Assembly (NCBI GenBank): GCA_025232375.1
Contig: CP060419.1
Coordinates: 2,851,001 to 2,915,000 of the forward strand
Reading direction: 5' to 3'
DNA length: 64,000 nucleotides
Source of the DNA: Pseudoxanthomonas sp. NC8
Lineage (GTDB): Bacteria > Pseudomonadota > Gammaproteobacteria > Xanthomonadales > Xanthomonadaceae
Positions 1 to 64,000 of the stretch are shown here, one piece after another. The first letter of the stretch is position 1. Each line of letters opens with the position of its first letter. A program made the position numbers and the translations under genes. The notes under the pieces are model-generated. The model saw only the letters and a program-made list of their open reading frames with translations. It was not told the DNA's origin and made no database searches.

Positions 1-209
1 AGCGGCAATACCAGCAGGGAATGGCTGAAGCTGCGGTGCGTCGTCATCTGCACCACCGGATCATCGTTGAAGGCCAGCAGCAGCAGCGCATCGAGGTCGG
101 GCAGCGTGCCCAGCGCGGCGCCGGCCAGCAACGCGGCGCGGCGATGCTTGGCAGGTGCGATCGCGGCCGCGACTGCGCCGCCAAGGACGATCTGGGTGAT
201 TGAATCCAT
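1..209 (-). CDS. YdjM-like membrane metal-dependent hydrolase (N-terminal part)
   Basis: Reading leftward from the ATG at 209, 69 codons are visible before the window edge. The start MDSITQ, the PDLD motif at residues 37-40 and the HRSFSHS motif at 57-63 are the signature of the YdjM / DUF457 family of inner-membrane, putatively metal-dependent hydrolases; the Asp and His residues would be the metal ligands. The physiological substrate of this family is unknown. The rest of the protein, including its membrane segments, lies outside the window. The gene follows the LpxH-like gene in the same direction after a 116-base gap. Confidence 0.75.
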   Translation of the reverse strand, partial: MDSITQIVLGGAVAAAIAPAKHRRAALLAGAALGTLPDLDALLLLAFNDDPVVQMTTHRSFSHSLLVLP

Positions 210-325
210 GGGGGCCGTGAGTGGGGAAAAAACCGGGGCAGTGTAGACCGGTCCCGCTGACTGGCTCCCGCGTGTCGGCCGGTCGAAACCGGGCCATGGG
301 GCAGCCCCCCAGTAACGCCGCGCGG

Positions 326-1141
326 CTACGCCACTTCCCGCAGTGCGTCGCCGGTCGCTGTCGCCCGCGGCAGGCGCGGCGGGAGTTCCGCTGGGATCTC
401 GCCGCGGTGGGAAAACCAGGCGCAGGGTACCGTCGGCTTCCTCGGCCAGTGCGGTCAGGCTTTCGACCCAGTCGCCGTCGTTGGCATAGACTAAGGCCGT
501 CGCGCTCGAACAGGCCGGCGCGATGGATGTGGCCGCAGACGATCCCGTCCAGGCCGCGCAGGCGCGCATCGTCGAATCCCGCCTGGACGAAGCGTCCGAT
601 GTAGCGTTCGGCCGCTCCGCTTCGCCGCTTCAGGTATTCGGCCAGCGACCAGTAGCGCAGGCCACAGGTGCGCCGCAGCCGGTTGACGAAGCCGTTCGCG
701 AGGAGGATGCGGTAGTACAGCCAGTCACCGAGCTTTTCCTGCACGTTGCCGAAGTGCGTGATGTTGTCGTAGTCGTCGCCATGGGTCACCAGCAGGCGGC
801 GGCCATCGGCGGTGACGTGGATCGCGCGGCGGCGGAGCTGCATGCCCGGCAGCATCAACCCGCAGAAGCGACGGATGCTGCGGTCGTGGTTGCCCGGCAC
901 GTACACGATCACCGTGCCGGCGCGGGCCAGCGCATGCAGGGCCTCGACCACGCGTTGCTGGGCGGCGCGCCGGGTGGCGCGGCGCTGGGCCATCCACCAG
1001 AAATCGACGATGTCACCGACTAAGGTAGAGCTGCCCGCAGCGCAACGTGCCGAGGAAGTCGGCCAGTTCGGCCGCGTGGCAGTGGCGCGAGCCGAGGTGG
1101 ACATCGGAGATGAAGACCGCGCGATGCCGGACCGGAAGCAT
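326..1141 (-). CDS. UDP-2,3-diacylglucosamine diphosphatase-like metallophosphoesterase (LpxH family)
   Basis: Calcineurin-like phosphoesterase of the LpxH/YbbF group (COG2908), which in lipid A synthesis removes UMP from UDP-2,3-diacylglucosamine at the inner membrane. Metal-ligand motifs appear in order: DVHLGS (about residue 13), GDIVDFW (about 50), PGNHD (about 85), THGDDYD (about 120) and CGHIHRA (about 200), followed by ANDGDWVES. The full protein needs three frame corrections: CCTGG read as CCTTAG at 1020-1025 and 491-496, and an extra C near 411. With these the reading ends at a TAG at 326, about 270 residues. This length fits a longer LpxH paralogue group seen in xanthomonads, so involvement in lipid A itself is less certain than the enzyme class. 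Confidence 0.8.
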
Positions 1142-1540
1142 CGCGACGGCCGGATTCACCGGACGGCTCCGCCGCCGGGTTCGGTGAAGGCCGCGGCCGG
1201 CACGGCGGGCACCGCCAACTGGAAACGGCGACCGGTTTCCGCCCGGCGCAGGCGCACCGGCACGGCATATTATGGCGCGAACGGCGCGGCGTGCCGATGG
1301 CGCGACCGGTCACGGGTCCGGGCGGGAATCCGGCGGCGTTCATGCAGTGGCCTCGATGCTGCGTCGGACGCGAGCGTGCGCCGGCCCGGCGACAACAACG
1401 TTGCAGGCCGGCTACGCCGGGGTGACGACGGCGGAGTGGCTTAACCGACGGTCAATCCGGGCCCGGCCACCATGCACCCCGTGCCGCACCCGTGTATCAT
1501 GCCCAGCCATCTTTTCATCCGCATACAAGGATATAGCCGC
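1142..1540. other. Intergenic region upstream of metK
   Basis: This 399-base gap separates the divergent LpxH-like gene and metK. Just before metK there is a ribosome-binding AAGGA about nine bases before the ATG, and a TATCAT at about 1496-1501 that could be a -10 box, giving a leader of only about 40 bases. That leader is too short for a SAM riboswitch, and I see no riboswitch core, coding potential or repeat elsewhere in the gap. Confidence 0.4.
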
Positions 1541-2761
1541 ATGTCCAGCTATCTCTTCACCTCCGAATCGGTCTCCGAAGGCCATCCGGACAAGATCGCC
1601 GACCAGATCTCCGACGCCGTCCTCGACGCCATCCTGGCGCAGGACAAGCGCGCCCGCGTGGCCTGCGAGACCCTGGTGAAGACGGGTGCGGCGATCGTCG
1701 CCGGCGAAGTGACCACCAGCGCCTGGGTGGACATCGAGGGCCTTAGCCCGCTCGGTGATCAACGACATCGGCTACAACAACTCCGACGTCGGCTTCGACG
1801 GCCATACCTGCGCGATCATCAACATGCTCGGCAAGCAGTCGCCGGACATCGCCGCCGGCGTGGACCGCAAGAAGCCGGAGGAACAGGGCGCGGGCGACCA
1901 GGGCCTGATGTTCGGCTACGCCTGCAACGAGGCCCCGGAATTCATGCCGGCGCCGATCTACTACTCGCACCGCCTGGTCGAGCAGCAGGCCAAGGTGCGC
2001 AAGAAGAAGAACTCGCCGCTGCCGTGGCTGCGCCCGGACGCCAAGTCGCAGGTCACCCTGCGCTACGACGACGCGCACAAGGTCGTCGGCTGGACGCGGT
2101 GGTCCTGTCGACCCAGCACGACCCGGGCGTGAAGCAGAAGGACCTGGTCGAGGGCGTGTACGAGCACATCCTCAAGCCGGTCCTGCCGAAGAAGTGGCTC
2201 GAGACGCTGCCGAAGAAGAAGGTCCACATCAACCCGACCGGCATTTTCGTGATCGGCGGCCCGGTGGGCGACTGCGGCCTGACCGGCCGCAAGATCATCG
2301 TCGACAGCTACGGCGGCATGGCCCGCCACGGCGGCGGCGCGTTCTCGGGCAAGGATCCGTCCAAGGTGGACCGTTCGGCCGCCTATGCCGCCCGCTACGT
2401 GGCCAAGAACATCGTCGCCGCCGGCCTTACCGACAAGTGCGAGGTGCAGGTCTCCTACGCCATCGGCGTGGCCGAGCCGACCTCGATCTCGGTCACCACC
2501 TTCGGCACCGGCCGCATCCCGGACGCGCAGATCGAGAAGCTGATCCGCAAGCACTTCGACCTGCGCCCGTACGGCATCGTCAAGATGCTCGACCTGATCC
2601 ACCCGGTGTACCAGCTGACCGCCGCCTACGGCCACTTCGGCCGCAAGCCGCAGCAGGTCAGCTACACCGACGGCGCCGGCAAGAAGCAGACCGCCACCGC
2701 CTTCTCCTGGGAGAAGACCGATCGCGCCGAGGCGCTGCGCGCGGATGCCAAGCTGAAGTAA
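1541..2761 (+). CDS. metK: S-adenosylmethionine synthetase
   Basis: Makes S-adenosylmethionine from methionine and ATP in the cytoplasm. Visible family signatures are [16 protein letters not shown] near the N-terminus, [13 protein letters not shown] in the middle, [13 protein letters not shown] and [16 protein letters not shown] in the C-terminal half. Length is about 406 residues, somewhat longer than the 384 of E. coli, as usual in xanthomonads. Two frame breaks must be bridged: CCTGG as CCTTAG at 1741-1746 ([16 protein letters not shown]), and CCTGG shortened to CTGG near 2090. The start has a good AAGGA ribosome site. SAH made by reactions using its product is handled by ahcY, also in this window. 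Confidence 0.95.
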
Positions 2762-2788
2762 GCGGCGCTCGCGCCGCGCTGCATGCGG

Positions 2789-2821
2789 AAAGGCCGCCCT
2801 TGGGGGCGGCCTTTCTGTTTT
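2789..2821 (+). terminator. Rho-independent terminator of metK
   Basis: An AAAGGCCGCC stem pairs with GGCGGCCTTT around a short TTGGG loop and is followed by CTGTTTT, 28 bases after the metK stop codon. Confidence 0.85.
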
Positions 2822-2965
2822 CCGCCAGGCGCTGCGCCGGCGCCGGCGCACGAAGGAACAGGCTGCGCGGCGGGCGGGCCGGCCAGCGGTGCCTGTCTGG
2901 ACACCGCCCGGGCCCATGCGCCGGACGCGTGGCCGAGGGCACGCGTCCTCCGCCGCCGGGCGCGG

Positions 2966-5936
2966 TCAGCGCCGCGACGACGGCCCCGCGCGCAGCAACT
3001 CGTCCACATCGTAGAGCCGGCCGTTCGCCACCACTTTTTCGACCCGCGCGGTGCTGGCGATGTCTTCCAGCGGGTTGCCGCGGACCGGGGCGATGTCGGC
3101 CAGCTTGCCGGGCTCGAGGGTGCCCGCGTCCAGTCCCAGCACATCGGCCGGCACGGCGGTGGCGGTCCGCAGCGCCTGGTAGGGGGTGAGCCCGGCATCG
3201 ACGTAGGAGGCGATCTCGGCGTGCAGGTTGACCGCGATCGCCGTATCGGTACCGGCCACGATCCTGCCGCCTGCCGCGAAGACGTCGCGGATCGCACGGC
3301 TGCTGCCGCCATCGCGGGTCGGCGCGGGAACCCGCTGCGGACCGGTGCCTGCCTCGCGCACCGTGGCCTGCGCCCAGCGTGGATACAGGTCCAGCCGCGG
3401 ATCCTCGAGCAGCTGCGGATTGCGCGCCAGGAACGCCGGCAGCGAACCGAAGTGGGTCGGCGACAGGACCCGTCCGCTGCGGCCGAAGATCTCCACCACG
3501 TCCTGAGTAGCTGCGGCCCTGCGGGCCGTGCTTGGGCGAATAGCCACGACGGCTGGTCGCGCCCAGGTGTTCGGTGGAATCCACGCCGACATAGGCCGCC
3601 GGATAGATCTCGTGGGTGGACACCGGGATGCCGATCGAATGCGCGAAGTCCGCCACCCGCTTCTGCTCGCGGTCGGGCAGGCGCACGTAGCTCTTGAGCA
3701 GGTCGTGGCGCAATGCCCGGGCCCGCTGCAGCTCGCGCTCCAGGTGTTCCGGACCGGCGAGGGCCACGCCCATCTTGTAGTAGACGCGCTGCCACTCGAA
3801 CAGGTGGCCGGTGGTGTAGATGCGCGGGCCTATGCGCACGCCGGCCTCGTTCGCCTCGCGGTCTTCCACGCCGTGGTACGGCTGGTTGCCGGGATCGCGC
3901 ACGGTGGTCACGCCATAGGCCAGTAAGGCGCGGTGCTGCGCCTCGCCGAAGTCCTTCTGCACGTGGGCGTGGTATTCGATCAGGCCCGGGATCGCGGTCA
4001 GGTCCGGCGCATCGACCACCCGGTCACCGCGCCGCGCCGCGATGCTGCCGCGCGGCCCGATCCGGGCGATGCGGTTGCCTTCCACCAGGATGTCCACGTC
4101 CGGCGTCGCGGTCTCGCTGCGCCCGTCGACCAGCCGGCCCACGCGCAGGAGCGTGCGCCCCCGCGGGATCGCAGGGCGATATTCGAGCGGCAGCGCCACC
4201 TGCGCGACCGTGCCGCTGGCCACGTCGACGGTCTCCAGGCGGTCGTCGGACTGGTACAGCAGCGTGCGCGAATCACCCGACCAGCTCGGCGCATGGGCGA
4301 TGCCGCGGCTGAGCACGCGTGGCGCCGCCAGCGGCCGGCCGTCGGCGGCGACCGGCCACACATGCAGCAGCCCGCCGTACACCGCCGCCATCTGCGTACC
4401 GTCGGGCGACCACGCGGGCCCGGCGCCGCCGCGGGTGTCGATCGACTGGCCGGGGATCGGCGAGAACCACTGGCCTGCCGCCGCCGCGCCGTCCGTCGCC
4501 GGTTCGGCGGGGAAGACGTAGACCTGGTTGCTGCCCTCGCGGAAGCTTTTCGAGTACGGCGCCACCAGCGCCACCGCGATGGAGCGCCCGTCCGCCGACC
4601 AGCTCGGGTTGCCCGGTTGCGCCAGCGTCGGCTGCACGCGGGTGATCTTGCCGCTGTCCACCTCGACCACCGAGATGCCAGCCACGCCCCAGCGCCCGTC
4701 CACGTCGAGGAAGGCGATCCGGCGACCGTCGGGCGACCAGGCCGCGCCCAGCGGCTGGGTGGACAGATGGGTGAGCTGGCGGTCCGTTCCGCTGGCGAGG
4801 TCGCGGATCCACAGCTGCGGCAGGTCGCCGCCCTTGTCCGAGGAATAGATAAGGCGGCGGCCGTCGGGTGCCCATGCCGGATCGGCATCCAGGAAACGGT
4901 CGCCGGTGATATTGCGTGGCGTCCCTCCGAGTGGCTGCAGATAGATGTCGCCGAGTGCGGCGAAGGCGAGCTGGCGGCCGTCCGGCGACAGCGCCGGCTT
5001 GACGATGCCCGGGGCGCGGCGCGGCGTGGTCGAATCGAAATCGCGCGTACGTCGCGGATACTCCGGGCGGGTCACCTGCAAGGACGCGTCGAAGGCCACC
5101 GTGGCTGCCGCCGCGGCCGCGCTGGCGCGGTGGCGGATCAGGCCGTCGGACACGTAGTGGAAGCCCTCGCCACGCCAAGGACACGCGGAACGGGAACACG
5201 TTCTCCCCGCCGGATACCGGCACCCCGTCCACTTCCAGGCGGCTGCCGGCGGCATCCTGCACGACATAGGCCAGCTGTCCGCGCGGACCCCATGAAGGCG
5301 CATCGAGCGTGCCGCCCGCCGCCTCGCGCAGCAGCCGTTCGCGCCGGTCGCCCACGCCGGCTTCCCACAGGCCGGAATGCTGGTCGCGGCGACTGGAATA
5401 GGCGATGCGACGCCCGTCCGGCGACCACGTCGGTGCGCGGTTCTCGAAGCCGTTGTCGGTGACCTGGACCAGCGCGCCGCCGGCCACGTCCACGGTCCAG
5501 ATGTTGTAGCCGGGCTTGCCGCTCGCCGCCGGCCGGTCGGAGGCGAACGCAAGGCGACGGCCATCGGGCGAATAAGGCCGGCTCACGGTCGTCGTGGATA
5601 CCCGCGGTCAGCTTTTTCCAGGCCACTGCCGTCGGCGGCGATGGCCCACAGGTCGTAGCCGCCATCGCGGTAGCCGAAGAAGGCGATGCGCCGCCCGTCG
5701 GGCGACCACACCGGCTGGCGGATGTCGTCGAACAGCCCGCTGATGCGCCGCGCGCGGCCACCTGCGGCCGGCACGATCCACAGGCTGCCCTGCAGGTCGA
5801 TCGCCAGCCAGCGCCCGTCCGGCGAGGCCGAGACCGCCATCGAGGTGCCCTCGTGCACGTCGAACTCGACCAGCGGTCCGCTGCTGCCTGCGGCTGGCGT
5901 GACCGCTGCGGCCGGCAACAGCGAAACGAAAGCCAT
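2966..5936 (-). CDS. Exported amidohydrolase with N-terminal PD40 beta-propeller
   Basis: About 990 residues. An N-terminal signal-like segment (MAFVSLLPAAAVTPAAG) is followed by at least seven PD40/TolB-type repeats, each with a 'SPDGRR.A' core (for example WSPDGRRIAFFG, YSPDGRRLAFAS, WAPDGRRLIYSS). From about residue 600 an amidohydrolase domain of the imidazolonepropionase type follows: LIEYHAHVQKDF (metal HxH), a lysine region, HEIYPAAYVG, AGTDTAI and the closing GKLADIAPV. Such fusions are probably periplasmic or outer-surface hydrolases of peptide or amide substrates. Breaks needing repair lie near 5600, 5175-5180 (CCAAGG) and 3513. It lies 85 bases downstream of a TonB receptor in the same direction, suggesting a shared substrate. 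Confidence 0.8.
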
Positions 5937-6021
5937 GGGGCAAGCACTGCGACGTGGCGACCGGCTCCGATGCGCGCCCCGGGCGCCGGGATACGGGCGC
6001 TCCCGCCATGATCGCGCGCCG

Positions 6022-8619
6022 TCACCACGTGTACTCCAGGCCCAGCGAATACGACCCGCCGTCCGAAGTGACCGGGCCGTTCTCGGCGTAGGCGTAGGTC
6101 GCCGCCGGCCCCACCAGCGGCTCCGGCAGCCGGGTCGGCTTGGTGCCGAACACGTTGCTCACGTTGGCATGGATCCGGGTGCGCGGGTTCAGCCGCACGG
6201 TCAGGTCGAAGTCGGTGATCCACAGGTTGCCGTTGTCGTATTCGATTTCGGTCTGGCCCGCGTACGGCCCGCTGGTCGGGATGGTGGTGGGAACGCCGAA
6301 GCGGCGGATCCGCCCGTAATGGGTGGTGCGCACACCGAAATCCCAGCGGTCGATCGCCCAGCGGGGTTAGGATTTCCTTGTCCTGCGGAGTCAGGAAGCG
6401 CAGGTTCTGCTGCTGCCCGCGGGTGAACACGGGCACGTTGAACGCCGCCAGCACGGCGGGCGTGCTGGCGATGGCGGTCACTTCGGTCTCGTTGAGGTGC
6501 GTGGTAAGGCTCCAGCGGAACACGCCGTGGCCGGCCAGGTCGTGCTGCGCGTCCAGCACCAGCTCGACGCCGCGCGAACGCGTGTCGGCGGCGTTGATGA
6601 AGTAGTTGGCGCCGGCATCGGCCGGCAGACCCACCGCGGTGAGCAGTGCGCCGCTGCCCGGATAGATCGCGTCGCGGATCGAAGTGGACAGCGCGATGCG
6701 GTCGCTGACGTCGATCTGGTACAGGTCCACCGCCAGGTTGACCTCGCCGGGCAACGTCGCCACCGCGCCGATGCTGAAGTTGGTCGACTTCTCCGGGTCC
6801 AGCGGCGTGGCGCCCAGGCCACGGCCTGCGCCGAACCCACCGCCAGCGTGTGCCCGACCCACGTATTCCAGTTGTTGAGCTTCTTGTACGCCTGGGTGCC
6901 CAGCGAGGGCGCCTGGAAGCCGTTGCTGACCGTGGCGCGCAACGCGAACGCCGGCGTGAAGTCGTAGCGGGTGGACAACCGGCCGATCCAGGTGCCGCCG
7001 AAATCCGAGTAGTGCTCGTAGCGCCCGGTAAGGCTGACCAGTAAGGCCTCGGCCGGATACAGGGACAGGCCCGCGTAACCGGCGTTGCTGTGGCGATCCG
7101 AATCCACCTCCTCCTCCGGGCGGTAGCCGTAGGTGGGCTGGGCTCCGCTGCCTGCGGCGTAGGACAGAGCTTGCCGGCGTTGGGCCCGTCCAGGATCGGC
7201 CGGCCGCCGTAGGCATAGGACTGGTAGTCGCCATGCGAGATCTGGAAGTACTCGCGCCGGTGCTCCAGCCCCAGCGACAGCTCCGCCGGCTGCACGCCGA
7301 GTCCGGTCTCGAACACGCGCCGCAGGTCGAAGTTGCTGGTCCACGCCTTGTAGTCGAGGTCGCCGATGTGGAACCGGGTCTGGCTGTCGAGACCGAAGCT
7401 GGGGTTGACCGTGTCGTGCGAACCGATCTCGGCGAAGTTGCGGCCGAAGCTGCTGCTGAGGTCCCAGCTCCACGCCCTACCTAGGCCCTTCACCCCGGCC
7501 AGCAGTTCGTAGTCGCGCTCGCTCTGGTCGTTGATCGGCGAATAGCCGTCCGGATAGATGGCGCGCACGTTCTCGTTGCGCAGCGGCAGGCGGAAGCCGT
7601 TGAACGACTCCGCGTCGCGGTGTGCGAGCGTCAGCAGGCCGTAGGCCTCGGTCGAAGCGCCGAGCGGAAGTCCGCCGTCGATGGTGGCCGCGAGCAGGCG
7701 ATACGGCGTCTGTCCATTGATCTGCTGCAGCTTGGGATCGCGCGTGGCCTCGCGCGGATCGGGCGTGGCCCCGGCGGGCAGGCGCGGACTGGACAGGCTG
7801 CCCAGCGGCAGCACCTGCTTGCCGGCGGCATTGAGCGGAAAGTAGTACAGCATGTCGTCCGGCGCCGGCGCGCCGCGGAAGGTACGGTCGCGCTGGTCGT
7901 ACTGCAGCGTGGCGTACAGGTGACCCTCCTCGCCGACGCGGAAGCCGGAACCGACCTGCGCCGAGACATTGGCGCCCTCGCCATCGAAGTACTGGCCGGC
8001 ACGGAGCGCCACGTCGCCGCCCTCGGCGTCCTTGCGGGTGATGATGTTGACGACGCCGGCGATCGCGTCGGAGCCGTAGATGGCGGATGCACCGTCGCGC
8101 AGCACCTCCACCCGCTCGATCGCCGACGCAGGAATCAGGCCCAGGTCCGCCGGTTGCGCCGCTTCCGAACCACCCGCGCCCACGCTGGCGGTGGCGTGGC
8201 GCCGCTTGCCGTTGACCAGCACCAGCGTGTGGCCGGGACTGAGACCACGCAGGTAGGCGCCGCGGACCACGCGGGAAGCCAAGGCCGTTGGACGGCTGCG
8301 AAGGCAGCGTCAGCGACGGCACCAGCACCTGCAGCGCTTCCAGCAGGTCGGTCTTGCTGGCCCGCTCGATCTCTTCGCCGGTGATGATGTCGATCGGCGC
8401 TTCACTGGTCTTCACCGTCCGCCCGCTGAGCCGGCTGCCGGTGACGACCACGGTGTCGAGCGTGGCCGCGCCATCGGCCGACGCTTCGGCGCCGGATGCT
8501 TCCGTGCCGGATACCGGAGCGGCGAACGCTGGCGCGGCCAGCATCTGCGCGATCACCGCGGCGAGCAGAATCCGGCGGTGGCCGGCTCGCAGGGCTCCAT
8601 GCTTGCGTGAAATCGACAT
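6022..8619 (-). CDS. TonB-dependent outer-membrane receptor
   Basis: About 865 residues. It starts at MSISRKHG (ribosome site GAGGAG) and has a signal peptide ending AAPAFA, a TonB-box-like TLDTVVVTGSRLSG segment, then a plug domain (EEIERASKTDLLEALQVLVP, RVEVLRDGASAIYGSDAIAGVVNIIT) and a 22-strand barrel ending in an aromatic residue (LGLEYTW). It imports a substrate energised by TonB. The downstream amidohydrolase probably acts on what it brings in. Frame repairs are needed at 8279-8284 (CCTGG as CCTTGG), near 7165, 6815 and 6365. The family cannot tell siderophore, carbohydrate or peptide from sequence alone. Confidence 0.9.
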
Positions 8620-9249
8620 CCTTGCTCCTCGTCGTGATCTGCGGTATCGGGCGATGCGACGCATCGGCCTCGGGTCGGCGGATCATGCGAAGGCGCATTC
8701 GGACGCGTCCACGCGCCAGAGCCTGTTTTTGATGACGTGTGGTCATAGCCAAAGGGTCCCGCGCGATGGCCGCTTGACGAAACCAATTTCGGGGCGAGTG
8801 CGGCAGTGGCACCGCGCGTTCGCGCTGGACGACGCTCACATCCGGCGTTTCCCGGGGTTTTTGCGCCATCGCCGGACAGCACGGAGCACGGCGCAAGTGC
8901 TCGCCGGCGCGGCAGCGTCACTCCCGCTGCATATCGGAATTACAAGCGGCTATGAGTCCGCGAGTCGACGCCGAAGCAGCGGACACGCCGCATGCACGGC
9001 GCGTACCGCCGCCGGAAAAGCAGGGATGTGCGGGTCAGCGGTGCGCGGGATCGGCCGGCGCATGCGCGTCCGACCCGGTGCAGTGCATGCGGCGCAACCA
9101 CCGGCGTACGCGCCGCTGGAACAGCGACCACGCCGCTGGCGCGCGATGCCATGGAGGGATGGCAGTGGAAAGCCGGCGCCGGACACGCCCGGCGGCGTGC
9201 CGCCGGGCTGGCAGGGGCGACTCCTCTGCAGGCTGCGGAGGAAGCCCGC
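8620..9249. other. 630-base intergenic region between TonB receptor and ppc
   Basis: The part next to 8620 is the upstream region of the TonB receptor. It contains a small inverted repeat, ATGAC-GTGTG-GTCAT, near 8731-8745. The remainder has only short open frames without family resemblance or ribosome sites. No tRNA, riboswitch or terminator with a T-run was recognised. A lost small gene cannot be excluded given the error rate. Confidence 0.35.
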
Positions 9250-11968
9250 TCAGCCGGTGTTCTGCACGCCCCAGGAGACACCGTTGACGCTGGCCACCAG
9301 CGCGCGCAGCAAGGCTTCGTCCTCGCGGCCGCTGGCACGCCAGCGCTTGAGCAGGTCGGCCTGCAACACGCTGATCGGATCCACGTACGGGTTGCGCAGG
9401 CGGATCGACAGGGCCAGGCGCTGGTCGTGCTCGAGCAGCGAGGCGGTGCCGTTGATGCGCAGCACCCACTGCCGGGTCAGCGCGTGTTCGGCCTCGATCC
9501 TCGGGAAGAACGCCGCGTGCAGCTCCTCGCCGGCCAGCTGCGAGAACATCCCGGCGATGCCCATGTCGCCCTTGGTAAGGACCATGGAGATGTCGTCCAG
9601 GAAGATCTTGAAGAAGGGCCAGTCGCGGCCCATCTCGCGCAGCACCTCTTCGCCATGCTTCTCGACAGCGGCCTGCAGGCCGCTGCCTACGCCATACCAG
9701 CCCGGGATCACGGCCCGCGCCTTACTCCAGGCGAACACCCACGGGATCGCGCGCAGGTTGGACAGCGCCGCGTCCTGGCCCAGCCGCCGCGACGGCCGCG
9801 AACCGGGGTCATGCGCTCGATCACGTCGATCGGCGTGGCGGTGCGGAAGTAGTCCATGAAGCGTGGCGCGCCGACGAAGCCGCGATATTCGGTACTGCTG
9901 GCGTCGGCCAGTGTCGCCATGACCTCGCGCCACTTCGCCTCGCGCGGCTCCGGATCACGCGGGCGGATGCTGGAGGTCAGCACCGAGCCGGTGCCCTGCT
10001 CCAGCGAACGCAGTGCCAGGGGCGCGGATGCCGTAGCGGCGGTGGATGGCCTCGCCCTGCTCGGTGACGCGCACGCGGCCATCGACGCTGCCGCGCGGCG
10101 ACGCCTCGATCGCGCGCGGGGTCTTGCTGCCGCCGCGGCTCAGCGAGCCGCCGCGACCGTGGAAGAACGTCAGGCGGATGCCCGGGTCCTCGGCCGCCTC
10201 CAGCAGCTCGACCTGGGCACGCTGCAGGCTCCAGCGCGAGGCGGCGATGCCGCCGTCCTTGCCGCTGTCGGAATAGCCCAGCATCACCATCTGCAGGTTG
10301 CCACGCGCAGCCGGGTGCGCGCGGTACACCGGGTCGGCGAGCAGGTCACGCAGCGTGTCCGGGCCGCGGCGCAGGTCGTCCACCGTCTCGAACAGCGGGG
10401 CGATGTCGAGCGGGACGCTGCCCGCGTCGTCGACCAGCCCGGCACGGCGGGCCAGCGCCAGCACGGTGAGCACGTCGGCACGGCTGCGCGCCATGCTGAT
10501 GATGTAGGCGCCCAGCGCGTCGGATCCATGGCGCCGGCGCGCATCGCCGAGCGCGGCGAACACCGCGTCCAGGCGCGCATTGCCCGGCTCGTCCACGGCC
10601 GGCAGGACCTGCTTGCCACCGGCGTACGGCCCCAGCACGTTGGCCTGCTCGACCGGATCGCGCGATTCCCAGGCCTCGTCGCCCAGCGCGGCGGCCACCG
10701 CGCGCGCATGCACGCCCGACTCCTGGCGCACGTCCAGCCGGGCCAAGGTGGAAGCCGAAGGTGCGCAGCCGCCACACCAGCCGGCGCACCGAGAACCAGC
10801 CGGCATGGATGCCGCGGTGGTTCTCCAGGCTCTGCCGGATCAGGTCGATGTCGTCGGCAAACGCCTGCGGCGAGTCATAGCCTTCGGCACGATCCTCGAG
10901 CGTGGCCTGCAGGCGCGCGGCCATCAGGTCGATCAGCAGCCGGTACGGCATGTCGGCATGGCGCGGACGGGCGGCGGCGGCGGCCTGCGGCAGCAACGCG
11001 CGGTAGCGCTCGACCTGGGCCAGCACCTGCGGGTCGACCGCGACCACGCTGGTGGACTGGGTCAGCAGCCGGGTCAGCTGCTGCAGCTCGGCGCGGTACT
11101 TGCCGAGGATCGCGCGGCGCTGCGCGTCCAGCGTGTTGCGGATGGTGGTCGCATCGACATTCGGATTGCCGTCCATGTCGCCGCCGACCCACGTGCCGAA
11201 GCGCAGCAGCCGCGGCAGGTCGGTGGCGATGCCGAACTGCTCGCCGATCGCATGCTCCAGGGTCTCGTAGAACGCCGGCATCACCCGGTACAGCACTTCG
11301 GTCAGGTAGAAGCCGACGTGCTCGCGCTCGTCCTCCACGCCCGGGCGCACCGGCGAGGAATCGGCGGTCTGCCAAGGCCGAGGTCAGGGCCATGCGGAAG
11401 CGGGCGATGTCGGCGGCGCGCTCGCCCGGCGTGCGGCCGCCGTCGAGGTCGTCGACCAGCGCGGCGACCATGATCTGTTCCTTCTCGAGCAGCGCGCGGC
11501 GCACCGCTTCGGTCGGATGCGCGGTGAAGACGGGTTCGATGTCGACCCGCTCGAGCCAGTCGCGCAGTTCATCGGGCGAGACGCCCTTTTCCTTGAGCTT
11601 GCGCAACGCCTCGTGCAGGCTCTCCGGCTGCGGCCGGCCGGTGTCGGCGCGCTGGTAGTCGCGGCGACGGCGGATCCGGTGCACGCGCTCGGCGATGTTG
11701 ACCACCTGGAAATAGGTGCTGAAGGCTCGGACCAGCGATTCGGCGTGCGCCGGCGCCATACCGTCCAGCAACTCCGCCAGCGACGCCATCGCCCCGCCGT
11801 TCTCGCGCCTGGCGATGGCGGTGGTGCGGACCCGTTCGACTTCGTCGAGGAAGGCCGGCGATACCTGTTCGGCGATCATCTCGCCGACCAGGGCGCCCTC
11901 GGCTGGCGCACATCGTCTCGCAGGGGCAGGTCCGGGGCGGCGAATTCGAGCTGGCGTGGAGCGTTCAT
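9250..11968 (-). CDS. ppc: Phosphoenolpyruvate carboxylase
   Basis: Anaplerotic carboxylation of PEP to oxaloacetate, cytoplasmic tetramer. Signatures in order: [12 protein letters not shown] (catalytic His), [36 protein letters not shown] (glycine loop), RAIPWVFAW and the invariant C-terminal QNTG. The length, about 906 residues, is normal. The start MNAPRQLEF at 11968 is chosen because the sequence after it joins, by one missing base in a CCAGG near 11905, to the conserved N-terminal helix. Other repairs are at 11372-11377 and 10743-10748 (both CCTGG as CCTTGG), near 10020 and near 9797. Confidence 0.95.
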
Positions 11969-12087
11969 CGGAAGGCTGATGGGAGCGAACCTCCGAGCTT
12001 AACGGGGATTTGTGCGCCGCCGCAAAAGTTTCAGCAGCACTCAATCCGTCGCCGGTTCCGACCGGCCGGCAGCCGGCGAACACCGGC

Positions 12088-12114
12088 GGCGCCCTGTCAC
12101 GGGGACAGGGCGCC
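12088..12114 (-). terminator. Hairpin after the S9 peptidase gene
   Basis: An 11-bp perfect stem (GGCGCCCTGTC / GACAGGGCGCC) with a four-to-five-base loop lies 6 bases past the stop codon of the leftward peptidase gene. There is no clear T-run, so it may act as an mRNA 3' stabiliser or weak terminator. Confidence 0.55.
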
Positions 12115-12120
12115 CCGGCT

Positions 12121-14699
12121 TCAATTCGCCGCCTGCGACCGCGTCGACGGGGCGTTGCGCACGTACTGCTGCAGCCAGTCGTCGGTCTCGGCGAGCATCT
12201 GCAGGATCGACTCGCGGGCGCGGTAGCCGTGCGATTCGTTGGGCAGCATCACCAGCCGCGCGTTGCCGCCCAGCCCCTTCACCGCGGCGAACATGCGCTC
12301 GCTCTGGATCGGGAAGGTGCCCGAGTTGTTGTCCTGCTCGCCGTGGATCAGCAGCAGCGCGTCCTTGATCCCGTCGGCGTGGTTGAACGGCGACATCGAC
12401 AGGTAGGTCTCCGGCGCCTGCCAGAAGTTGCGCTCCTCGGACTGGAAGCCGAACGGGGTGAGCGTGCGGTTGTAGGCGCCGCTGCGGGCGATGCCGGCCT
12501 TGAACAGGCGGGTATGCGCGAGCAGGTTGGCGGTCATGAACGCGCCGTAGGAATGGCCGCCCACCGCGACCCGCTGTGGATCGCCGACACCGCGACGGGC
12601 CAGCTCGTCCACCGCCGCCTGGGCGCTGGCGCTGAGCTGGGCGATGTAGGTGTCGTTGGGTTCGGCATCACCCTCGCCGACGATCGGCATCGACGGGTCG
12701 TCGAGCACGGCAAAGCCGCGGGTAGGAACGGCAGCGGCCCCCAGTAGCTGATCCGGTTGAAGCGGTACGGCGAATCGGTGACCTGGCTGGCCGCCTGCGC
12801 GGATTTGAACTCCTGCGGGTAGGCCCACATCAGCACCGGCAGCGGGCCATCGCGCCTTTGGCTGGCGTCGTAGCCGGCCGGCAGGTACAGCGTTCCGGTC
12901 AGCTCCACGCCGTCGGCGCGCGTGTAGCGGATCTGCTCCTTGCTCACCCCGCGCAGTTGCGGGGTCGGATGCGGGAAGCGGGTCAGCGCGCGCAGCGGAT
13001 CGGTCGCCGCGGTGTCGCGTACGTAGTAGTTGGTCGGATCGGTCGGCGATTCGCGGGTGAGGAGCAGGCGCGTGCCGCTGTCGTCCAGCAGGGCCTGCGG
13101 TGCCTCGTAGTGCGGCGCCTGCGAATGGAACAGGCGCTCGCTCTTGCCGCTGGTAAGGTCGTAGCGATCGACGAACGGACGATCGCCCTCGGCCGAGGCG
13201 CCCTCGCCGAGCCGGAACAGGCTGCCGCCGTCGGCGCTGGTCAGCAGGCGCGGCCGGCCGGCCGCGTCGGCCACGGTGACCGGCTGGCCCGGATCGGCGT
13301 AGCGGTCCTCGAAGGAGCGGTCGACCAGCAGCTGCGGCGCCTGCGCCGGCTGGTCCGGCTGGATGCGCCAGGTCCGGGTGCGGCGGGTCTTCCACCATGC
13401 CTCGTCGAGCAGGGTAAGGTCGCCACGGCCCCAGGTGATGCCTTCGTAACGCGAACCCAGTTCGGCCAGCTTCACCGGTGCGGCGGCGAACGGCGCGGCC
13501 TGCATGAACACCGCATCGCGCACCGCGACCTCGCGTGCCGGGTCGCCGCCGTCCTGGGCTTCGGCCCAGACCAGCGTGGCAGGTGCGTCGGCGCGCCACT
13601 CCACCGAACGCACGCCTGTGCGCACCGCGTCGTTGCCGATAGGAAGGCCCTCGACAAGTGGCTGCCGGTCCACGAGATGCCCGGTGCGACCGGTAGCTGC
13701 ATCGAGCACCTCGATCACGCGCGGGAACCAGGAGAACGGCACCAGATAGGAGAACGGGCGCTCGACCCGTTGAGCCAGCACGTGCCGGCCATCGGGTGAC
13801 AGCGACGTCCATGTGTACATCGAGGGTGCGCCGATGCGCTTGATCCTGCCCTGCAGGTCTACGCGTGCCAGCTGCGAGGAAAGGTAGTGCTCCAGCGTCA
13901 GCGCATCGGCTTCATTGCGCAGCAGGTCCAGAGTAGGTACGCACCGCGCGTACGCCGGCGCCGGCCTCGGTTTGCTGGACGCTGGGCCCGGTCGGAACCG
14001 CATCGGCCGGCGGCAGCGCAACCGCCCCGTCCGCCTGCAACCGTACCAGCAGGCCATTGCTGTCGGGCTGCCAGCTCCAGCTGAGGCCACCGCCGGCTAC
14101 CGTATTGAGATCCGTTGCCAGTCGGCGGGCAGTACGCGCGGCCACGTCCACCAGCCACAACTCGTTGGCCCCGCTGGCGCGGTCGATCCGGTTGAAGGCG
14201 ATGTGCCGCTGGTCCGGCGACTAAGGCCATGCCGGTAAGGCCCAGCGGCTGCGGCAGGCCAGTGATGCGCCGCTCGCCGCCGCTGGCCACGTCCAGCAGC
14301 CACAGGTCGCTGCCGAACGCGAACTGGCTGGAGGCATGCACGCGCGGATGGAAACGCAGGCCGGCCAGCTTCAGCTCGGGCTGGGCAACGACGTCGATCC
14401 CGGGCAGGTCGGGCATCTGTACCAGCGCGGTAAGGTCTCGACGCGGCGACAGGGTCAGTTGCGGCGCGCGCGGCGCATCGACGATCGCGCGAAGTTCGGC
14501 GACCGGCTCGCGGTAGGTGGAGGCGGCAGCGCCGACGGGCGCCTGGGCGCGGGCTGGCCCGCTGCCACCCCGAGCCAGCGCGGCCAAGGACCAGCAGCAA
14601 CGGCAGCCGGGCGGCGCCGGCCACGCCGGCACCCGGGTGCCCGGAGCGCGGCGCGCGCGGCGCGGCACCCTCGGGACGGAAGGTCTTCATTGCAGGCAT
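12121..14699 (-). CDS. S9D-family prolyl oligopeptidase-like glutamyl endopeptidase
   Basis: About 860 residues: a long N-terminal segment with a hydrophobic stretch ([13 protein letters not shown]), a beta-propeller region with SPDGRHVLA-type repeats, then an alpha/beta-hydrolase domain. The catalytic triad is visible: Ser in [10 protein letters not shown], Asp in [11 protein letters not shown] and His in [10 protein letters not shown]. The stretches around it ([21 protein letters not shown]) match the glutamyl endopeptidase subgroup, S9D. It is probably exported and degrades peptides. ATG 14699 is preferred for its AAGGGA site; 14690 is an alternative. Breaks, all on CCWGG: 14584-14589, 14221-14226, near 13932 and near 12731. 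Confidence 0.85.
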
Positions 14700-14819
14700 C
14701 GATGGAATTCCCTTGGAGCGACCTGTCTGGATACCACGCCGGGCCGGTCCCGACCCGTGGCGGAAGTCCCTGCATCGGTAAGGTACCGCCTGATTCATCC
14801 ACCAATCCGGATGGACCGA

Positions 14820-14825
14820 TATAAT
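14820..14825 (+). promoter_or_regulatory. -10 box for the ahcY transcript
   Basis: A perfect TATAAT lies 12 bases before the riboswitch core, placing the transcript start at about 14832, just at the 5' edge of the folded leader. No convincing -35 box was seen. Confidence 0.6.
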
Positions 14826-14832
14826 GCGCGGC

Positions 14833-14955
14833 GCCCGCCGAGGGGCGCTGCGACCGTAGGACAGCGGAGTTTCCGCAGGAGATGCGCACCACGCGCGCGG
14901 CTCCCGATCCACGGCCAAAGGCTCGGCGCGGCATCCCAAGCAACAACGGCGCCCG
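14833..14955 (+). promoter_or_regulatory. SAH riboswitch
   Basis: The leader of ahcY contains the conserved blocks of the S-adenosylhomocysteine riboswitch in the correct order: CCGAGGGGCGCTGCGACC at 14838, a variable hairpin, AGGCTCGG near 14920, and AACGGCGCCC ending at 14954. The GGGCGC and GCGCCC blocks can pair as the closing stem. This class binds SAH and turns on genes that remove it, which is what the next gene does. The consensus CCAGGCTCG is written here as CCAAAGGCTCG, an insertion at a CCWGG site that I regard as a read error. Confidence 0.9.
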
Positions 14956-14997
14956 GCGAATGCGAGACCTGTCTCGCCATTGACCCGGAGCACCCGA

Positions 14998-16441
<1,444 letters not shown>

Positions 16442-16483
16442 CCGGCGAGGCGCGGCCGCGCAACGTCCGCAGCATGCAAGACG

Positions 16484-16515
16484 GAACGGGGCGCTAGGGC
16501 GCCCGTTCTGTTTCA
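16484..16515 (+). terminator. Rho-independent terminator of ahcY
   Basis: GAACGGGGCGC pairs with GCGCCCGTTC around TAGG, followed by TGTTT, about 45 bases after the ahcY stop. Confidence 0.75.
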
Positions 16516-16677
16516 TGCCCGCGCTGACCGGTGTCCGGAACCGGCCCGCGGCACCCTGCACGGCCATCCGCTGCGGAACCCGGTCGCGGCATGCCTCGTC
16601 GTCCACGCCGCGCAGGATGACCGACCGCCTGCGCTCCGGTCCTGCGTGTCCGTGGCACGGGCGAACGGGCGGCCAGG

Positions 16678-17359
16678 TCAGGCCGTCCGCACCGCCTCCT
16701 CGGCGGCGGCGGTCTTCATCACGATGGTGCGGATGGCATCGCTCACCCGGTCCAGCGGCACCTGCGTGGTAAGGCGGCGGAACGTGTCGCGGCTGTCATA
16801 GCCCGAGCCATCCCTGGGATACGTGTCGTACATCGCCAGCAGTTCCTTGCAGGCCGCGGCGAGTGCGCGCTGGCTGCCCCCGCCCAGCGCCTTGCCGATC
16901 CGGTCGAAGGTGTGCAGGCAGTCGGCCAGCCAGAGCAGGTCGTAGCGGGCCTTGTCCGGTTCACGCCTGGTGGCCGCGGGTGTAGGCGCTGTAGTGGCGG
17001 ATCGCGACCGCCACGCGCGCGACATGCTCGAACAGCATGCCGATCTCGCCCGACAGGTCGAGGCTGTCGATCATGACCAGCGGCATCGGCTGCTCGGCCA
17101 GCGCCTGCTCGCTGGCGTCGAGGGCCCGCCGCAGTGCGAGGTGCTCGCGCTGCAGTGCCTCGAACCCTGGCCGCCGCCCACCCCCAGCTCCTTCTCCAGC
17201 CTCTGCAACGCTGCCCTGTAGTGCGCGTTGCGCAGCAGCGCATCCTCGTGGTCCCTGGCGGACGCGCCGCAGGTCGCGGCCCCAGACGAGCGCGAACACC
17301 GTCGCCAGGATCGCCCAACCGGCAAGGACGGCCATGAGCAGGAATGGGAAAATGTTCAT
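16678..17359 (-). CDS. Conserved hypothetical membrane-anchored protein
   Basis: About 227 residues, family not recognised. It begins MNIFPFLLMAVLAGWAILATV, a single N-terminal membrane segment, followed by a soluble helical domain rich in Leu, Ala and Arg with the core LVMIDSLDLSGEIGMLFEHV, then YDLLWLADCLHTFDRIG and KELLAMYDTYP. Continuity requires three repairs, each at a CCAGG (near 17255, 17168 and 16975). No catalytic motif is visible. It is flanked by the ahcY terminator and a DUF3228 gene and may be transcribed alone. Confidence 0.6.
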
Positions 17360-17528
17360 GTGCGTTTGGCCGGAAGCGGGATCGGAGGGGAGGACGGAAT
17401 CGCGCACGCGGCAGCGGCGCGCGCGACATGCCGGGGAGGCCTGATGTAGATCGGCAGGTCGGCCCGGATCCTGAGCCCGGATGTGCATCGGCCAGCGGCG
17501 CGCGGTCGCCCTGCGCGCCGGCGCCCGG

Positions 17529-17550
17529 GCCCGGCCGCGACAGGCCGGGC
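17529..17550 (-). terminator. Hairpin downstream of the DUF3228 gene
   Basis: A perfect 8-bp stem (GCCCGGCC / GGCCGGGC) with a six-base loop sits four bases past the leftward stop. No T-run follows, so terminator function is tentative. Confidence 0.4.
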
Positions 17551-17553
17551 CGG

Positions 17554-18114
17554 TCAGGGCCGCCAGTTGGCGTTGCTGTCCCAGAACTCGACGCTGCGCC
17601 GGTAAGCGTCCCGGTCCAGCGGCACGCCCGAGCCGCCCTCCTCCACGCCCAGCGCGTTGCGCATCATGGTCACCGGCGCCATCGGGATCTCGTCCGGCTG
17701 CATCGTGTACAGGCAGCCCACCACGCCCCAGTCGGCGTCGATCGGCGCGCCCTCCTTGGCCAGCTGCTCGCGGCTGTAGAGGATTACGACCATAAGGTAG
17801 TCGGCCACCGGCGGCTGCACGCCCTCGAACCAGCGCACCAGCACCGGCAGCTCTTCCCGCGAACGCGCCTCGTAGGCCGAGCGCAGCAGGTGCCGGTTGG
17901 CGTCGCTGACCGGCACGGTCAGGCAGCGGGTCGAGGTCCAGTTGCGGTGCACGTGCAGCTTGCAGAACGGCGCGTAGCCGTCGAGCACGGCCAACGGCGC
18001 GTGTTCGTTGAGGTGGCGCTCGAACTGCTCCGGCGTGCAGTCCTGGATGGTGTTGCCGCGCGGCTGGCGCGGGAACAGGCGGGTGCGGGCGAACGTGGTG
18101 AGGAAGATCGACAT
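17554..18114 (-). CDS. DUF3228 family protein
   Basis: Intact gene of 186 residues. The sequence is typical of the DUF3228 family: NTIQDCTPEQFERHL, VLDGYAPFCKLHVHRNWTS, LLRSAYEARSREELPVL and MMRNALGVEEGGSGVPLDR. The family is cytoplasmic, widely conserved in proteobacteria, and has no established function. It lies 61 bases downstream of the metal-sensor gene in the same direction, so co-transcription is possible but there is no other evidence for a shared role. Confidence 0.85.
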   Translation of the reverse strand: MSIFLTTFARTRLFPRQPRGNTIQDCTPEQFERHLNEHAPLAVLDGYAPFCKLHVHRNWTSTRCLTVPVSDANRHLLRSAYEARSREELPVLVRWFEGVQPPVADYLMVVILYSREQLAKEGAPIDADWGVVGCLYTMQPDEIPMAPVTMMRNALGVEEGGSGVPLDRDAYRRSVEFWDSNANWRP

Positions 18115-18175
18115 GCGGCGGGCGCGGGCGGCGGGAAGGCGCGCCAGTCTAGCCGCGCCGCGGGCGGCGGCGTCC

Positions 18176-18448
18176 CTAGCGGCCGAGGCTGCGCATCAGC
18201 GCGAGCACGACCTCGGCCTCGCGCGCGCGGCCGGCCGCGTCGTCTTCGGCGACCACGTGCTCGGTAAGGTGCCCGGCCAGCACTTCCATCATCAGGCCGT
18301 GCATGGCGCCCTTGGCGGCGGCGATCTGGACCAGCAGGTCCGCGCAGTCGGCGCCGTCCTGCAGCGCCTTCTCCAGCGCGGCCACCTGCCCGGCGACGCG
18401 ACGGACCCGGGCCAGCAGCTTCTTCCTGTCGCGGATGACGTGCGCCAT
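18176..18448 (-). CDS. CsoR/RcnR/FrmR-family metal-responsive repressor
   Basis: A 90-residue all-helical DUF156 repressor. MAHVIRDRKKLLARVRRVAGQV carries the DNA-binding Arg/Lys face and the N-terminal His of the RcnR/DmeR subgroup. CADLLVQIAAAKGAMHGLM carries the conserved Cys, and HLTEHVV the conserved His. Such proteins release their operator on binding Co/Ni (RcnR, DmeR), Cu (CsoR) or formaldehyde (FrmR). The divergent partner is a DmeF-like cation exporter, so a Ni/Co/Zn sensor role is most likely (inference). No frame problem; the CTT-ACC at 18263 is discussed among the findings. Confidence 0.85.
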   Translation of the reverse strand: MAHVIRDRKKLLARVRRVAGQVAALEKALQDGADCADLLVQIAAAKGAMHGLMMEVLAGHLTEHVVAEDDAAGRAREAEVVLALMRSLGR

Positions 18449-18460
18449 GGCGCCGGAGCT

Positions 18461-18480
18461 TATACCCTACGGGGGTATAT
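18461..18480. promoter_or_regulatory. CsoR/RcnR-type operator between the repressor and the cation exporter
   Basis: TATACCCTACGGGGGTATAT is an inverted repeat with A/T flanks and a central C/G tract, the characteristic recognition site for this repressor family. It lies 13 bases upstream of the repressor start and 19 before the exporter start, so one bound tetramer could silence both divergent promoters. Confidence 0.8.
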
Positions 18481-18498
18481 AAACCAGCCGCCTCCGCC

Positions 18499-19473
18499 AT
18501 GGACCTCGACGCGATCGCCACCGCCCGCCGCCACTCCCACGCCTTCGACAGCGGCAATGCCGGTGCCGAGCGCAACACCCGCCGCGCGATGTGGCTGACC
18601 CTGGCGATGATGGTGGTGGAAATCAGCGGCGGCTGGTGGTTCAACTCGATGGCGGTGCTGGCCGACGGCTGGCACATGAGCTCGCACGCGCTGGCGCTGG
18701 GCCTTTCGGCGTTCGCCTACGCCTGTGCGCGGCGCTACGCCGGCGACGGCCGCTTCGCCTTCGGCACCTGGAAGATCGAGATCCTCGGCGGCTACACCAG
18801 CGCGATCCTGCTGCTGGGCGTGGCCGCGCTGATGGCGTTCCAGTCCGTGGCACGCCTGCTGGCGCCGACCCCGATCCACTACGAGCAGGCGATCGCCATC
18901 GCCGTGGTCGGCCTGGCGGTGAACCTGCTGTGTGCCTGGTGGCTGCGCGACCACCCCGCGCACGAGGGGCATGACCACGCCCATGGCGACCACCACCATC
19001 ATCACGGCCACGGCCACCACCACGGGCATGGCCACTCTCACGGGCACGACCTCAACCTGCGCTCGGCCTACCTGCACGTCGTCGCCGACGCGGCGACCTC
19101 GGTGCTGGCGATCATCGCCCTGCTCGGTGGCATGCTCCTGGGCGCGTCCTGGCTGGATCCGGTGATGGGCCTTGGTCGGTGCGACGCTGGTGTCGGCCAG
19201 GCGCAGGGCCTGCTCCGCGATTCCGGGCGGATCCTGCTCGACGCGCAGATGGACGCGCCGGTGGTGGCGGAGATCCGCGAAGCAATCGAGGAAGGCCCGG
19301 TGCCGGCGCGGATCAGTGACCTGCACGTCTGGCAGGTCGGCCGCGGCAGGTACGCGTGCATCGTCGAGGTGGTGACCGCCGCGCAGGTGGACGCCGGCCA
19401 TTTCCGCCGCGCGCTGTCGATCCACGAGGAGATCGTGCACGTCACCGTCGAGCTGGTGCGCCCGCTGGACTGA
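18499..19473 (+). CDS. Cation diffusion facilitator, DmeF-like
   Basis: About 325 residues, an inner-membrane metal-cation/proton antiporter. Six hydrophobic helices are visible. Helix II carries DGWHMSSHA and helix V HVVADAATS, the metal site. Between helices IV and V is a very His-rich cytoplasmic loop (about residues 153-187, 18 His in 34 positions), typical of DmeF-type Co/Ni/Zn exporters. The C-terminal domain (ISDLHVWQVG) is intact. An extra T at 19170-19175 (CCTTGG) is compensated at a CCWGG 25 bases later, so only a short stretch is garbled. It is expressed from the operator it shares with the divergent repressor. Confidence 0.85.
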   Translation: MDLDAIATARRHSHAFDSGNAGAERNTRRAMWLTLAMMVVEISGGWWFNSMAVLADGWHMSSHALALGLSAFAYACARRYAGDGRFAFGTWKIEILGGYTSAILLLGVAALMAFQSVARLLAPTPIHYEQAIAIAVVGLAVNLLCAWWLRDHPAHEGHDHAHGDHHHHHGHGHHHGHGHSHGHDLNLRSAYLHVVADAATSVLAIIALLGGMLLGASWLDPVMGLGRCDAGVGQAQGLLRDSGRILLDAQMDAPVVAEIREAIEEGPVPARISDLHVWQVGRGRYACIVEVVTAAQVDAGHFRRALSIHEEIVHVTVELVRPLD

Positions 19474-19562
19474 ACCGCGGACGGTTTCGGCCGAGCTGAA
19501 CTTCACATCCATCGCGATAAAGAGATATTATCTGGCGCGCCCTGCCGAGCCCGCCTGCCGCG

Positions 19563-20385
19563 ATGACCAAGATCAGCTTCGAGTTCTATCCGCCCAAGAC
19601 CGACGAACAGCGCACCCAGCTGGACCGCGCCGCGGCGAAACTGCGCGAGCACGCGCCGGAGTACGTGTCCTGCACCTTCGGCGCCGGCGGCTCGACCCTG
19701 AGCTACACCTCCGAAACGGTGCGCCACCTCAACCAGCACCACGGCTTCGAGGCCGCGCCGCACCTGTCCTGCGTGGGCGGCAACCGCGAGGAGATCCGCG
19801 AACTGCTCAAGCTCTACCGGGCGATCGGCTGCCGCCGCATCGTCGCCCTGCGCGGCGACCTGCCCTCGGGCATGGGCCACCCCGGCGACCTGCGCTACGC
19901 ATCCGAACTGGTCGAACTGATCCGCGCCGAACACGGCGACCTGTTCCGGATCGAGGTCGCCGCCTACCCCGAAACCCATCCCCCAGGCCGAGGACGCGCT
20001 GGCCGACCTGCGCCACTTCAAGGCCAAGGTCGACGCCGGCGCCGATGCCGCGATCACCCAGTACTTCTACAACGCCGACGCCTATTTCCGCTTCGTCGAC
20101 GACGTGCGCCGCCTTGGCGTCGACATCCCGATCATCCCGGGCGTCATGCCGATCTCCAACTTCACCCAGCTGCGCCGCTTCTCCGAAGCCTGCGGCGCGG
20201 AGATCCCGCGCTGGATCGGCAAGCGCATGCAGGCCTTCGGCGACGACGCCGGCGCGATCCGCGAGTTCGGGGCCGACGTGGTCGCCGACCTGTGCAGGCG
20301 CCTGGTGGCCGGTGGCGCGCCGGCGCTGCACTTCTACACGCTGAACCTGGCCAAGCCCACCGAGGCGGTGCTGCAGCGATTGTGA
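19563..20385 (+). CDS. metF: 5,10-methylenetetrahydrofolate reductase
   Basis: FAD enzyme that reduces methylene-THF to methyl-THF for methionine synthesis. It begins MTKISFEFYPPKTDEQ, and carries SCTFGAGGST, the folate/FAD segment RRIVALRGDLPSG, and TQYFYNADAYFRFVDDV with IPIIPGVMPISN. It ends LHFYTLNLAKPTEAVL. The length, about 273 residues, is normal. One extra C next to CCAGG near 19980 breaks the frame after YPETHP. It has its own promoter region, with AT-rich sequence just upstream. It shares the methyl cycle with metK and ahcY nearby. Confidence 0.93.
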
Positions 20386-20430
20386 TCGCCGTGCTTTCCG
20401 CGGCCACAGTACGCGGCTAGGCTGCGGAGC

Positions 20431-21141
20431 ATGTTTTCGACCCCACGGCTCCTGCCGGCCTGCCTGTCCGCCTGCCTGCTCGCAGCCCTGCCCGAACAGG
20501 CGCAGGCGCAGCCGGTCCAGCGCTGCACGGGGCCCGATGGCCGAGCCGTGTATACCGACCGGCGCTGCGACGCCGTCGGCGCCGTCGACAGGCTGTCCCC
20601 GGCCGGTAGCGCAGCGCAGCCCAGGCTGTACCGCGACGGTTGTCCGCGCCTGCTCAGCCAGCTGGTTGGCGAAATCGGGGCCGCGATCCAGGCGCGCGAC
20701 GTCAACCGCCTCGCCGGCATCTACGACTGGAGCGGCGTATCCAGCACGGCGGCCTCGCGCCTGCTCGACCGGCTCGAGGGCGTGGTCGAACGACCGCTGG
20801 TCGACATCGCCCCGGTATACGCCGAGGACGCCCCGGCAGCGGCACCCGCCGCCGGGGCCGACCTTCCGCCGCCTCCCGCGGCCGCGGCCGCGCCCACGGC
20901 CACGGCCGGCGATCCGGCCAGCTGGATGCCCAGCTGGCGAATCGCGCAGCCGTCCGCAGCCCCGGTCGCAGCCACCGCACCCGGCGTGGAGGCCGCACCC
21001 GATGCACCGCCCGCGCCCACCTACGCCCGTGCGCGGCCGATCGCCCTGCGCATCGAGCAGACCCTGGCGGGTAGCGCCACGCCGGCACGCACGGTCTTCG
21101 GCCTGCGCCGCAGCTACGGCTGCTTCTGGATCACCCTGTAA
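20431..21141 (+). CDS. Exported DUF4124-like protein
   Basis: Intact, 236 residues. A signal peptide of about 26 residues (ending AQAQP) is followed by QRCTGPDGRAVYTDRRC, the short Cys-flanked motif of DUF4124-type envelope proteins. Then comes a helical segment, a long Ala/Pro-rich linker (residues about 130-205, low complexity) and a C-terminal strand ending SYGCFWITL. It probably resides in the periplasm. No catalytic residues are seen and the function is unknown. It starts 46 bases after metF. Confidence 0.7.
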   Translation: MFSTPRLLPACLSACLLAALPEQAQAQPVQRCTGPDGRAVYTDRRCDAVGAVDRLSPAGSAAQPRLYRDGCPRLLSQLVGEIGAAIQARDVNRLAGIYDWSGVSSTAASRLLDRLEGVVERPLVDIAPVYAEDAPAAAPAAGADLPPPPAAAAAPTATAGDPASWMPSWRIAQPSAAPVAATAPGVEAAPDAPPAPTYARARPIALRIEQTLAGSATPARTVFGLRRSYGCFWITL

Positions 21142-21202
21142 CCGCCCTGCCCGGTACGGCCGCTTGCGGCAGAATGGCCGTTCCCCACAGCGGAGCAGGT
21201 CG

Positions 21203-22114
21203 ATGCAGTTCCCCGAGAAGATCTGGCACAACGGCGCGATCAAGCCGTGGGCCGAAGCCACCACCCACGTGATGGCGCATGCGATCCACTACGGCTCCTC
21301 GGTGTTCGAGGGCCTCCGTGCCTACGACACGCCGAAGGGCCCGGCGATCTTCCGCCTGACCGACCACACCCGGCGCCTGTTCAACTCGGCCAAGATCTAC
21401 GACATCGCCATTCCGTACACGCTGGAGCAGATCAACGCGGCCTGCCGCGACATCGTCAAGGCCAACGGCCTTCGCGCCGCCTACCTGCGACCGGTCGCGT
21501 TCCGTGGCGTCGGCAGCGTCGGCATCGCTGCCGACACGCCGATCGACGTGGCCGTTGCGGCGCTGGATTTCGGCCGCTATCTCGGCGCCGAAGCGCTGGA
21601 ACTGGGCATCGACGCCTGCGTGTCGAGCTGGCAGCGCTTCGCACCCAACACCGTGCCCGCCGGGGCCAAGGCCGGTGGCAACTACCTGTCCGGCCAGCTG
21701 GTCACCCGCGAGGCGAGGCGCCACGGCTACGGCGAAGGCATCGCCCTGGCCTCGACCGGCCTGCTCAGCGAGGGCGCCGGGGAGAACCTGTTCCTGGTGT
21801 TCGATGGCGTGCTGCACACCACGCCGGCCAGCGCCTCGATCCTCACCGGCATCACCCGCGACTCGATCATCAAGCTCGCCCGCGACGCCGGCATCGAGGT
21901 GGTCGAACGCGACATCCCGCGCGAATACCTGTACCTGTGCGACGAGCTGCTGATGTGCGGCACCGCCGCCGAGATCACCCCGCTGCGCTCGGTCGACGGC
22001 AAGCCGGTCGGCGACGGCAGGCCCGGACCGGTCACGCGGCGGCTGCAGCAGCTGTTCTTCGGCCTGTTCGACGGCAGCACCGCCGATACGCGCGGCTGGC
22101 TGGAATACATCTGA
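21203..22114 (+). CDS. ilvE: Branched-chain amino acid aminotransferase
   Basis: PLP-dependent fold-type IV aminotransferase for Leu, Ile and Val, 303 residues, fully intact. The N-terminus has MAHAIHYGSSVFEGLRAY; the PLP lysine lies in VPAGAKAGGNYLSG; SEGAGENLFLV, SILTGITRDSII and CGTAAEITPLRSVDG complete the active site. The ribosome site GGAGCAGG precedes the ATG. It stands between an exported protein and a convergent two-component system and looks monocistronic. Confidence 0.93.
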   Translation: MQFPEKIWHNGAIKPWAEATTHVMAHAIHYGSSVFEGLRAYDTPKGPAIFRLTDHTRRLFNSAKIYDIAIPYTLEQINAACRDIVKANGLRAAYLRPVAFRGVGSVGIAADTPIDVAVAALDFGRYLGAEALELGIDACVSSWQRFAPNTVPAGAKAGGNYLSGQLVTREARRHGYGEGIALASTGLLSEGAGENLFLVFDGVLHTTPASASILTGITRDSIIKLARDAGIEVVERDIPREYLYLCDELLMCGTAAEITPLRSVDGKPVGDGRPGPVTRRLQQLFFGLFDGSTADTRGWLEYI

Positions 22115-22154
22115 GCCCGGCTCCGTGCATCCGCATGCCGCGGGTGCACGGTCC

Positions 22155-23532
22155 TCAGCCGGCGGTGCCCTTCGCCCCGGCAGCCGTGGCCGATGCGCCG
22201 CCGCCGAACGACAGCGTCGCCACCACGCCATGCCCGCCATCCGCGCGCGGGCGCACGCTGACATCCCAGCCGTACAGGTCGCACAGGCGACCGACGATGG
22301 ACAGGCCGATGCCCGCGCCCTGCGAATGACCGGCATGGGTGCCGCGGTAGCCCCGCTGGAACAGGCGCGCCGCATCCTCCTCGCTCAGCCCGGGGCCGGT
22401 ATCGACCACCTGCACGCCATCGGCCCGCAGATGCACGACGACCTCGCCCTGCGGCGTGTACTTCACCGCGTTGCCGATCAGGTTGCCCAACGCCACCGAC
22501 AACGCGGCCTCCGGCGCCTCGATCACCAGTCCGGGCGCACCCTCCAGGCGCAGCTCCAGCGGCTTGCCGCCCAGCTGGGCGCGATGCGATTCCAGCAGCT
22601 GTTCGGCGACCTTGGCCACGTCGCTGCGTCCCCTGGCCGCGCTCGTTGCGTGACAGCAGCAGCAGCGAACCGATCAGATCGGTGCACTGCTGTTCGGCGC
22701 GCTGGATGCGCTGCAGGCGCGCGCGCGTGCGCTCGTCCATCTCCGGGCGCGACAGCAGCAGTTCGACCGCGCCCTTGATCACCGCCAGCGGCGTGCGCAG
22801 TTCGTGGCTGACGTCGGCATTGAACTCGCGGTCGCGCTGGACGACTTCGGTCAGCCGCAGCGCATAGTCATCCAGGGCCTCGGCCAGCTGGCCGACCTCG
22901 TCCTCCGGGAAATGCGTCGCCAGCCGCCGCGGATGGCTGCTGCCCCGGTAGGCGCGCAGGCGCGCGGCCAGCTCCGTGACCGGCCGCATCACCCGCGAGG
23001 CCGACCACCAGCCGATCACCAGGGACAGGCCGCTGAACAGCAGGATCGACAGATACAGCGCGCGCTTGAGCTGCGATTCGCCGCGCGCCGCCTGGCTCAT
23101 GTCGTAGGCAAGGAAGAACCAGGCTTCTGGCGTCTTGCGTACCGCAAGCCTGTAGGGAAACGGCTCGCCGTTCTCGTCGATGCGGGTAATGGTGTGGTTG
23201 CCGGTGGGCAGGTCTGCCCACTCCGGGTAGTCCTGGCGCACGCGATCGAAACGCTCGGCAGGGAACACGAACGCGCGGATCTGCTGCAGGGGCAACTCGG
23301 GGTTGCGCGACGGATCGATCGCATAGAGCCGCGCGAACTCGTCGATGTTCTTGTTCATCACGTCCTCGACCAGCTGGCTCTCGACGCGCTGGCGCGAGTA
23401 GTCGGTCAGGAACGCGAACAGCACCGTCAAGCCGGTGCCCAGCAGCAGGAACGAAAGGATGATGCGGGTGCGCAGCCGCCGGCGGAACCGCCGCGGGCTG
23501 CGCGCGACCGGCGCAGCGCCGTCAGTTGCCAA
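22155..23532 (-). CDS. Two-component sensor histidine kinase
   Basis: About 459 residues. Membrane segment 1 (IILSFLLLGTGLTVLFAFL), a periplasmic sensor domain of about 130 residues, membrane segment 2 (ALYLSILLFSGLSLVIGWW), then HAMP. The HisKA domain has NADVSHELRTPLAVIKGAVE with the phospho-accepting His. HATPase motifs are GNLIGNAVKYTP (N box), VVDTGPGLSEEDA (G1) and GAGIGLSIV (G2). An extra G in a CCAGG near 22635 breaks the frame just after HisKA. The ATG overlaps the end of the response regulator gene (ATGGCAACTGA), implying translational coupling. Signal unknown. Confidence 0.88.
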
Positions 23533-24204
23533 CTTCTGGGGCCGCTATGCGGTAGCCGATCCCGTGGCGGGTCTGGATGTAGGGAACGGGGAACGGCTTG
23601 TCGACCACCGCGCGCAGGCCATGGATGTGCACGCGCAGGGAATCGGAATCCGGCAGCTCTTCGCCCCAGACCCGGGTTTCCAGTTATGGCGGGTGACCAC
23701 CGCCGGCGCGGCCTCCATCAGCGCCTGCAGGATCTTCAGCGCGGTCGGGTTGAGCTGCAGCAGCCGCCCCTCGCGCCGGACCTCGAGCGTGTCCAGGTTG
23801 TATTCCAGGTCGCCGGTGTTGAGCACGCGGGTCTGCACGCCCTTGCCGCGCCGCGACAGCGCGTTGAGCCGGACTTCGACCTCCTGCAGCGCGAATGGCT
23901 TGATCAGGTAGTCGTCGGCGCCGGAATCGAAGCCGGCCAGCTTGTTCTCGAGGCTGTCGCGGGCGGTAAGCATCAGCACCGGGGTCTGCTTGCGCGCTTC
24001 GTTGCGCAGCTTGCGGCAGACCTCGATGCCGTCCATGCCCGGCAGGTTCAGGTCCAGGACGATGGCATCGAAGTCGTGGACCACGGTAAGGTGCAGCCCG
24101 GTCACGCCGTCGGCGGCGAAATCCACCGTGTGGCCGCGGTCCTCGAGGTAGTCGCCAAGGTTGGCCGCGATGTCGCTGTTGTCTTCGATGACGAGGATGC
24201 GCAC
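23522..24204 (-). CDS. OmpR/PhoP-family response regulator
   Basis: About 227 residues. Receiver: MRILVIEDNSDIAANLGDYL, phospho-acceptor Asp in FDAIVLDLNLPGMDGIEV, and switch residues in MLTARDSLENK and DDYLIKPFAL. The C-terminal winged helix (TRVWGEELPDSDSLRVHI, TRHGIGYRI) is restored by adding one base near 23683, where CATGAACTGG reads CATAACTGG; this break is not on a CCWGG. The true stop is TGA at 23522, inside the kinase start. The order regulator-kinase in one operon is usual for this family. Confidence 0.88.
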
Positions 24205-24211
24205 GGATACC

Positions 24212-24700
24212 TCAGTTGGCTTGCGGAAGCTTGTAACCGGAGTTGTTCCGCAACGCGTCCTGGCTCTGTTCGCGGGCGCGCCGGCGTTCGGCCACGGTCA
24301 TGCAGTTGTTGGTGGAGCGATGCGAACCGACCTTCTTCTCGCGGGTACAGACCAGACGGCTGTCCTCGTGGGCCTAGGTCAGCACGGTATTGATCAGTTC
24401 CTGCTCGTTGAAGACCTCGACCTTGGTCGCCTCGGCCAGCTGGTCGACGCTGCCCGCGCCACCGAGCAGGCTGGAGATCCGACCCAGCGAAGCGGTCACC
24501 TTCTGCCGGTCGTTCGCGGAAATCTCGCTGTAGGTCTTGCCGTCGCCCAGCGCGGAGACGATCGCATCGCGCTGCGCTGGAACGAACCGCTCAGGTCCAG
24601 GGCCCTGTCCGGCGAAAAGCTGCCGCTGTCGGACGGAATGCTGGCGCTGGCGGCCAGCGGCGCGAGCGCCAAGGACGGTGAGCACGACAAGCCTGTACAT
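24212..24700 (-). CDS. Small secreted conserved protein next to the two-component system
   Basis: About 160 residues after repair. It starts [21 protein letters not shown], a signal peptide, then a mixed domain with [21 protein letters not shown] and [29 protein letters not shown]. The C-terminus has one Cys-containing segment ([15 protein letters not shown]) and a second Cys in [10 protein letters not shown], which could form a disulphide. Repairs: CCTTGG at 24669-24674, a two-base surplus near 24578, and a TAG at 24375 that should be CAG. Its end lies 7 bases from the regulator start, so it may head the same operon. Function unknown. Confidence 0.6.
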
Positions 24701-24799
24701 CGAGACCTCGCAGGATGGGAAGGGACCGTCGCACGCGGCGTCGGCCTGATCGATTCTGCCTGCCGATCCGTGACCGGGCAAACAGCGATATCCGGATAC

Positions 24800-24835
24800 A
24801 AAAAGGCCCAGGCCGGTGATGCCGCCTGGGCCAAA
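24800..24835 (-). terminator. Rho-independent terminator, leftward (rimK)
   Basis: Stem GGCCCAGGC / GCCTGGGCC with a ten-base loop; on the minus strand it is followed by TTTTTGT. It lies downstream of rimK and upstream of the small secreted protein gene, so it marks the end of the rimK transcript. Confidence 0.8.
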
Positions 24836-25001
24836 GGATTGCCCCGATTACCGTATCCCGTATGACGACCGGAGAGGGTTGCCACCCCGGCTGACGAAGG
24901 AACTGCGGTCCGACGGAGCCTAAGCCCGTTTCGATTAAAGGGGTGTTAAAAGTTCCGTTTATGGGCCCGTGAGACGCCAGCAAGTTCGTAGCAACTTGAT
25001 G

Positions 25002-25882
25002 ATTTTGCGAGAATTTTTCAGCTACGAAATCGACGATAGCACCGGCCACGTCGACGTGGCAGACCCCTTCGACCCCCTCCAGCCCGGGCGTCGAATTGAC
25101 CTCGAGGACCAGCGGGCCATGGGCCGAGCGGATCAGGTCCACGCCCGCGACCGCCAGGCCGAGCGCCTGCGCCGAACGTACCGCCACCGCCTGCTCGTCC
25201 GCACTGGCCTCTTCTATCGAGCCATGCCCGCCGCGATGCAGGTTCGAACGGAATTCGCCCTCGGCCATGCTGGCGGCGCATCGCCGCCACCACCCTGTCG
25301 CCGACCACGAAGCAGCGCAGGTCGGCGCCCCCGGCCTCGGCGATGAACTCCTGGACCACGAAGCTGGCGTACAGCCCGCGCAGGGTTTCGACCACCGCGC
25401 GCGAGGCGGAGACCTTCTCGGTCAGCATGACCCCGGCGCCCCTGGGTGCCCTCGTTGAGCTTGATCACGTGCGGCGGCGACCCCAGCAGGGAAAGCAGGT
25501 CGTCGGTGTCGTCCGGGTTGTCGCCGAACACCGTGGTCGGCAGGCCGATCCCCTGCGCGGCCAGCAACTGGTGCGCGCGCAGCTTGTCGCGGGAACGCAG
25601 GATCGCGTCGGATGGATTGGGCGTGTAGCTGCCCATCAGCTCGAACTGGCGCAGCACCGCGGTGGCGTAGCGGGTGATCGAGGTGCCGATGCGCGGGATG
25701 ACCACGTCGTAGCCGCTCACCGGCTTGCCCTTGTAGCGCATGGAAAAGCCGCCGGGGGCGATGCGCATGTAGCAGCGCAGCGGGTCGAGCACCCGCACGC
25801 TGTGTCCACGCAGCCGCGCGGCCTCGACCAGCCTGCGCGTGGAATAGAGCGAGGAATTGCGGGAGAGGATCGCCAGCTTCAT
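25002..25882 (-). CDS. rimK: RimK-type alpha-L-glutamate ligase
   Basis: ATP-grasp ligase of the family that adds glutamate to the C-terminus of ribosomal protein S6 in E. coli. It starts [22 protein letters not shown] and has [50 protein letters not shown] and the metal-binding [16 protein letters not shown]. Frame breaks: an extra G after CCCAGG near 25442 and one near 25267. The usual 291-residue length ends at about 25005, but here the frame stays open to 24591, through a terminator. The end given is therefore inferred and the true stop is probably hidden by an error. Confidence 0.85.
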
Positions 25883-25958
25883 CGGTGCGCCACCGGGCCG
25901 GAAGGAGTCCTTGAACGCGAAACGCCGCGGCACTGCTCCGCGGCGTCTGGCGATGGAC

Positions 25959-26032
25959 TGGAGCGGGTGATGGGAATCGAACCCACGTTAGCAGCTTGGG
26001 AAGCTGCAGTTCTACCATTGAACTACACCCGC
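25959..26032 (-). tRNA. tRNA-Gly (anticodon CCC)
   Basis: A 74-nucleotide cloverleaf on the minus strand. The acceptor GCGGGTG pairs with CACCCGC, followed by T and an encoded CCA. The D arm contains AATGGTA, the anticodon loop is TTCCCAA closed by GCAGC/GCTGC, and the T arm has GGTTCGATTC. Anticodon CCC reads GGG. Confidence 0.95.
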
Positions 26033-26059
26033 GCGGGACCGGAAGTCTATGCGCCCGCA

Positions 26060-26081
26060 GGCCGGCGGCGCAACGCCGGCC
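26060..26081 (-). terminator. GC hairpin after the autotransporter esterase
   Basis: GGCCGGCG pairs with CGCCGGCC around a six-base loop, 17 bases past the esterase stop and before the tRNA. There is no T-run. Confidence 0.45.
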
Positions 26082-26097
26082 GCCGGCACGGGCGCAC

Positions 26098-27898
26098 TCA
26101 GAAGCTGCCGCCGAGGCTGACGAACACGCCGGTGTCGCTGGCACCGGCCTTGGCCGACGGTGGTGCGGGCACCCAGGTCCGCCGCGAAGCCGAGCACATC
26201 GAACCTCGCACCCAGCACCAGCGTGCCGAAGTCGTCGTCGAAGTCCACGCCCGGCACCGCGTATTCCAGGTCCGGCAGGGTCTGCAGGCGGGCGAACACC
26301 TCCTCCTGCCCGTCCTCGAACTCGTGGTCCCAGGTCGCACGCACGTAGGGTTCCCACGAGCCGGCGTCGTAGCGAGCCTGCCAGCCGAGGCTGCCGACCA
26401 GCGAATCGACCGACTGGTCCGAATAGGCCAGCGCGGTGGTGGACAGCTTGTCCTCCGCGAAGCCGTCGACGTCGATCGCCTGCCACAGCAGCCCGGCCAC
26501 CGGCCCGTGCCGCAGCGCGCTGGCGCCGAACTCGTAGCCGCCGTTCACGCCGAAGCTGGTGTTGCTGCCGTCCGTCGAGCCTTCATGGCGGCGCATCGCC
26601 ACGCCCATGCGCACGTCGCGGGTCACGTCGTAGTCGAGCGTCGTGTAGCTGGCCTGCGCGTTGACCCAGCTGCGCTCGCCGTACCAGCCGAGGAAGCCGC
26701 CGAAGCTGGTGTCGCTCTGCCGGTAGTCGCCGCGGTTGCCGCCGAAGTCGGCGTCCAGGCGGCCGTAGCCGAGGAAACCGCCCGCGATAAGGCCAGTGCC
26801 GCTAGACCAGTCCAGGCCGAACAGGCCGGCCGGCGCCAAGGCCGTCGTACAGGTCGGCGTGGTCATGGCGCTGGTTGTCGCCGCGCAGGCCACCCCACCA
26901 GCTCAGGCCCGCTTCCGGCGCCCGCGGCAGGTGGTATGCGACCTGGTCGGCGCGACTGCGGCCGACCACCTGCGCCGAATGCGGGAGAATGCCGGCGAGG
27001 CGCGGGCCCTCGAGCACGGAAATGGCGTAGTCGGTAAGGATCGCGTGGGTGGCGGCACTGGGATGCACGCCGTCCGCGAACAGGTAGGTGCTGGCCGCGT
27101 CCGGCGCCGCCAGTGAGGTCGGGTTGCAGGTCAGCGAACTGGCAGCGGGGGCAGGCACGCGGTCTGGGTGACGTTGCGCAGGCCGTAGGTGGCCGGGCTG
27201 GCGACGATCTCGCGCAGCACGGTGAAGGTATCGAGCGGGATGACCCGGTAGCCACCCTGCGCCAGCGCGCCGTACATGGCGGTGTTGTAGGTGGCCGCCA
27301 GCTGGGTCAGCGCAGCGACCTGGCCGGCCGGGCCGGCGGCGATCGCGTTCGGGGTGAGGCCCATGTCCGGCAGGTTCGGCACCAGGATGTAGCGCGCACC
27401 GGCCGCATCCAGCGTGCCGACGATCTGGACCACGCCGCCGACCGCGGTGGCGATGGTCTGCTGCGGCGGTGCGCCGGCGCCGGCGATGGCGAAGATGTCG
27501 TTGGCGCCGGTCCATACCGTGTACAGGGTGTCCGGATCGGCCTTGCCCCCGTTCGCCGCCAGGTAGCGGTTCGCCTGCGAGACGGTGGATTCGGCCGCGC
27601 CGTTCTGCACCGTGACCCGCGAACCGCCCCTGGGCGTAGTTGTCGCCGCCCTGGTTGTCGGTGAAGCCGTTGCCGTCGAACGCTCGGCCACGTACTCGGC
27701 CCAGACCCAGGCCGGATTGGTGGTGAACTTGCCGGTGATCGGACGCACGCTGGCCGGCAGCTGGTTCTGGAAATGCCCCGAATCGGTGAGGCTGTCGCCG
27801 AAGAACACGGTGCCGTTGAACTCTCCCGCCAGCGCCGGCGTGGCCGCGAGGGCGAGGGCAACGGCGAGCGTGGAGCGGAGCGGACGGAAAGCGGTCAT
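26098..27898 (-). CDS. Autotransporter GDSL esterase/lipase (EstA-like)
   Basis: About 600 residues. Signal peptide [18 protein letters not shown]... ending PALA, then an SGNH hydrolase: block [13 protein letters not shown] (nucleophile Ser), block [13 protein letters not shown], block [16 protein letters not shown] (Asp and His). The C-terminal third is an autotransporter barrel: [17 protein letters not shown], a series of beta strands, and the terminal aromatic in VSLGGSF. The enzyme is displayed on the outer membrane and hydrolyses short-chain esters, as in Pseudomonas EstA. Frame breaks at 26148-26153 and 26836-26841 are CCWGG errors; others are near 27150 and 27625-27680. Confidence 0.88.
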
Positions 27899-27934
27899 GG
27901 AGTCTCCTGAGGGTGTGCAGTTCCGGTGGTCGGG

Positions 27935-27954
27935 GCAGCCGCACGTACGGCTGC
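27935..27954. promoter_or_regulatory. Inverted repeat between the esterase and thiS
   Basis: GCAGCCG-CACGTA-CGGCTGC, a perfect 7-bp dyad centred on a six-base CACGTA core, lies 37 bases upstream of the esterase start in a 138-base divergent region. It may be an operator or a short hairpin; no regulator is identified. Confidence 0.35.
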
Positions 27955-28036
27955 GCATGGTTGCCATGGTCTGCCCAAGCCCGGCCGCGTTCACGCTGCG
28001 CTGCGGCAAGCCGCCGCCGGTGCGACAATCGCGGCC

Positions 28037-28235
28037 ATGGAAATCGTCCTCAACGGAGAGCCGCGCACCGTCGCGGCCAGCACCACCTGGTCCACCTGCT
28101 CGAGACCGAAGGCCGGCCGGCCGCCGCGTGGCGGTGGAGGTCAACGGCGAGATCGTCCCGCGCGGTCGGCATGCCGACCACACCCTGGCGAGCGGCGACC
28201 AGGTCGAGGTCGTGCACGCGCTCGGCGGCGGCTGA
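28037..28235 (+). CDS. thiS: Sulfur carrier protein ThiS
   Basis: About 66 residues, a ubiquitin-fold protein. Its C-terminal Gly-Gly is adenylated and converted to a thiocarboxylate, which supplies sulfur for the thiazole of thiamine. Visible: [12 protein letters not shown] start, [12 protein letters not shown] and the invariant HALGGG end. Two deletions at CCCTGG/CCTGG (near 28087 and 28113) break the frame in the middle, so the gene would be missed by a simple gene caller. It is followed 62 bases later by thiG, its partner. Confidence 0.88.
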
Positions 28236-28297
28236 CCGCCCGCGCCGGCACCGCTTCTTGCCTGTTCGGGCCGGGCGTGGCGGGCCATAATTGGCGG

Positions 28298-29091
28298 ATG
28301 GACAACACCCCCACGCACGATCCGCTGGTCATCGCCGGCCGGACCTTCCATTCGCGCCTGCTTACCGGTACCGGCAAGTTCAAGGATCTCGACGAAACCC
28401 GCCGCGCCACCGAGGCCGCCGGCGCGCAGATCGTCACCGTCGCCATCCGTCGCACCAACATCGGCCAGAACCCGGGCGAGCCCAACCTGCTCGACGTGCT
28501 GCCGCCGGAGCGCTACACCATCCTGCCCAACACAGCCGGCTGCTACACCGCCGACGACGCGGTGCGCACCTGCAAGCTGGCGCGCGAGCTGCTCGACGGC
28601 CACAACCTGGTGAAGCTCGAGGTGCTCGGCGACCAGCGCACCCTGTACCCGGACGTGGTGCAGACGCTCAAGGCTGCCGAACTGCTGGTCGCCGACGGCT
28701 TCGACGTGATGGTCTACACCAGCGACGACCCGATCCTAGCCCGCCAGCTCGAGCAGATCGGCTGCTGCGCGGTGATGCCGCTGGCCGCGCCCATTGGTTC
28801 TGGCCTGGGCATCCAGAACCGCTACACGCTGCTGGAGATCATCGAGAACGCCAAGGTGCCGGTGCTGGTCGACGCCGGCGTGGGCACCGCGTCCGATGCG
28901 GCCATCGCCATGGAACTGGGTTGCGACGGCGTGCTGATGAACACCGCCATTGCCGGGGCCAAGGACCCGGTGCTGATGGCCAGCGCGATGCGCAAGGCGG
29001 TGGAGGCCGGGCGCGAGGCGTTATGGCCGGGCGGATTCCCCGCAAGCGTTTTGCCAGCGCATCCTCGCCGGTGGACGGGCTGATCGGCTGA
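28298..29091 (+). CDS. thiG: Thiazole synthase
   Basis: TIM-barrel enzyme that makes the thiamine thiazole phosphate from deoxyxylulose phosphate, dehydroglycine and ThiS thiocarboxylate. Signatures: [10 protein letters not shown], the Schiff-base lysine region [40 protein letters not shown] and [18 protein letters not shown] break near 29022 (TACCTGGCC written TTATGGCC) swaps the last 25 residues into another frame; the corrected end is PVDGLIG at 29091. Next gene trmB begins after one base. Confidence 0.93.
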
Positions 29092-29092
29092 G

Positions 29093-29859
29093 ATGACCGA
29101 TCCGTTCTCCAGCGACGGCGCCAAGGCCCCGCCCAAGCCTTACACCGCCAGCGAAGGCCGCCGCGAGATCCGCAGCTCGTGTGCTGCGCCAGGCCGCTTC
29201 ACCCCGGCCCAGCAGCGCGCCTTCGACGATGCCTTGGCCGCGCTTCGGCCTGGACTACGCCGGCACGCCGCGCGACCTCGACGCCGCCTTCGGCCGCAAC
29301 GCGCCCAAGGTGCTGGAGATCGGCTTCGGCAACGGCGAGGCGCTGCGCTTCGCCGCGCGCCGGGACCCGGCCCGCGATTACATTGGCCTGGAAGTGCACG
29401 CCCCCGGCGTCGGCCGCCTGCTCAACGCGCTGGCCGCCGACGGCAGCGACCACGTGCGCCTCTACCACCACGACGCGGTCGAGGTGCTGCGCCACGAGAT
29501 CGCCGACGGCGCCCTCGACGAGATTCGCATCTACTTCCCCGACCCGTGGCACAAGAAGCGGCACAACAAGCGCCGGCTGGTCCAGCCCGAGTTCGCCGCA
29601 CTGCTGGTGCGCAAGCTGCGCGTGGGCGGCCGCCTGCACCTGGCGACCGACTGGGAGCCCTATGCCGGGCACATGTGGGACGTGCTCGAGGCGACCCCGG
29701 GCCGCAGCCAACCGTGCCGGTCCGCGCGGCCATGTGCCGCGCCCGGAATGGCGACCTGAGACACACTTCGAGCGACGCGGGGTCAGGCTCGGCCACGGCG
29801 TGTGGGACCTGCTCTATGACCGCACCGATGCGCCGGCGCTAAACTCGCCGGCAGCATGA
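29093..29859 (+). CDS. trmB: tRNA (guanine-N7-)-methyltransferase
   Basis: Forms m7G46 in tRNAs using SAM. Family motifs: [15 protein letters not shown] (SAM), [19 protein letters not shown] (tRNA/catalysis), [14 protein letters not shown], and the C-terminal [20 protein letters not shown]. About 255 residues. Three breaks: near 29178, 29235 and 29703, the middle two residues next to CCTGG-like sequence. It is tightly packed behind thiG (one base), an arrangement common in xanthomonads. Confidence 0.92.
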
Positions 29860-29884
29860 GCAGCGCGCCGCCCGAACCGAAATA

Positions 29885-29910
29885 CGCCCGGAACGCCCGG
29901 AACGCCCGGA
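29885..29910 (+). repeat. Three tandem 9-base units between trmB and the permease
   Basis: CGCCCGGAA is repeated almost three times. The units fall in a 33-codon reading frame that begins with an ATGA overlap on the trmB stop (29856) and would encode Ala-Arg-Asn repeats, ending at a TAA in CCTAAGG at 29953-29959. Because CCTAAGG is the usual miswriting of CCAGG here, the stop is unreliable and the peptide is not annotated as a gene. Confidence 0.5.
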
Positions 29911-29972
29911 CCGCACACGCCGGCCACGCGCGCCCTTCCGCCTCCGCCTCGCCCTAAGGACCCCGGCGCGCA

Positions 29973-31833
29973 ATGGAATCCGGCCTGACCCTGACCAACG
30001 ACATGCGCCTGGTGCTCGGGCTGGTCGGGTTCACGATGGCCATGTTCCTGTTCGAGCGCATCCGCGCCGACCTTAGTCGCGCTGGTCGTGCTGGTCGTGC
30101 TCGGCGTCACCGGACTGATCGCGCCGGAAGAGATCTTCAGCGGCTTCTCCGGCAACGCGGTGATGAGCATCATGGCGACCATGATCCTCGGTGCCGGGCT
30201 GGACCGCACCGGCGCGCTGAACCGACTCGCCGGCTGGCTGCTGCGCCGCGGCCACGGCAAGGAGCAGCGCCTGCTGGCGCTGACCTCGCTCACCGCCGGC
30301 CTCAATTCTTCGTTCATGCAGAACCCGTCGGTGATGGCGTTGTACCTGCCGGTCGCCGCGCGCCTGTCCGGACGCAGCGGACTGTCGATGAAGCGGCTGC
30401 TGCTGCCGCTGACCGCCGCCATCGTGATGGGCGCGGCGCTGACCATGGTCGGCAACTCGCCGCTGATCCTGCTCAACGACCTGCTGCTGTCGGCCAACAA
30501 CAACCTCCCCTCCGGCACGGCCACGCTCGAGCAGCTGCCGATGTTCGCCCCGGCCCCGGTGGGCGTGGTCCTGCTCGCCGCCGCGCTGCTCTACTTCCAC
30601 TTCTACGGCAACCGCAAGCTGGCCGAACTCGAGGACGGCGGCGGCGAGAACGTGACCCCGGCGCGCACGGACAGCTACTTCGCCCGCACCTACGGCATCG
30701 AAGGCGACGTGTTCGAGCTGGTGGTCAGCGCGGAGAGCCCGCTGGTCGGCATGTCGGTGTCGGAGGCCGAATCGATGCACGATGCGCCGCTGCTGCTGGC
30801 GCTCAAGTCCGGCAACGACACCCGGCTGGCGCCGTCGGCGGACATGCGCATCTGGGTCGGCAGCGTGCTCGGGGTGATGGGACCGCGCCAGCAGGTCGCC
30901 GACTTCGCACAGAACCATTTCCTGCGCATGTCCTCGCGGCTGCGCAACCTGGGCGACCTGTTCAACCCGGCGCGCGCCGGCATCTCCGAAGCGGTGGTGC
31001 CGCCGACCTCGCGCTTCATCGGCAAGAGCGCACGCGAACTGCGCCTGCGCCGCCAGGCCGGGATCAGCCTGCTGGCGATCAACCGCGACAAGCAGGTGAT
31101 CCGCGACGACGTGCGCTCGATGCCGCTGCGCGCCGGCGACATGCTGGTGTTCCACAGCATCTGGCAGGACCTGGCGCGCGCGGCCGGTAGCCGCGACTTC
31201 GCCGTGGTCACCGACTACCCCAAGGGCGAGCAGCGTCCGCACAAGTTCAAGATCGCCATGGCGATCTTCGCGATCACGATAGTCATTGCGCTGACCGGCA
31301 AGCTGCCGGTCGCGCTGACCCTGATGACCGGCGTGGCCGGCATGCTACTGGCCGGCGTGCTGAAGATGGACGAGGCCTACGCGGCGATCAACTGGAAGAC
31401 GGTGTTCCTCACCGCCGGGCTGATCCCGCTGGGCTGGGCAATGGACAGCAGCGGCGCGGCGGCCTGGGTCGCCGGCCATACCCCTGGACAAGCTGCCCGA
31501 CGGCACGCCGCCCAGGTGCTGCAGATCGTGGTGGCGCTGCTGACCACCGGCTTCTCGCTGGTGATCAGCCATGTCGGCGCGACCATCGTGATGGTGCCCA
31601 TCGCGATCAACCTGGCGCTGGCAGTGGGCGGGGAGCCGACCGCATTCGCGCTGATCGCCGCGCTGTCGGCCTCCAACAACCTGATGACCGCCTCCAACCC
31701 GGTGATGTCGATGATCACCGGCCCGGCCGACTACTCGGCGCGCGACCTGTGGCGGATCGGCGCGCCGCTGTCGCTGATCTACACCGTGATCGCCGTGGTC
31801 GTGGTCAACCTGATGTTCTGGGGAGCGCACTGA
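29973..31833 (+). CDS. SLC13/DASS-family permease with two RCK-C domains
   Basis: About 620 residues, an inner-membrane anion:sodium symporter of the sulfate/dicarboxylate group. Hydrophobic helices flank FSGNAVMSIMATMILGAG, and SSFMQNPSVMALYLPVAAR is the first ion/substrate loop. Two TrkA-C/RCK-C segments occupy the cytoplasmic middle (GDVFELVVSAESPLVGM; SEAVVPPTSRFIGKSARELR). The second membrane half has GATIVMVPIAINLAL and SASNNLMTASNPVMSM. The first 30 residues are in another frame because CCTGG reads CCTTAG at 30071-30076. Substrate cannot be assigned from sequence. Confidence 0.88.
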
Positions 31834-31862
31834 CCGCCGCGTTCACCGGCGGCGGGCGTCGC

Positions 31863-32207
31863 TCAGGCAAGCCACACCTGGCCATCGCGCACTTCCACCG
31901 CCACCGCGCGCAGGGCATCGCCACGGCACGGGCCGGCCACGCACTGGCCACCTTCCAGCTCGAACGACGCACCATGCGCGGCACAGACCAGCAGGCCCTC
32001 GCGGCTGCGCAGGAACTGGCCCGGCGCCCAGTCCAGGCGGCGCCCGGCGTGCGGGCAGACATTGAGCCATGCGCGCACGACCGCGCCCTGGCGAAGGACG
32101 AGCAGCGATTCGGCGTCCTTGCCTTCGAAGTACGCCTCCGCTTCGACCAGGGCACCATCGGCCAATGCATCGAAACTGAGCAGTGGTTTTGTGTTTAACG
32201 AACCCAT
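31863..32207 (-). CDS. Rieske [2Fe-2S] domain protein
   Basis: Intact, 114 residues from MGSLNTKPLL (an earlier in-frame ATG at about 32243 is possible). The cluster ligands are plain: CPHAGRRLDW (Cys, His) and, 18 residues later, CAAHGASFELEGG (Cys, His). This is the small NirD/ferredoxin-type Rieske fold with no catalytic domain attached, so it is an electron-transfer subunit or a stand-alone ferredoxin. It is divergent from the small membrane protein next door and convergent with the permease. Confidence 0.82.
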   Translation of the reverse strand: MGSLNTKPLLSFDALADGALVEAEAYFEGKDAESLLVLRQGAVVRAWLNVCPHAGRRLDWAPGQFLRSREGLLVCAAHGASFELEGGQCVAGPCRGDALRAVAVEVRDGQVWLA

Positions 32208-32277
32208 CACAACCCCGGCGGCGCACGCGCCGATACTGCGCATCCGCCGACATTCTGGCACGTGAATCCCGACCGTG

Positions 32278-32566
32278 ATGTACGCCCGCTCATTCCGCTT
32301 CGATACGGCCCAGCTGCAGGGCCTTTTCGCCCCGCGCAAGCCGCGCACTCCGCTGCTGCGCATGTTGATCGGCCTTGGTCGGCCTGGTCCTGCTGGCCGT
32401 GTTCATCTTCTTCGGCCTGTTCATCGGCGCGGCGATGCTGGCCGTGGGGCTGGGGTGGCGTCTGCTGCACAAGCGTTTCGCCCGCCGCGGCAAGGCGGAG
32501 CCGGCCCGGGTCATGGACGCCGAGTACCGCGTGTTGCGCAAGCCCAGCTTGCCGACGCCACGCTGA
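32278..32566 (+). CDS. Small conserved membrane protein
   Basis: About 95 residues after repairing CCTGG as CCTTGG at 32373-32378. The N-terminal 35 residues are basic (FRFDTAQLQGLFAPRKPRTP); two hydrophobic segments follow (LIGLVGLVLLAVFIFFGLFI and GAAMLAVGLGWRLL), then a basic tail ending KPSLPTPR. No family was recognised. It sits 77 bases ahead of an FAH-family gene in the same direction. Confidence 0.55.
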
Positions 32567-32643
32567 TCCCGGCGGGGCCGGCCGGCCGGCACCAGGACGG
32601 CCACTGCGCGTAGACTGGCCGGCCACCGATTCCCGGCCGAACC

Positions 32644-33393
32644 ATGACCGACGCGCGCACCCGAGACGACGTCATCTCCGCCCCTGCCGTACCCCGCGTC
32701 CCCGTGCGTGGCGGCGGCGGTTTCCCGGTACGCCGCATCTACTGTGTCGGTCGCAACTTCGCCGACCACGCGCGCGAGATGGGCGCCACCGCGCCGGCGT
32801 CGAAGGCCGAACGCGGCACCCCGGTCTTCTTCATGAAGCCTGCCGACGCCATCGTCACCGGCGAGGTCGTGCCGTATCCGTCCGCTACGTCCGACCTGCA
32901 TCACGAGGTCGAACTGGTCGTGGCGATCGGCGGCGACGCCCCGGCCGGCGTGCTGCCGGTCGAACAGGCGCAGGCGCTGGTATTCGGCTACACGGTCGGT
33001 ATGGACCTGACCCGTCGCGACCTGCAGGCCGCGGCCAAGGCCAAGGGCCTGCCGTGGGACACGGCCAAGGGCTTCGACCACTCGGCACCGATCGGCGAGC
33101 TGGTACCGGCCGCGGAAGCCGGCGCGCTCGGCGCCCGCCAGCTGGAGCTGCGGGTCAACGACCAGCTGCGCCAGCACGCCCGGCTGTCCGACCTGATCTG
33201 GGACGTGCCCGAGATCCTGCACGAGCTGTCGAAACTGTACGCGCTGCGCGCCGGTGACCTGGTGTTCATGGGCACCCCCGCCGGCGTGGCCGCCCTGCAG
33301 CCGGGCGACCGCTACGAGGCCACCCTGGAGGGCATCGCCACCCTGCGCGGAACGATCCAGGATGACCCTGCCGCCGCTGCGGCGTTAGGCTAG
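32644..33393 (+). CDS. Fumarylacetoacetate hydrolase (FAH) family protein
   Basis: Intact, 249 residues. It contains RIYCVGRNFADHAREM, PVFFMKPADAIV, the metal-binding HHEVELVVAIGG (Glu ligands), VFGYTVGMDLTRRDLQ and the closing GDLVFMGTPAGVAALQPGD. Members cleave or decarboxylate 2-oxo acids such as acylpyruvates or oxaloacetate with Mg. The specific substrate is not deducible. The conserved catalytic lysine (KAKGLPWDTAKGFDHSAP) is present. Confidence 0.88.
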   Translation: MTDARTRDDVISAPAVPRVPVRGGGGFPVRRIYCVGRNFADHAREMGATAPASKAERGTPVFFMKPADAIVTGEVVPYPSATSDLHHEVELVVAIGGDAPAGVLPVEQAQALVFGYTVGMDLTRRDLQAAAKAKGLPWDTAKGFDHSAPIGELVPAAEAGALGARQLELRVNDQLRQHARLSDLIWDVPEILHELSKLYALRAGDLVFMGTPAGVAALQPGDRYEATLEGIATLRGTIQDDPAAAAALG

Positions 33394-33432
33394 ATGCGCA
33401 CCCGCGCCGGGTGCCGGACACCGGAGGCACGC

Positions 33433-33837
33433 ATGGGCATGTTGGGCGAGTTCAAGGAATTCGCGATGCGCGGCAACGTGATCGACCTCGCCGTGGGCGT
33501 GGTGATCGGCGCCGCGTTCGGCAAGATCGTCACCGCGCTGGTCGAGAAGGTGATCATGCCGCCGATCGGGCTGCTGATCGGCGGGGTCGACTTCTCCAAG
33601 TGGGCCTGGACGCTGAAGGAAGCCAGCGTGGACGCGGCCGGCAAGGTGGTGCCGGCGGTGGGAATCGGCATCGGCGAGGTCCTCAATGCGATCCTGCAGT
33701 TCGTGATCGTCGCCTTCGCCATCTTCGTGCTGGTCAAGGCGGTCAACCGCCTCGCCCGGCGCGAACCCGCGGCCCCGGCGGCGCCGAGCGAAGAGGTGCT
33801 GCTCCTGCGCGAGATCCGCGACTCGCTCAAGCGCTGA
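33433..33837 (+). CDS. mscL: Large-conductance mechanosensitive channel
   Basis: Intact, 134 residues from the ATG preceded by GGAGGCAC. It protects against osmotic downshock. Typical order: [23 protein letters not shown] amphipathic start, gate helix with [16 protein letters not shown], periplasmic loop, second helix [19 protein letters not shown], and the cytoplasmic C-terminal helix with [12 protein letters not shown]. Confidence 0.95.
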
Positions 33838-33928
33838 GCGCCGCGTACCCGCCGCTCCCGTGACCATGGACACGGGAGCGCGCCGGCCCCGTTTGCTAGG
33901 CTCGGAGGATTGCCTTCCGGGACTCCAT

Positions 33929-35350
33929 ATGCGCCTCGCCCTGTTCGCTGCCGCCCCGCTCACTTCGATGCTGCTCGGCATCGCCACCTCGGCGACCGCC
34001 GCCGACACCCGCATCCCCGACCGCGCGATCGAACAGGCCGCGCAGCTGCGCGAACGCGCTCTGGCCGACGACACCGGCTGGAAGATCACCGAATCGCTGA
34101 CCACCGAAGTCGGCCCGCGCATGGCCGGCAGCGAGGCCGATGCGCGCGCGGTGGCTGGGCCGAGGCCAAGTTCAGGGAACTGGGCTTCGACCGCGTATGG
34201 ACCGAGCCGGTGACCTTCCCGAAGTGGGAGCGCCGCAGCGAGAACGCCGCCGTGCTCGGCGCGCACGCGCAGCCGCTGAAGATCACCGCGCTGGGCGGCA
34301 GCCCCGCCGGCACCGTCGAGGGCGAGATCGTGCGCTTCGCCGACCTGGCCGCGCTTGAAGCGGCGCCGGACGGATCGCTCGCCGGCAAGATCGCCTTCGT
34401 CGACTACCAGATGCCCGCCGCGCGCGACGGCAGCGGCTACGGCAAGGGCAGCGCGATCCGCTCGAAGGGCCCGTCCGCGGCGATCCGCAAGGGTGCCGCC
34501 GGCTTCCTGATGCGCTCGGCCGGCACCGACAGCCACCGCGTGCCGCACACCGGCATCACCCGCTTCGACGACGGCCTGACCCCGTGCCGTCGGCCGCGCT
34601 GAGCGTGCCCGATGCCGGGCAGCTCGCCCGCCTGGTCGCGCGCGGACCGGTCAAGGTCCGCCTCGCGATCGATGCCGGCTGGGACGGCACCTACACCTCG
34701 CACAATGTCATCGGCGAGATCACCGGCCGCAGCAAGCCCGGGGACGTGGTGCTGATCGGCGGCCACCTGGATTCGTGGGACCTGGGCACCGGCGCGATCG
34801 ACGACGCCGCCGGCGTGGGCATCACCATGGCCGCGGCCACGCTGATCGCACAGATGCCCAGCCGCCCGGCGCGCAGCATCCGCGTGGTCGCCTTCGCCAA
34901 CGAGGAACAGGGCCTGCACGGCGGCAAGGCGTATGCCGTGGCGCATGCCGCCGATGCCGGCCGCCACCAGCTGTCCGCCGAGAGCGACTTCGGCGCCGGC
35001 CGCATCTACGCCTTCAACACCGGCGCGCCGGAACACGCACGCGCCGCCACGCAGCAGATCGCGCAGGCGCTCGCGCCGCTGGGCATCGAATACGCTCCCG
35101 ACAAGGGCGGCCCCGGTCCGGACGTCGGCCCGCTCGCCGCCGGGGGCGCCCATATAGCCTGGCTGGCGCAGGACGGCACCGACTACTTCAACCTGCACCA
35201 CACCGCCGACGACACGCTCGACAAGATCGATCCGGCGGCACTGGCGCAGAACGTCGCCGCGTATGCGGTGTTCGCGTACTTATGGCCGCGGAGGCCGAAG
35301 GCGATTTCGGCAGCGCGCCGAAGCCGGAAGCGCCGACGCCGGCGCACTGA
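33929..35350 (+). CDS. Secreted M28-family metallopeptidase
   Basis: About 473 residues. Signal peptide (MRLALFAAAPLTSMLLGIATSATA), a PA-type insert (ALEAAPDGSLAGKIAFVD...), then the M28 zinc peptidase core: GGHLDSWDLGTGAIDDAAG (His and Asp ligands), FANEEQGLHG (catalytic Glu), SAESDFGAGR and LHHTADDTLDKID (His ligand). It is an aminopeptidase- or dipeptidase-like exported enzyme. Repairs at CTGGGCC near 34152, near 34582, and near 35279 where CCTGATGG lost a base. Confidence 0.88.
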
Positions 35351-35458
35351 CCGCGTCCGGCGGTCGGCAGGTTATGCCCGGCCACACCGGGCAGCTATTC
35401 CAGACGCCACGCGCAGCAACGGGTAGGCTCCGAACCCTCGACCGTGAGGAGCCGCCCC

Positions 35459-37496
35459 ATGCAGCCGCAGCACCGCGCCACCGTGTCCACCCTGCTGTTC
35501 GCACTGGCGCTCCTGCTGTCACCGGCGCGCGCGCAGGCCGCGACATCCGCTCCGCTGCAGCTGCGCTCGCCCGGCGGCAATGCACAGGTCGAACTGTCGC
35601 TGGATGCGGAGGGCCGCGCCCACTACGCGGTGGCCTGGCGTGGCAAGCCGCTGCTGCTGCCATCGCCACTGGGCGTGCAGCTGGATGAAAACGACCTGAT
35701 CGAACGCGGGCTGCGGGTGGTCGACGTGCGCCGCAGCCAGGCCGACGGCACCTATGAACTGGTTGCCGGCAAGACCCGCCAGGCGCGCGACCACTACCGC
35801 CAGCTGGAAGTGGACCTTGGCCGACGCACGCGGCCGCACGCTGGGCGTGGTCGTGCGCGCCTACGACGACGGCATCGCCCTGCGCTACCGCCTGCCGCTG
35901 CCGGCACAGGGCGAGCTGCAGGTGAAGGAAGACCTGACCGGCTTCCTGTTCCCGCGCGACTACGCCTGCTGGGCGCTCAACCTCGGCCGCTTCGGGACCA
36001 GCCACGAGGGCGAGTACGACCCGATCGCCGCATCGAAGCTGCGGCCGATGCAGCTGGTCGAACTGCCGCTGGTCTGCGGCACCGGCGAAGGCACGGCCAG
36101 CTTCGCGATCACCGAAGCCGACCTCGACGACTACGCCGGCCTCTACCTGAGCGGCCGCGGCGATGGCCGCCTCGGCGTCGAAGCCCGGCTCTCGCCGCGG
36201 CTCGACACGCCGCAGCTGGCGGTACGCCTGCCGCGCGGCGAGGTCGCACCGGCCGGCCACCTGACGCCGTGGCGCGTCCTGCTGCTCGGCGACAGTCCCG
36301 GGGCGCTGGTCGAATCCAACCTCATTTCCAGCCTCAACCCGCCCACGCCCATCGCCGACACCTCCTGGATCCGGCCGGGCAAGACCGCGTGGGACTGGTG
36401 GTCGGGCGGCCTGGCGCCCGATGTCGCCGACGCCGGCATGAACACCGCGACGATCAAGCGCTACATCGACCACGCCGCGGCGCTGAAGCTCGAATACATG
36501 CTGATCGACGACGGCTGGTACGTCGGCAGCACCAGCAACGGCCACTACAACGCCGATGCCGACATCACCCGCCCGATTCCGGTCCTCGACCTGCCGGCGG
36601 TGATCGCCTACGCGCGCGAGCGGGGCGTCGGCATCTGGCTGTGGGCGCACTGGAAGTCGCTGGCGCCGCGCATGGACGAGGTCTTCGCCCGGTACCGCGA
36701 CATGGGCATCCGGGGCGTCAAGGTCGACTTCATGGACCGCGACGACCAGGAAATGGTCGCGTTCTTCCACAAGATGATGCGCAGCGCCGCCGACCACCGG
36801 CTGATGCTGGACCTGCACGGCGCCTACCGGCCGACCGGGCTCAACCGCACCTTACCGAATTTCCTCACCCGGGAGGGCGTGCTCGGCGCCGAGTACAACA
36901 AGTGGAGCCGGCGGATCACGCCGACCCACAACGTCACCCTGCCGTTCACCCGTATGCTGCTCGGGCCGATGGACTACACGCCGGGCGGGTTCCGCAACAT
37001 GACGCCGGAACAGTTCCAGGTGTCCTTCAACGGCCCGCAGGTGATGGGCACGCGCGCGCACCAGCTGGCGATGTTCGTCGTCTACGAGAGCGGGCTGCAG
37101 ATGGTCGCCGACAGCCCGGACGTCTACACGGACGGGAAGGGCGGCCTCGCCCCCGGCGCCGATTTCCTCTCGCTCGTGCCGGCCCGCTGGGATGAAACCC
37201 GGGTGCTGGCCGGCGAGATCGGCCAGTACATCGTTGTCGGCCGGCGCAGCGGCCGCGACTGGTACATCGGCGCGATGACCAACGAATCGCCGCGCACGCT
37301 GCAGGTGCCGCTGGATTTCCTGCCCGCGGCCGATTACGCGGCCACGCTGTGGCGCGATGGCGATGCACCGGCCGACGTGCGCCGCGAGCAGCTGCGCATC
37401 GATGCGCACAACCGCACGCTGGAACTGGTGCTGTCCGGCGGCGGTGGCGCCGCGGCGCAGCTGATCGCACCGTCGCCGAGGATCGCCGGGCGCTAG
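35459..37496 (+). CDS. GH97-family glycoside hydrolase
   Basis: About 679 residues, exported (signal peptide ending AQA). An N-terminal beta-sandwich (SPGGNAQVELSLDAEGRAHY) is followed by the barrel: KTAWDWWSGG, YMLIDDGWYV, GVGIWLWAHWKS, GIRGVKVDFMDRDDQEMV and MLDLHGAYRPTG, then a C-terminal domain. GH97 has inverting alpha-glucosidases and retaining alpha-galactosidases; the Asp in VKVDFMD lies where the nucleophile of retaining members is reported, so alpha-galactosidase is my preferred guess. One CCTGG-to-CCTTGG error at 35815-35820. The start has GAGGAG; the stop overlaps the convergent gene's stop in CTAG. Confidence 0.9.
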
Positions 37497-38368
37497 CGGC
37501 GATCGCGCGCGGCCCAGCGGGCAAGCAGCACCGCGGTGGCCGCGGCCACGTTGAGGCTCTCCACCGCACCGCTGCCGGGGATCGACAGGCGCCGGTCGCA
37601 GGCGGCGGCAAGCGCCGCATCCATGCCCTCGCCCTCGGCGCCCATCACATAGACCAGGCGCGGTGCGGGCGGCGCCGCGAACAGGTCGTCGCCACCGCGC
37701 ACGACGGTGGCGGCCAGGATGAAACCGGCCTCGCGCAGCCGCGCCAGTGCTACCGTCGATTCCGGCAGGCGCACCAGCGGCACCGCTTCGGCGCCACCCT
37801 CCGCCACGCGCGCGGCGGCACCCGACAGCGACAGCGGCGAGCGCGCCGGCAACAGCACCGTCGCGCCGAAGTGCGCGGCCGAACGCAGGATCGCGCCGAA
37901 GTTGTGTGGGTTGCCGACGCCGTCCAGCCAGATCGCCAGCGCCGGCCCGGCCGGGCCAAGCTGCTGCAGCCAGTCGGACAGCGGCTGCGGCTCGATGCGC
38001 AGCACGTCGGCGACCACGCCTTCGTGGTGCGCGCTGGCGGCCAGCCGTTCCAGGTCCTCCTCCTCGACCACGCGATAGCCGATGCGATGCTTCACGCACT
38101 AAGGCCAGCAGCGGCTTGAGCGCCGGGATGCGCGCTTCGAGCAGGTAGACCTTGCGGATCGCCTCGGGTCGCCGCGCGAACACGGCGTTCACCGCGTTCA
38201 GTCCGTACAGGCGCAGTTCGTCGCGGTGCGCCGGACGCGGCGCGTCGCTGCCGGCGGCCGGACGCTGGGCCGCCTCGGGCCTTGGCTCGCGCCGCACCGG
38301 TGGACGCGGCGCACGCGGCGGACCGCCCGATGGACCACGCGGCGGACGGTTGTCCAGGGACCAGCCAT
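37493..38368 (-). CDS. TrmH/SpoU-family RNA 2'-O-methyltransferase (RlmB-like)
   Basis: About 291 residues. A Pro/Arg-rich disordered N-terminus (first 55 residues) precedes the substrate-binding ELRLYGLNAVNAVFARRPE and the SPOUT domain: LDGVGNPHNFGAILRSAAHFGA (motif 1), LVYVMGAEGEGMD (motif 2), LSIPGSGAVESLNVAAATAVLL (motif 3, knot). These residues place it with RlmB, which methylates G2251 of 23S rRNA. Repairs: CCTGG as CCTTAG at 38099-38104, and a G missing from CCTGG near 38356. Confidence 0.88.
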
Positions 38369-38545
38369 GTCAGTCGTACCTCTTCACGAAAGTCCTGCGG
38401 AACCCGGCTTCCGGAACGGAGGGCCGGGGCTGGCAGCGCTTCGTCTGCCGCACGCGCTCAGGCGTCATCCGGGTGCGCGAAGCGGCCACCGCCGCTGATC
38501 TGCACGATACCCGCAACCTGTGCCGATGCGCAGTGCCGCCCGGCC

Positions 38546-39094
38546 TCAGCTCGGCCAGAGCCGGCCGAACAGCCGCAGGTCATGCAACCCGTCGGGCCTG
38601 AGGATTGCGCCGCGACGCAGGCCTTCCTCGCTGAAGCCGTTCTTTTGGGACCCGCGCCGAGGCCGGGTTGATGTCCAGCACGTGGGCCTCGACCCGTTGC
38701 AGGGGCAGCGCCGGCACCAGCCACTCGAGGTAGGCCGCGACCACCCGGGTCATGTGGCCCCGACCCCAGTGGCGCCGCCCCAGCCAGTAACCCAGCTCGG
38801 CGGCGTGCGCGCGCTCGCCTTCGCCCGGGCGTACCGCGATTCCGCCGCATGCTTCGCCATCGATCTCGATCGCCAGCGCCGGGCCGTCCAGGTCGACCAC
38901 GTGCCCGGTAGGAAGGCCTCGCCGTCGGCGCGGGTGTACGGGTGGGGGAAGCGGTCGCTGAGGCCACGCGGCACCAGCGGATCGTCGGCATGGACCCGCA
39001 AGGCGTCGAGATCGTCCGCCCGCCACGCGCGCAGGACGAAGCCGTCGCCGGGCAGGCGCACGTCCGCGTACGGACGTGCGCGCGCCTCAGCCAT
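38546..39094 (-). CDS. GNAT N-acetyltransferase (RimJ/RimL type)
   Basis: About 182 residues. The RimJ/RimL order is seen: GFVLRAWRADDLDAL (beta1-alpha1), IEIDGEACGGIAV, AELGYWLGRRHWGRGHMT (acetyl-CoA loop, GRGHMT) and VEAHVLDINPASARV ... KNGFSEEGLRR. It acetylates an amine of a protein or metabolite. Breaks near 38912 (CCTGGCC as CCTACC) and near 38655. It starts within the last codons of the RND pump gene (ATGGCTGA), indicating translational coupling. Confidence 0.8.
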
Positions 39095-42000
39095 GGCCGC
39101 CGACCGGTGGAACTTCCGCATCCAGTTTCGCCAGCTCGTGCGCCACGGCGTCCGGCGAACGCGTATAGGGCGCCAGCAGCGCGTAGAACGCCGGCACCAC
39201 GAACAGCGACAGCAGGGTGGAGAAGGCAACGCCGAACACGACCACCACGCCGATCGATTCGCGGCTGGCCGCGCCGGCGCCGCTGGACAGCATCAGCGGG
39301 ATCGCGCCGCAGATCATCGCCACCGAGGTCATCAGGATCGGCCGCAGGCGTACCGCCGAGGCCTCCACGATCGCCTCGCCCACCGCCATGCCCTCGTCGC
39401 GCAGCTGGTTGGCGAACTCCACGATCAGGATGCCGTTCTTGGCCGCCAGGCCGACCAGCATGACGATGCCGATCTGGCTGTAGAGGTTCAGGCTCGCCCC
39501 CAAATGGACAGGCCGAGCAGCGCGCCGAGCATGGCCAGCGGCACGGTCAGCATGATCACCAGCGGATGCAGGAAGCTCTCGAACTGGCCGGCCAGCACCG
39601 GGAATACGACCAGCAGGGCCATGCCGAAGGTGAAGAACACCGCGCCGCTGGACTTCATGAACTCGCGCGATTCGCCCTTGTAGTCGATCTGCGCCTCCGG
39701 CGGCAGCTCCTCGGCGGCGATCCCGCGCAGGTACTCCAGCGCTTCGCCGACGGTGTACCCCGGCGCTAAGGCCGGCGCTGAGCGTGATCGCGCGCATCCG
39801 GTTGAAGCGGCTCAGCGTGCCGGCTTCGGCGTATTCGGTCAGCCTGACCAATGGGTTGGACAGCGGGATCAGCTGGCCGGTGGTCGTCGAACGCACGTAC
39901 AGGCCGGCGATGTTGCCCATGTCGCGCCGGTTCTCCAGCGGCGCCTGCATGATCACGTAGTACTCCTCGCCATCCTTCTCGTAGGTACCGGCGCGCAGCG
40001 AGCCGAGCATGGTCTGCAGCGTGCTGCCGATCGCCTGCACCGGAACGCCGAGGTCGGCGGCGCGGTCCTTGTCGATCTCGACGCGGACCTGCGGCAGCGT
40101 TTCCTTGTAGTCGGAATCCACGTTCAGCAGGCGCGGGTTCTCCTCCATGCGCGCCAGCATGCGGTCGCGCCAGCGGCGATGGTTTCGTAGGTCGGGCCGC
40201 GCAGCACCAGCTGCACCGGCCGCCCGCCGCTGCGCACCAGCCTGGCGCACGTCGGCGGTGATGCGCACGCCGGGGATGTCGGCCAGCGCGTTGCGCACCT
40301 CCTCCATCACCTCCTGCGTGCTGACGTCGCGCTGCTCCCACGGCTTCAGGAACAGCGTCGCGCGGCCGGTATTCATCGCCGCGGCCTGGCCGCCGAAGCC
40401 GCCGGGCACGCGCACGATCACGCGCGAGACCGGCCCGTTGTCGCTGCTGTAGGCCAGCAGGCGCTTCTCGATCACGTCCATCTGCGTGACCATGTAATCG
40501 AAGCCCGCGCCTTCCGGCCCGGAAACCGAGACGTTGAAGTCGCCGCGATCCTCGGCCGGAGCCAGTTCCGACGGCACCAGCCGGAACAGCAGGCCGCTGG
40601 CGACGAAGGTCGCCAGCATCGCGGCGGCCAGCAGCCAGCCGCGCCCGATCACCTTGCCGACTAAGGCCGCGATACCAGCCGGTCAGCGTGTCGAGGCAGC
40701 GGTTGACCCAGCTGTTGAACCCCTTGCGGTGCGTGTGCGGACGCAGCAGGATCGAGCACATCATCGGCGTCAGGGTCAGCGCGACGAAGCCGGAGATCGC
40801 CACCGCGCCCGCCACCGCCACCGCCAGCTCGCGGAACAGGCGCCCGGTGTTGCCTTCCATGAAGGCGATCGGCAGGAACACGGCGATCAGCACCGCCGTG
40901 GTCGCGATCACCGCGAACGCGACCTGGCGCGTGCCTCGCTGCGCGGCCAGCAGCGGCGGCTCGCCCAGGGTCGGTGCGGCGCTGGCAGTTCTCCAGCACC
41001 ACGATGGCGTCGTCGACCACCAGGCCGATCGACAGCACCAGCGACAGCAGGGTGAGCTGGTTGATCGAAAAGCCGCAGGCGTACAGCGCGATGAACGCCG
41101 CGGTGATGCAGACCGGCACGGTCACCGCCGGGATCAGCGCGGCGCGTACGCTGCCCAGGAACACGAACACCACCAGCAGCACCAGCACGATCGCTTCGGT
41201 AAGGGTGGCGTAGACCTCGTGCACGGCCGCATCGGTGAACACGGTCGAATCGTAGGCCGCGGTCAGCTGCATGCCTTCCGGCAGCGTCGGCGACACCCGC
41301 TCGACCAGGGCGCGGACGTTGTGCGACACCGCCAGCGAATTGGCGGTGGAGGTGGCGACGATGGTAAGGCCGATCTGCGGCACGCCGTTGCCGTGGTAGA
41401 ACGCGCGGCGATCTTCCGAGGCCAGCTCGACCCGGGCCACTTCGCCGGGGTGATGACGTGGCCGTCGCTGCCCTTGCCGACCACCAGCCCCGCGAAGCTC
41501 TCCGGCGTCTGGTAGCCGCGCATCACCCGCAACGCGAACTCCCGGGTTTCCGATTCGATGCTGCCGCCGGGCAGTTCGATGTTCTCGCGGCGCAGCGCGG
41601 TGCCGATGTCGTCGGCGGTCAGGCCGCGCGCGCTCAGCGCCTGCGCGTCCAGCCAGACCCGCATCGCATAGCGCTGGCCACCGCCGATGAACACCGTCGA
41701 TACGCCGTCGATCGAGGAAAACTGGTCGACCAGGTTGCGGTCTGCGTAGTCGGTCAGCTGCTCGGCGCCCATGCCCGGGGCGCTGAGGTTTAGGAACATG
41801 ATCGGCGAGGAGTCGCTGTCCTGCTTGGCCACCTGCGGCGGGTCGACGTCCTCGGGCAGGCGGTTGGACACGCGGCTGATCGCGTCGCGCACGTCGTTGG
41901 CCGCGCCTTCGATGTCGCGGGTCAGGGTGAAATCGATGTTGATGTCCGAACGGCCGTTGCGGCTGGTCGCGGTGATCAGGTCGACGCCCTCGATGCCGCT

Positions 42001-42213
42001 GATCGCGTCTTCCAGCACCTGGGTGATGCGGCTTTCGACCACCGCCGCCGACGCACCGGTGTAGGAGGTGTTGACCGAGACCACCGGCGGATCGACGTCC
42101 GGCAGTTCGCGCAGCGGCAGGCGCGTGAACGAAACCACGCCGAGCACGATCAGGATCAGCGACATCACCGTCGCGAAGACGGGACGCTTGATCGAGACAT
42201 CCGACAACAGCAT
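39087..42213 (-). CDS. RND (HAE1/AcrB-type) efflux pump, inner-membrane subunit
   Basis: About 1,040 residues, the normal AcrB length. N-terminus MLLSDVSIKRPVFATVMSLI; porter domain DPPVVSVNTSYTGASAAVVE; the proton-relay region SIGLVVDDAIVVLEN in helix 4; FMEGNTGRLFRELAVAVAGA; second half with GRGWLLAAAMLATFVASG and AAKNGILIVEFANQL. It exports drugs or lipophilic compounds with the adaptor encoded just upstream (three-base gap). No outer-membrane factor is adjacent. At least five breaks: near 41443, 40980, 40661-40666, near 40250, 39766-39771 and near 39501. Confidence 0.9.
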
Positions 42214-42216
42214 GGC

Positions 42217-43353
42217 TCAGCGCTCCCCGGCGGGCTTCGCGGCGTCCGCGCCGGAACTGGCTTCGCCCTGTTTTTCAGCCGCGTCCCTGATCTTCGATCC
42301 GTCGCGCAGCTTGACCGTGCCCTCGACCACGATGCGGTCGCCGGCCCGCAGGCCCTCGACGATCTCGACCTCGCCGAAGCGGCGCGCCCCGATCCGCACC
42401 AGTGTCTCCTTGACGGTGCCGCCCTCCACCACCTTGAACACGGTCGCGCGCGAACCGGACTGCTGCAGCGCCAGTTCGGGAATGGCCAGCGCCTGGCGCG
42501 CGGCCCGCTCGACGCCTACGTTCAACAGCATGCCCGGGCGCAGGCGGCTGTCCGGATTGGGCACTTCGGCACGGACGGTGACTGCGCGCGACACCGGGTC
42601 CACGCGCGAATCGATGCTGGCGATGATGCCGGCGAAGGCCTGGCCGGGCCATGCCTCGCTGCGCGCATTGATGTGCTGGCCGATGGCCAGCTGCGACAGC
42701 TGCGCCTCGGGAACGGTGAAATCGAGCTTGATCAGCGACACGTCGTCGAGCGTGGTGATCGGCGTGCCCGGGGTGACCAGCGTGCCGGCGCTGACCAGGC
42801 GCAGGCCGAGCACGCCGGCGAACGGCGTGCGGATCACCCGGTCGGCGACCGTGGCGCGCTGCGTGGCCACGCGCGCGCGCGCCACTTCCAGCCCGGCACG
42901 CTGCGACTCCAGGTCCGATCGCGCGATCAGCTGCTGCTGGGCGAGCTGGCGGCTGCGCTCGTACAGCTGCTCGGCATTGCGCAGCTCGGCCTCGGCCTCG
43001 GCCACGCCCGCGGCCTGCTGGCCCTGCACCAGGGTGACCAGCGCCTGGCCCTTGTCCGCGTACTGGCCGCTCTCGAATTCGACCGAAGCGATGGTCTGGG
43101 TGACGCTGGCGGTGATCGTCACCGACTCGCGCGCCTTCGCCGTGCCCAGCGCCTGCACCTCATCGGTCCAGCGCACCGGCTGCAGTTGCAGGGTGGTGAC
43201 GGTCGCCGGTGGCTGGCCCCGGCCGGCATCGGCATCGCCGCGGCCGCAGGCAGACAACAGCAGGGCAAGCGCGCCCAGCACCAGCGCGCGGAAGGACGGT
43301 GTTCGACATGCAGGGATCCGCTCCGGAATGGGCCGAGTGTACCGGCACCACAT
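42217..43353 (-). CDS. RND efflux periplasmic adaptor lipoprotein
   Basis: HlyD/AcrA-type membrane fusion protein. A lipobox LALLLSACGRG anchors it; then PVRWTDEVQALGTAKARESVTI, a coiled-coil hairpin (QGQQAAGVAEAEAELRNAEQL to VARARVATQRATVADRV), the lipoyl half IRTPFAGVLGLRLVSAG, and beta-barrel and membrane-proximal domains (TLDDVSLIKLDFTVPE; VEGLRAGDRIVVEG). The start is uncertain: 43353 is the in-frame ATG, but ATGTCGAAC at about 43308, preceded by GGAGCGG, would fit better if one base is missing in the signal region. Operon with the pump. Confidence 0.88.
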   Translation of the reverse strand: MWCRYTRPIPERIPACRTPSFRALVLGALALLLSACGRGDADAGRGQPPATVTTLQLQPVRWTDEVQALGTAKARESVTITASVTQTIASVEFESGQYADKGQALVTLVQGQQAAGVAEAEAELRNAEQLYERSRQLAQQQLIARSDLESQRAGLEVARARVATQRATVADRVIRTPFAGVLGLRLVSAGTLVTPGTPITTLDDVSLIKLDFTVPEAQLSQLAIGQHINARSEAWPGQAFAGIIASIDSRVDPVSRAVTVRAEVPNPDSRLRPGMLLNVGVERAARQALAIPELALQQSGSRATVFKVVEGGTVKETLVRIGARRFGEVEIVEGLRAGDRIVVEGTVKLRDGSKIRDAAEKQGEASSGADAAKPAGER

Positions 43354-43422
43354 GAACGTCTAGCGCCGCGCCGCGGCCGACATGACCAACGACACATATA
43401 ACCAGGATCGGGGTGCCGCCCG

Positions 43423-45347
43423 CTAGAGCCAGGATGTGCCGCCCGCGCTCCAGTCCAGCTCCAGCGCTTCCAGTACCTGGCCGACCAGCGTTTCGGCCGG
43501 CTCGGTGGCCGCCTGCAGGTGGACCTCCGGCCGCTCGGGCGCTTCGTAGGGCGAGTCGATGCCGGTGAAGTTCGGGATCAGGCCAGCACGCGCCTTGCGG
43601 TACAGGCCCTTCACGTCGCGCGCTTCGGCCACTTCCAGCGGCACGTCGACGAAGACCTCGAGGAACTCGCCCTTCGGCGAACAGCTCGCGCGCCATCTGC
43701 CGCTCGGCGCGGAACGGGGAGATGAAGCTGACCAGCACTATCAGCCCGGCGTCGGCCATCAGCAGCCAGCCACCTCGGCCACGCGGCGGATGTTCTCCAC
43801 GCGGTCCTCGTCGGTGAAGCCGAGATCGCGGTTGAGCCCGTGGCGGACGTTGTCGCCATCGAGGACGAAGGTGTGGTAACCCAGCGCATGCAGGCGCTTG
43901 TCGACCAGGTTGGCGACGGTCGACTTGCCGGCGCCGGACAGGCCGGTGAACCACAGCACCTTCGGGACCTGGCCCTTGATCCGGGCCCGCGCGGCACGGT
44001 CCACGTCCAGGTGCTGCCAGTGCACGTTGTCGGCGCGGCGCAGGGCGAAGTCCAGGTGCCGGCGGCAACGGTGTCGTTGTTCTGGCGGTCGATCAGGATG
44101 AAGCCGCCCAGCGCGCGGTTTTCCGCGTACGCGGCGAAGGCGATGGGCTCTTCCAGGCTGAGGTTGCAGTAGCCGACCTCGTTGAGCTCCAGGCGCTTGG
44201 CGGCCAGGTGTTCTGGGTGTTCACGTCGATGCGGTGCTTGATCTCGCTGACGCTGGCGGCGACGGTGCGGGTACCGATCTTCAGCCAGTAGGGCCGGCCC
44301 GGCAGCAGCGGCGCGTCGCTCATCCACAGCAGGTGCGCGGCGAACTGGTCGGCCACCGCGGGCGGATCGCCGGCGGCGGCGATCACGTCGCCGCGGCTGA
44401 TGTCGATCTCGTCGGTAAGGGTCAGGGTCACCGCCTGCCCGGCGAAGGCGCGCTCGACCGGGCCGTCGGGGCCGAGCACCTGCGCGATCGTCGAACGGCG
44501 CGCCGACGGCAGGACCACCACCGCGTCACCCGGACGCACCTCGCCCGCGGCAAGGGTGCCGGCGAAGCCGCGGAAATCCTGGTTGGGGCGGTTGACCCAT
44601 TGCACCGGCAGGCGCAGGCCGGTGACGACGTCACCGCTTTCCACCTGCACCGTCTCCAGGTGCTGCAGCAGCGCCGGGCCGGTGTACCAGTTCGTGTTGG
44701 CGGAACGCTGCAGCAGGTTGTCGCCTTCCAGCGCCGACAGCGGGATCGCCTGGACGTGCGGGATGCCCAGCTGTGCGGCCAGCTCGCGGTAGCCTTCGGC
44801 GATGGCGTCGAACACCGCCTTGGTCGTAACCGACCAGGTCCATCTTGTTCACCGCCAGCACCACGTGGCGGATGCCCAGCAGCGAGACGATGTAGCTGTG
44901 CCGGCGGGTCTGCGCCAGCAGGCCCTTGCGCGCGTCGACCGGGACCACGGTAAGGTCGGCGGTGGAGGCGCCGGTGGCCATGTTGCGGGTGTACTGCTCG
45001 TGGCCGGGGCAGTCGGCGACGATGAACTTGCGCTTGTCGGTGTCGAAGTAGCGGTAGGCCACGTCGATGGTGATGCCCTGCTCGCGCTCGGCGGTAAGGC
45101 CGTCGAGCAGCAGCGCGTAGTCGATCCGCTCGCCCTGGGTGCCATGGCGGCGGCTGTCGGCCTCCAGCGCGGCGAGCTGGTCGTCGAACAGGCGCTTGCT
45201 CTCCCACAGCAGGCGGCCGATCAGGGTGCTCTTGCCGTCGTCGACGCTGCCGCAGGTGATGAAGCGCAGCAGGGGCTTGTCCTCGTGCTGGCGCAGGTAG
45301 GCGGCGACGTCGGCGCTGGGCGCCAGTGCGGTGGCATCGGCGGCCAT
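43423..45347 (-). CDS. cysNC: CysNC: sulfate adenylyltransferase subunit 1 fused to APS kinase
   Basis: About 641 residues. The CysN part is a GTPase of EF-Tu type: [16 protein letters not shown] (P-loop), [31 protein letters not shown]; it energises APS formation with CysD. The CysC part has [17 protein letters not shown] (P-loop), [17 protein letters not shown] and [11 protein letters not shown], and phosphorylates APS to PAPS. Breaks: 44818-44823, near 44213 (CCCAGG lost a G), near 44063, 43765 and 43677. Its start overlaps the cysD stop in TGATG. Confidence 0.95.
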
Positions 45348-46258
45348 CAGAAGTACCCCTCCAGCTTCTTCTTCTCCATCGAGGCGGTCGGGTTATGGTC
45401 GATCACCCGGCCCTGTCGCTCGGAACTGGTGGTCACCAGCATCTCGGCGATGATCTTCTCCGGGGTGTCGGCCTCGGATTCGATCGCGCCGGTCAGCGGG
45501 TAGCAGCCCGGGGTGCGGAAGCGGACCTTCTTCAGCTGCGGCGTCTCGCCCGGCTTAAGCGGCAGGCGCTCGTCGTCGACCAGGATCAGCGCGCCGTCGC
45601 GTTCGACGACAGGCCGCGGGGCGGCGAAGTACAGCGGCACCACCGGGATCTTCTCGCGGTAGATGTACAGCCACACGTCCAGCTCGGTCCAGTTCGAGAT
45701 CGGGAAGGCGCGCACGCTCTCGCCCTTGCGGATCCGTGCGTTGTAGAGGTTCCACAGCTCCGGGCGCTGGCGCTTGGGATCCCAGCGGTGGTTCTCGTTG
45801 CGGAACGAGAACACCCGCTCCTTCGCCCGCGACTTCTCCTCGTCGCGGCGCGCACCGCCGATGGCGGCATCGAACTGCCACAGGTCCAGCGCCTGCTTCA
45901 GGCCTGGGTCTTCATCACGTCGGTATGGACCGTGGCGCCGTGGCTGATCGGACCGATGTCCATGGGCGATCCCGTCCGGGTTGATGTGGACCCGCAGGTC
46001 GACCCCGGTCTCGGTGGCGCGGCGGTCGCGGAAGGCGATCATCTCGCGGAACTTCCAGCGCGTATCCACGTGCAGCAACGGGATCGGCGGCAGCGCCGGG
46101 GCGAAGGCCTTGAGCAGCAGGTGCAGCAGCACCGAACTGTCCTTGCCGACCGAATACAGCATCACCGGGTTTTGGAACTCGGCGGCGACCTCGCGCAGGA
46201 TGTGGATGCTCTCCGCCTCCAGGCGGTCGAGGTGGGACAGGCGGTGGGCGAGGCTCAT
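45347..46258 (-). CDS. cysD: Sulfate adenylyltransferase subunit 2
   Basis: About 303 residues. The PP-loop ATPase half of ATP sulfurylase: [17 protein letters not shown] is the SGGxDS-like motif, then [38 protein letters not shown] and [10 protein letters not shown], ending KKKLEGYF. Two offsetting errors (an extra C near 45970, a lost C at CCCAGGCC near 45903) garble about 22 residues but keep the ends in frame. First gene of the leftward cysD-cysNC operon. Confidence 0.95.
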
Positions 46259-46498
46259 CAGGGGTTTCGGCGGAGTCGGTTCGGGCGGAATGCCCCTGGG
46301 GCCTCCGGCGACAAACGCCATGCGCATCCGCACGGTGCCGGACGGTGGCATTCGGGACGGCGAGTATTCGGCCAGCGGTCGGACCGGCGAAATAAGCTCA
46401 GAGCATAAGCGAATAACCACAAGCCGTTTCAGCGGCGCTTCGCGGGTTCCTAACATCAGTGACCCGTCGAGTACCGACACTGCACCAGGCTGCCTGAA
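46259..46498. promoter_or_regulatory. Divergent control region of cysDNC and cysJIH
   Basis: Unusually AT-rich for this genome around 46390-46420. ATAAGC occurs at 46392-46397 and 46405-46410, with ATAACC at 46413-46418; these spaced A/T repeats resemble the half-sites bound by CysB-type LysR regulators, and cysB itself is 5.7 kb away. The rightward start codon of cysJ is at the region's end. No further features seen. Confidence 0.5.
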
Positions 46499-48348
46499 AT
46501 GACCGCTGCGCCCACCGCGCTGCCCCCAGCCCCTCAACGAGGACCGCAAGGTCCTGCTGGGCCGGCTGGTCGACGGCCTCGACGGCCCGTCGCTGTGGTG
46601 GCTGTCCGGATATACGGCGGGCCTTATAGCCGAGCCCATGCCAGCCCGCAGCTGGCGGTGCTGCCCGGTGGCGGTGCCGCCGCCCCCCAGCCTGGCCAGC
46701 GCCTGACCGTGCTCTACGGCAGCCAGACCGGCAATGCCCGGCGCGAGGCCGAGAAGCTGGTCCAGGCCGCCGAGGCCGCCGGCCTGGCCGTGCGCCTGGT
46801 CCGCACCGATGCCTACCAGACCCGCGAGCTGGCCAGCGAACGCCTGCTCTACGTGGTGATCAGCACCGGGGCGAAGGCGATCCGCCGGACGACTCGATCG
46901 GCTTCACCGAATTCCTGCTGGGCAAGCGCGCCCCGAAGCTGCCGGAGCTGAAGTTCGCCGTGCTCGGCCTGGGCGACACCAGCTATGCCGACTTCTGCGG
47001 CATCGCCCGCAAGCTCGACGCCCGCCTGTCCGAGCTGGGCGGGCAGCGCATCGCGGACGTGGGGTAAGGCCGACCTGGACATCGATACCGTCGCCGGTCC
47101 GTGGCGCGAGAGCGCGCTGGCCCGGGCCCGCGAGCTGCTCAAGGCCGCGCCGGTCGCCGCTGCGCACCTGGCCACGGTCACCCCGCTGCGCGCGGTCTCG
47201 CCCTGGTCGCACGAGCGCCCGTTCCCGGCCGAGGTGCTCGCCAACCAGCGCATCAGCGGCCGCGAGTTCAAGAGCGTGGGCTTCCTGCAGTACGGCCCGG
47301 TCGACAAGGACGTGCGCCACCTCGAGCTGTCGCTGGAAGGTTCCGGCCCTGGCCTACGAGCCGGGCGATTCGCTGGGCATCCGCCACCGCAACCCGCCGG
47401 CGCTGGTGGAGGCCGTGCTCGAGGCCACCCGCCTGGACGGTCACGCGACGGTCACCTCCGGCGAGCAGACTCTGCCCCTGTCCGAGTGGCTGGCCACCCG
47501 CCGCGAGTTGACCCGGCTGTCGCGCCCGTTATGGCCGCGCATGCCGAGCGCACCGGTGCGGCGGCCCTCAAGCAGCTGCTCGACCCCACCCAGTCCGCCG
47601 GGTTTGGCCGCGCTGCTGGCCGACCACCAGCTGGTGGACGTGCTGCGCAGGTGGCCGGCGGATTGGGACCACGACGGACTGGTGGCGGCGCTGCGTCCGC
47701 AGGCCCAGCGCCTCTATTCGATCGCCTCCAGCCGCAAGCGCGTGGGCGAGGAAGCGCACCTGACCGTCGACGTCCTCAACTACCACGCCCATGGCCACGA
47801 CCACGGCGGCGCCGCCAGCGGCTTCCTCGCCGCGCTGGACGAGGGCGGCCAGGTTCCGGTCTACATCGAGCCCAACGAGCGCTTCCGCGTTCCGGCCGAC
47901 GGCAGCCGCGACATCATCATGGTCGGCCCGGGTACCGGCGTGGCCCCGTTCCGCGGCTTCGTCCAGGAACGCGCCGAAACCGGTGCCTCCGGCCGCAACT
48001 GGCTGTTCTTCGGCGCCCAGCATTTCAATACCGGCTTCCTCTATCAGGTCGAGTGGCAGGACGCCCTGCAGCGCAAGGAATTGCACCGCCTCGACCTTGG
48101 CCTTCTCCCGCGATAAGGCCGCCAAGGTCTACGTCCAGCAGCGCCTGCGCGAGCGCGGCGCCGAGGTCTACGACTGGCTGCAGAACGGCGCGCACTTCTA
48201 TGTCTGCGGTGCGATCGCGATGGGCAAGGACGTGCATGCCGCGCTGCTGGACATCGTCGCCGCGCACAACGGCGGCGATGCCGAAGCCGCCGCCGAATAC
48301 CTGACCCGCCTGCAGACCGAAGGCCGCTACGGCCGCGACGTCTACTGA
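46499..48348 (+). CDS. cysJ: Sulfite reductase [NADPH] flavoprotein alpha subunit
   Basis: About 616 residues. Transfers electrons from NADPH via FAD and FMN to CysI. N-terminal flavodoxin domain: [19 protein letters not shown] and [19 protein letters not shown] domain with [15 protein letters not shown] domain with [30 protein letters not shown] and the C-terminal GRYGRDVY with terminal Tyr. Many frame breaks, including near 46532, 46625, 46870, 47065, 47345, 47535, 47605 and 48095-48100, most at CCTGG. Start chosen at ATG 46499. Confidence 0.93.
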
Positions 48349-48393
48349 TCCGCACGCACCGCCCGCCCAGCCGAACCGGTACCGCAGAACGCC

Positions 48394-50125
48394 ATGAGCC
48401 ACCCTTCCGTCGAAGACATCAAGATCAAGAGCCGCGGCCTGCGGGGCACGCTGCTGGAAGGGCTGGCCGACCAGGTCACCGGCTCGCTGTCGTTCGAGGA
48501 CCAGCGCCTTGGTCAAGTTCCACGGCACCTACCAGCAGGACGACCGCGACATCCGCGACGAACGCCGCCGGCAGAAGCTCGAACCGGCGCACCAGTTCAT
48601 GATCCGGATCCGCGCCCCAGGCGGCGTGTTCACCCCGGAGCAGTGGCTGAAGCTGGACGCCATCGCCACCACCCACGCCAACCACTCGCTGCGCGTCACC
48701 ACCCGGCAGACCTTCCAGTTCCACGGCGTGATCAAGCGCGAGCTGAAGGCGACGATGCAGGCGATCAACGCCGCCGCGCTGGACACGGTCTCCGCCTGCG
48801 GCGACGTCAACCGCAACGTGCTCGGCGCCAGCAACCCGCTGCAGTCGCGCCTGCACGCCGAAGTGCACGCGTGGGCCGGCCGGTTGTCCACCGAATTCCT
48901 GCCGACCACCCGCGCCTACTACGAGATCTGGCTGACCATGGGAAAAGCTGGCCGACAGCGGCGAGGAGGAAGACCCGATCTACGGCAAGGTCTACCTGCC
49001 GCGCAAGTTCAAGATGGCCGTGGCGGTGCCGCCGGTCAACGACGTGGACATCTTCGCCAACGACTTCGGCCTGATCGCCATTGTCGGCGAAGACGGCGGC
49101 CTTAGCCGGCTTCAACGTCACCATTGGCGGCGGCATGGGTGCCGCCCATGGCGATGCCAAGACCTATCCGCGCCTTGGCCGACGTGATCGGCTTCGTCAC
49201 CCCCGATAAGGTGCTGGCGATCGCCGCCGCCGCGGTGACCGTGCAGCGCGACCATGGCGACCGCGTCGAGCGCAAGCACGCGCGCTTCAAGTACACCATC
49301 GACCCAGGCTGGAGGTCGTGGTCGCGCAGATGGAGGAACGCGCCGGCTTCAAGCTGCAGCCGGCCCGCCCGTTCCATTTCGAGCACAACGGCGACCGCTT
49401 CGGCTGGGTCGAGGGCGAGGACGGGCGCTGGCACCTGACCCTGTCGCTGCCGTCCGGCCGCATCGCCGACCGTCCCGGCGCGCCGCACCTGAGCGGCCTG
49501 CGCGAGATCGCCAACGTACACCGCGGCGAATTCCGGGTGACCGCGAACCAGAGCCTGGTGATCGCCGGCGTGCCGGCCGGCGAACGCAAGCGCATCGACG
49601 CGCTGGTCCAGTCGCACGCGCTGGACCGCGAGAACGGCGCCCCGACCGCGCTGGCGCGTACCGCGATGGCCCCTGCGTGGCGCTGCCGACCTGCGCCCCT
49701 GGCCATGGCCGAGGCCGAGCGCTACCTGCCCGACTTCAGCGCCAGGCTTGAGCCGCTGCTCGACCGCCACGGGCTGCGCGAGGCGCCGATCCTGCTGCGC
49801 ATCTCCGGCTGCCCGAACGGCTGCTCGCGTCCGTACCTGGGCGAGATCGCCCTGGTCGGCAAGGCCCCGGGCCGCTACAACCTGATGCTGGGCGCCGACC
49901 ATCGCGGCCAGCGCCTGAACACGCTGTACCGCGAGAACATCAACGAGGCCGAGATCCTCGCCGCGCTCGAGCCGCTGTTCGCGCAGTACGCCGCCGGGCG
50001 CCAGCCGGAGGAGCACTTCGGTGACTTCCTGCATCGCGCCGGCCTGGTCGCGCTGCCGCCCTATCCCACCCACGTCCATGGTCGAGCCGGTGAGCAAGAA
50101 AGCCGCGCTTGGCGAGGCCGCCTGA
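48394..50125 (+). CDS. cysI: Sulfite reductase hemoprotein beta subunit
   Basis: About 577 residues. Reduces sulfite to sulfide at a siroheme coupled to a 4Fe-4S cluster. Visible: [35 protein letters not shown] (sulfite-binding Arg), [12 protein letters not shown], and the two Cys pairs that bind the cluster, CVALPTC near residue 430 (frame-split near 49672) and [15 protein letters not shown]. The corrected end is [11 protein letters not shown]. Breaks: 48507-48512, near 48942, 49100-49105, 49173-49178, near 49310, 49672 and 50078. Operon with cysJ (45-base gap). Confidence 0.94.
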
Positions 50126-50171
50126 TCCGATTCCACCCCTTCCGTCGCAGGACCCGCGTCCGGAGTTCATG

Positions 50172-50915
50172 ATGAGCCTGACCGCCCCCACCGCACCGCA
50201 GGAAGCCGCCAACGGCGAGGTTGCGACCACGCGCGACCTGGTCGCGCTCAATGCCTGGCTGGAATCGCTCGATGCCGAGCGCCGCGTCGAATGGGCACTG
50301 GCGCATGGCGGCGGCAACGCCGCGCTGTCTTCCAGTTTCGGCGCCCAATCGGCGGTCGCGCTGCACATGGTCAGCCAGCAGCGGCCGGACATCCCGGTGA
50401 TCCTGGTCGACACCGGCTACCTGTTCCCGGAGACCTACCGCTTCGCCGACGAACTGGTCGACCGCCTCAAGCTCAACCTGCAGGTCTATCGCCCGCTGGT
50501 CAGCCGCGCCTGGATGGAGGCCCGCCACGGCCGCCTGTGGGAGCAGGGCGTGGAAGGCCTGGACAACTACAACCAGCTGCGCAAGGTCGAACCCATGCGC
50601 CGCGCGCTGGACGACCTGGGCATCGGCACCTGGTTCACCGGCCTGCGCCGCAGCCAGTCGGCCAGCCGCGCCGACACGCCGATCGCGCAGCAGCGCGGCC
50701 CGCGCCTGAAGATCAGCCCGATCGCCGACTGGACCGACCGCGACGTCTGGCAGTACCTGAAGCAGCACAACCTGCCCTACCACCCGCTGTGGCACGAAGG
50801 CTACGTCTCCATCGGCGACTTCCACACCACCACGCGCTGGGAGCCCGGGATGAAGGACGAGGACACGCGCTTCTTCGGCCTCAAGCGCGAGTGCGGCATC
50901 CACGAGGACATCTGA
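50172..50915 (+). CDS. cysH: Phosphoadenylyl-sulfate (PAPS) reductase
   Basis: Intact, 247 residues. Reduces PAPS to sulfite with thioredoxin. [18 protein letters not shown] (PP-loop), [32 protein letters not shown] and the C-terminal catalytic Cys in KRECGIHE. The Cys-Cys pairs that would hold a 4Fe-4S cluster in APS-type enzymes are absent, so it uses PAPS, agreeing with the APS kinase in CysNC. ATG at 50172 is preferred (GGAG seven bases upstream); 50169 is also possible. Confidence 0.94.
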
Positions 50916-50969
50916 GCGTGCACGCGCACGCCTCCGCGCGCCCTCCGGCCTGAGCGGCGGGCGACGCGC

Positions 50970-51514
50970 ATGGCCGCGAACGTCCTGATCGTGCCCGGCA
51001 TCGGCGATTCCGGTCCCGGGCACTGGCAGTCGCGCTGGCAGGGTGCCGATCCGGATACCGTCCGCGTGCGCATGCGCGACTGGGACTATCCGGTCTGCGA
51101 GGAATGGGTCGCCTCGATCGAGGACAGCGTCCGCCGGCTCGGACCGTCCACCGTCCTCGTCGCCCACAGCCTCGGCTGCCTTGGCCGTGGCCGCCTGGGC
51201 GGCCCGGACCTCGGCCCGGGTCCACGGCGCGCTGCTGGTCGCCGTGCCCGATCCGGCCGGCCCCGCGTTTCCCGTCGAAGCCAGTGGATTCGCGCAACTG
51301 CCGACGCGCGCCCTGCCCTTGCGGCTCACGATGGTCGCCAGCAGCGACGATCCCTACGCGAGTATGGATTTCGCGCGGATGGGCCGCGTGCTGGGGTGGG
51401 CGGCTGGTGGAAGTCGGCGCCGCCGGGCACCTCAACGCCGCCAGCAACCTCGGCGACTGGCCATTCGGGCAGGCCCTGCTGGGCGAACTGCGCGACGACG
51501 CCGTGGTCCTGTAG
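50970..51514 (+). CDS. RBBP9/YdeN-family alpha/beta hydrolase
   Basis: About 181 residues. MAANVLIVPGIGDSGPGHWQSRW, nucleophile elbow VLVAHSLGCLAVAAWA (Ser in HSLG), Asp in MVASSDDPYAS and the His in EVGAAGHLNAASNLGDWP are typical of the small RBBP9/YdeN serine hydrolases. The CCTGG after the Ser elbow reads CCTTGG at 51179-51184, and a second break lies near 51405. The reaction is unknown in bacteria. It follows cysH by 54 bases and may be co-transcribed with the sulfur genes. Confidence 0.83.
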
Positions 51515-51548
51515 CGGCGGCCACCCGCCGCCGAAAACCCCGGGCCGC

Positions 51549-51932
51549 CTAGCGGTACTGCTTTTCCTCGACGAACTGCGAACCGGCCAGCCGGTTGATC
51601 TCGTTCTTGATGCCGATGCGTTCGCCGTTGCGCGCCGCCACCGCACGCGCCAGTGCGATGAACTCCGCGCCGAAATCCTGCGCGGCCTCCTTGGCCCGCA
51701 GCGCATCCTGCACGTCCCACATCTGCTCGTTCACCGCGCGCAGGCTGGTCTTGAGCTCGCGCAGCGCGGCCGCCTGCGCGACCAGCTCATGCCACAGCGG
51801 CAGCAGGCCTTCGAGCTCGACCACGACATTGCGACGGCGATCGTCATGGCTGATGCGCTCGGCCTTGATCTCCAGGATCGTGATCTTGTCGATGAGCTCC
51901 CCGACCGAAACGGGGACCATGATGGTGTTCAT
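51549..51932 (-). CDS. DUF6165-like conserved protein
   Basis: Intact, 127 residues. It starts MNTIMVPVSVGELIDKITILEIKAERI, then is almost entirely helical with heptad-like Leu/Ala spacing to the C-terminus, consistent with a helical bundle or coiled coil. The N-terminal GELIDKITILEIK pattern resembles DUF6165 proteins, whose function is unknown and which often lie near lipopolysaccharide or glycan genes; here it lies between cysH and cysB on the opposite strand. I am moderately sure of the family. Confidence 0.7.
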   Translation of the reverse strand: MNTIMVPVSVGELIDKITILEIKAERISHDDRRRNVVVELEGLLPLWHELVAQAAALRELKTSLRAVNEQMWDVQDALRAKEAAQDFGAEFIALARAVAARNGERIGIKNEINRLAGSQFVEEKQYR

Positions 51933-51996
51933 GCCGGGCTTCCTGTGGGCGATCGCAGGCCGGAATTCTACCGGCGACGCCCCGCCGCGGCAGGAC

Positions 51997-52976
51997 TCAG
52001 CTGGTAATGGTCTGGGTCAGCGATTCCCAGCTCGGCGGCGTGGGCCAGTCCGCTTCCTGGTTGCCGTCGAGCACGCGGCGCAGGTCGCGCTTGTCGATCT
52101 GCGGCGCGAGCACGTGGACCAGTTCCAGCGCGTAGTCGCGCAACACGCGCTCGCGCGGCAGCACGGCCCCAGGCGATGCATTCGCTGATCTCGGTCGGCG
52201 CCGGCCAGCCGCGCAGGTCGGTATCGCCCGTGCCCACCGCCATCTCCGCCAGCAGGCCCACGCCGAGGCCGGCACGGACGTAGGTCTTGATCAGGTCGGC
52301 GTCCAGCGCGGTCAGGGCCAGGTTCGGTTGAGCCGACGCTGTTGAAGGCGCGCTGCAGCGACGACTCCGGACGGGTCGAGGATTCATAGCTGATCAGCGG
52401 GTGCTGCGAGAGTTCCGCGATGTCCGGCGGCCGGCCGGCGCGATCGAGCGGATGGCCGCGCGGCACCAGCGCCAGCCGGCGCCAGGTGTACAGCGGCACC
52501 GCCACCCCGCCCTGCGGTTCGCCGCCGGCGGTGCTGATCACGGCCATGTCCGCATCGCCCAGCCGAGCAGGTCCAGCGCCGCGCCCTCGGTGGACTGCGC
52601 CAGGTGCACGCTGACCTGGGGAAGTCGCGCTTGATCCGGGCGATGGCCGGCGGCAGGACGAAGCGGGCCTGGGTGTGGGTGGTGGTGATGGTGAGCTGAC
52701 CTGGCTTTCGCGGCGCTGGTTGGCGGCGTAGGCACGGATGTTGGCCGTCTCGGTAAGGATCACCCGGGCGCGCTCCAGCACCTCGGCGCCGGTCGGGGTG
52801 ATCGCTTCCAGGCTGCGGCCCTTGCGTACGAACAGCAGGAAACCGAGCTCGTCCTCCAGCTGCTTGAGCTGCTTGGACAGGCCCGGCTGGGTCGCGTGCA
52901 CGCGGGCGGCGGCCAGGGTGATGTTGAGCCCGGCATCGGCAATGGCTACTAGATAGCGGAGCTGGGTCAGCGTCAT
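51997..52976 (-). CDS. cysB: CysB-type LysR-family transcriptional regulator
   Basis: About 326 residues. The winged-helix N-terminus [41 protein letters not shown] is CysB/Cbl-like, followed by the dimerisation helix and an effector domain with [35 protein letters not shown] and [17 protein letters not shown]. It activates cys genes with N-acetylserine or O-acetylserine as inducer in E. coli. Breaks near 52696, 52622, 52568, 52328 and 52171, all on CCAGG. Divergent from the SUMT gene. Confidence 0.9.
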
Positions 52977-53137
52977 CGGGCAGGGAACCGGAGCGCAAGG
53001 CAGGCGGGGCCTGCGACTGTAGTGGCAATCAGCACGCCTATCTTATAACCGGGATGCATGAGCATTGTGTCGCAAGTTATTTCCGCCTGTTCACGGGCGG
53101 GGGTTACGGTCGGCATCCCTTTTCCACCCGGCCGCCC
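52977..53137. promoter_or_regulatory. Divergent cysB / SUMT promoter region
   Basis: TATAAC at 53044-53049 fits a rightward -10 box (transcript start near 53056), and the complementary strand offers TATAAG for cysB. This position means the upstream ATG at 53054 cannot start translation, favouring the GTG at 53138. Confidence 0.45.
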
Positions 53138-53962
53138 GTGAGCCAGATTCCGCCCGTCGCCACGCCTTTCGACCTGCCTCCAGGCAGTGTCGCCTGGTCG
53201 GCGCCGGCCCGGGGGACCTGGTCTGCTGACCCTGAATGCGCTGCGGGCGCTCGAGGCGGCCGAGGTGGTGCTGTACGACCGCCTTGGTCGGTCCCGGCGT
53301 GCTGGCCTGGCCGGTGCGCAGGCGCAACGGGTCGAGGTCGGCAAGTCGGCCGGCAACCACAGCATGCCGCAGGAACAGATCCACGCCCTGATGCTCGAGC
53401 ACGCGCGCGCCGGTCGCCGGGTGGTCCGGCTCAAGGGCGGCGATCCTTTCGTGTTCGGCCGCGGCGGCGAGGAGATCGAATTCCTGCGCGCGCATGGCAT
53501 CCCGTACCGGGTCGTGCCCGGCGTCACCGCGGCGCTTGCCTGTGCCGCCTATGCCGGCATCCCGCTGACCCACCGCGACCACGCCCAGTCGCTGCGCCTG
53601 CTGACCGCGCACAGCCGCGACGGCGTCGACGCGCTGGACTGGGAAGCGCTGGCCCAGGAGCGACAGCCCTGGCCATCTACATGGGCGTCGGCGCGCTGGA
53701 GCACCTGCGCGAGCGCCTGCTCGCCGCCGGCCGTGATCCGTCGACCCCGTTCGCGCTGGTCGAGAACGGCTCGCGCCCCGAACAGCGCGTTGTCACCGGC
53801 ACCCTCGATGACCTGGCCGACACCGCCCGCGCCCATGCCGTGGCCTCGCCGGCCCTGCTGATCCTCGGCGAGGTGGCCGCGCTGGCCGCGCAGCTGCACT
53901 GGTTCGGCGCGTTGCCGCTGGGCCCGCTGCCCGCTGAATTGCCCTTGGCCCGCGCCGCCTGA
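53138..53962 (+). CDS. cobA: Uroporphyrinogen-III C-methyltransferase (SUMT)
   Basis: About 275 residues. Adds two methyl groups from SAM to uroporphyrinogen III to give precorrin-2, the siroheme precursor for CysI. Motifs: [20 protein letters not shown] (split), [53 protein letters not shown] and [19 protein letters not shown]. Only the C-terminal methylase half of E. coli CysG is present; the oxidase/chelatase half is missing, so precorrin-2 must be finished elsewhere. Breaks: near 53192, 53220, 53283-53288 and 53668. A GTG start is preferred; ATG 53054 is the alternative. Confidence 0.9.
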
Positions 53963-54011
53963 ATCCGCCGTACCCCAACCTGCCCGTCTTCACGGAATCC
54001 CGGAAAAACCC

Positions 54012-54970
54012 ATGGCCATCTACGACAGCATCCTCGACACCATCGGCCGCACCCCGGTCGTCCGCCTGCACCGCGTCGCACCCGCGCACGTGGACCTGTA
54101 CGTGAAGGTCGAAGCGTTCAACCCGGCCGGCTCGGTCAAGGACCCATGCCAGCGCAGCGATCGTGCTCGACGCCGAGGCCAAGGGCCTGCTCAAGCCCGG
54201 CGACACCATCGTCGAGGCGACCTCGGGCAACACCGGCGTGGCACTGGCCGCGGTGGCCGCCGCGCGCGGCTACAAGTTCGTCGCGGTCATGACCGAGACC
54301 TTCTCGGTCGAGCGGCGCAAGCTGATCCGCGCCTATGGCGCCAAGGTGATCCTGACCCCGGCCGCCGAGCGCGGCAGCGGCATGGTCCGCAAGGCCGAGG
54401 AACTGGCGAAGAAGCACGGCTGGTTCCTGGCCAGCCAGTTCGCCAATCCGGCCAACCCGGCCTACCACCGCCAGACCACCGCCGCCGAGATCCTGCGCGA
54501 CTTCGCCGGCCGCCGCCTCGACCATTTCGTCAGCGGCTGGGGCACCGGCGGCACCATCACCGGCGTGGGCGAAGTGCTGCGCGTGGCCCGTCCGGAAGTG
54601 AAGATCACCGCCGCCGAACCGGCCAACGCCTCGCTGCTGGGCGGCAACGAGTGGAAGCCGCACAAGGTGGGGCTGGACCCCGGACTTCCTGCCGCAGGTG
54701 CTCAACCGCGAGGTCGCCGACCAGATCGTGACCGTCGCCGACGAGGAGGCGATCGCCACCGCACGCCGCCTGTCGACCGAGGAAGGCCTCTTCGTCGGCA
54801 TCTCCTCCGGCGCCACCGTGGCCGCGGCGCTGAAGGTCGCTGCCGACGCCCCGAAGGGCTCGGTGCTGCTGGCGGTGTTGCCGGACACCGGCGAGCGCTA
54901 CTTCTCCACGCCGCTGTTCGAGGGCGTCAACGAGGGCTCGGACGACGAGTGGCTGGCCTCGCTGGGCTGA
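54012..54970 (+). CDS. cysK: Cysteine synthase A (O-acetylserine sulfhydrylase)
   Basis: About 319 residues, PLP fold type II. MAIYDSILDTIGRTPVVRLH; the PLP lysine in NPAGSVKD; VEATSGNTGVALA (substrate loop); SGWGTGGTITGVGEVL (phosphate loop); GLFVGISSGATVAAAL. It combines O-acetylserine with sulfide. Two breaks: near 54148 and near 54672 (GLDP, where CCAGG-type context is lost). It follows SUMT by 49 bases, giving a short cys operon under the CysB-controlled promoter. Confidence 0.94.
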
Positions 54971-54997
54971 GCCTTCGCGACAACCGGTTCACGACGA

Positions 54998-55029
54998 CGG
55001 GCGGCACGCAGGTGCCGCCCGTTTTCTTT
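54998..55029 (+). terminator. Rho-independent terminator of cysK
   Basis: A 10-bp perfect stem CGGGCGGCAC / GTGCCGCCCG with a four-base loop followed by TTTTCTTT, 27 bases past the cysK stop. Confidence 0.92.
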
Positions 55030-55073
55030 GCGATTTGCTGTCGGAAGAGCAAGGGCGTGGCGCCGTGGAGTGC

Positions 55074-55164
55074 GATGCGGGGCATCCCCTTCCGCGAGTG
55101 TCCCCGGCATCGGCCGATGGCCGATGCCTCCTCCTTTATTTCGCTGCAGGGGATACCCCACATC
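55074..55164 (+). repeat. Structured intergenic repeat, copy A
   Basis: A nested palindrome. Outer arms 55074-55092 and 55146-55164 pair over 19 bases with few mismatches; the inner hairpin GCATCGGCC/GGCCGATGC (55107-55127) is perfect. Unpaired blocks GCGAGTGTCCCCGGC and CCTCCTTTATTTCGC match copy B in reverse orientation, while both stems differ from copy B in sequence but not in pairing. Confidence 0.75.
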
Positions 55165-55291
55165 GTGGAGGTGACGGCGATCGGCACGCCCACTCCGCGA
55201 TCCAACCGGAACCGGAGTCGAACATCCGCCGGGGATCGATGACTCCCGCGCCGGCATGCTCCGCTTCTGGAAGCGCCAACCACCTCTTCAG

Positions 55292-55387
55292 GATGAGGTG
55301 CGAGGCGCCTTGGGGCGAAATAAAGGAGGCGGCGCCGGCTTCATAGGCGCCGGGGGACATTCGCCCCGAGGGGCCTCGCACCTCGTC
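55292..55387 (-). repeat. Structured intergenic repeat, copy B (inverted)
   Basis: The minus strand carries the same architecture: outer arms GACGAGGTGCGAGGC... and its partner, blocks GCGAATGTCCCCCGGC and CCTCCTTTATTTCGC, and an inner hairpin CGGCGCC/GGCGCCG (55330-55352) with a nine-base loop. Between the two copies (55165-55291) I see nothing recognisable. Confidence 0.75.
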
Positions 55388-55483
55388 GCCCGACCACACA
55401 TCCGCTTGCGCGGTGCCGTGAACGCCTGAAGACGCCGGGACGACGGCAGATGGATGCACGGCCACGACATGACGCCTGACAGG

Positions 55484-56996
55484 TCAGACCCGCATCGTTC
55501 CCGTGTCCAGGAAACGCTGGTCTTAAGGACAGCGCCTCGCCCAGCAGGTGCGGGGTGTGCCTGCCCCTGCTGTCGCGCAGCGCGCGCTCGAAATAGTCCT
55601 GCAGCATCGGCCGGTAATCCGGATGGGCGCAGTTCTCGATGATCTTGCGCGCACGCTGCTTGGGCGACAGGCCGCGCAGGTCGGCCACGCCCTGCTCGGT
55701 GACGATCACCGCCACGTCGTGCTCGGTGTGGTCGACGTGGCTGACCATCGGCACGATCGCCGAGATCGCGCCGTTCTTGGCCGTGCTCGGGGTGAGGAAG
55801 CAGGACAGGAAGCCGTTGCGGGCGAAGTCGCCCGAGCCACCGATGCCGTTGATGATGCTGGTGCCGGCGACATGGGTTGAATTGACGTTGCCATACAGGT
55901 CCGCCTCGACCATGCCGTTCATGCCGATCACACCGAGGCGGCGGATCAGCTCGGCGTGGTTGGACATTTCCTGTGGACGCAACACGATCCGCTCGCGGTA
56001 GCGGTCGATGTTGGCGACGAAGTCGGCCACGCCGTCAGGGCTGAGCGCGAAGGAACTGGCCGAGGCGACCTCGATGGTTCCGTCGCCGATCAGCTCGAGC
56101 ATGCCGTCCTGGATCACCTCGGTGAACGCGGTCAGGCCGCGGAAGCCCGCCTCGCGCAGGCCGGCGAGCACCGCGTTGGCGACGTTGCCCACGCCCGACT
56201 GCAGCGGCAGCAGCTGCTCGTGCAGGCGCCCGGCGCGGATCTCGTGGCGGAAGAAGTCGACGAGGTGCGCGGCGATGCGTCGCGAGGTGTCGTCCGGCGG
56301 CGCGAACGCGCCGAGCCGGTCGGGGGCGTCGGTCTCGACCACCGCAATCACCTTGTCCGGATCGCAACGCAGGTACGGCTCGCCGATGCGGTCGCCCGGA
56401 TGCACCAGCGGGATCGGCTTGCGCGCCGGCGGCAGCGCGGTGCCGTAGTAGATGTCGTGCATGCCGTCCAGGCCGGGCGGCTGGCGGTGGTTGACCTCCA
56501 GGATCACCTTGTCGGTAAGGTCCAGCCAGGTCTTGTTGTTGCCGACCGAGGTCGACGGCACCAGCCGCCCGTCCGGCAGGATCGCGCTGACCTCGACCAC
56601 CGCCACGTCCATGTGCCCGAGGAAGCCGAACCACGTGTACTGCGCGACGTGGCCCAGGTGGATGTCCATGTACTCGATCTCGCCGGCGTTGATGCGCGCG
56701 CGCAGGTCCGGATCGGACTGGTACGGCAGGCGGAAGTCGATGCCGCCGGCACGGGCGAGCGCGCCGTCGAGTTCGGGCGCGGTGGATGCGCCGGTGAGGA
56801 TGCGCAGCGCGAACGGCTCGCCGCGATCGTGCGCCGCGCTGATCCGCGTGGCCAGCGCCAGCGGGATCGCCTTCGGGTAGCCGGCGCCGGTGAAGCCACT
56901 CATGCCGACCGACATGCCGGGGTCGATCAGGGCGGCGGCCTGCTCGGCGCTCATCCGTTTGGCGGCCAGTCCGGCGTGGGCGATTCTGGTGCTCAT
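55484..56996 (-). CDS. Acetyl-CoA hydrolase / succinate CoA-transferase family protein
   Basis: About 504 residues, Ach1/Cat1/ScpC type. It transfers CoA between acetyl- or propionyl-CoA and succinate, or hydrolyses acetyl-CoA. Motifs: DPGMSVGMSGFTGAGYPKA, IEYMDIHLGHVAQYTWFGF, the catalytic-Glu region FTEVIQDGMLELIGDG, GTSIINGIGGSGDFARNG, VSHVDHTEHDVAVIVTEQG and ADLRGLSPKQRARKIIENC. A break near 55525 hides the true end, read as FLDTGTMRV and TGA at 55484; without repair the frame runs on through copy B of the repeat. Confidence 0.9.
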
Positions 56997-57130
56997 GCGG
57001 GCAATTATGGAGGATGCGTGGATCTTAGCGGCCGGCCCGACCCGGGCCGTGATGCAGGACATTGCGGCGACCGCGATCTTCGGCTAGCCGCATGGCTGGA
57101 CGCACCGTGCGTGCGCGGAAGGCCGTGCGC

Positions 57131-57517
57131 CTAGGCTTCGTAGAGTTCCAGCGGCAGGCCGTCGGGATCGGCGAAGAAGGCGAAGCGGCGGCCGGTGTAT
57201 TCGTCCACGCGTACCGGCTCGCTGGCCACGCCATGCGCGTGCAGGTGCGCCAGCGCCGCGCCCAGGTCGGCGACACGGAACGCCAGGTGGCGCAGGCCGC
57301 ACGCTTCCGGCTGCGACACGCGTGCCGGCGGCGAGGGAAACGAGAACAGCTCGACCTGGGTGCCGTCGGCCATGCGCAGGTCGAGCTTCCACGAGTCGCG
57401 CGCCTCGCGCCGGGCCTCGGCCACCACCTCCAGGCCGAGCACGCCGGCGTAGAACCGCTTCGAGCGCGCGTAGTCGGAAGCGATGATCGCCACGTGGTGG
57501 ATGCCGGTAAGGTTCAT
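57131..57517 (-). CDS. VOC-family protein (YaeR/GloA2-like)
   Basis: Intact, 128 residues. MNLTGIHHVAIIASDYARSKRFY and GLRHLAFRVADLGAALAHL are the two vicinal-oxygen-chelate modules; metal ligands would be His7/8, Glu in VELFSFPSPPAR, His in LRHLAF and Glu in LPLELYEA. It resembles YaeR, a glyoxalase-like protein of unknown substrate. It lies 36 bases downstream of the EmrB gene in the same direction. Confidence 0.87.
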   Translation of the reverse strand: MNLTGIHHVAIIASDYARSKRFYAGVLGLEVVAEARREARDSWKLDLRMADGTQVELFSFPSPPARVSQPEACGLRHLAFRVADLGAALAHLHAHGVASEPVRVDEYTGRRFAFFADPDGLPLELYEA

Positions 57518-57552
57518 GCGTCGATCTCCCGCGGGAGCATGGGCCACCGTGC

Positions 57553-59093
57553 TCAGTGCGCGGCGGCGGCGGCGGCGCCGCTGCCGCCGGTGTCGTGGCG
57601 GCCGCTGTGCATCAGCAGCACCAGCGGCATCGCGCACAGGGTCAACACCATCATCAGCCAGAAATCGTTGGCGTAGCCGATCGCCGCCGCCTGGCGCATG
57701 ACCTCGGCGTTGAGCATCGCCGCACCGGACTGCGTGGCCGGATTCCAGATCGCCGGCAGCAGCGTCTGTTCGGCGCCGTAGGCGGGGATGCGCGCGGCGA
57801 TCTCGGCATGGTTGGTCTGGGCGGCACGCGCCAGCAGCGCCACAACCATCGAGATGCCGACCGAGGAACCGATATTGCGGGACCAGGCTGAACAGGCCCG
57901 CGGCCTCGGTGCGCTGCGACGGATGCAGCGTCGAATAGGCGATCGTCGAGATCGGCACGAATACCATAGGCCAGGCCCGCGCCCTGGACCACGCCCAGCC
58001 AGACCACCGCGTCGATCGAGGCCTCGGTGCCGAACTGCGACATGCCGTGCAGCGACAGCACCATCAGGCCCATGCCGACCAGGATCGGGATCCGCGCATC
58101 GACCCGGCCGAGCATCCGCCCGACCAGCATCATCGTGAACATCGTGCCGACCCCGCGCGGCGCCAGCACCATGCCGATGGTCAGCACCGGGTAGTGCATC
58201 AGCGTGTTGAGGTACGGCGGCATCAGCGCCAGGGTGGCGAACAGGACGATGCCGACCACGAAGATCAGCACGCAGCCCACTGCGAAATTGCGGTTGCCGA
58301 GCAGGCCCAGGTCGAGCAGCGCGCGGTCGCGCCGGTTCCACCACCACAGGCCGTACAGGTACAGGGCGAGGAAAGCCAGCGCCGCCTCGACCTGGATCTC
58401 CAGGCTGCCGAGCCAGTCCATCGTCTCGCCCCGGTCCAGGAACAGCTGCAGCGCGCCGATGCCCAGCGCGAGCAGGCCCAGGCCGATCGCATCCAGCGGC
58501 CGGGCCCGCGGCGTTTCCGGCTTGACGCTGGCCATGATGCCGAGCAGCGCGACCACGCCCACCGGCAGGTTGATCAGGAACACCCAGTGCCAGCTGTAGT
58601 ACTCGGTCAGCCAGCCGCCCAGCGGCGGCCCGAGGATGGGTCCGACCATGATCCCCATGCCCCACATCGCCATCGCCGCGCCGTGCTTCTCCTTCGGGAA
58701 CGCATCGAGCAGCAGCGACTGCGAGATCGGCACCAGCGAGGCGCCGAACACGCCCTGCAGGATCCGGAACAGCACCATCTGGCCGATGCCGGTGGCCATC
58801 GCGCACAGCAGCGAGGCGACGGTGAAGCCGGCCACGGCGATGATCAGCAGCCGGCGCCGGCCCAGCCGCCCGGCCAGCCAGCCGGTGACCGGGGTGAGGA
58901 TGGCGGCGGCGACTATATAGCTGGTCAGCACCCACGACGCCCATATATGGGTGGCCGACAGCGAGCCCTGCATGTCGGGCAGGGCGACGTTGGCGATGGT
59001 GGTATCCAGCGCCTGCATCAGCGTGGCCAGCATCACCGAGCCGACCAGCAATGCGCGGCTGCCGCCTTCGGAAGTTGTGGGGCGCTCGATCAT
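57553..59093 (-). CDS. emrB: EmrB-type MFS multidrug transporter (DHA2)
   Basis: About 513 residues, 14 predicted membrane helices. LMQALDTTIANVALPDMQG is the DHA2 D1 motif, then WVLTSYIVAAAILTPVTGWLAGRLGRR (motif A), LFRILQGVFGASLVPISQ, MGIMVGPILGPPLGGW (motif C) and WHWVFLINLPVG. It pairs with EmrA to export drugs across both membranes via TolC. Breaks near 57965 and 57885. Operon order is marR-emrA-emrB. Confidence 0.92.
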
Positions 59094-59151
59094 GTCGGGA
59101 TCCGCTGGCGCGAAACACCGGCGTAAGGCGGCGCCGGCCGGAAGGCAGGAC

Positions 59152-60250
59152 TCAGGGGCGGCCGGCGGCGACCGCCGCGGTCGCTTCCGCGCCGCCCGGC
59201 GTCGCGCGCAGGTCGACCCTGACCTCGGCGCTCATGCCGGCGCGCAGCACCGGCGCGTCGTCGCGGTCGGCACCGTCGATCTCCAGCCGCACCGGGATGC
59301 GCTGCACGATCTTGACCCAGTTGCCGGTGGCGTTCTGCGCCGGCAGCACGCTGAACTCGGCGCCGGACGCCGGCGCGATCGAGGCCACGTGCGCCTTCCA
59401 CTTCACTCCCGGGTAGCTGTCGACTTCGATCGTCGCCGGCTGGCCGACCTGCATCTTCGCCAGCTCGGTTTCCTTGAAGTTGGCCTCGATCCAGACCGGA
59501 TCGGTCGCCACCAGCGGCATCGCGGTCTGGCCGACGTTGAGGAACTCGCCGGCCTGCAGGTCGTGCAGGCCGATGATGCCGTCGACCGGGGCGCGGACCT
59601 CGGCATGGGCCAGGTCCAGCTTGGCCTTGGCCAGCATCGCCAGCGCAGCGCGGTAGTCGGGCAGGTCCTCGGTCGGCGTGCTGGCCTTGCCGCTGAGCGT
59701 GGCCGCCGCTTCGCTCTGCGAGGCGATCGCGTCGGTAAGGTCGGTGCGTGCCTCGGCAGTCGCATGGCGGGCGTCGTCGACCATCTTGCGCGAGACCAGC
59801 TGCTGGCCGGCGAGCTGCTCCATCCGCGCCAGGTCGCGCTGGGCCCATACAGGGTCTCGCGCGAGGCCGGATCGAGGCGCCGGTGCCGGTCAGCTTGGCG
59901 CGGCTGGCATCGACCGCATTGGCCATGTGCGCGAGCAGCGCCTCGTTCTGTGCCACCGCGATCTCCAGCGGCTGGGTGTCGATGCGGAACAGCAGGTCGC
60001 CCTTCTTCACCGGCTGGTTCTGGCCGACGGCGACCTCGACCACGCGGCCGCCGACCTGCGGCGCGACCAGGATGCGCTCGGCCTTGACGTAGGCGTTGTC
60101 GGTATCGACCTCGCGGCCGGAATGGAACCACTGCCAGCCGAAGAAGCCGCCGACCGCGAGCGGACCGGCGACCCACAGCCACGCGGGCACGCGACGCTTG
60201 CGGACGGGAGCGGCCGCGGCGGGCGCGGCGTTGTCGGACGTGCTGGTCAT
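59152..60250 (-). CDS. emrA: EmrA-type multidrug efflux adaptor
   Basis: About 366 residues. One N-terminal membrane anchor (WLWVAGPLAVGGFFGWQWF), then DTDNAYVKAERILVAPQVGGRVVEV, a long coiled coil (residues about 95-200), APVDGIIGLHDLQAGEFLNVGQ and WIEANFKETELAKMQVGQPATIEVDSYPG. Breaks near 59876 and 59847 divide it within the coiled coil. It starts five bases after the marR stop, so the two are coupled. Confidence 0.92.
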
Positions 60251-60255
60251 CGGGT

Positions 60256-60726
60256 TCAACTCTTGGAGGAGGATTCGCCGCGGCTCGCGCGGTCGAGTTG
60301 GGCAAGGTTCTCGCGCACGCGGTCCAGGACCGACAGCGTGGTGGTAAGGTCGGCGGCACTGATCCCGGCCATGGCGTCCTTGCGCAACGTATGGGCCACC
60401 GCTTCGACTTCGCCGGTGACCTGCGCCGACTGCGACAGCAGGTACAGGCGCCAGACCCTGCGGTCGGACGGATCGGCACGGCGCTCGACGAACCCGGCCT
60501 TCTGCAGGCGGTCGATGACCCGGCCCACCGCAATCGGCTCCATGTCGAGCTGGTCGGCCAGCTCGACCCAGGTGACGCCCTCGGTGTGGGACAGGCGCTT
60601 GAGCGCACGCCACTGCGCGCGGGTCAGGTCCAGGTGCGCCACGCGCCGGTCGAACACGCGGCCGAACAGGCGGTGCAGGTCGGCGACCAGGTAGCCGAGG
60701 CTTTCGCGGGGATCTGGCGTGGGCAT
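60256..60726 (-). CDS. MarR-family repressor
   Basis: Intact, 156 residues. Winged helix: LTRAQWRALKRLSHTEGVTWVELADQLDMEPIAVGRVIDRLQKAGFVERRADPSDRRVWRLYL. It probably represses its own operon with emrA-emrB and is released by phenolic or lipophilic inducers, as for EmrR/MprA. A palindromic site lies 19 bases upstream of its start. Confidence 0.92.
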   Translation of the reverse strand: MPTPDPRESLGYLVADLHRLFGRVFDRRVAHLDLTRAQWRALKRLSHTEGVTWVELADQLDMEPIAVGRVIDRLQKAGFVERRADPSDRRVWRLYLLSQSAQVTGEVEAVAHTLRKDAMAGISAADLTTTLSVLDRVRENLAQLDRASRGESSSKS

Positions 60727-60744
60727 GGGTGCATAGGATATAGA

Positions 60745-60754
60745 TGCCTAGGCA
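60745..60754. promoter_or_regulatory. Palindrome upstream of marR-emrAB
   Basis: TGCCTAGGCA, a perfect ten-base palindrome, within ATAGATGCCTAGGCAGGTAT whose flanks are also AT-rich. The position at the marR promoter suggests the repressor's operator. Confidence 0.6.
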
Positions 60755-60881
60755 GGTATTTCAACCGCCACTGCTGGCGGCCGGCGCGACTCACTGTTTC
60801 CGCGATGGGACGCGGCAGCAGCGGCACGGGCCGCCGGCACCTTTCCTTGCGCCGGATCCGGGAATGCCGCGGGGCCTCGCC

Positions 60882-62208
60882 TCAGGCGGCGGCCATGAAG
60901 GCCTCGATCCCCTCGGCCGAACGCACCAGCGCGTCGGTCAGCACCTTGTGGCCGTCGCGGGTGACTAGCACGTCGTCCTCGGTGCGGATGCCGATGCCGC
61001 GCCACTTCGCGTGCACCGAGGCGTCGCCGGCACCGACGTACAGGCCCGGCTCGATGGTGAAGACCATGCCGGGCTCGAGCAGGCGCGGTTCGCCGTCGAT
61101 CCGGTAGTCGCCGACGTCGTGCACGTCCAGCCCCAGCCAGTGGCCGCTCTTGTGCCGGCAGAAGCGCGTGTAGTGGCCGTCGGCGATGTTCTTTTCCAGC
61201 GAGCCCTTGAGCAGCCCCAGCCTGAGCAGGCCTTCGGTCAGTGCTTCCACCGCCGCCTCATGGATCGCCGATAAGGCCACGCCCGGCCGCGCGCAGGCCA
61301 GCGCCGCCGCCTGCGCCGCGCCGACCAGGTCGTGCAGGGCGCGCTGCTCCTGGAGAAGCGGCCATTGACCGGGAAGGTGCGGGTGATGTCGGCCGCATAG
61401 CCGCGGTATTCGGCGCCGGCATCGATCAGGACCAGGTCGCCATCGGTGGCGCGGGCGTTGTTGGCCACGTAGTGCAGCACGCAGCCGTTGGCGCCGGCGC
61501 CGACGATGCTGCCGTAGGCCGGGCAGGCGTCGGCGGCGCGGAACACGCGCTCGACCTCGGCCTGAAGTTCGTATTCGTGGATGCCGGGACGCGCGGCGCG
61601 CATCGCCGCCTGGTGGGCATGCACGCTGATCTCGGCCGCCTTCTGCATCAACCGCAACTCGTCGCGCGACTTGAACAGGCGCTGCTCGTGCAGCAGATGG
61701 CCCAGCTCGAGGAATTCATGGGGCGGCTGCGCGCCGTGGCGCACCTGCGCGCGCACGCGGTTGACCCATCCGATCAGCTTGAGGTCGAACTCGGCGTCGC
61801 GGCCGAAGTGGTAGTAGACCCGCGAACGCCCTTCCAGCAGGCCGGGCAGGATCTCGTCGAGGTCGTCGATCGGGTAGGCGTCGTCCATGCCGAACGCCTC
61901 GACCGCGCCTTCCTGGCCGGCACGCGCGCCGTCCCAGCCCTCGCGCTCGGGATCGCGCTCGCGGCAGAACAGCAGCGCCTCGCCATGCTTGCGCCCCGGC
62001 ACCAGCACCAGCACGGCTTCCGGTTCGGGGAAACCGCACAGGTACCAGAAACCGAATCCTGCCGGTACGGGTAGTGCGTGTCGTGGCTGCGCACCCGCAC
62101 CGGCGCAGCGGGCAGGACCAGGATCGCGTCCTCGCCAGCCATCCGCATCAGCTGGCGGCGGCGGCGCGCGAACTCGGCCGAGGTGATCCCGGTGAGCGAA
62201 CGCAGCAT
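60882..62208 (-). CDS. pepP: Xaa-Pro aminopeptidase (aminopeptidase P)
   Basis: About 442 residues. It removes N-terminal residues before proline, with two Mn ions. N-terminal domain: FARRRRQLMRMAGEDAILVLP, HDTHYPYRQDSGFWYLCGF. Catalytic pita-bread domain: IVGAGANGCVLHYVANN, LVLIDAGAEYRGYAADITRTFP (two Asp), CRHKSGHWLGLDVHDVG (His), GMVFTIEPGLYV (Glu) and RGIGIRTEDDVLVT (Glu). Breaks near 62056 and 61350. The ATG follows the UPF0149 stop by one base. Confidence 0.94.
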
Positions 62209-62209
62209 G

Positions 62210-62762
62210 TCAGTTCAGGCTGCGGCGATGGCGCGGACCGAGCACGCAGTCGCCATGCAGCAGCAGCACGGCGACGCGGACGAACTCCTCGAGTTCGGAG
62301 AGGGCGTCCTCGTCCTCGTCTTCGTCCTCGTCGATTTCCTGCACGCTGGCGCCGGCCAGGCTGGGCCAGGTCCTGCAGGGCCTCGGCGCCCTCCTCCGAC
62401 AGTGGCGGCTGTGCGCCGGCGGCCTGGGCCGAAACCGCCGAGGAAACTGCGGCACCAGTCGAACAGCGCCTGGGCGCGCTCGCGCAGCGGCAGGTCGTCC
62501 CCGCCAAGCAGCAGTTCAAACGTGAACTCGCCATCGCCGAGCTGGCCGACCGACACCTTGCGCAGGCGGTCCAGCGCGCTGCGCAGGCGCGGGCGCGGGC
62601 ACGCTGGCGTCGGCAAGCACCCGTGCCGGCTAAGGCCACGGTGTCCTCGCCGCCGCCCGCCAGCCAGCCACACAGGGCGCCGTGCAGTTCGGGGACCGTG
62701 GCCCCTGGGGCCAGCGCACGGCTGGCGTCGGCGACTTCTTCGGAAGCGGGGAGGTGGGACAT
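62210..62762 (-). CDS. UPF0149/YecA-like protein
   Basis: About 184 residues. Starts MSHLPASEEVADASRALAPG, then ELHGALCGWLAGGGEDTV, LRKVSVGQLGDGEFTFELLLGGDDLPLRERAQALFDWCRSFLGGFG, an acidic run of alternating Glu and Asp (EIDEDEDEDEDALSELEEF) and VRVAVLLLHGDC. Helical protein of unknown function, conserved upstream of pepP in gammaproteobacteria, as here. Breaks near 62633 (CCTTAGCC), 62435 and 62365, each at a CCWGG. Confidence 0.85.
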
Positions 62763-62921
62763 GCGTGGCACGGCTGGTTGCGGTTGATCCGGCAAAGTGT
62801 AGCGCCCTGCCCGGGCCGCTTGTCGCCGTTCCCCGCCGCCGCCTACACTCGCGAAAACAACCTTCCGCGTCCATCCCATGCCGTCCGACGTCGCTGTGCG
62901 ATACCGCCAGACAGGACCAGA

Positions 62922-64000
62922 ATGGATGGGCCATCCATGACCGCCGCATTGATGGCGTTCGCCGGCGGGCTGCTGATCGCCGTGCTCGTGCTGCTCGTCC
63001 GCTGGCGTGGCAGCCATATGCGCCAGCACGCGGCGCTGCAGGCACGCGAGGAACACCTGACCGTCGCGCTGTGGGGCTCGGGCGAGCAGTTCTGGGATTT
63101 CGACTGGAACACCGCGAGCTGTACCTGCTGCAGGCCGACGAGTCGGGCGCCGATCTGGGCCTGGTGGTCGCCAGCCCGCCAAGATCGCTGCCGGTGGTCC
63201 ATCCGCACGACCGCGCCAGCCTGCGGCGCCGCTTGCGCGCGCACCTGCGCGGCCATGACTCCCTGTTCACCTCCGAGCACCGTGTCGATCCGGACGGCGA
63301 CGGCAACTGGATCTGGATGCGCGTGCACGGCCGCACCGTCCAGCGCGACGACCGCGGCCGGCCACGGCGCCTGGCCGGCACCGCGCGCGACACCACCGCC
63401 AACCGGCATGCCGACGCCGAGCGGCGCATCGCCAGCGAGGTGCTGCGCAGCATGAGCGAGGCGGTGGCGGTGCTCGACCGCGAACTGCACTTCGTCGCGG
63501 TCAATCCCGCCTTCACCCAGATCACCGGCTACAGCGACGTGGAGGCGCTGGGCAGGCCATTCACCATGCTCGACAGCGACGGCGACGGTCGCGGTGGCGC
63601 CCTGCTTGCGGACATGAACCGCCAGCACTGGCAGGGCAACGTGTGGATGACCCGCCGCGATGGCGAGGAGATCCTCTGCCACGTCAAGCACAACGGCATC
63701 CCCGACGCCGGCGGCGACGTGAACTTCCACGTCGTCGTGCTCAGCGACATCACCGAGCAGAAGCGCGCCGAGCAGGAGCTGCGCTACCTTACCAACTACG
63801 ATGCGCTGACCAGCCTGCCCAACCGCTCGCTGCTGTCCGAGCGCCTGGCCCGGGCGATCGTGCGTGCGCGCCGCGAAGGCGGCCACGTCGCCGTGCTGTT
63901 CCAGACCTGGACCGGTTCAAGGACGTCAACGATTCGCTCGGCCATGCCACCGGCGACCGGGTCCTGCGCGCCGCCGCCGAACGCGTGCAGCACGCGGTGG
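62922..64000 (+). CDS. PAS-PAS-GGDEF signalling protein (N-terminal part)
   Basis: Runs off the right edge; about 355 residues visible. One N-terminal membrane helix (ALMAFAGGLLIAVLVLLVRW), a PAS fold with WDFDWN..ELYLLQADES and SEHRVDPDGDGNWIWMRVHGR, a second PAS (SEVLRSMSEAVAVLDRELHFVAVNPAFTQITGY) and the linker YDALTSLPNRSLLSERL that begins a GGDEF domain. It would turn over cyclic di-GMP; an EAL domain beyond the edge is likely. Breaks near 63115 and 63905, the latter a CCTGG. Confidence 0.8.

What the first reader, a model, noticed from the sequence alone, without database searches (positions are those of the whole stretch)
1..64000. Frameshifts concentrate on CCWGG sites: a base-modification read artefact, and evidence of a CCWGG methylase
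CCTGG (or CCAGG) should stand at nearly every place where a conserved gene loses its frame. Written as CCTTAG (or its complement CTAAGG): 491-496, 1020-1025, 1741-1746, 14221-14226, 30071-30076, 38099-38104, 39766-39771, 40661-40666, 49100-49105, and CCTAAGG at 16015-16021. Written as CCTTGG/CCAAGG: 5175, 8279, 10743, 11372, 14584, 19170, 24669, 26148, 26836, 32373, 35815, 44818, 48095, 48507, 49173, 51179, 53283. Other sites lose or gain one C or G beside the pentamer. The flanking amino acids restored by CCWGG match the known family in each case. The sharing of one palindromic site by unrelated genes cannot be pseudogenisation; it points to a modified cytosine (Dcm-like) read badly by a single-molecule method, and so to a CCWGG methyltransferase outside the window. 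That many other CCWGG sites are correct fits partial polishing.
Basis: partly seen in the sequence, partly recalled or inferred. Interest (0 to 1): 0.9.

Follow-up and report, generated by a model that had tools for sequence, protein, structure and literature searches.

The report
Sequencing errors at methylated CCWGG sites
Most of the broken genes in this stretch of bacterial chromosome look like misreadings at one short DNA word, CCAGG/CCTGG, that the bacterium probably marks chemically; this is a known sequencing artefact, and the genes that probably make the mark lie elsewhere in the same genome.

Summary
Of the 27 listed sites, 25 could be aligned to relatives; all 25 have a gap there and 23 have CCWGG in at least one relative. 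At CCWGG conserved in two relatives, this genome has an indel at 87 of 413 sites; a control relative has 0 of 164. By z-score CCWGG is the most depleted pentamer (642 against 1041 expected). Of 178 frame losses called by at least two relatives, 130 lie at CCWGG, against a baseline of 17.9%. "Nearly every" is too strong: about three quarters do.

A new argument against a biological origin: the errors follow the contig strand. GGTAAGGC occurs 648 times forward and 88 reverse, with the same sign along the chromosome.

The predicted methylase is found about 330 kb away: a Vsr, a C5 cytosine methylase and an MvaI/BcnI-family endonuclease. A congener with the same locus lacks the signature. The phenomenon is known for nanopore assemblies (PMC6591954). 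The read technology and the mark itself could not be tested.

The parts
1..64000 (.). Whole window: CCWGG is depleted and replaced by a small set of miscall strings; genes are fragmented at these places
   Evidence: 286 CCWGG in the window, i.e. 4.5 per kb, against 6.5-7.6 per kb in stretches of three congeners; 79 of 101 frame losses called by at least two relatives in the window lie at a relative's CCWGG, baseline 18.9%
16015..16021 (.).
38099..38104 (.).
35815..35820 (.).
48095..48100 (.).

Best explanation
The chromosome is methylated at CCWGG, most likely as 5-methylcytosine. It was sequenced as native DNA by a single-molecule method, most likely nanopore, with a base-caller that had not learned the mark, and was assembled without enough short-read correction. 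On the strand read as C-mC-A-G-G the modified dinucleotide is miscalled, giving mainly TAAGG (same length) and also CCAAGG, CTAAGG and one-base losses or gains. The errors that change length break the reading frames. Shown here: the concentration at CCWGG, the error spectrum, the contig-strand bias and the presence of a C5-methylase locus. Inferred: the sequencing method, the chemistry of the mark, and that the Vsr - C5 methylase - MvaI/BcnI-family endonuclease locus at chromosome positions 2,517,369-2,520,359 writes it.
For: By z-score CCAGG/CCTGG is the most depleted pentamer in 144 kb compared with stretches of three relatives (642 against 1041 expected); CCTTA and CCTTACC are in excess (116 against 10, 58 against 3). 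Indel rate at CCWGG is 14-17%, against 1.2-3.2% in three pairs of relatives. At conserved CCWGG, 87/413 indels against 0/164 in the control genome, and TAAGG 27/413 against 0/164. Frame losses run at 2.40-2.56 per kb against 0.32-0.60 in six comparisons among relatives; 130/178 robust ones lie at CCWGG, baseline 17.9%. Outside +-8 nt of CCWGG the indel rate equals that of the control genome (2.3-2.4% against 2.5%). Contig-strand bias: GGTAAGGC 648/88 and GGCCAGGC 183/406 genome-wide, while 16 congeners are near balance for GGCCAGGC and have 2-23 GGTAAGGC per strand. TAAGG is 367/87 in a 544-kb sample, more on + in 28 of 28 segments, with no flip where GC skew changes sign. Locus: Vsr, C5 methylase in three pieces, MvaI_BcnI endonuclease E=1.5e-62 with best PDB match R.MvaI. 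No other C5 methylase match and no N6_N4_Mtase match in the genome (frame losses may hide genes). Precedent: about 70% of consensus errors at CCAGG/CCTGG in a Klebsiella nanopore assembly (PMC6591954, passages seen).
Against: No reads, no platform record and no methylation data were available. 48 of 178 robust frame losses have no CCWGG in any relative that called them; 21 of the 48 have a run of four or more identical bases. With a third reference, CAGGG (9 of 31) slightly exceeds CCAGG (30 of 110) in indel rate, and with G008 three other pentamers outrank it. CCSGG is mildly raised (15/206 against a background of 3.8%; 11/184 away from CCWGG against 2.3%), though 0/46 with three references. 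Two flank contexts, TCCAGGA and TCCAGGT, show no indel in 33 sites. The assigned methylase is itself broken in the assembly; of the four frame losses in its locus shared by all three intact homologues, only one has a signature string beside it, and one other has CCWGG in one homologue. R.MvaI itself cuts DNA carrying 5-methylcytosine at CCWGG (PMC10305163 table), so a C5 methylase does not obviously protect against this endonuclease.
Confidence: 0.9

Rival explanations
1. Real genome decay: the genes are true pseudogenes and the CCWGG link is chance or a mutational hotspot.
For: Frame losses are many (2.4-2.6 per kb) and 48 of 178 have no CCWGG link.
Against: One pentamer accounts for 73% of robust frame losses against a 17.9% baseline. 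The changes favour one contig strand along the chromosome without flipping where GC skew changes sign, which a living genome should not do because contig orientation is arbitrary.
Confidence: 0.02
2. Biology of the mark itself: deamination of 5-methylcytosine, Vsr repair or selection against CCWGG by the restriction system removed the sites.
For: CCWGG is depleted and a Vsr and an MvaI/BcnI-family endonuclease are encoded. In congener G006 the 9-kb stretch around its own copy of the locus has only 4.1 CCWGG per kb.
Against: Congener G006 carries the same V-M-R locus yet has 1050/1095 GGCCAGGC genome-wide, like the others, and no GGTAAGGC excess (16/8). Deamination would give C-to-T at one position, not TAAGG, CCAAGG or one-base gains and losses. 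The contig-strand bias is not expected.
Confidence: 0.03
3. A base-caller or polisher defect at CCWGG that needs no methylation.
For: Only sequence context is observed; no methylation data exist. The contig-strand bias shows that the consensus step contributes.
Against: Published default base-callers failed at CCWGG because of Dcm methylation and were repaired by training on methylated DNA (PMC6591954, passages). The genome has one detected C5 methylase locus, with an endonuclease whose best PDB match is R.MvaI, a CCWGG cutter. The look-alike CCSGG is much less affected (15/206 and 0/46 indels).
Confidence: 0.05

Closest known systems
Dcm-site consensus errors in Oxford Nanopore assemblies (PMC6591954, 2019; passages seen)
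   Same: Errors concentrate at CCAGG/CCTGG, make up about 70% of consensus errors there (73% of robust frame losses here), and arise with native methylated DNA and default models.
   Different: The likely writer here is a restriction-modification methylase. I found a strong contig-strand bias and a dominant TAAGG miscall; the passages that I saw describe neither.
Modification-mediated nanopore errors at other motifs (PMC10687267 passages; PMC11610573 passages)
   Same: A strain-specific modification lowers assembly quality at a short motif; the second paper reports strand-dependent base ratios in the reads.
   Different: Motifs GCAGC and GCTGG in the first, RACG/CGTY in the Klebsiella outbreak of the second, not CCWGG; the strand dependence there is in reads, here in the finished contig.
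MvaI/BcnI-family Type II restriction-modification systems (PF15515; R.MvaI, R.BcnI)
   Same: The endonuclease matches PF15515 over its full length (E=1.5e-62); best PDB match R.MvaI (1.8e-5), then R.BcnI (0.034).
   Different: It is paired with a C5 cytosine methylase and a Vsr. Published MvaI cuts m5C-modified CCWGG (PMC10305163 table), and M.MvaI makes m4C by recall, so this pair may not simply copy MvaI.

Membership tests
Nanopore CCWGG (Dcm-type) consensus artefact | Errors concentrated at CCAGG/CCTGG rather than at CCSGG | tested here: met
   87/413 indels at conserved CCWGG against 0/164 in the control genome; CCSGG 15/206 against 2/84, and 0/46 with three references. CCSGG is mildly above background with two references
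Nanopore CCWGG (Dcm-type) consensus artefact | Errors independent of gene and of biological strand | tested here: met
   28 of 28 segments (544 kb of 3.54 Mb) have more TAAGG on the contig + strand, with no flip at GC-skew change; GGTAAGGC 648/88 genome-wide
Nanopore CCWGG (Dcm-type) consensus artefact | The motif accounts for most consensus errors | tested here: met
   130/178 robust frame losses, 79/101 in the window; outside CCWGG the indel rate equals the control
Nanopore CCWGG (Dcm-type) consensus artefact | Native DNA read by nanopore, base-caller not trained on the mark | not testable with these tools
   No reads or method record; 57% completeness in a single contig fits an uncorrected long-read assembly
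Nanopore CCWGG (Dcm-type) consensus artefact | Methylated cytosine at CCWGG | not testable with these tools
   Only the gene locus and the error footprint are available
MvaI/BcnI-family restriction-modification system | Endonuclease of PF15515 | tested here: met
   212 bits against a cut-off of 25, profile positions 1-227 of 227
MvaI/BcnI-family restriction-modification system | Methylase gene adjacent | tested here: met
   C5 methylase pieces directly upstream; 36 of 49 named endonuclease loci also have a C5 methylase match within 2 kb
MvaI/BcnI-family restriction-modification system | Endonuclease cuts CCWGG (MvaI) rather than CCSGG (BcnI) | not testable with these tools
   Sequence prefers R.MvaI weakly (27.7 against 16.9 bits); the error footprint points to W
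E. coli Dcm orthologue | Match to NCBIfam NF007772 (PRK10458) above cut-off 710 bits | tested here: inconclusive
   Two of the three methylase pieces score 32.2 and 18.3 bits, the third is not listed; fragments cannot reach the cut-off, and the intact homologues were not scanned
Vsr very-short-patch repair endonuclease | PF03852 / TIGR00632 match | tested here: met
   Two overlapping pieces, 61.4 and 36 bits (Pfam cut-off 27), 46.9 and 82.7 bits (TIGR00632 cut-off 97.85, not reached by either piece alone)

The most novel reading that the evidence does not exclude
The error footprint in a finished assembly works as a rough methylome. It assigns CCWGG to a V-M-R locus in which an MvaI/BcnI-family endonuclease is partnered by a C5 cytosine methylase and a Vsr. 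Since MvaI itself is not blocked by m5C at CCWGG, this endonuclease must have become sensitive to m5C, or the methylase marks a different position or makes a different mark. The contig-strand bias of one miscall string would then be a reference-free flag for finding such genomes, and the specificity of their methylases, in public databases.
Probability: 0.45. Interest if true: 0.5.

Novelty: already known. Interest (0 to 1): 0.33.

Why it matters
Frame losses in this genome should not be read as pseudogenes, gene loss or programmed frameshifts, and its 57% completeness should not be taken at face value. The damage also includes length-preserving double substitutions (TAAGG for CCAGG), which survive a check that looks only for indels and would put false amino acids into proteins. 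The strand bias of these strings can be measured in one assembly without reads or relatives, so it could flag other such records and suggest methylase specificities.

Tried and rejected
Considered and rejected: pseudogenisation; deamination or site avoidance; replication-strand or gene-strand effects (the strand bias does not flip with GC skew); a CCNGG site (CCSGG is at most mildly raised); an m4C methylase of PF01555 (no match). A longer recognition sequence is not favoured: indels occur in 14 of 16 flank combinations; TCCAGGA and TCCAGGT have none in 33 sites, so a context effect exists and a narrower site is not strictly excluded. A second modified motif is not seen: after removing +-8 nt around CCWGG the overall indel rate equals the control; the leftovers (CCCG 32/554, CCTTC 11/117, AAGGC 9/97, GCCCC 5/35, CCCGG 11/184) are small.

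Expected but not found: I expected TAAGG to make many false in-frame stops. Of 9 in-frame stop places called by at least two relatives, 0 carry the signature and 5 have CCWGG in a relative. The endonuclease gene is an exception: its open frame starts right after a TAA inside a TAAGG string. I also expected the methylase gene to be broken at its own sites; one search does not show this. A search of plasmid records with the endonuclease gave 13 records, all under 60% identity; not pursued. Structure prediction was not used.
Full report
What was checked. The window is positions 2,851,001-2,915,000 of a single 3.54-Mb contig with an estimated completeness of 57%. Three congeners, G001, G002 and G008, at 83.7-89.4% mean DNA identity over the aligned parts, cover most of the window and its flanks. 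They serve as references and also as controls for one another; how they were sequenced is not known.

The listed sites. All 27 strings are present, one of them one base earlier than stated. 25 of 27 could be aligned. All 25 have a gap in the alignment and 23 have CCWGG in at least one relative; 1741 and 24669 do not, and 5175 and 8279 have no aligned relative.

More than chance. Without choosing sites, CCAGG/CCTGG is by z-score the most depleted pentamer in 144 kb of this genome against 283 kb of the three relatives (642 against 1041 expected). Strings in excess include CCTTA (116 against 10), CCTTACC (58 against 3), CCTTAG (21 against 1.5) and CCAAGG (138 against 80.5). The indel rate at the relatives' CCWGG is 42/247, 123/826 and 94/693, against backgrounds of 3.05%, 4.7% and 4.8%; it ranks 1st of 193, 1st of 356 and 4th of 325 pentamer classes with at least 60 occurrences. 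In three pairs of relatives it is 9/733, 8/253 and 7/271. Where two relatives agree on CCWGG, this genome has 87 indels and 164 substitutions at 413 sites; the control genome G001 has 0 indels and 56 substitutions at 164. CCSGG gives 15/206 and 2/84 indels, so it is mildly above this genome's background of 3.8%; with three agreeing relatives it is 0/46. With three agreeing relatives CCWGG shows 30 indels and 25 substitutions in 110; there CAGGG, which overlaps the site, is slightly higher in indels (9/31).

Share of the frame losses. A frameshift-tolerant codon alignment of relatives' genes finds 232, 200 and 77 frame losses in this genome (2.56, 2.46 and 2.40 per kb), against 0.32-0.60 per kb in six comparisons among relatives. 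Merged by place they form 262 clusters, of which 178 are called by at least two relatives. 130 of the 178 have CCWGG in a relative within 21 nt (window: 79/101; called by all three: 52/64). The 84 clusters called by one relative only, 17 of them with CCWGG, were left out. The baseline is 17.9% (window 18.9%, three relatives 19.7%). Of the 48 without CCWGG, 21 have a run of four or more identical bases. Away from CCWGG the indel rate is that of the control genome (2.3-2.4% against 2.5%). The true share may be higher, because relatives do not keep every CCWGG (inference).

What the sites become. Oriented as CCAGG, the 413 conserved sites read CCAGG 162, TAAGG 27, CGAGG 25, CCAAGG 13, CCAGC 12, CCACG 12, CCAG 11, CCATG 10, CCGGG 9, CCAGGG 8 and smaller classes. 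CGAGG, CCAGC and CCACG are also frequent in the control and are ordinary divergence. TAAGG, CCAAGG, CTAAGG, CCAG and CCAGGG are each 0 of 164 in the control. Between 3/11 (TCCAGGA) and 12/13 (CCCAGGG) of sites are changed, by flank; the control changes 56/164 over all flanks. Indels occur in 14 of 16 flank combinations; TCCAGGA and TCCAGGT have none in 33 sites. I read this as context-dependent misreading of one site, CCWGG, rather than as partial polishing or a longer site; a narrower site is not strictly excluded.

The strand bias. GGTAAGGC occurs 648 times on the forward and 88 on the reverse strand of the contig; 16 congeners have 2-23 per strand, and the reversed control pattern in this genome is 72/64. 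The expected parent string GGCCAGGC is 183/406 here and 752-1265 per strand, near balance, in 16 congeners. In a 544-kb sample (15% of the genome: 24 stretches of 20 kb and the window in four parts) TAAGG is 367/87, with more on + in 28 of 28 segments, while GC skew changes sign along the chromosome; CCTTGG/CCAAGG leans the other way (295/193). A bacterium cannot know which strand an assembler printed. A bias that keeps its sign round the chromosome is therefore a product of consensus making. I infer that reads of the two strands misread the modified site differently (CC*AGG as TAAGG, CC*TGG as CCTTGG) and that the consensus favoured reads in forward orientation. This step is inference.

The writer of the mark. 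A whole-genome search for C5 cytosine methylases finds three pieces, all at one place, 2,517,855-2,519,093. Just upstream is a Vsr in two pieces (2,517,369-2,517,588). Just downstream is an endonuclease of the MvaI/BcnI family (ORF at 2,519,595-2,520,359; PF15515, E=1.5e-62; best PDB match R.MvaI 1.8e-5, then R.BcnI 0.034). A second, sub-threshold Vsr piece follows on the other strand. No PF01555 match was found. Frame losses may hide other methylases from such searches. Intact homologues of the trio in the same order exist in congener G006, in Stenotrophomonas daejeonensis (L069) and in Lysobacter penaei (L070). PF15515 occurs in 3 of 17 genomes of the genus: this one, G006 and, more distant, G002. 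G006 carries the trio and shows neither the GGTAAGGC excess nor the loss of GGCCAGGC, although the 9 kb around its own locus has only 4.1 CCWGG per kb; possession of the genes alone does not damage a sequence. In this assembly all three genes are broken (four frame losses shared by three intact homologues). I cannot show that these breaks are at CCWGG: one has a signature string beside it and one other has CCWGG in one homologue.

Comparison with print. PMC6591954 (2019, passages seen) reports that the then current nanopore base-callers with default models put about 70% of the consensus errors of a Klebsiella genome in CCAGG/CCTGG, which its authors take to mean that the models had not learned Dcm methylation. 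Two later papers report modification-linked errors at other motifs (PMC10687267 and PMC11610573, passages seen). The kind of thing is known. Literature searches were made, in the held library only and listing 14 of 14, 15 of 37, 12 of 41, 4 of 4, 15 of 158 and 12 of 446 papers; for most of these I saw only title and start of abstract. None was aimed at this genome, whose name I do not have. Among the listed titles I saw none on a Vsr - C5 methylase - MvaI-type trio; this is not a claim that none exists.

Open point. MvaI cuts CCWGG whichever cytosine carries m5C (restriction-enzyme table of PMC10305163, passage seen), and its own methylase makes m4C (recalled). A C5 methylase beside an MvaI/BcnI-family endonuclease is nevertheless common: 36 of 49 named endonuclease loci have a C5 methylase match within 2 kb, and 6 of 49 have a Vsr match. 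Either these endonucleases differ from MvaI in sensitivity, or the mark differs from Dcm's.

Noticed in passing
G000:C1:2520364-2520468 (-), L027:5299-5652: A second, partial Vsr match on the opposite strand directly after the endonuclease (26.2 bits by genome search, below the cut-off of 27), next to a weak, sub-threshold UvrD-like helicase C-terminal match at L027:5755-6669.
   Followed up: no
Window and L028-L031, L049-L068 (544 kb of G000): CCTTGG exceeds CCAAGG on the contig + strand (295/193), opposite in sense to TAAGG (367/87).
   Followed up: partly
L069-L117: 36 of 49 named loci with a relative of the MvaI/BcnI-family endonuclease have a C5 cytosine methylase match within 2 kb; 6 of 49 have a Vsr match.
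   Followed up: partly
G000 endonuclease gene, L027:4542-4546: An in-frame TAA inside a TAAGG string interrupts the endonuclease frame, which is open through this part in three homologues.
   Followed up: partly
Conserved CCWGG sites in 144 kb of G000: TCCAGGA and TCCAGGT show no indel in 33 sites while the other 14 flank combinations do; the reason is unknown.
   Followed up: no
window:25962-26032 (-): The only Rfam match in the window at gathering score is one tRNA (71.1 bits).
   Followed up: no
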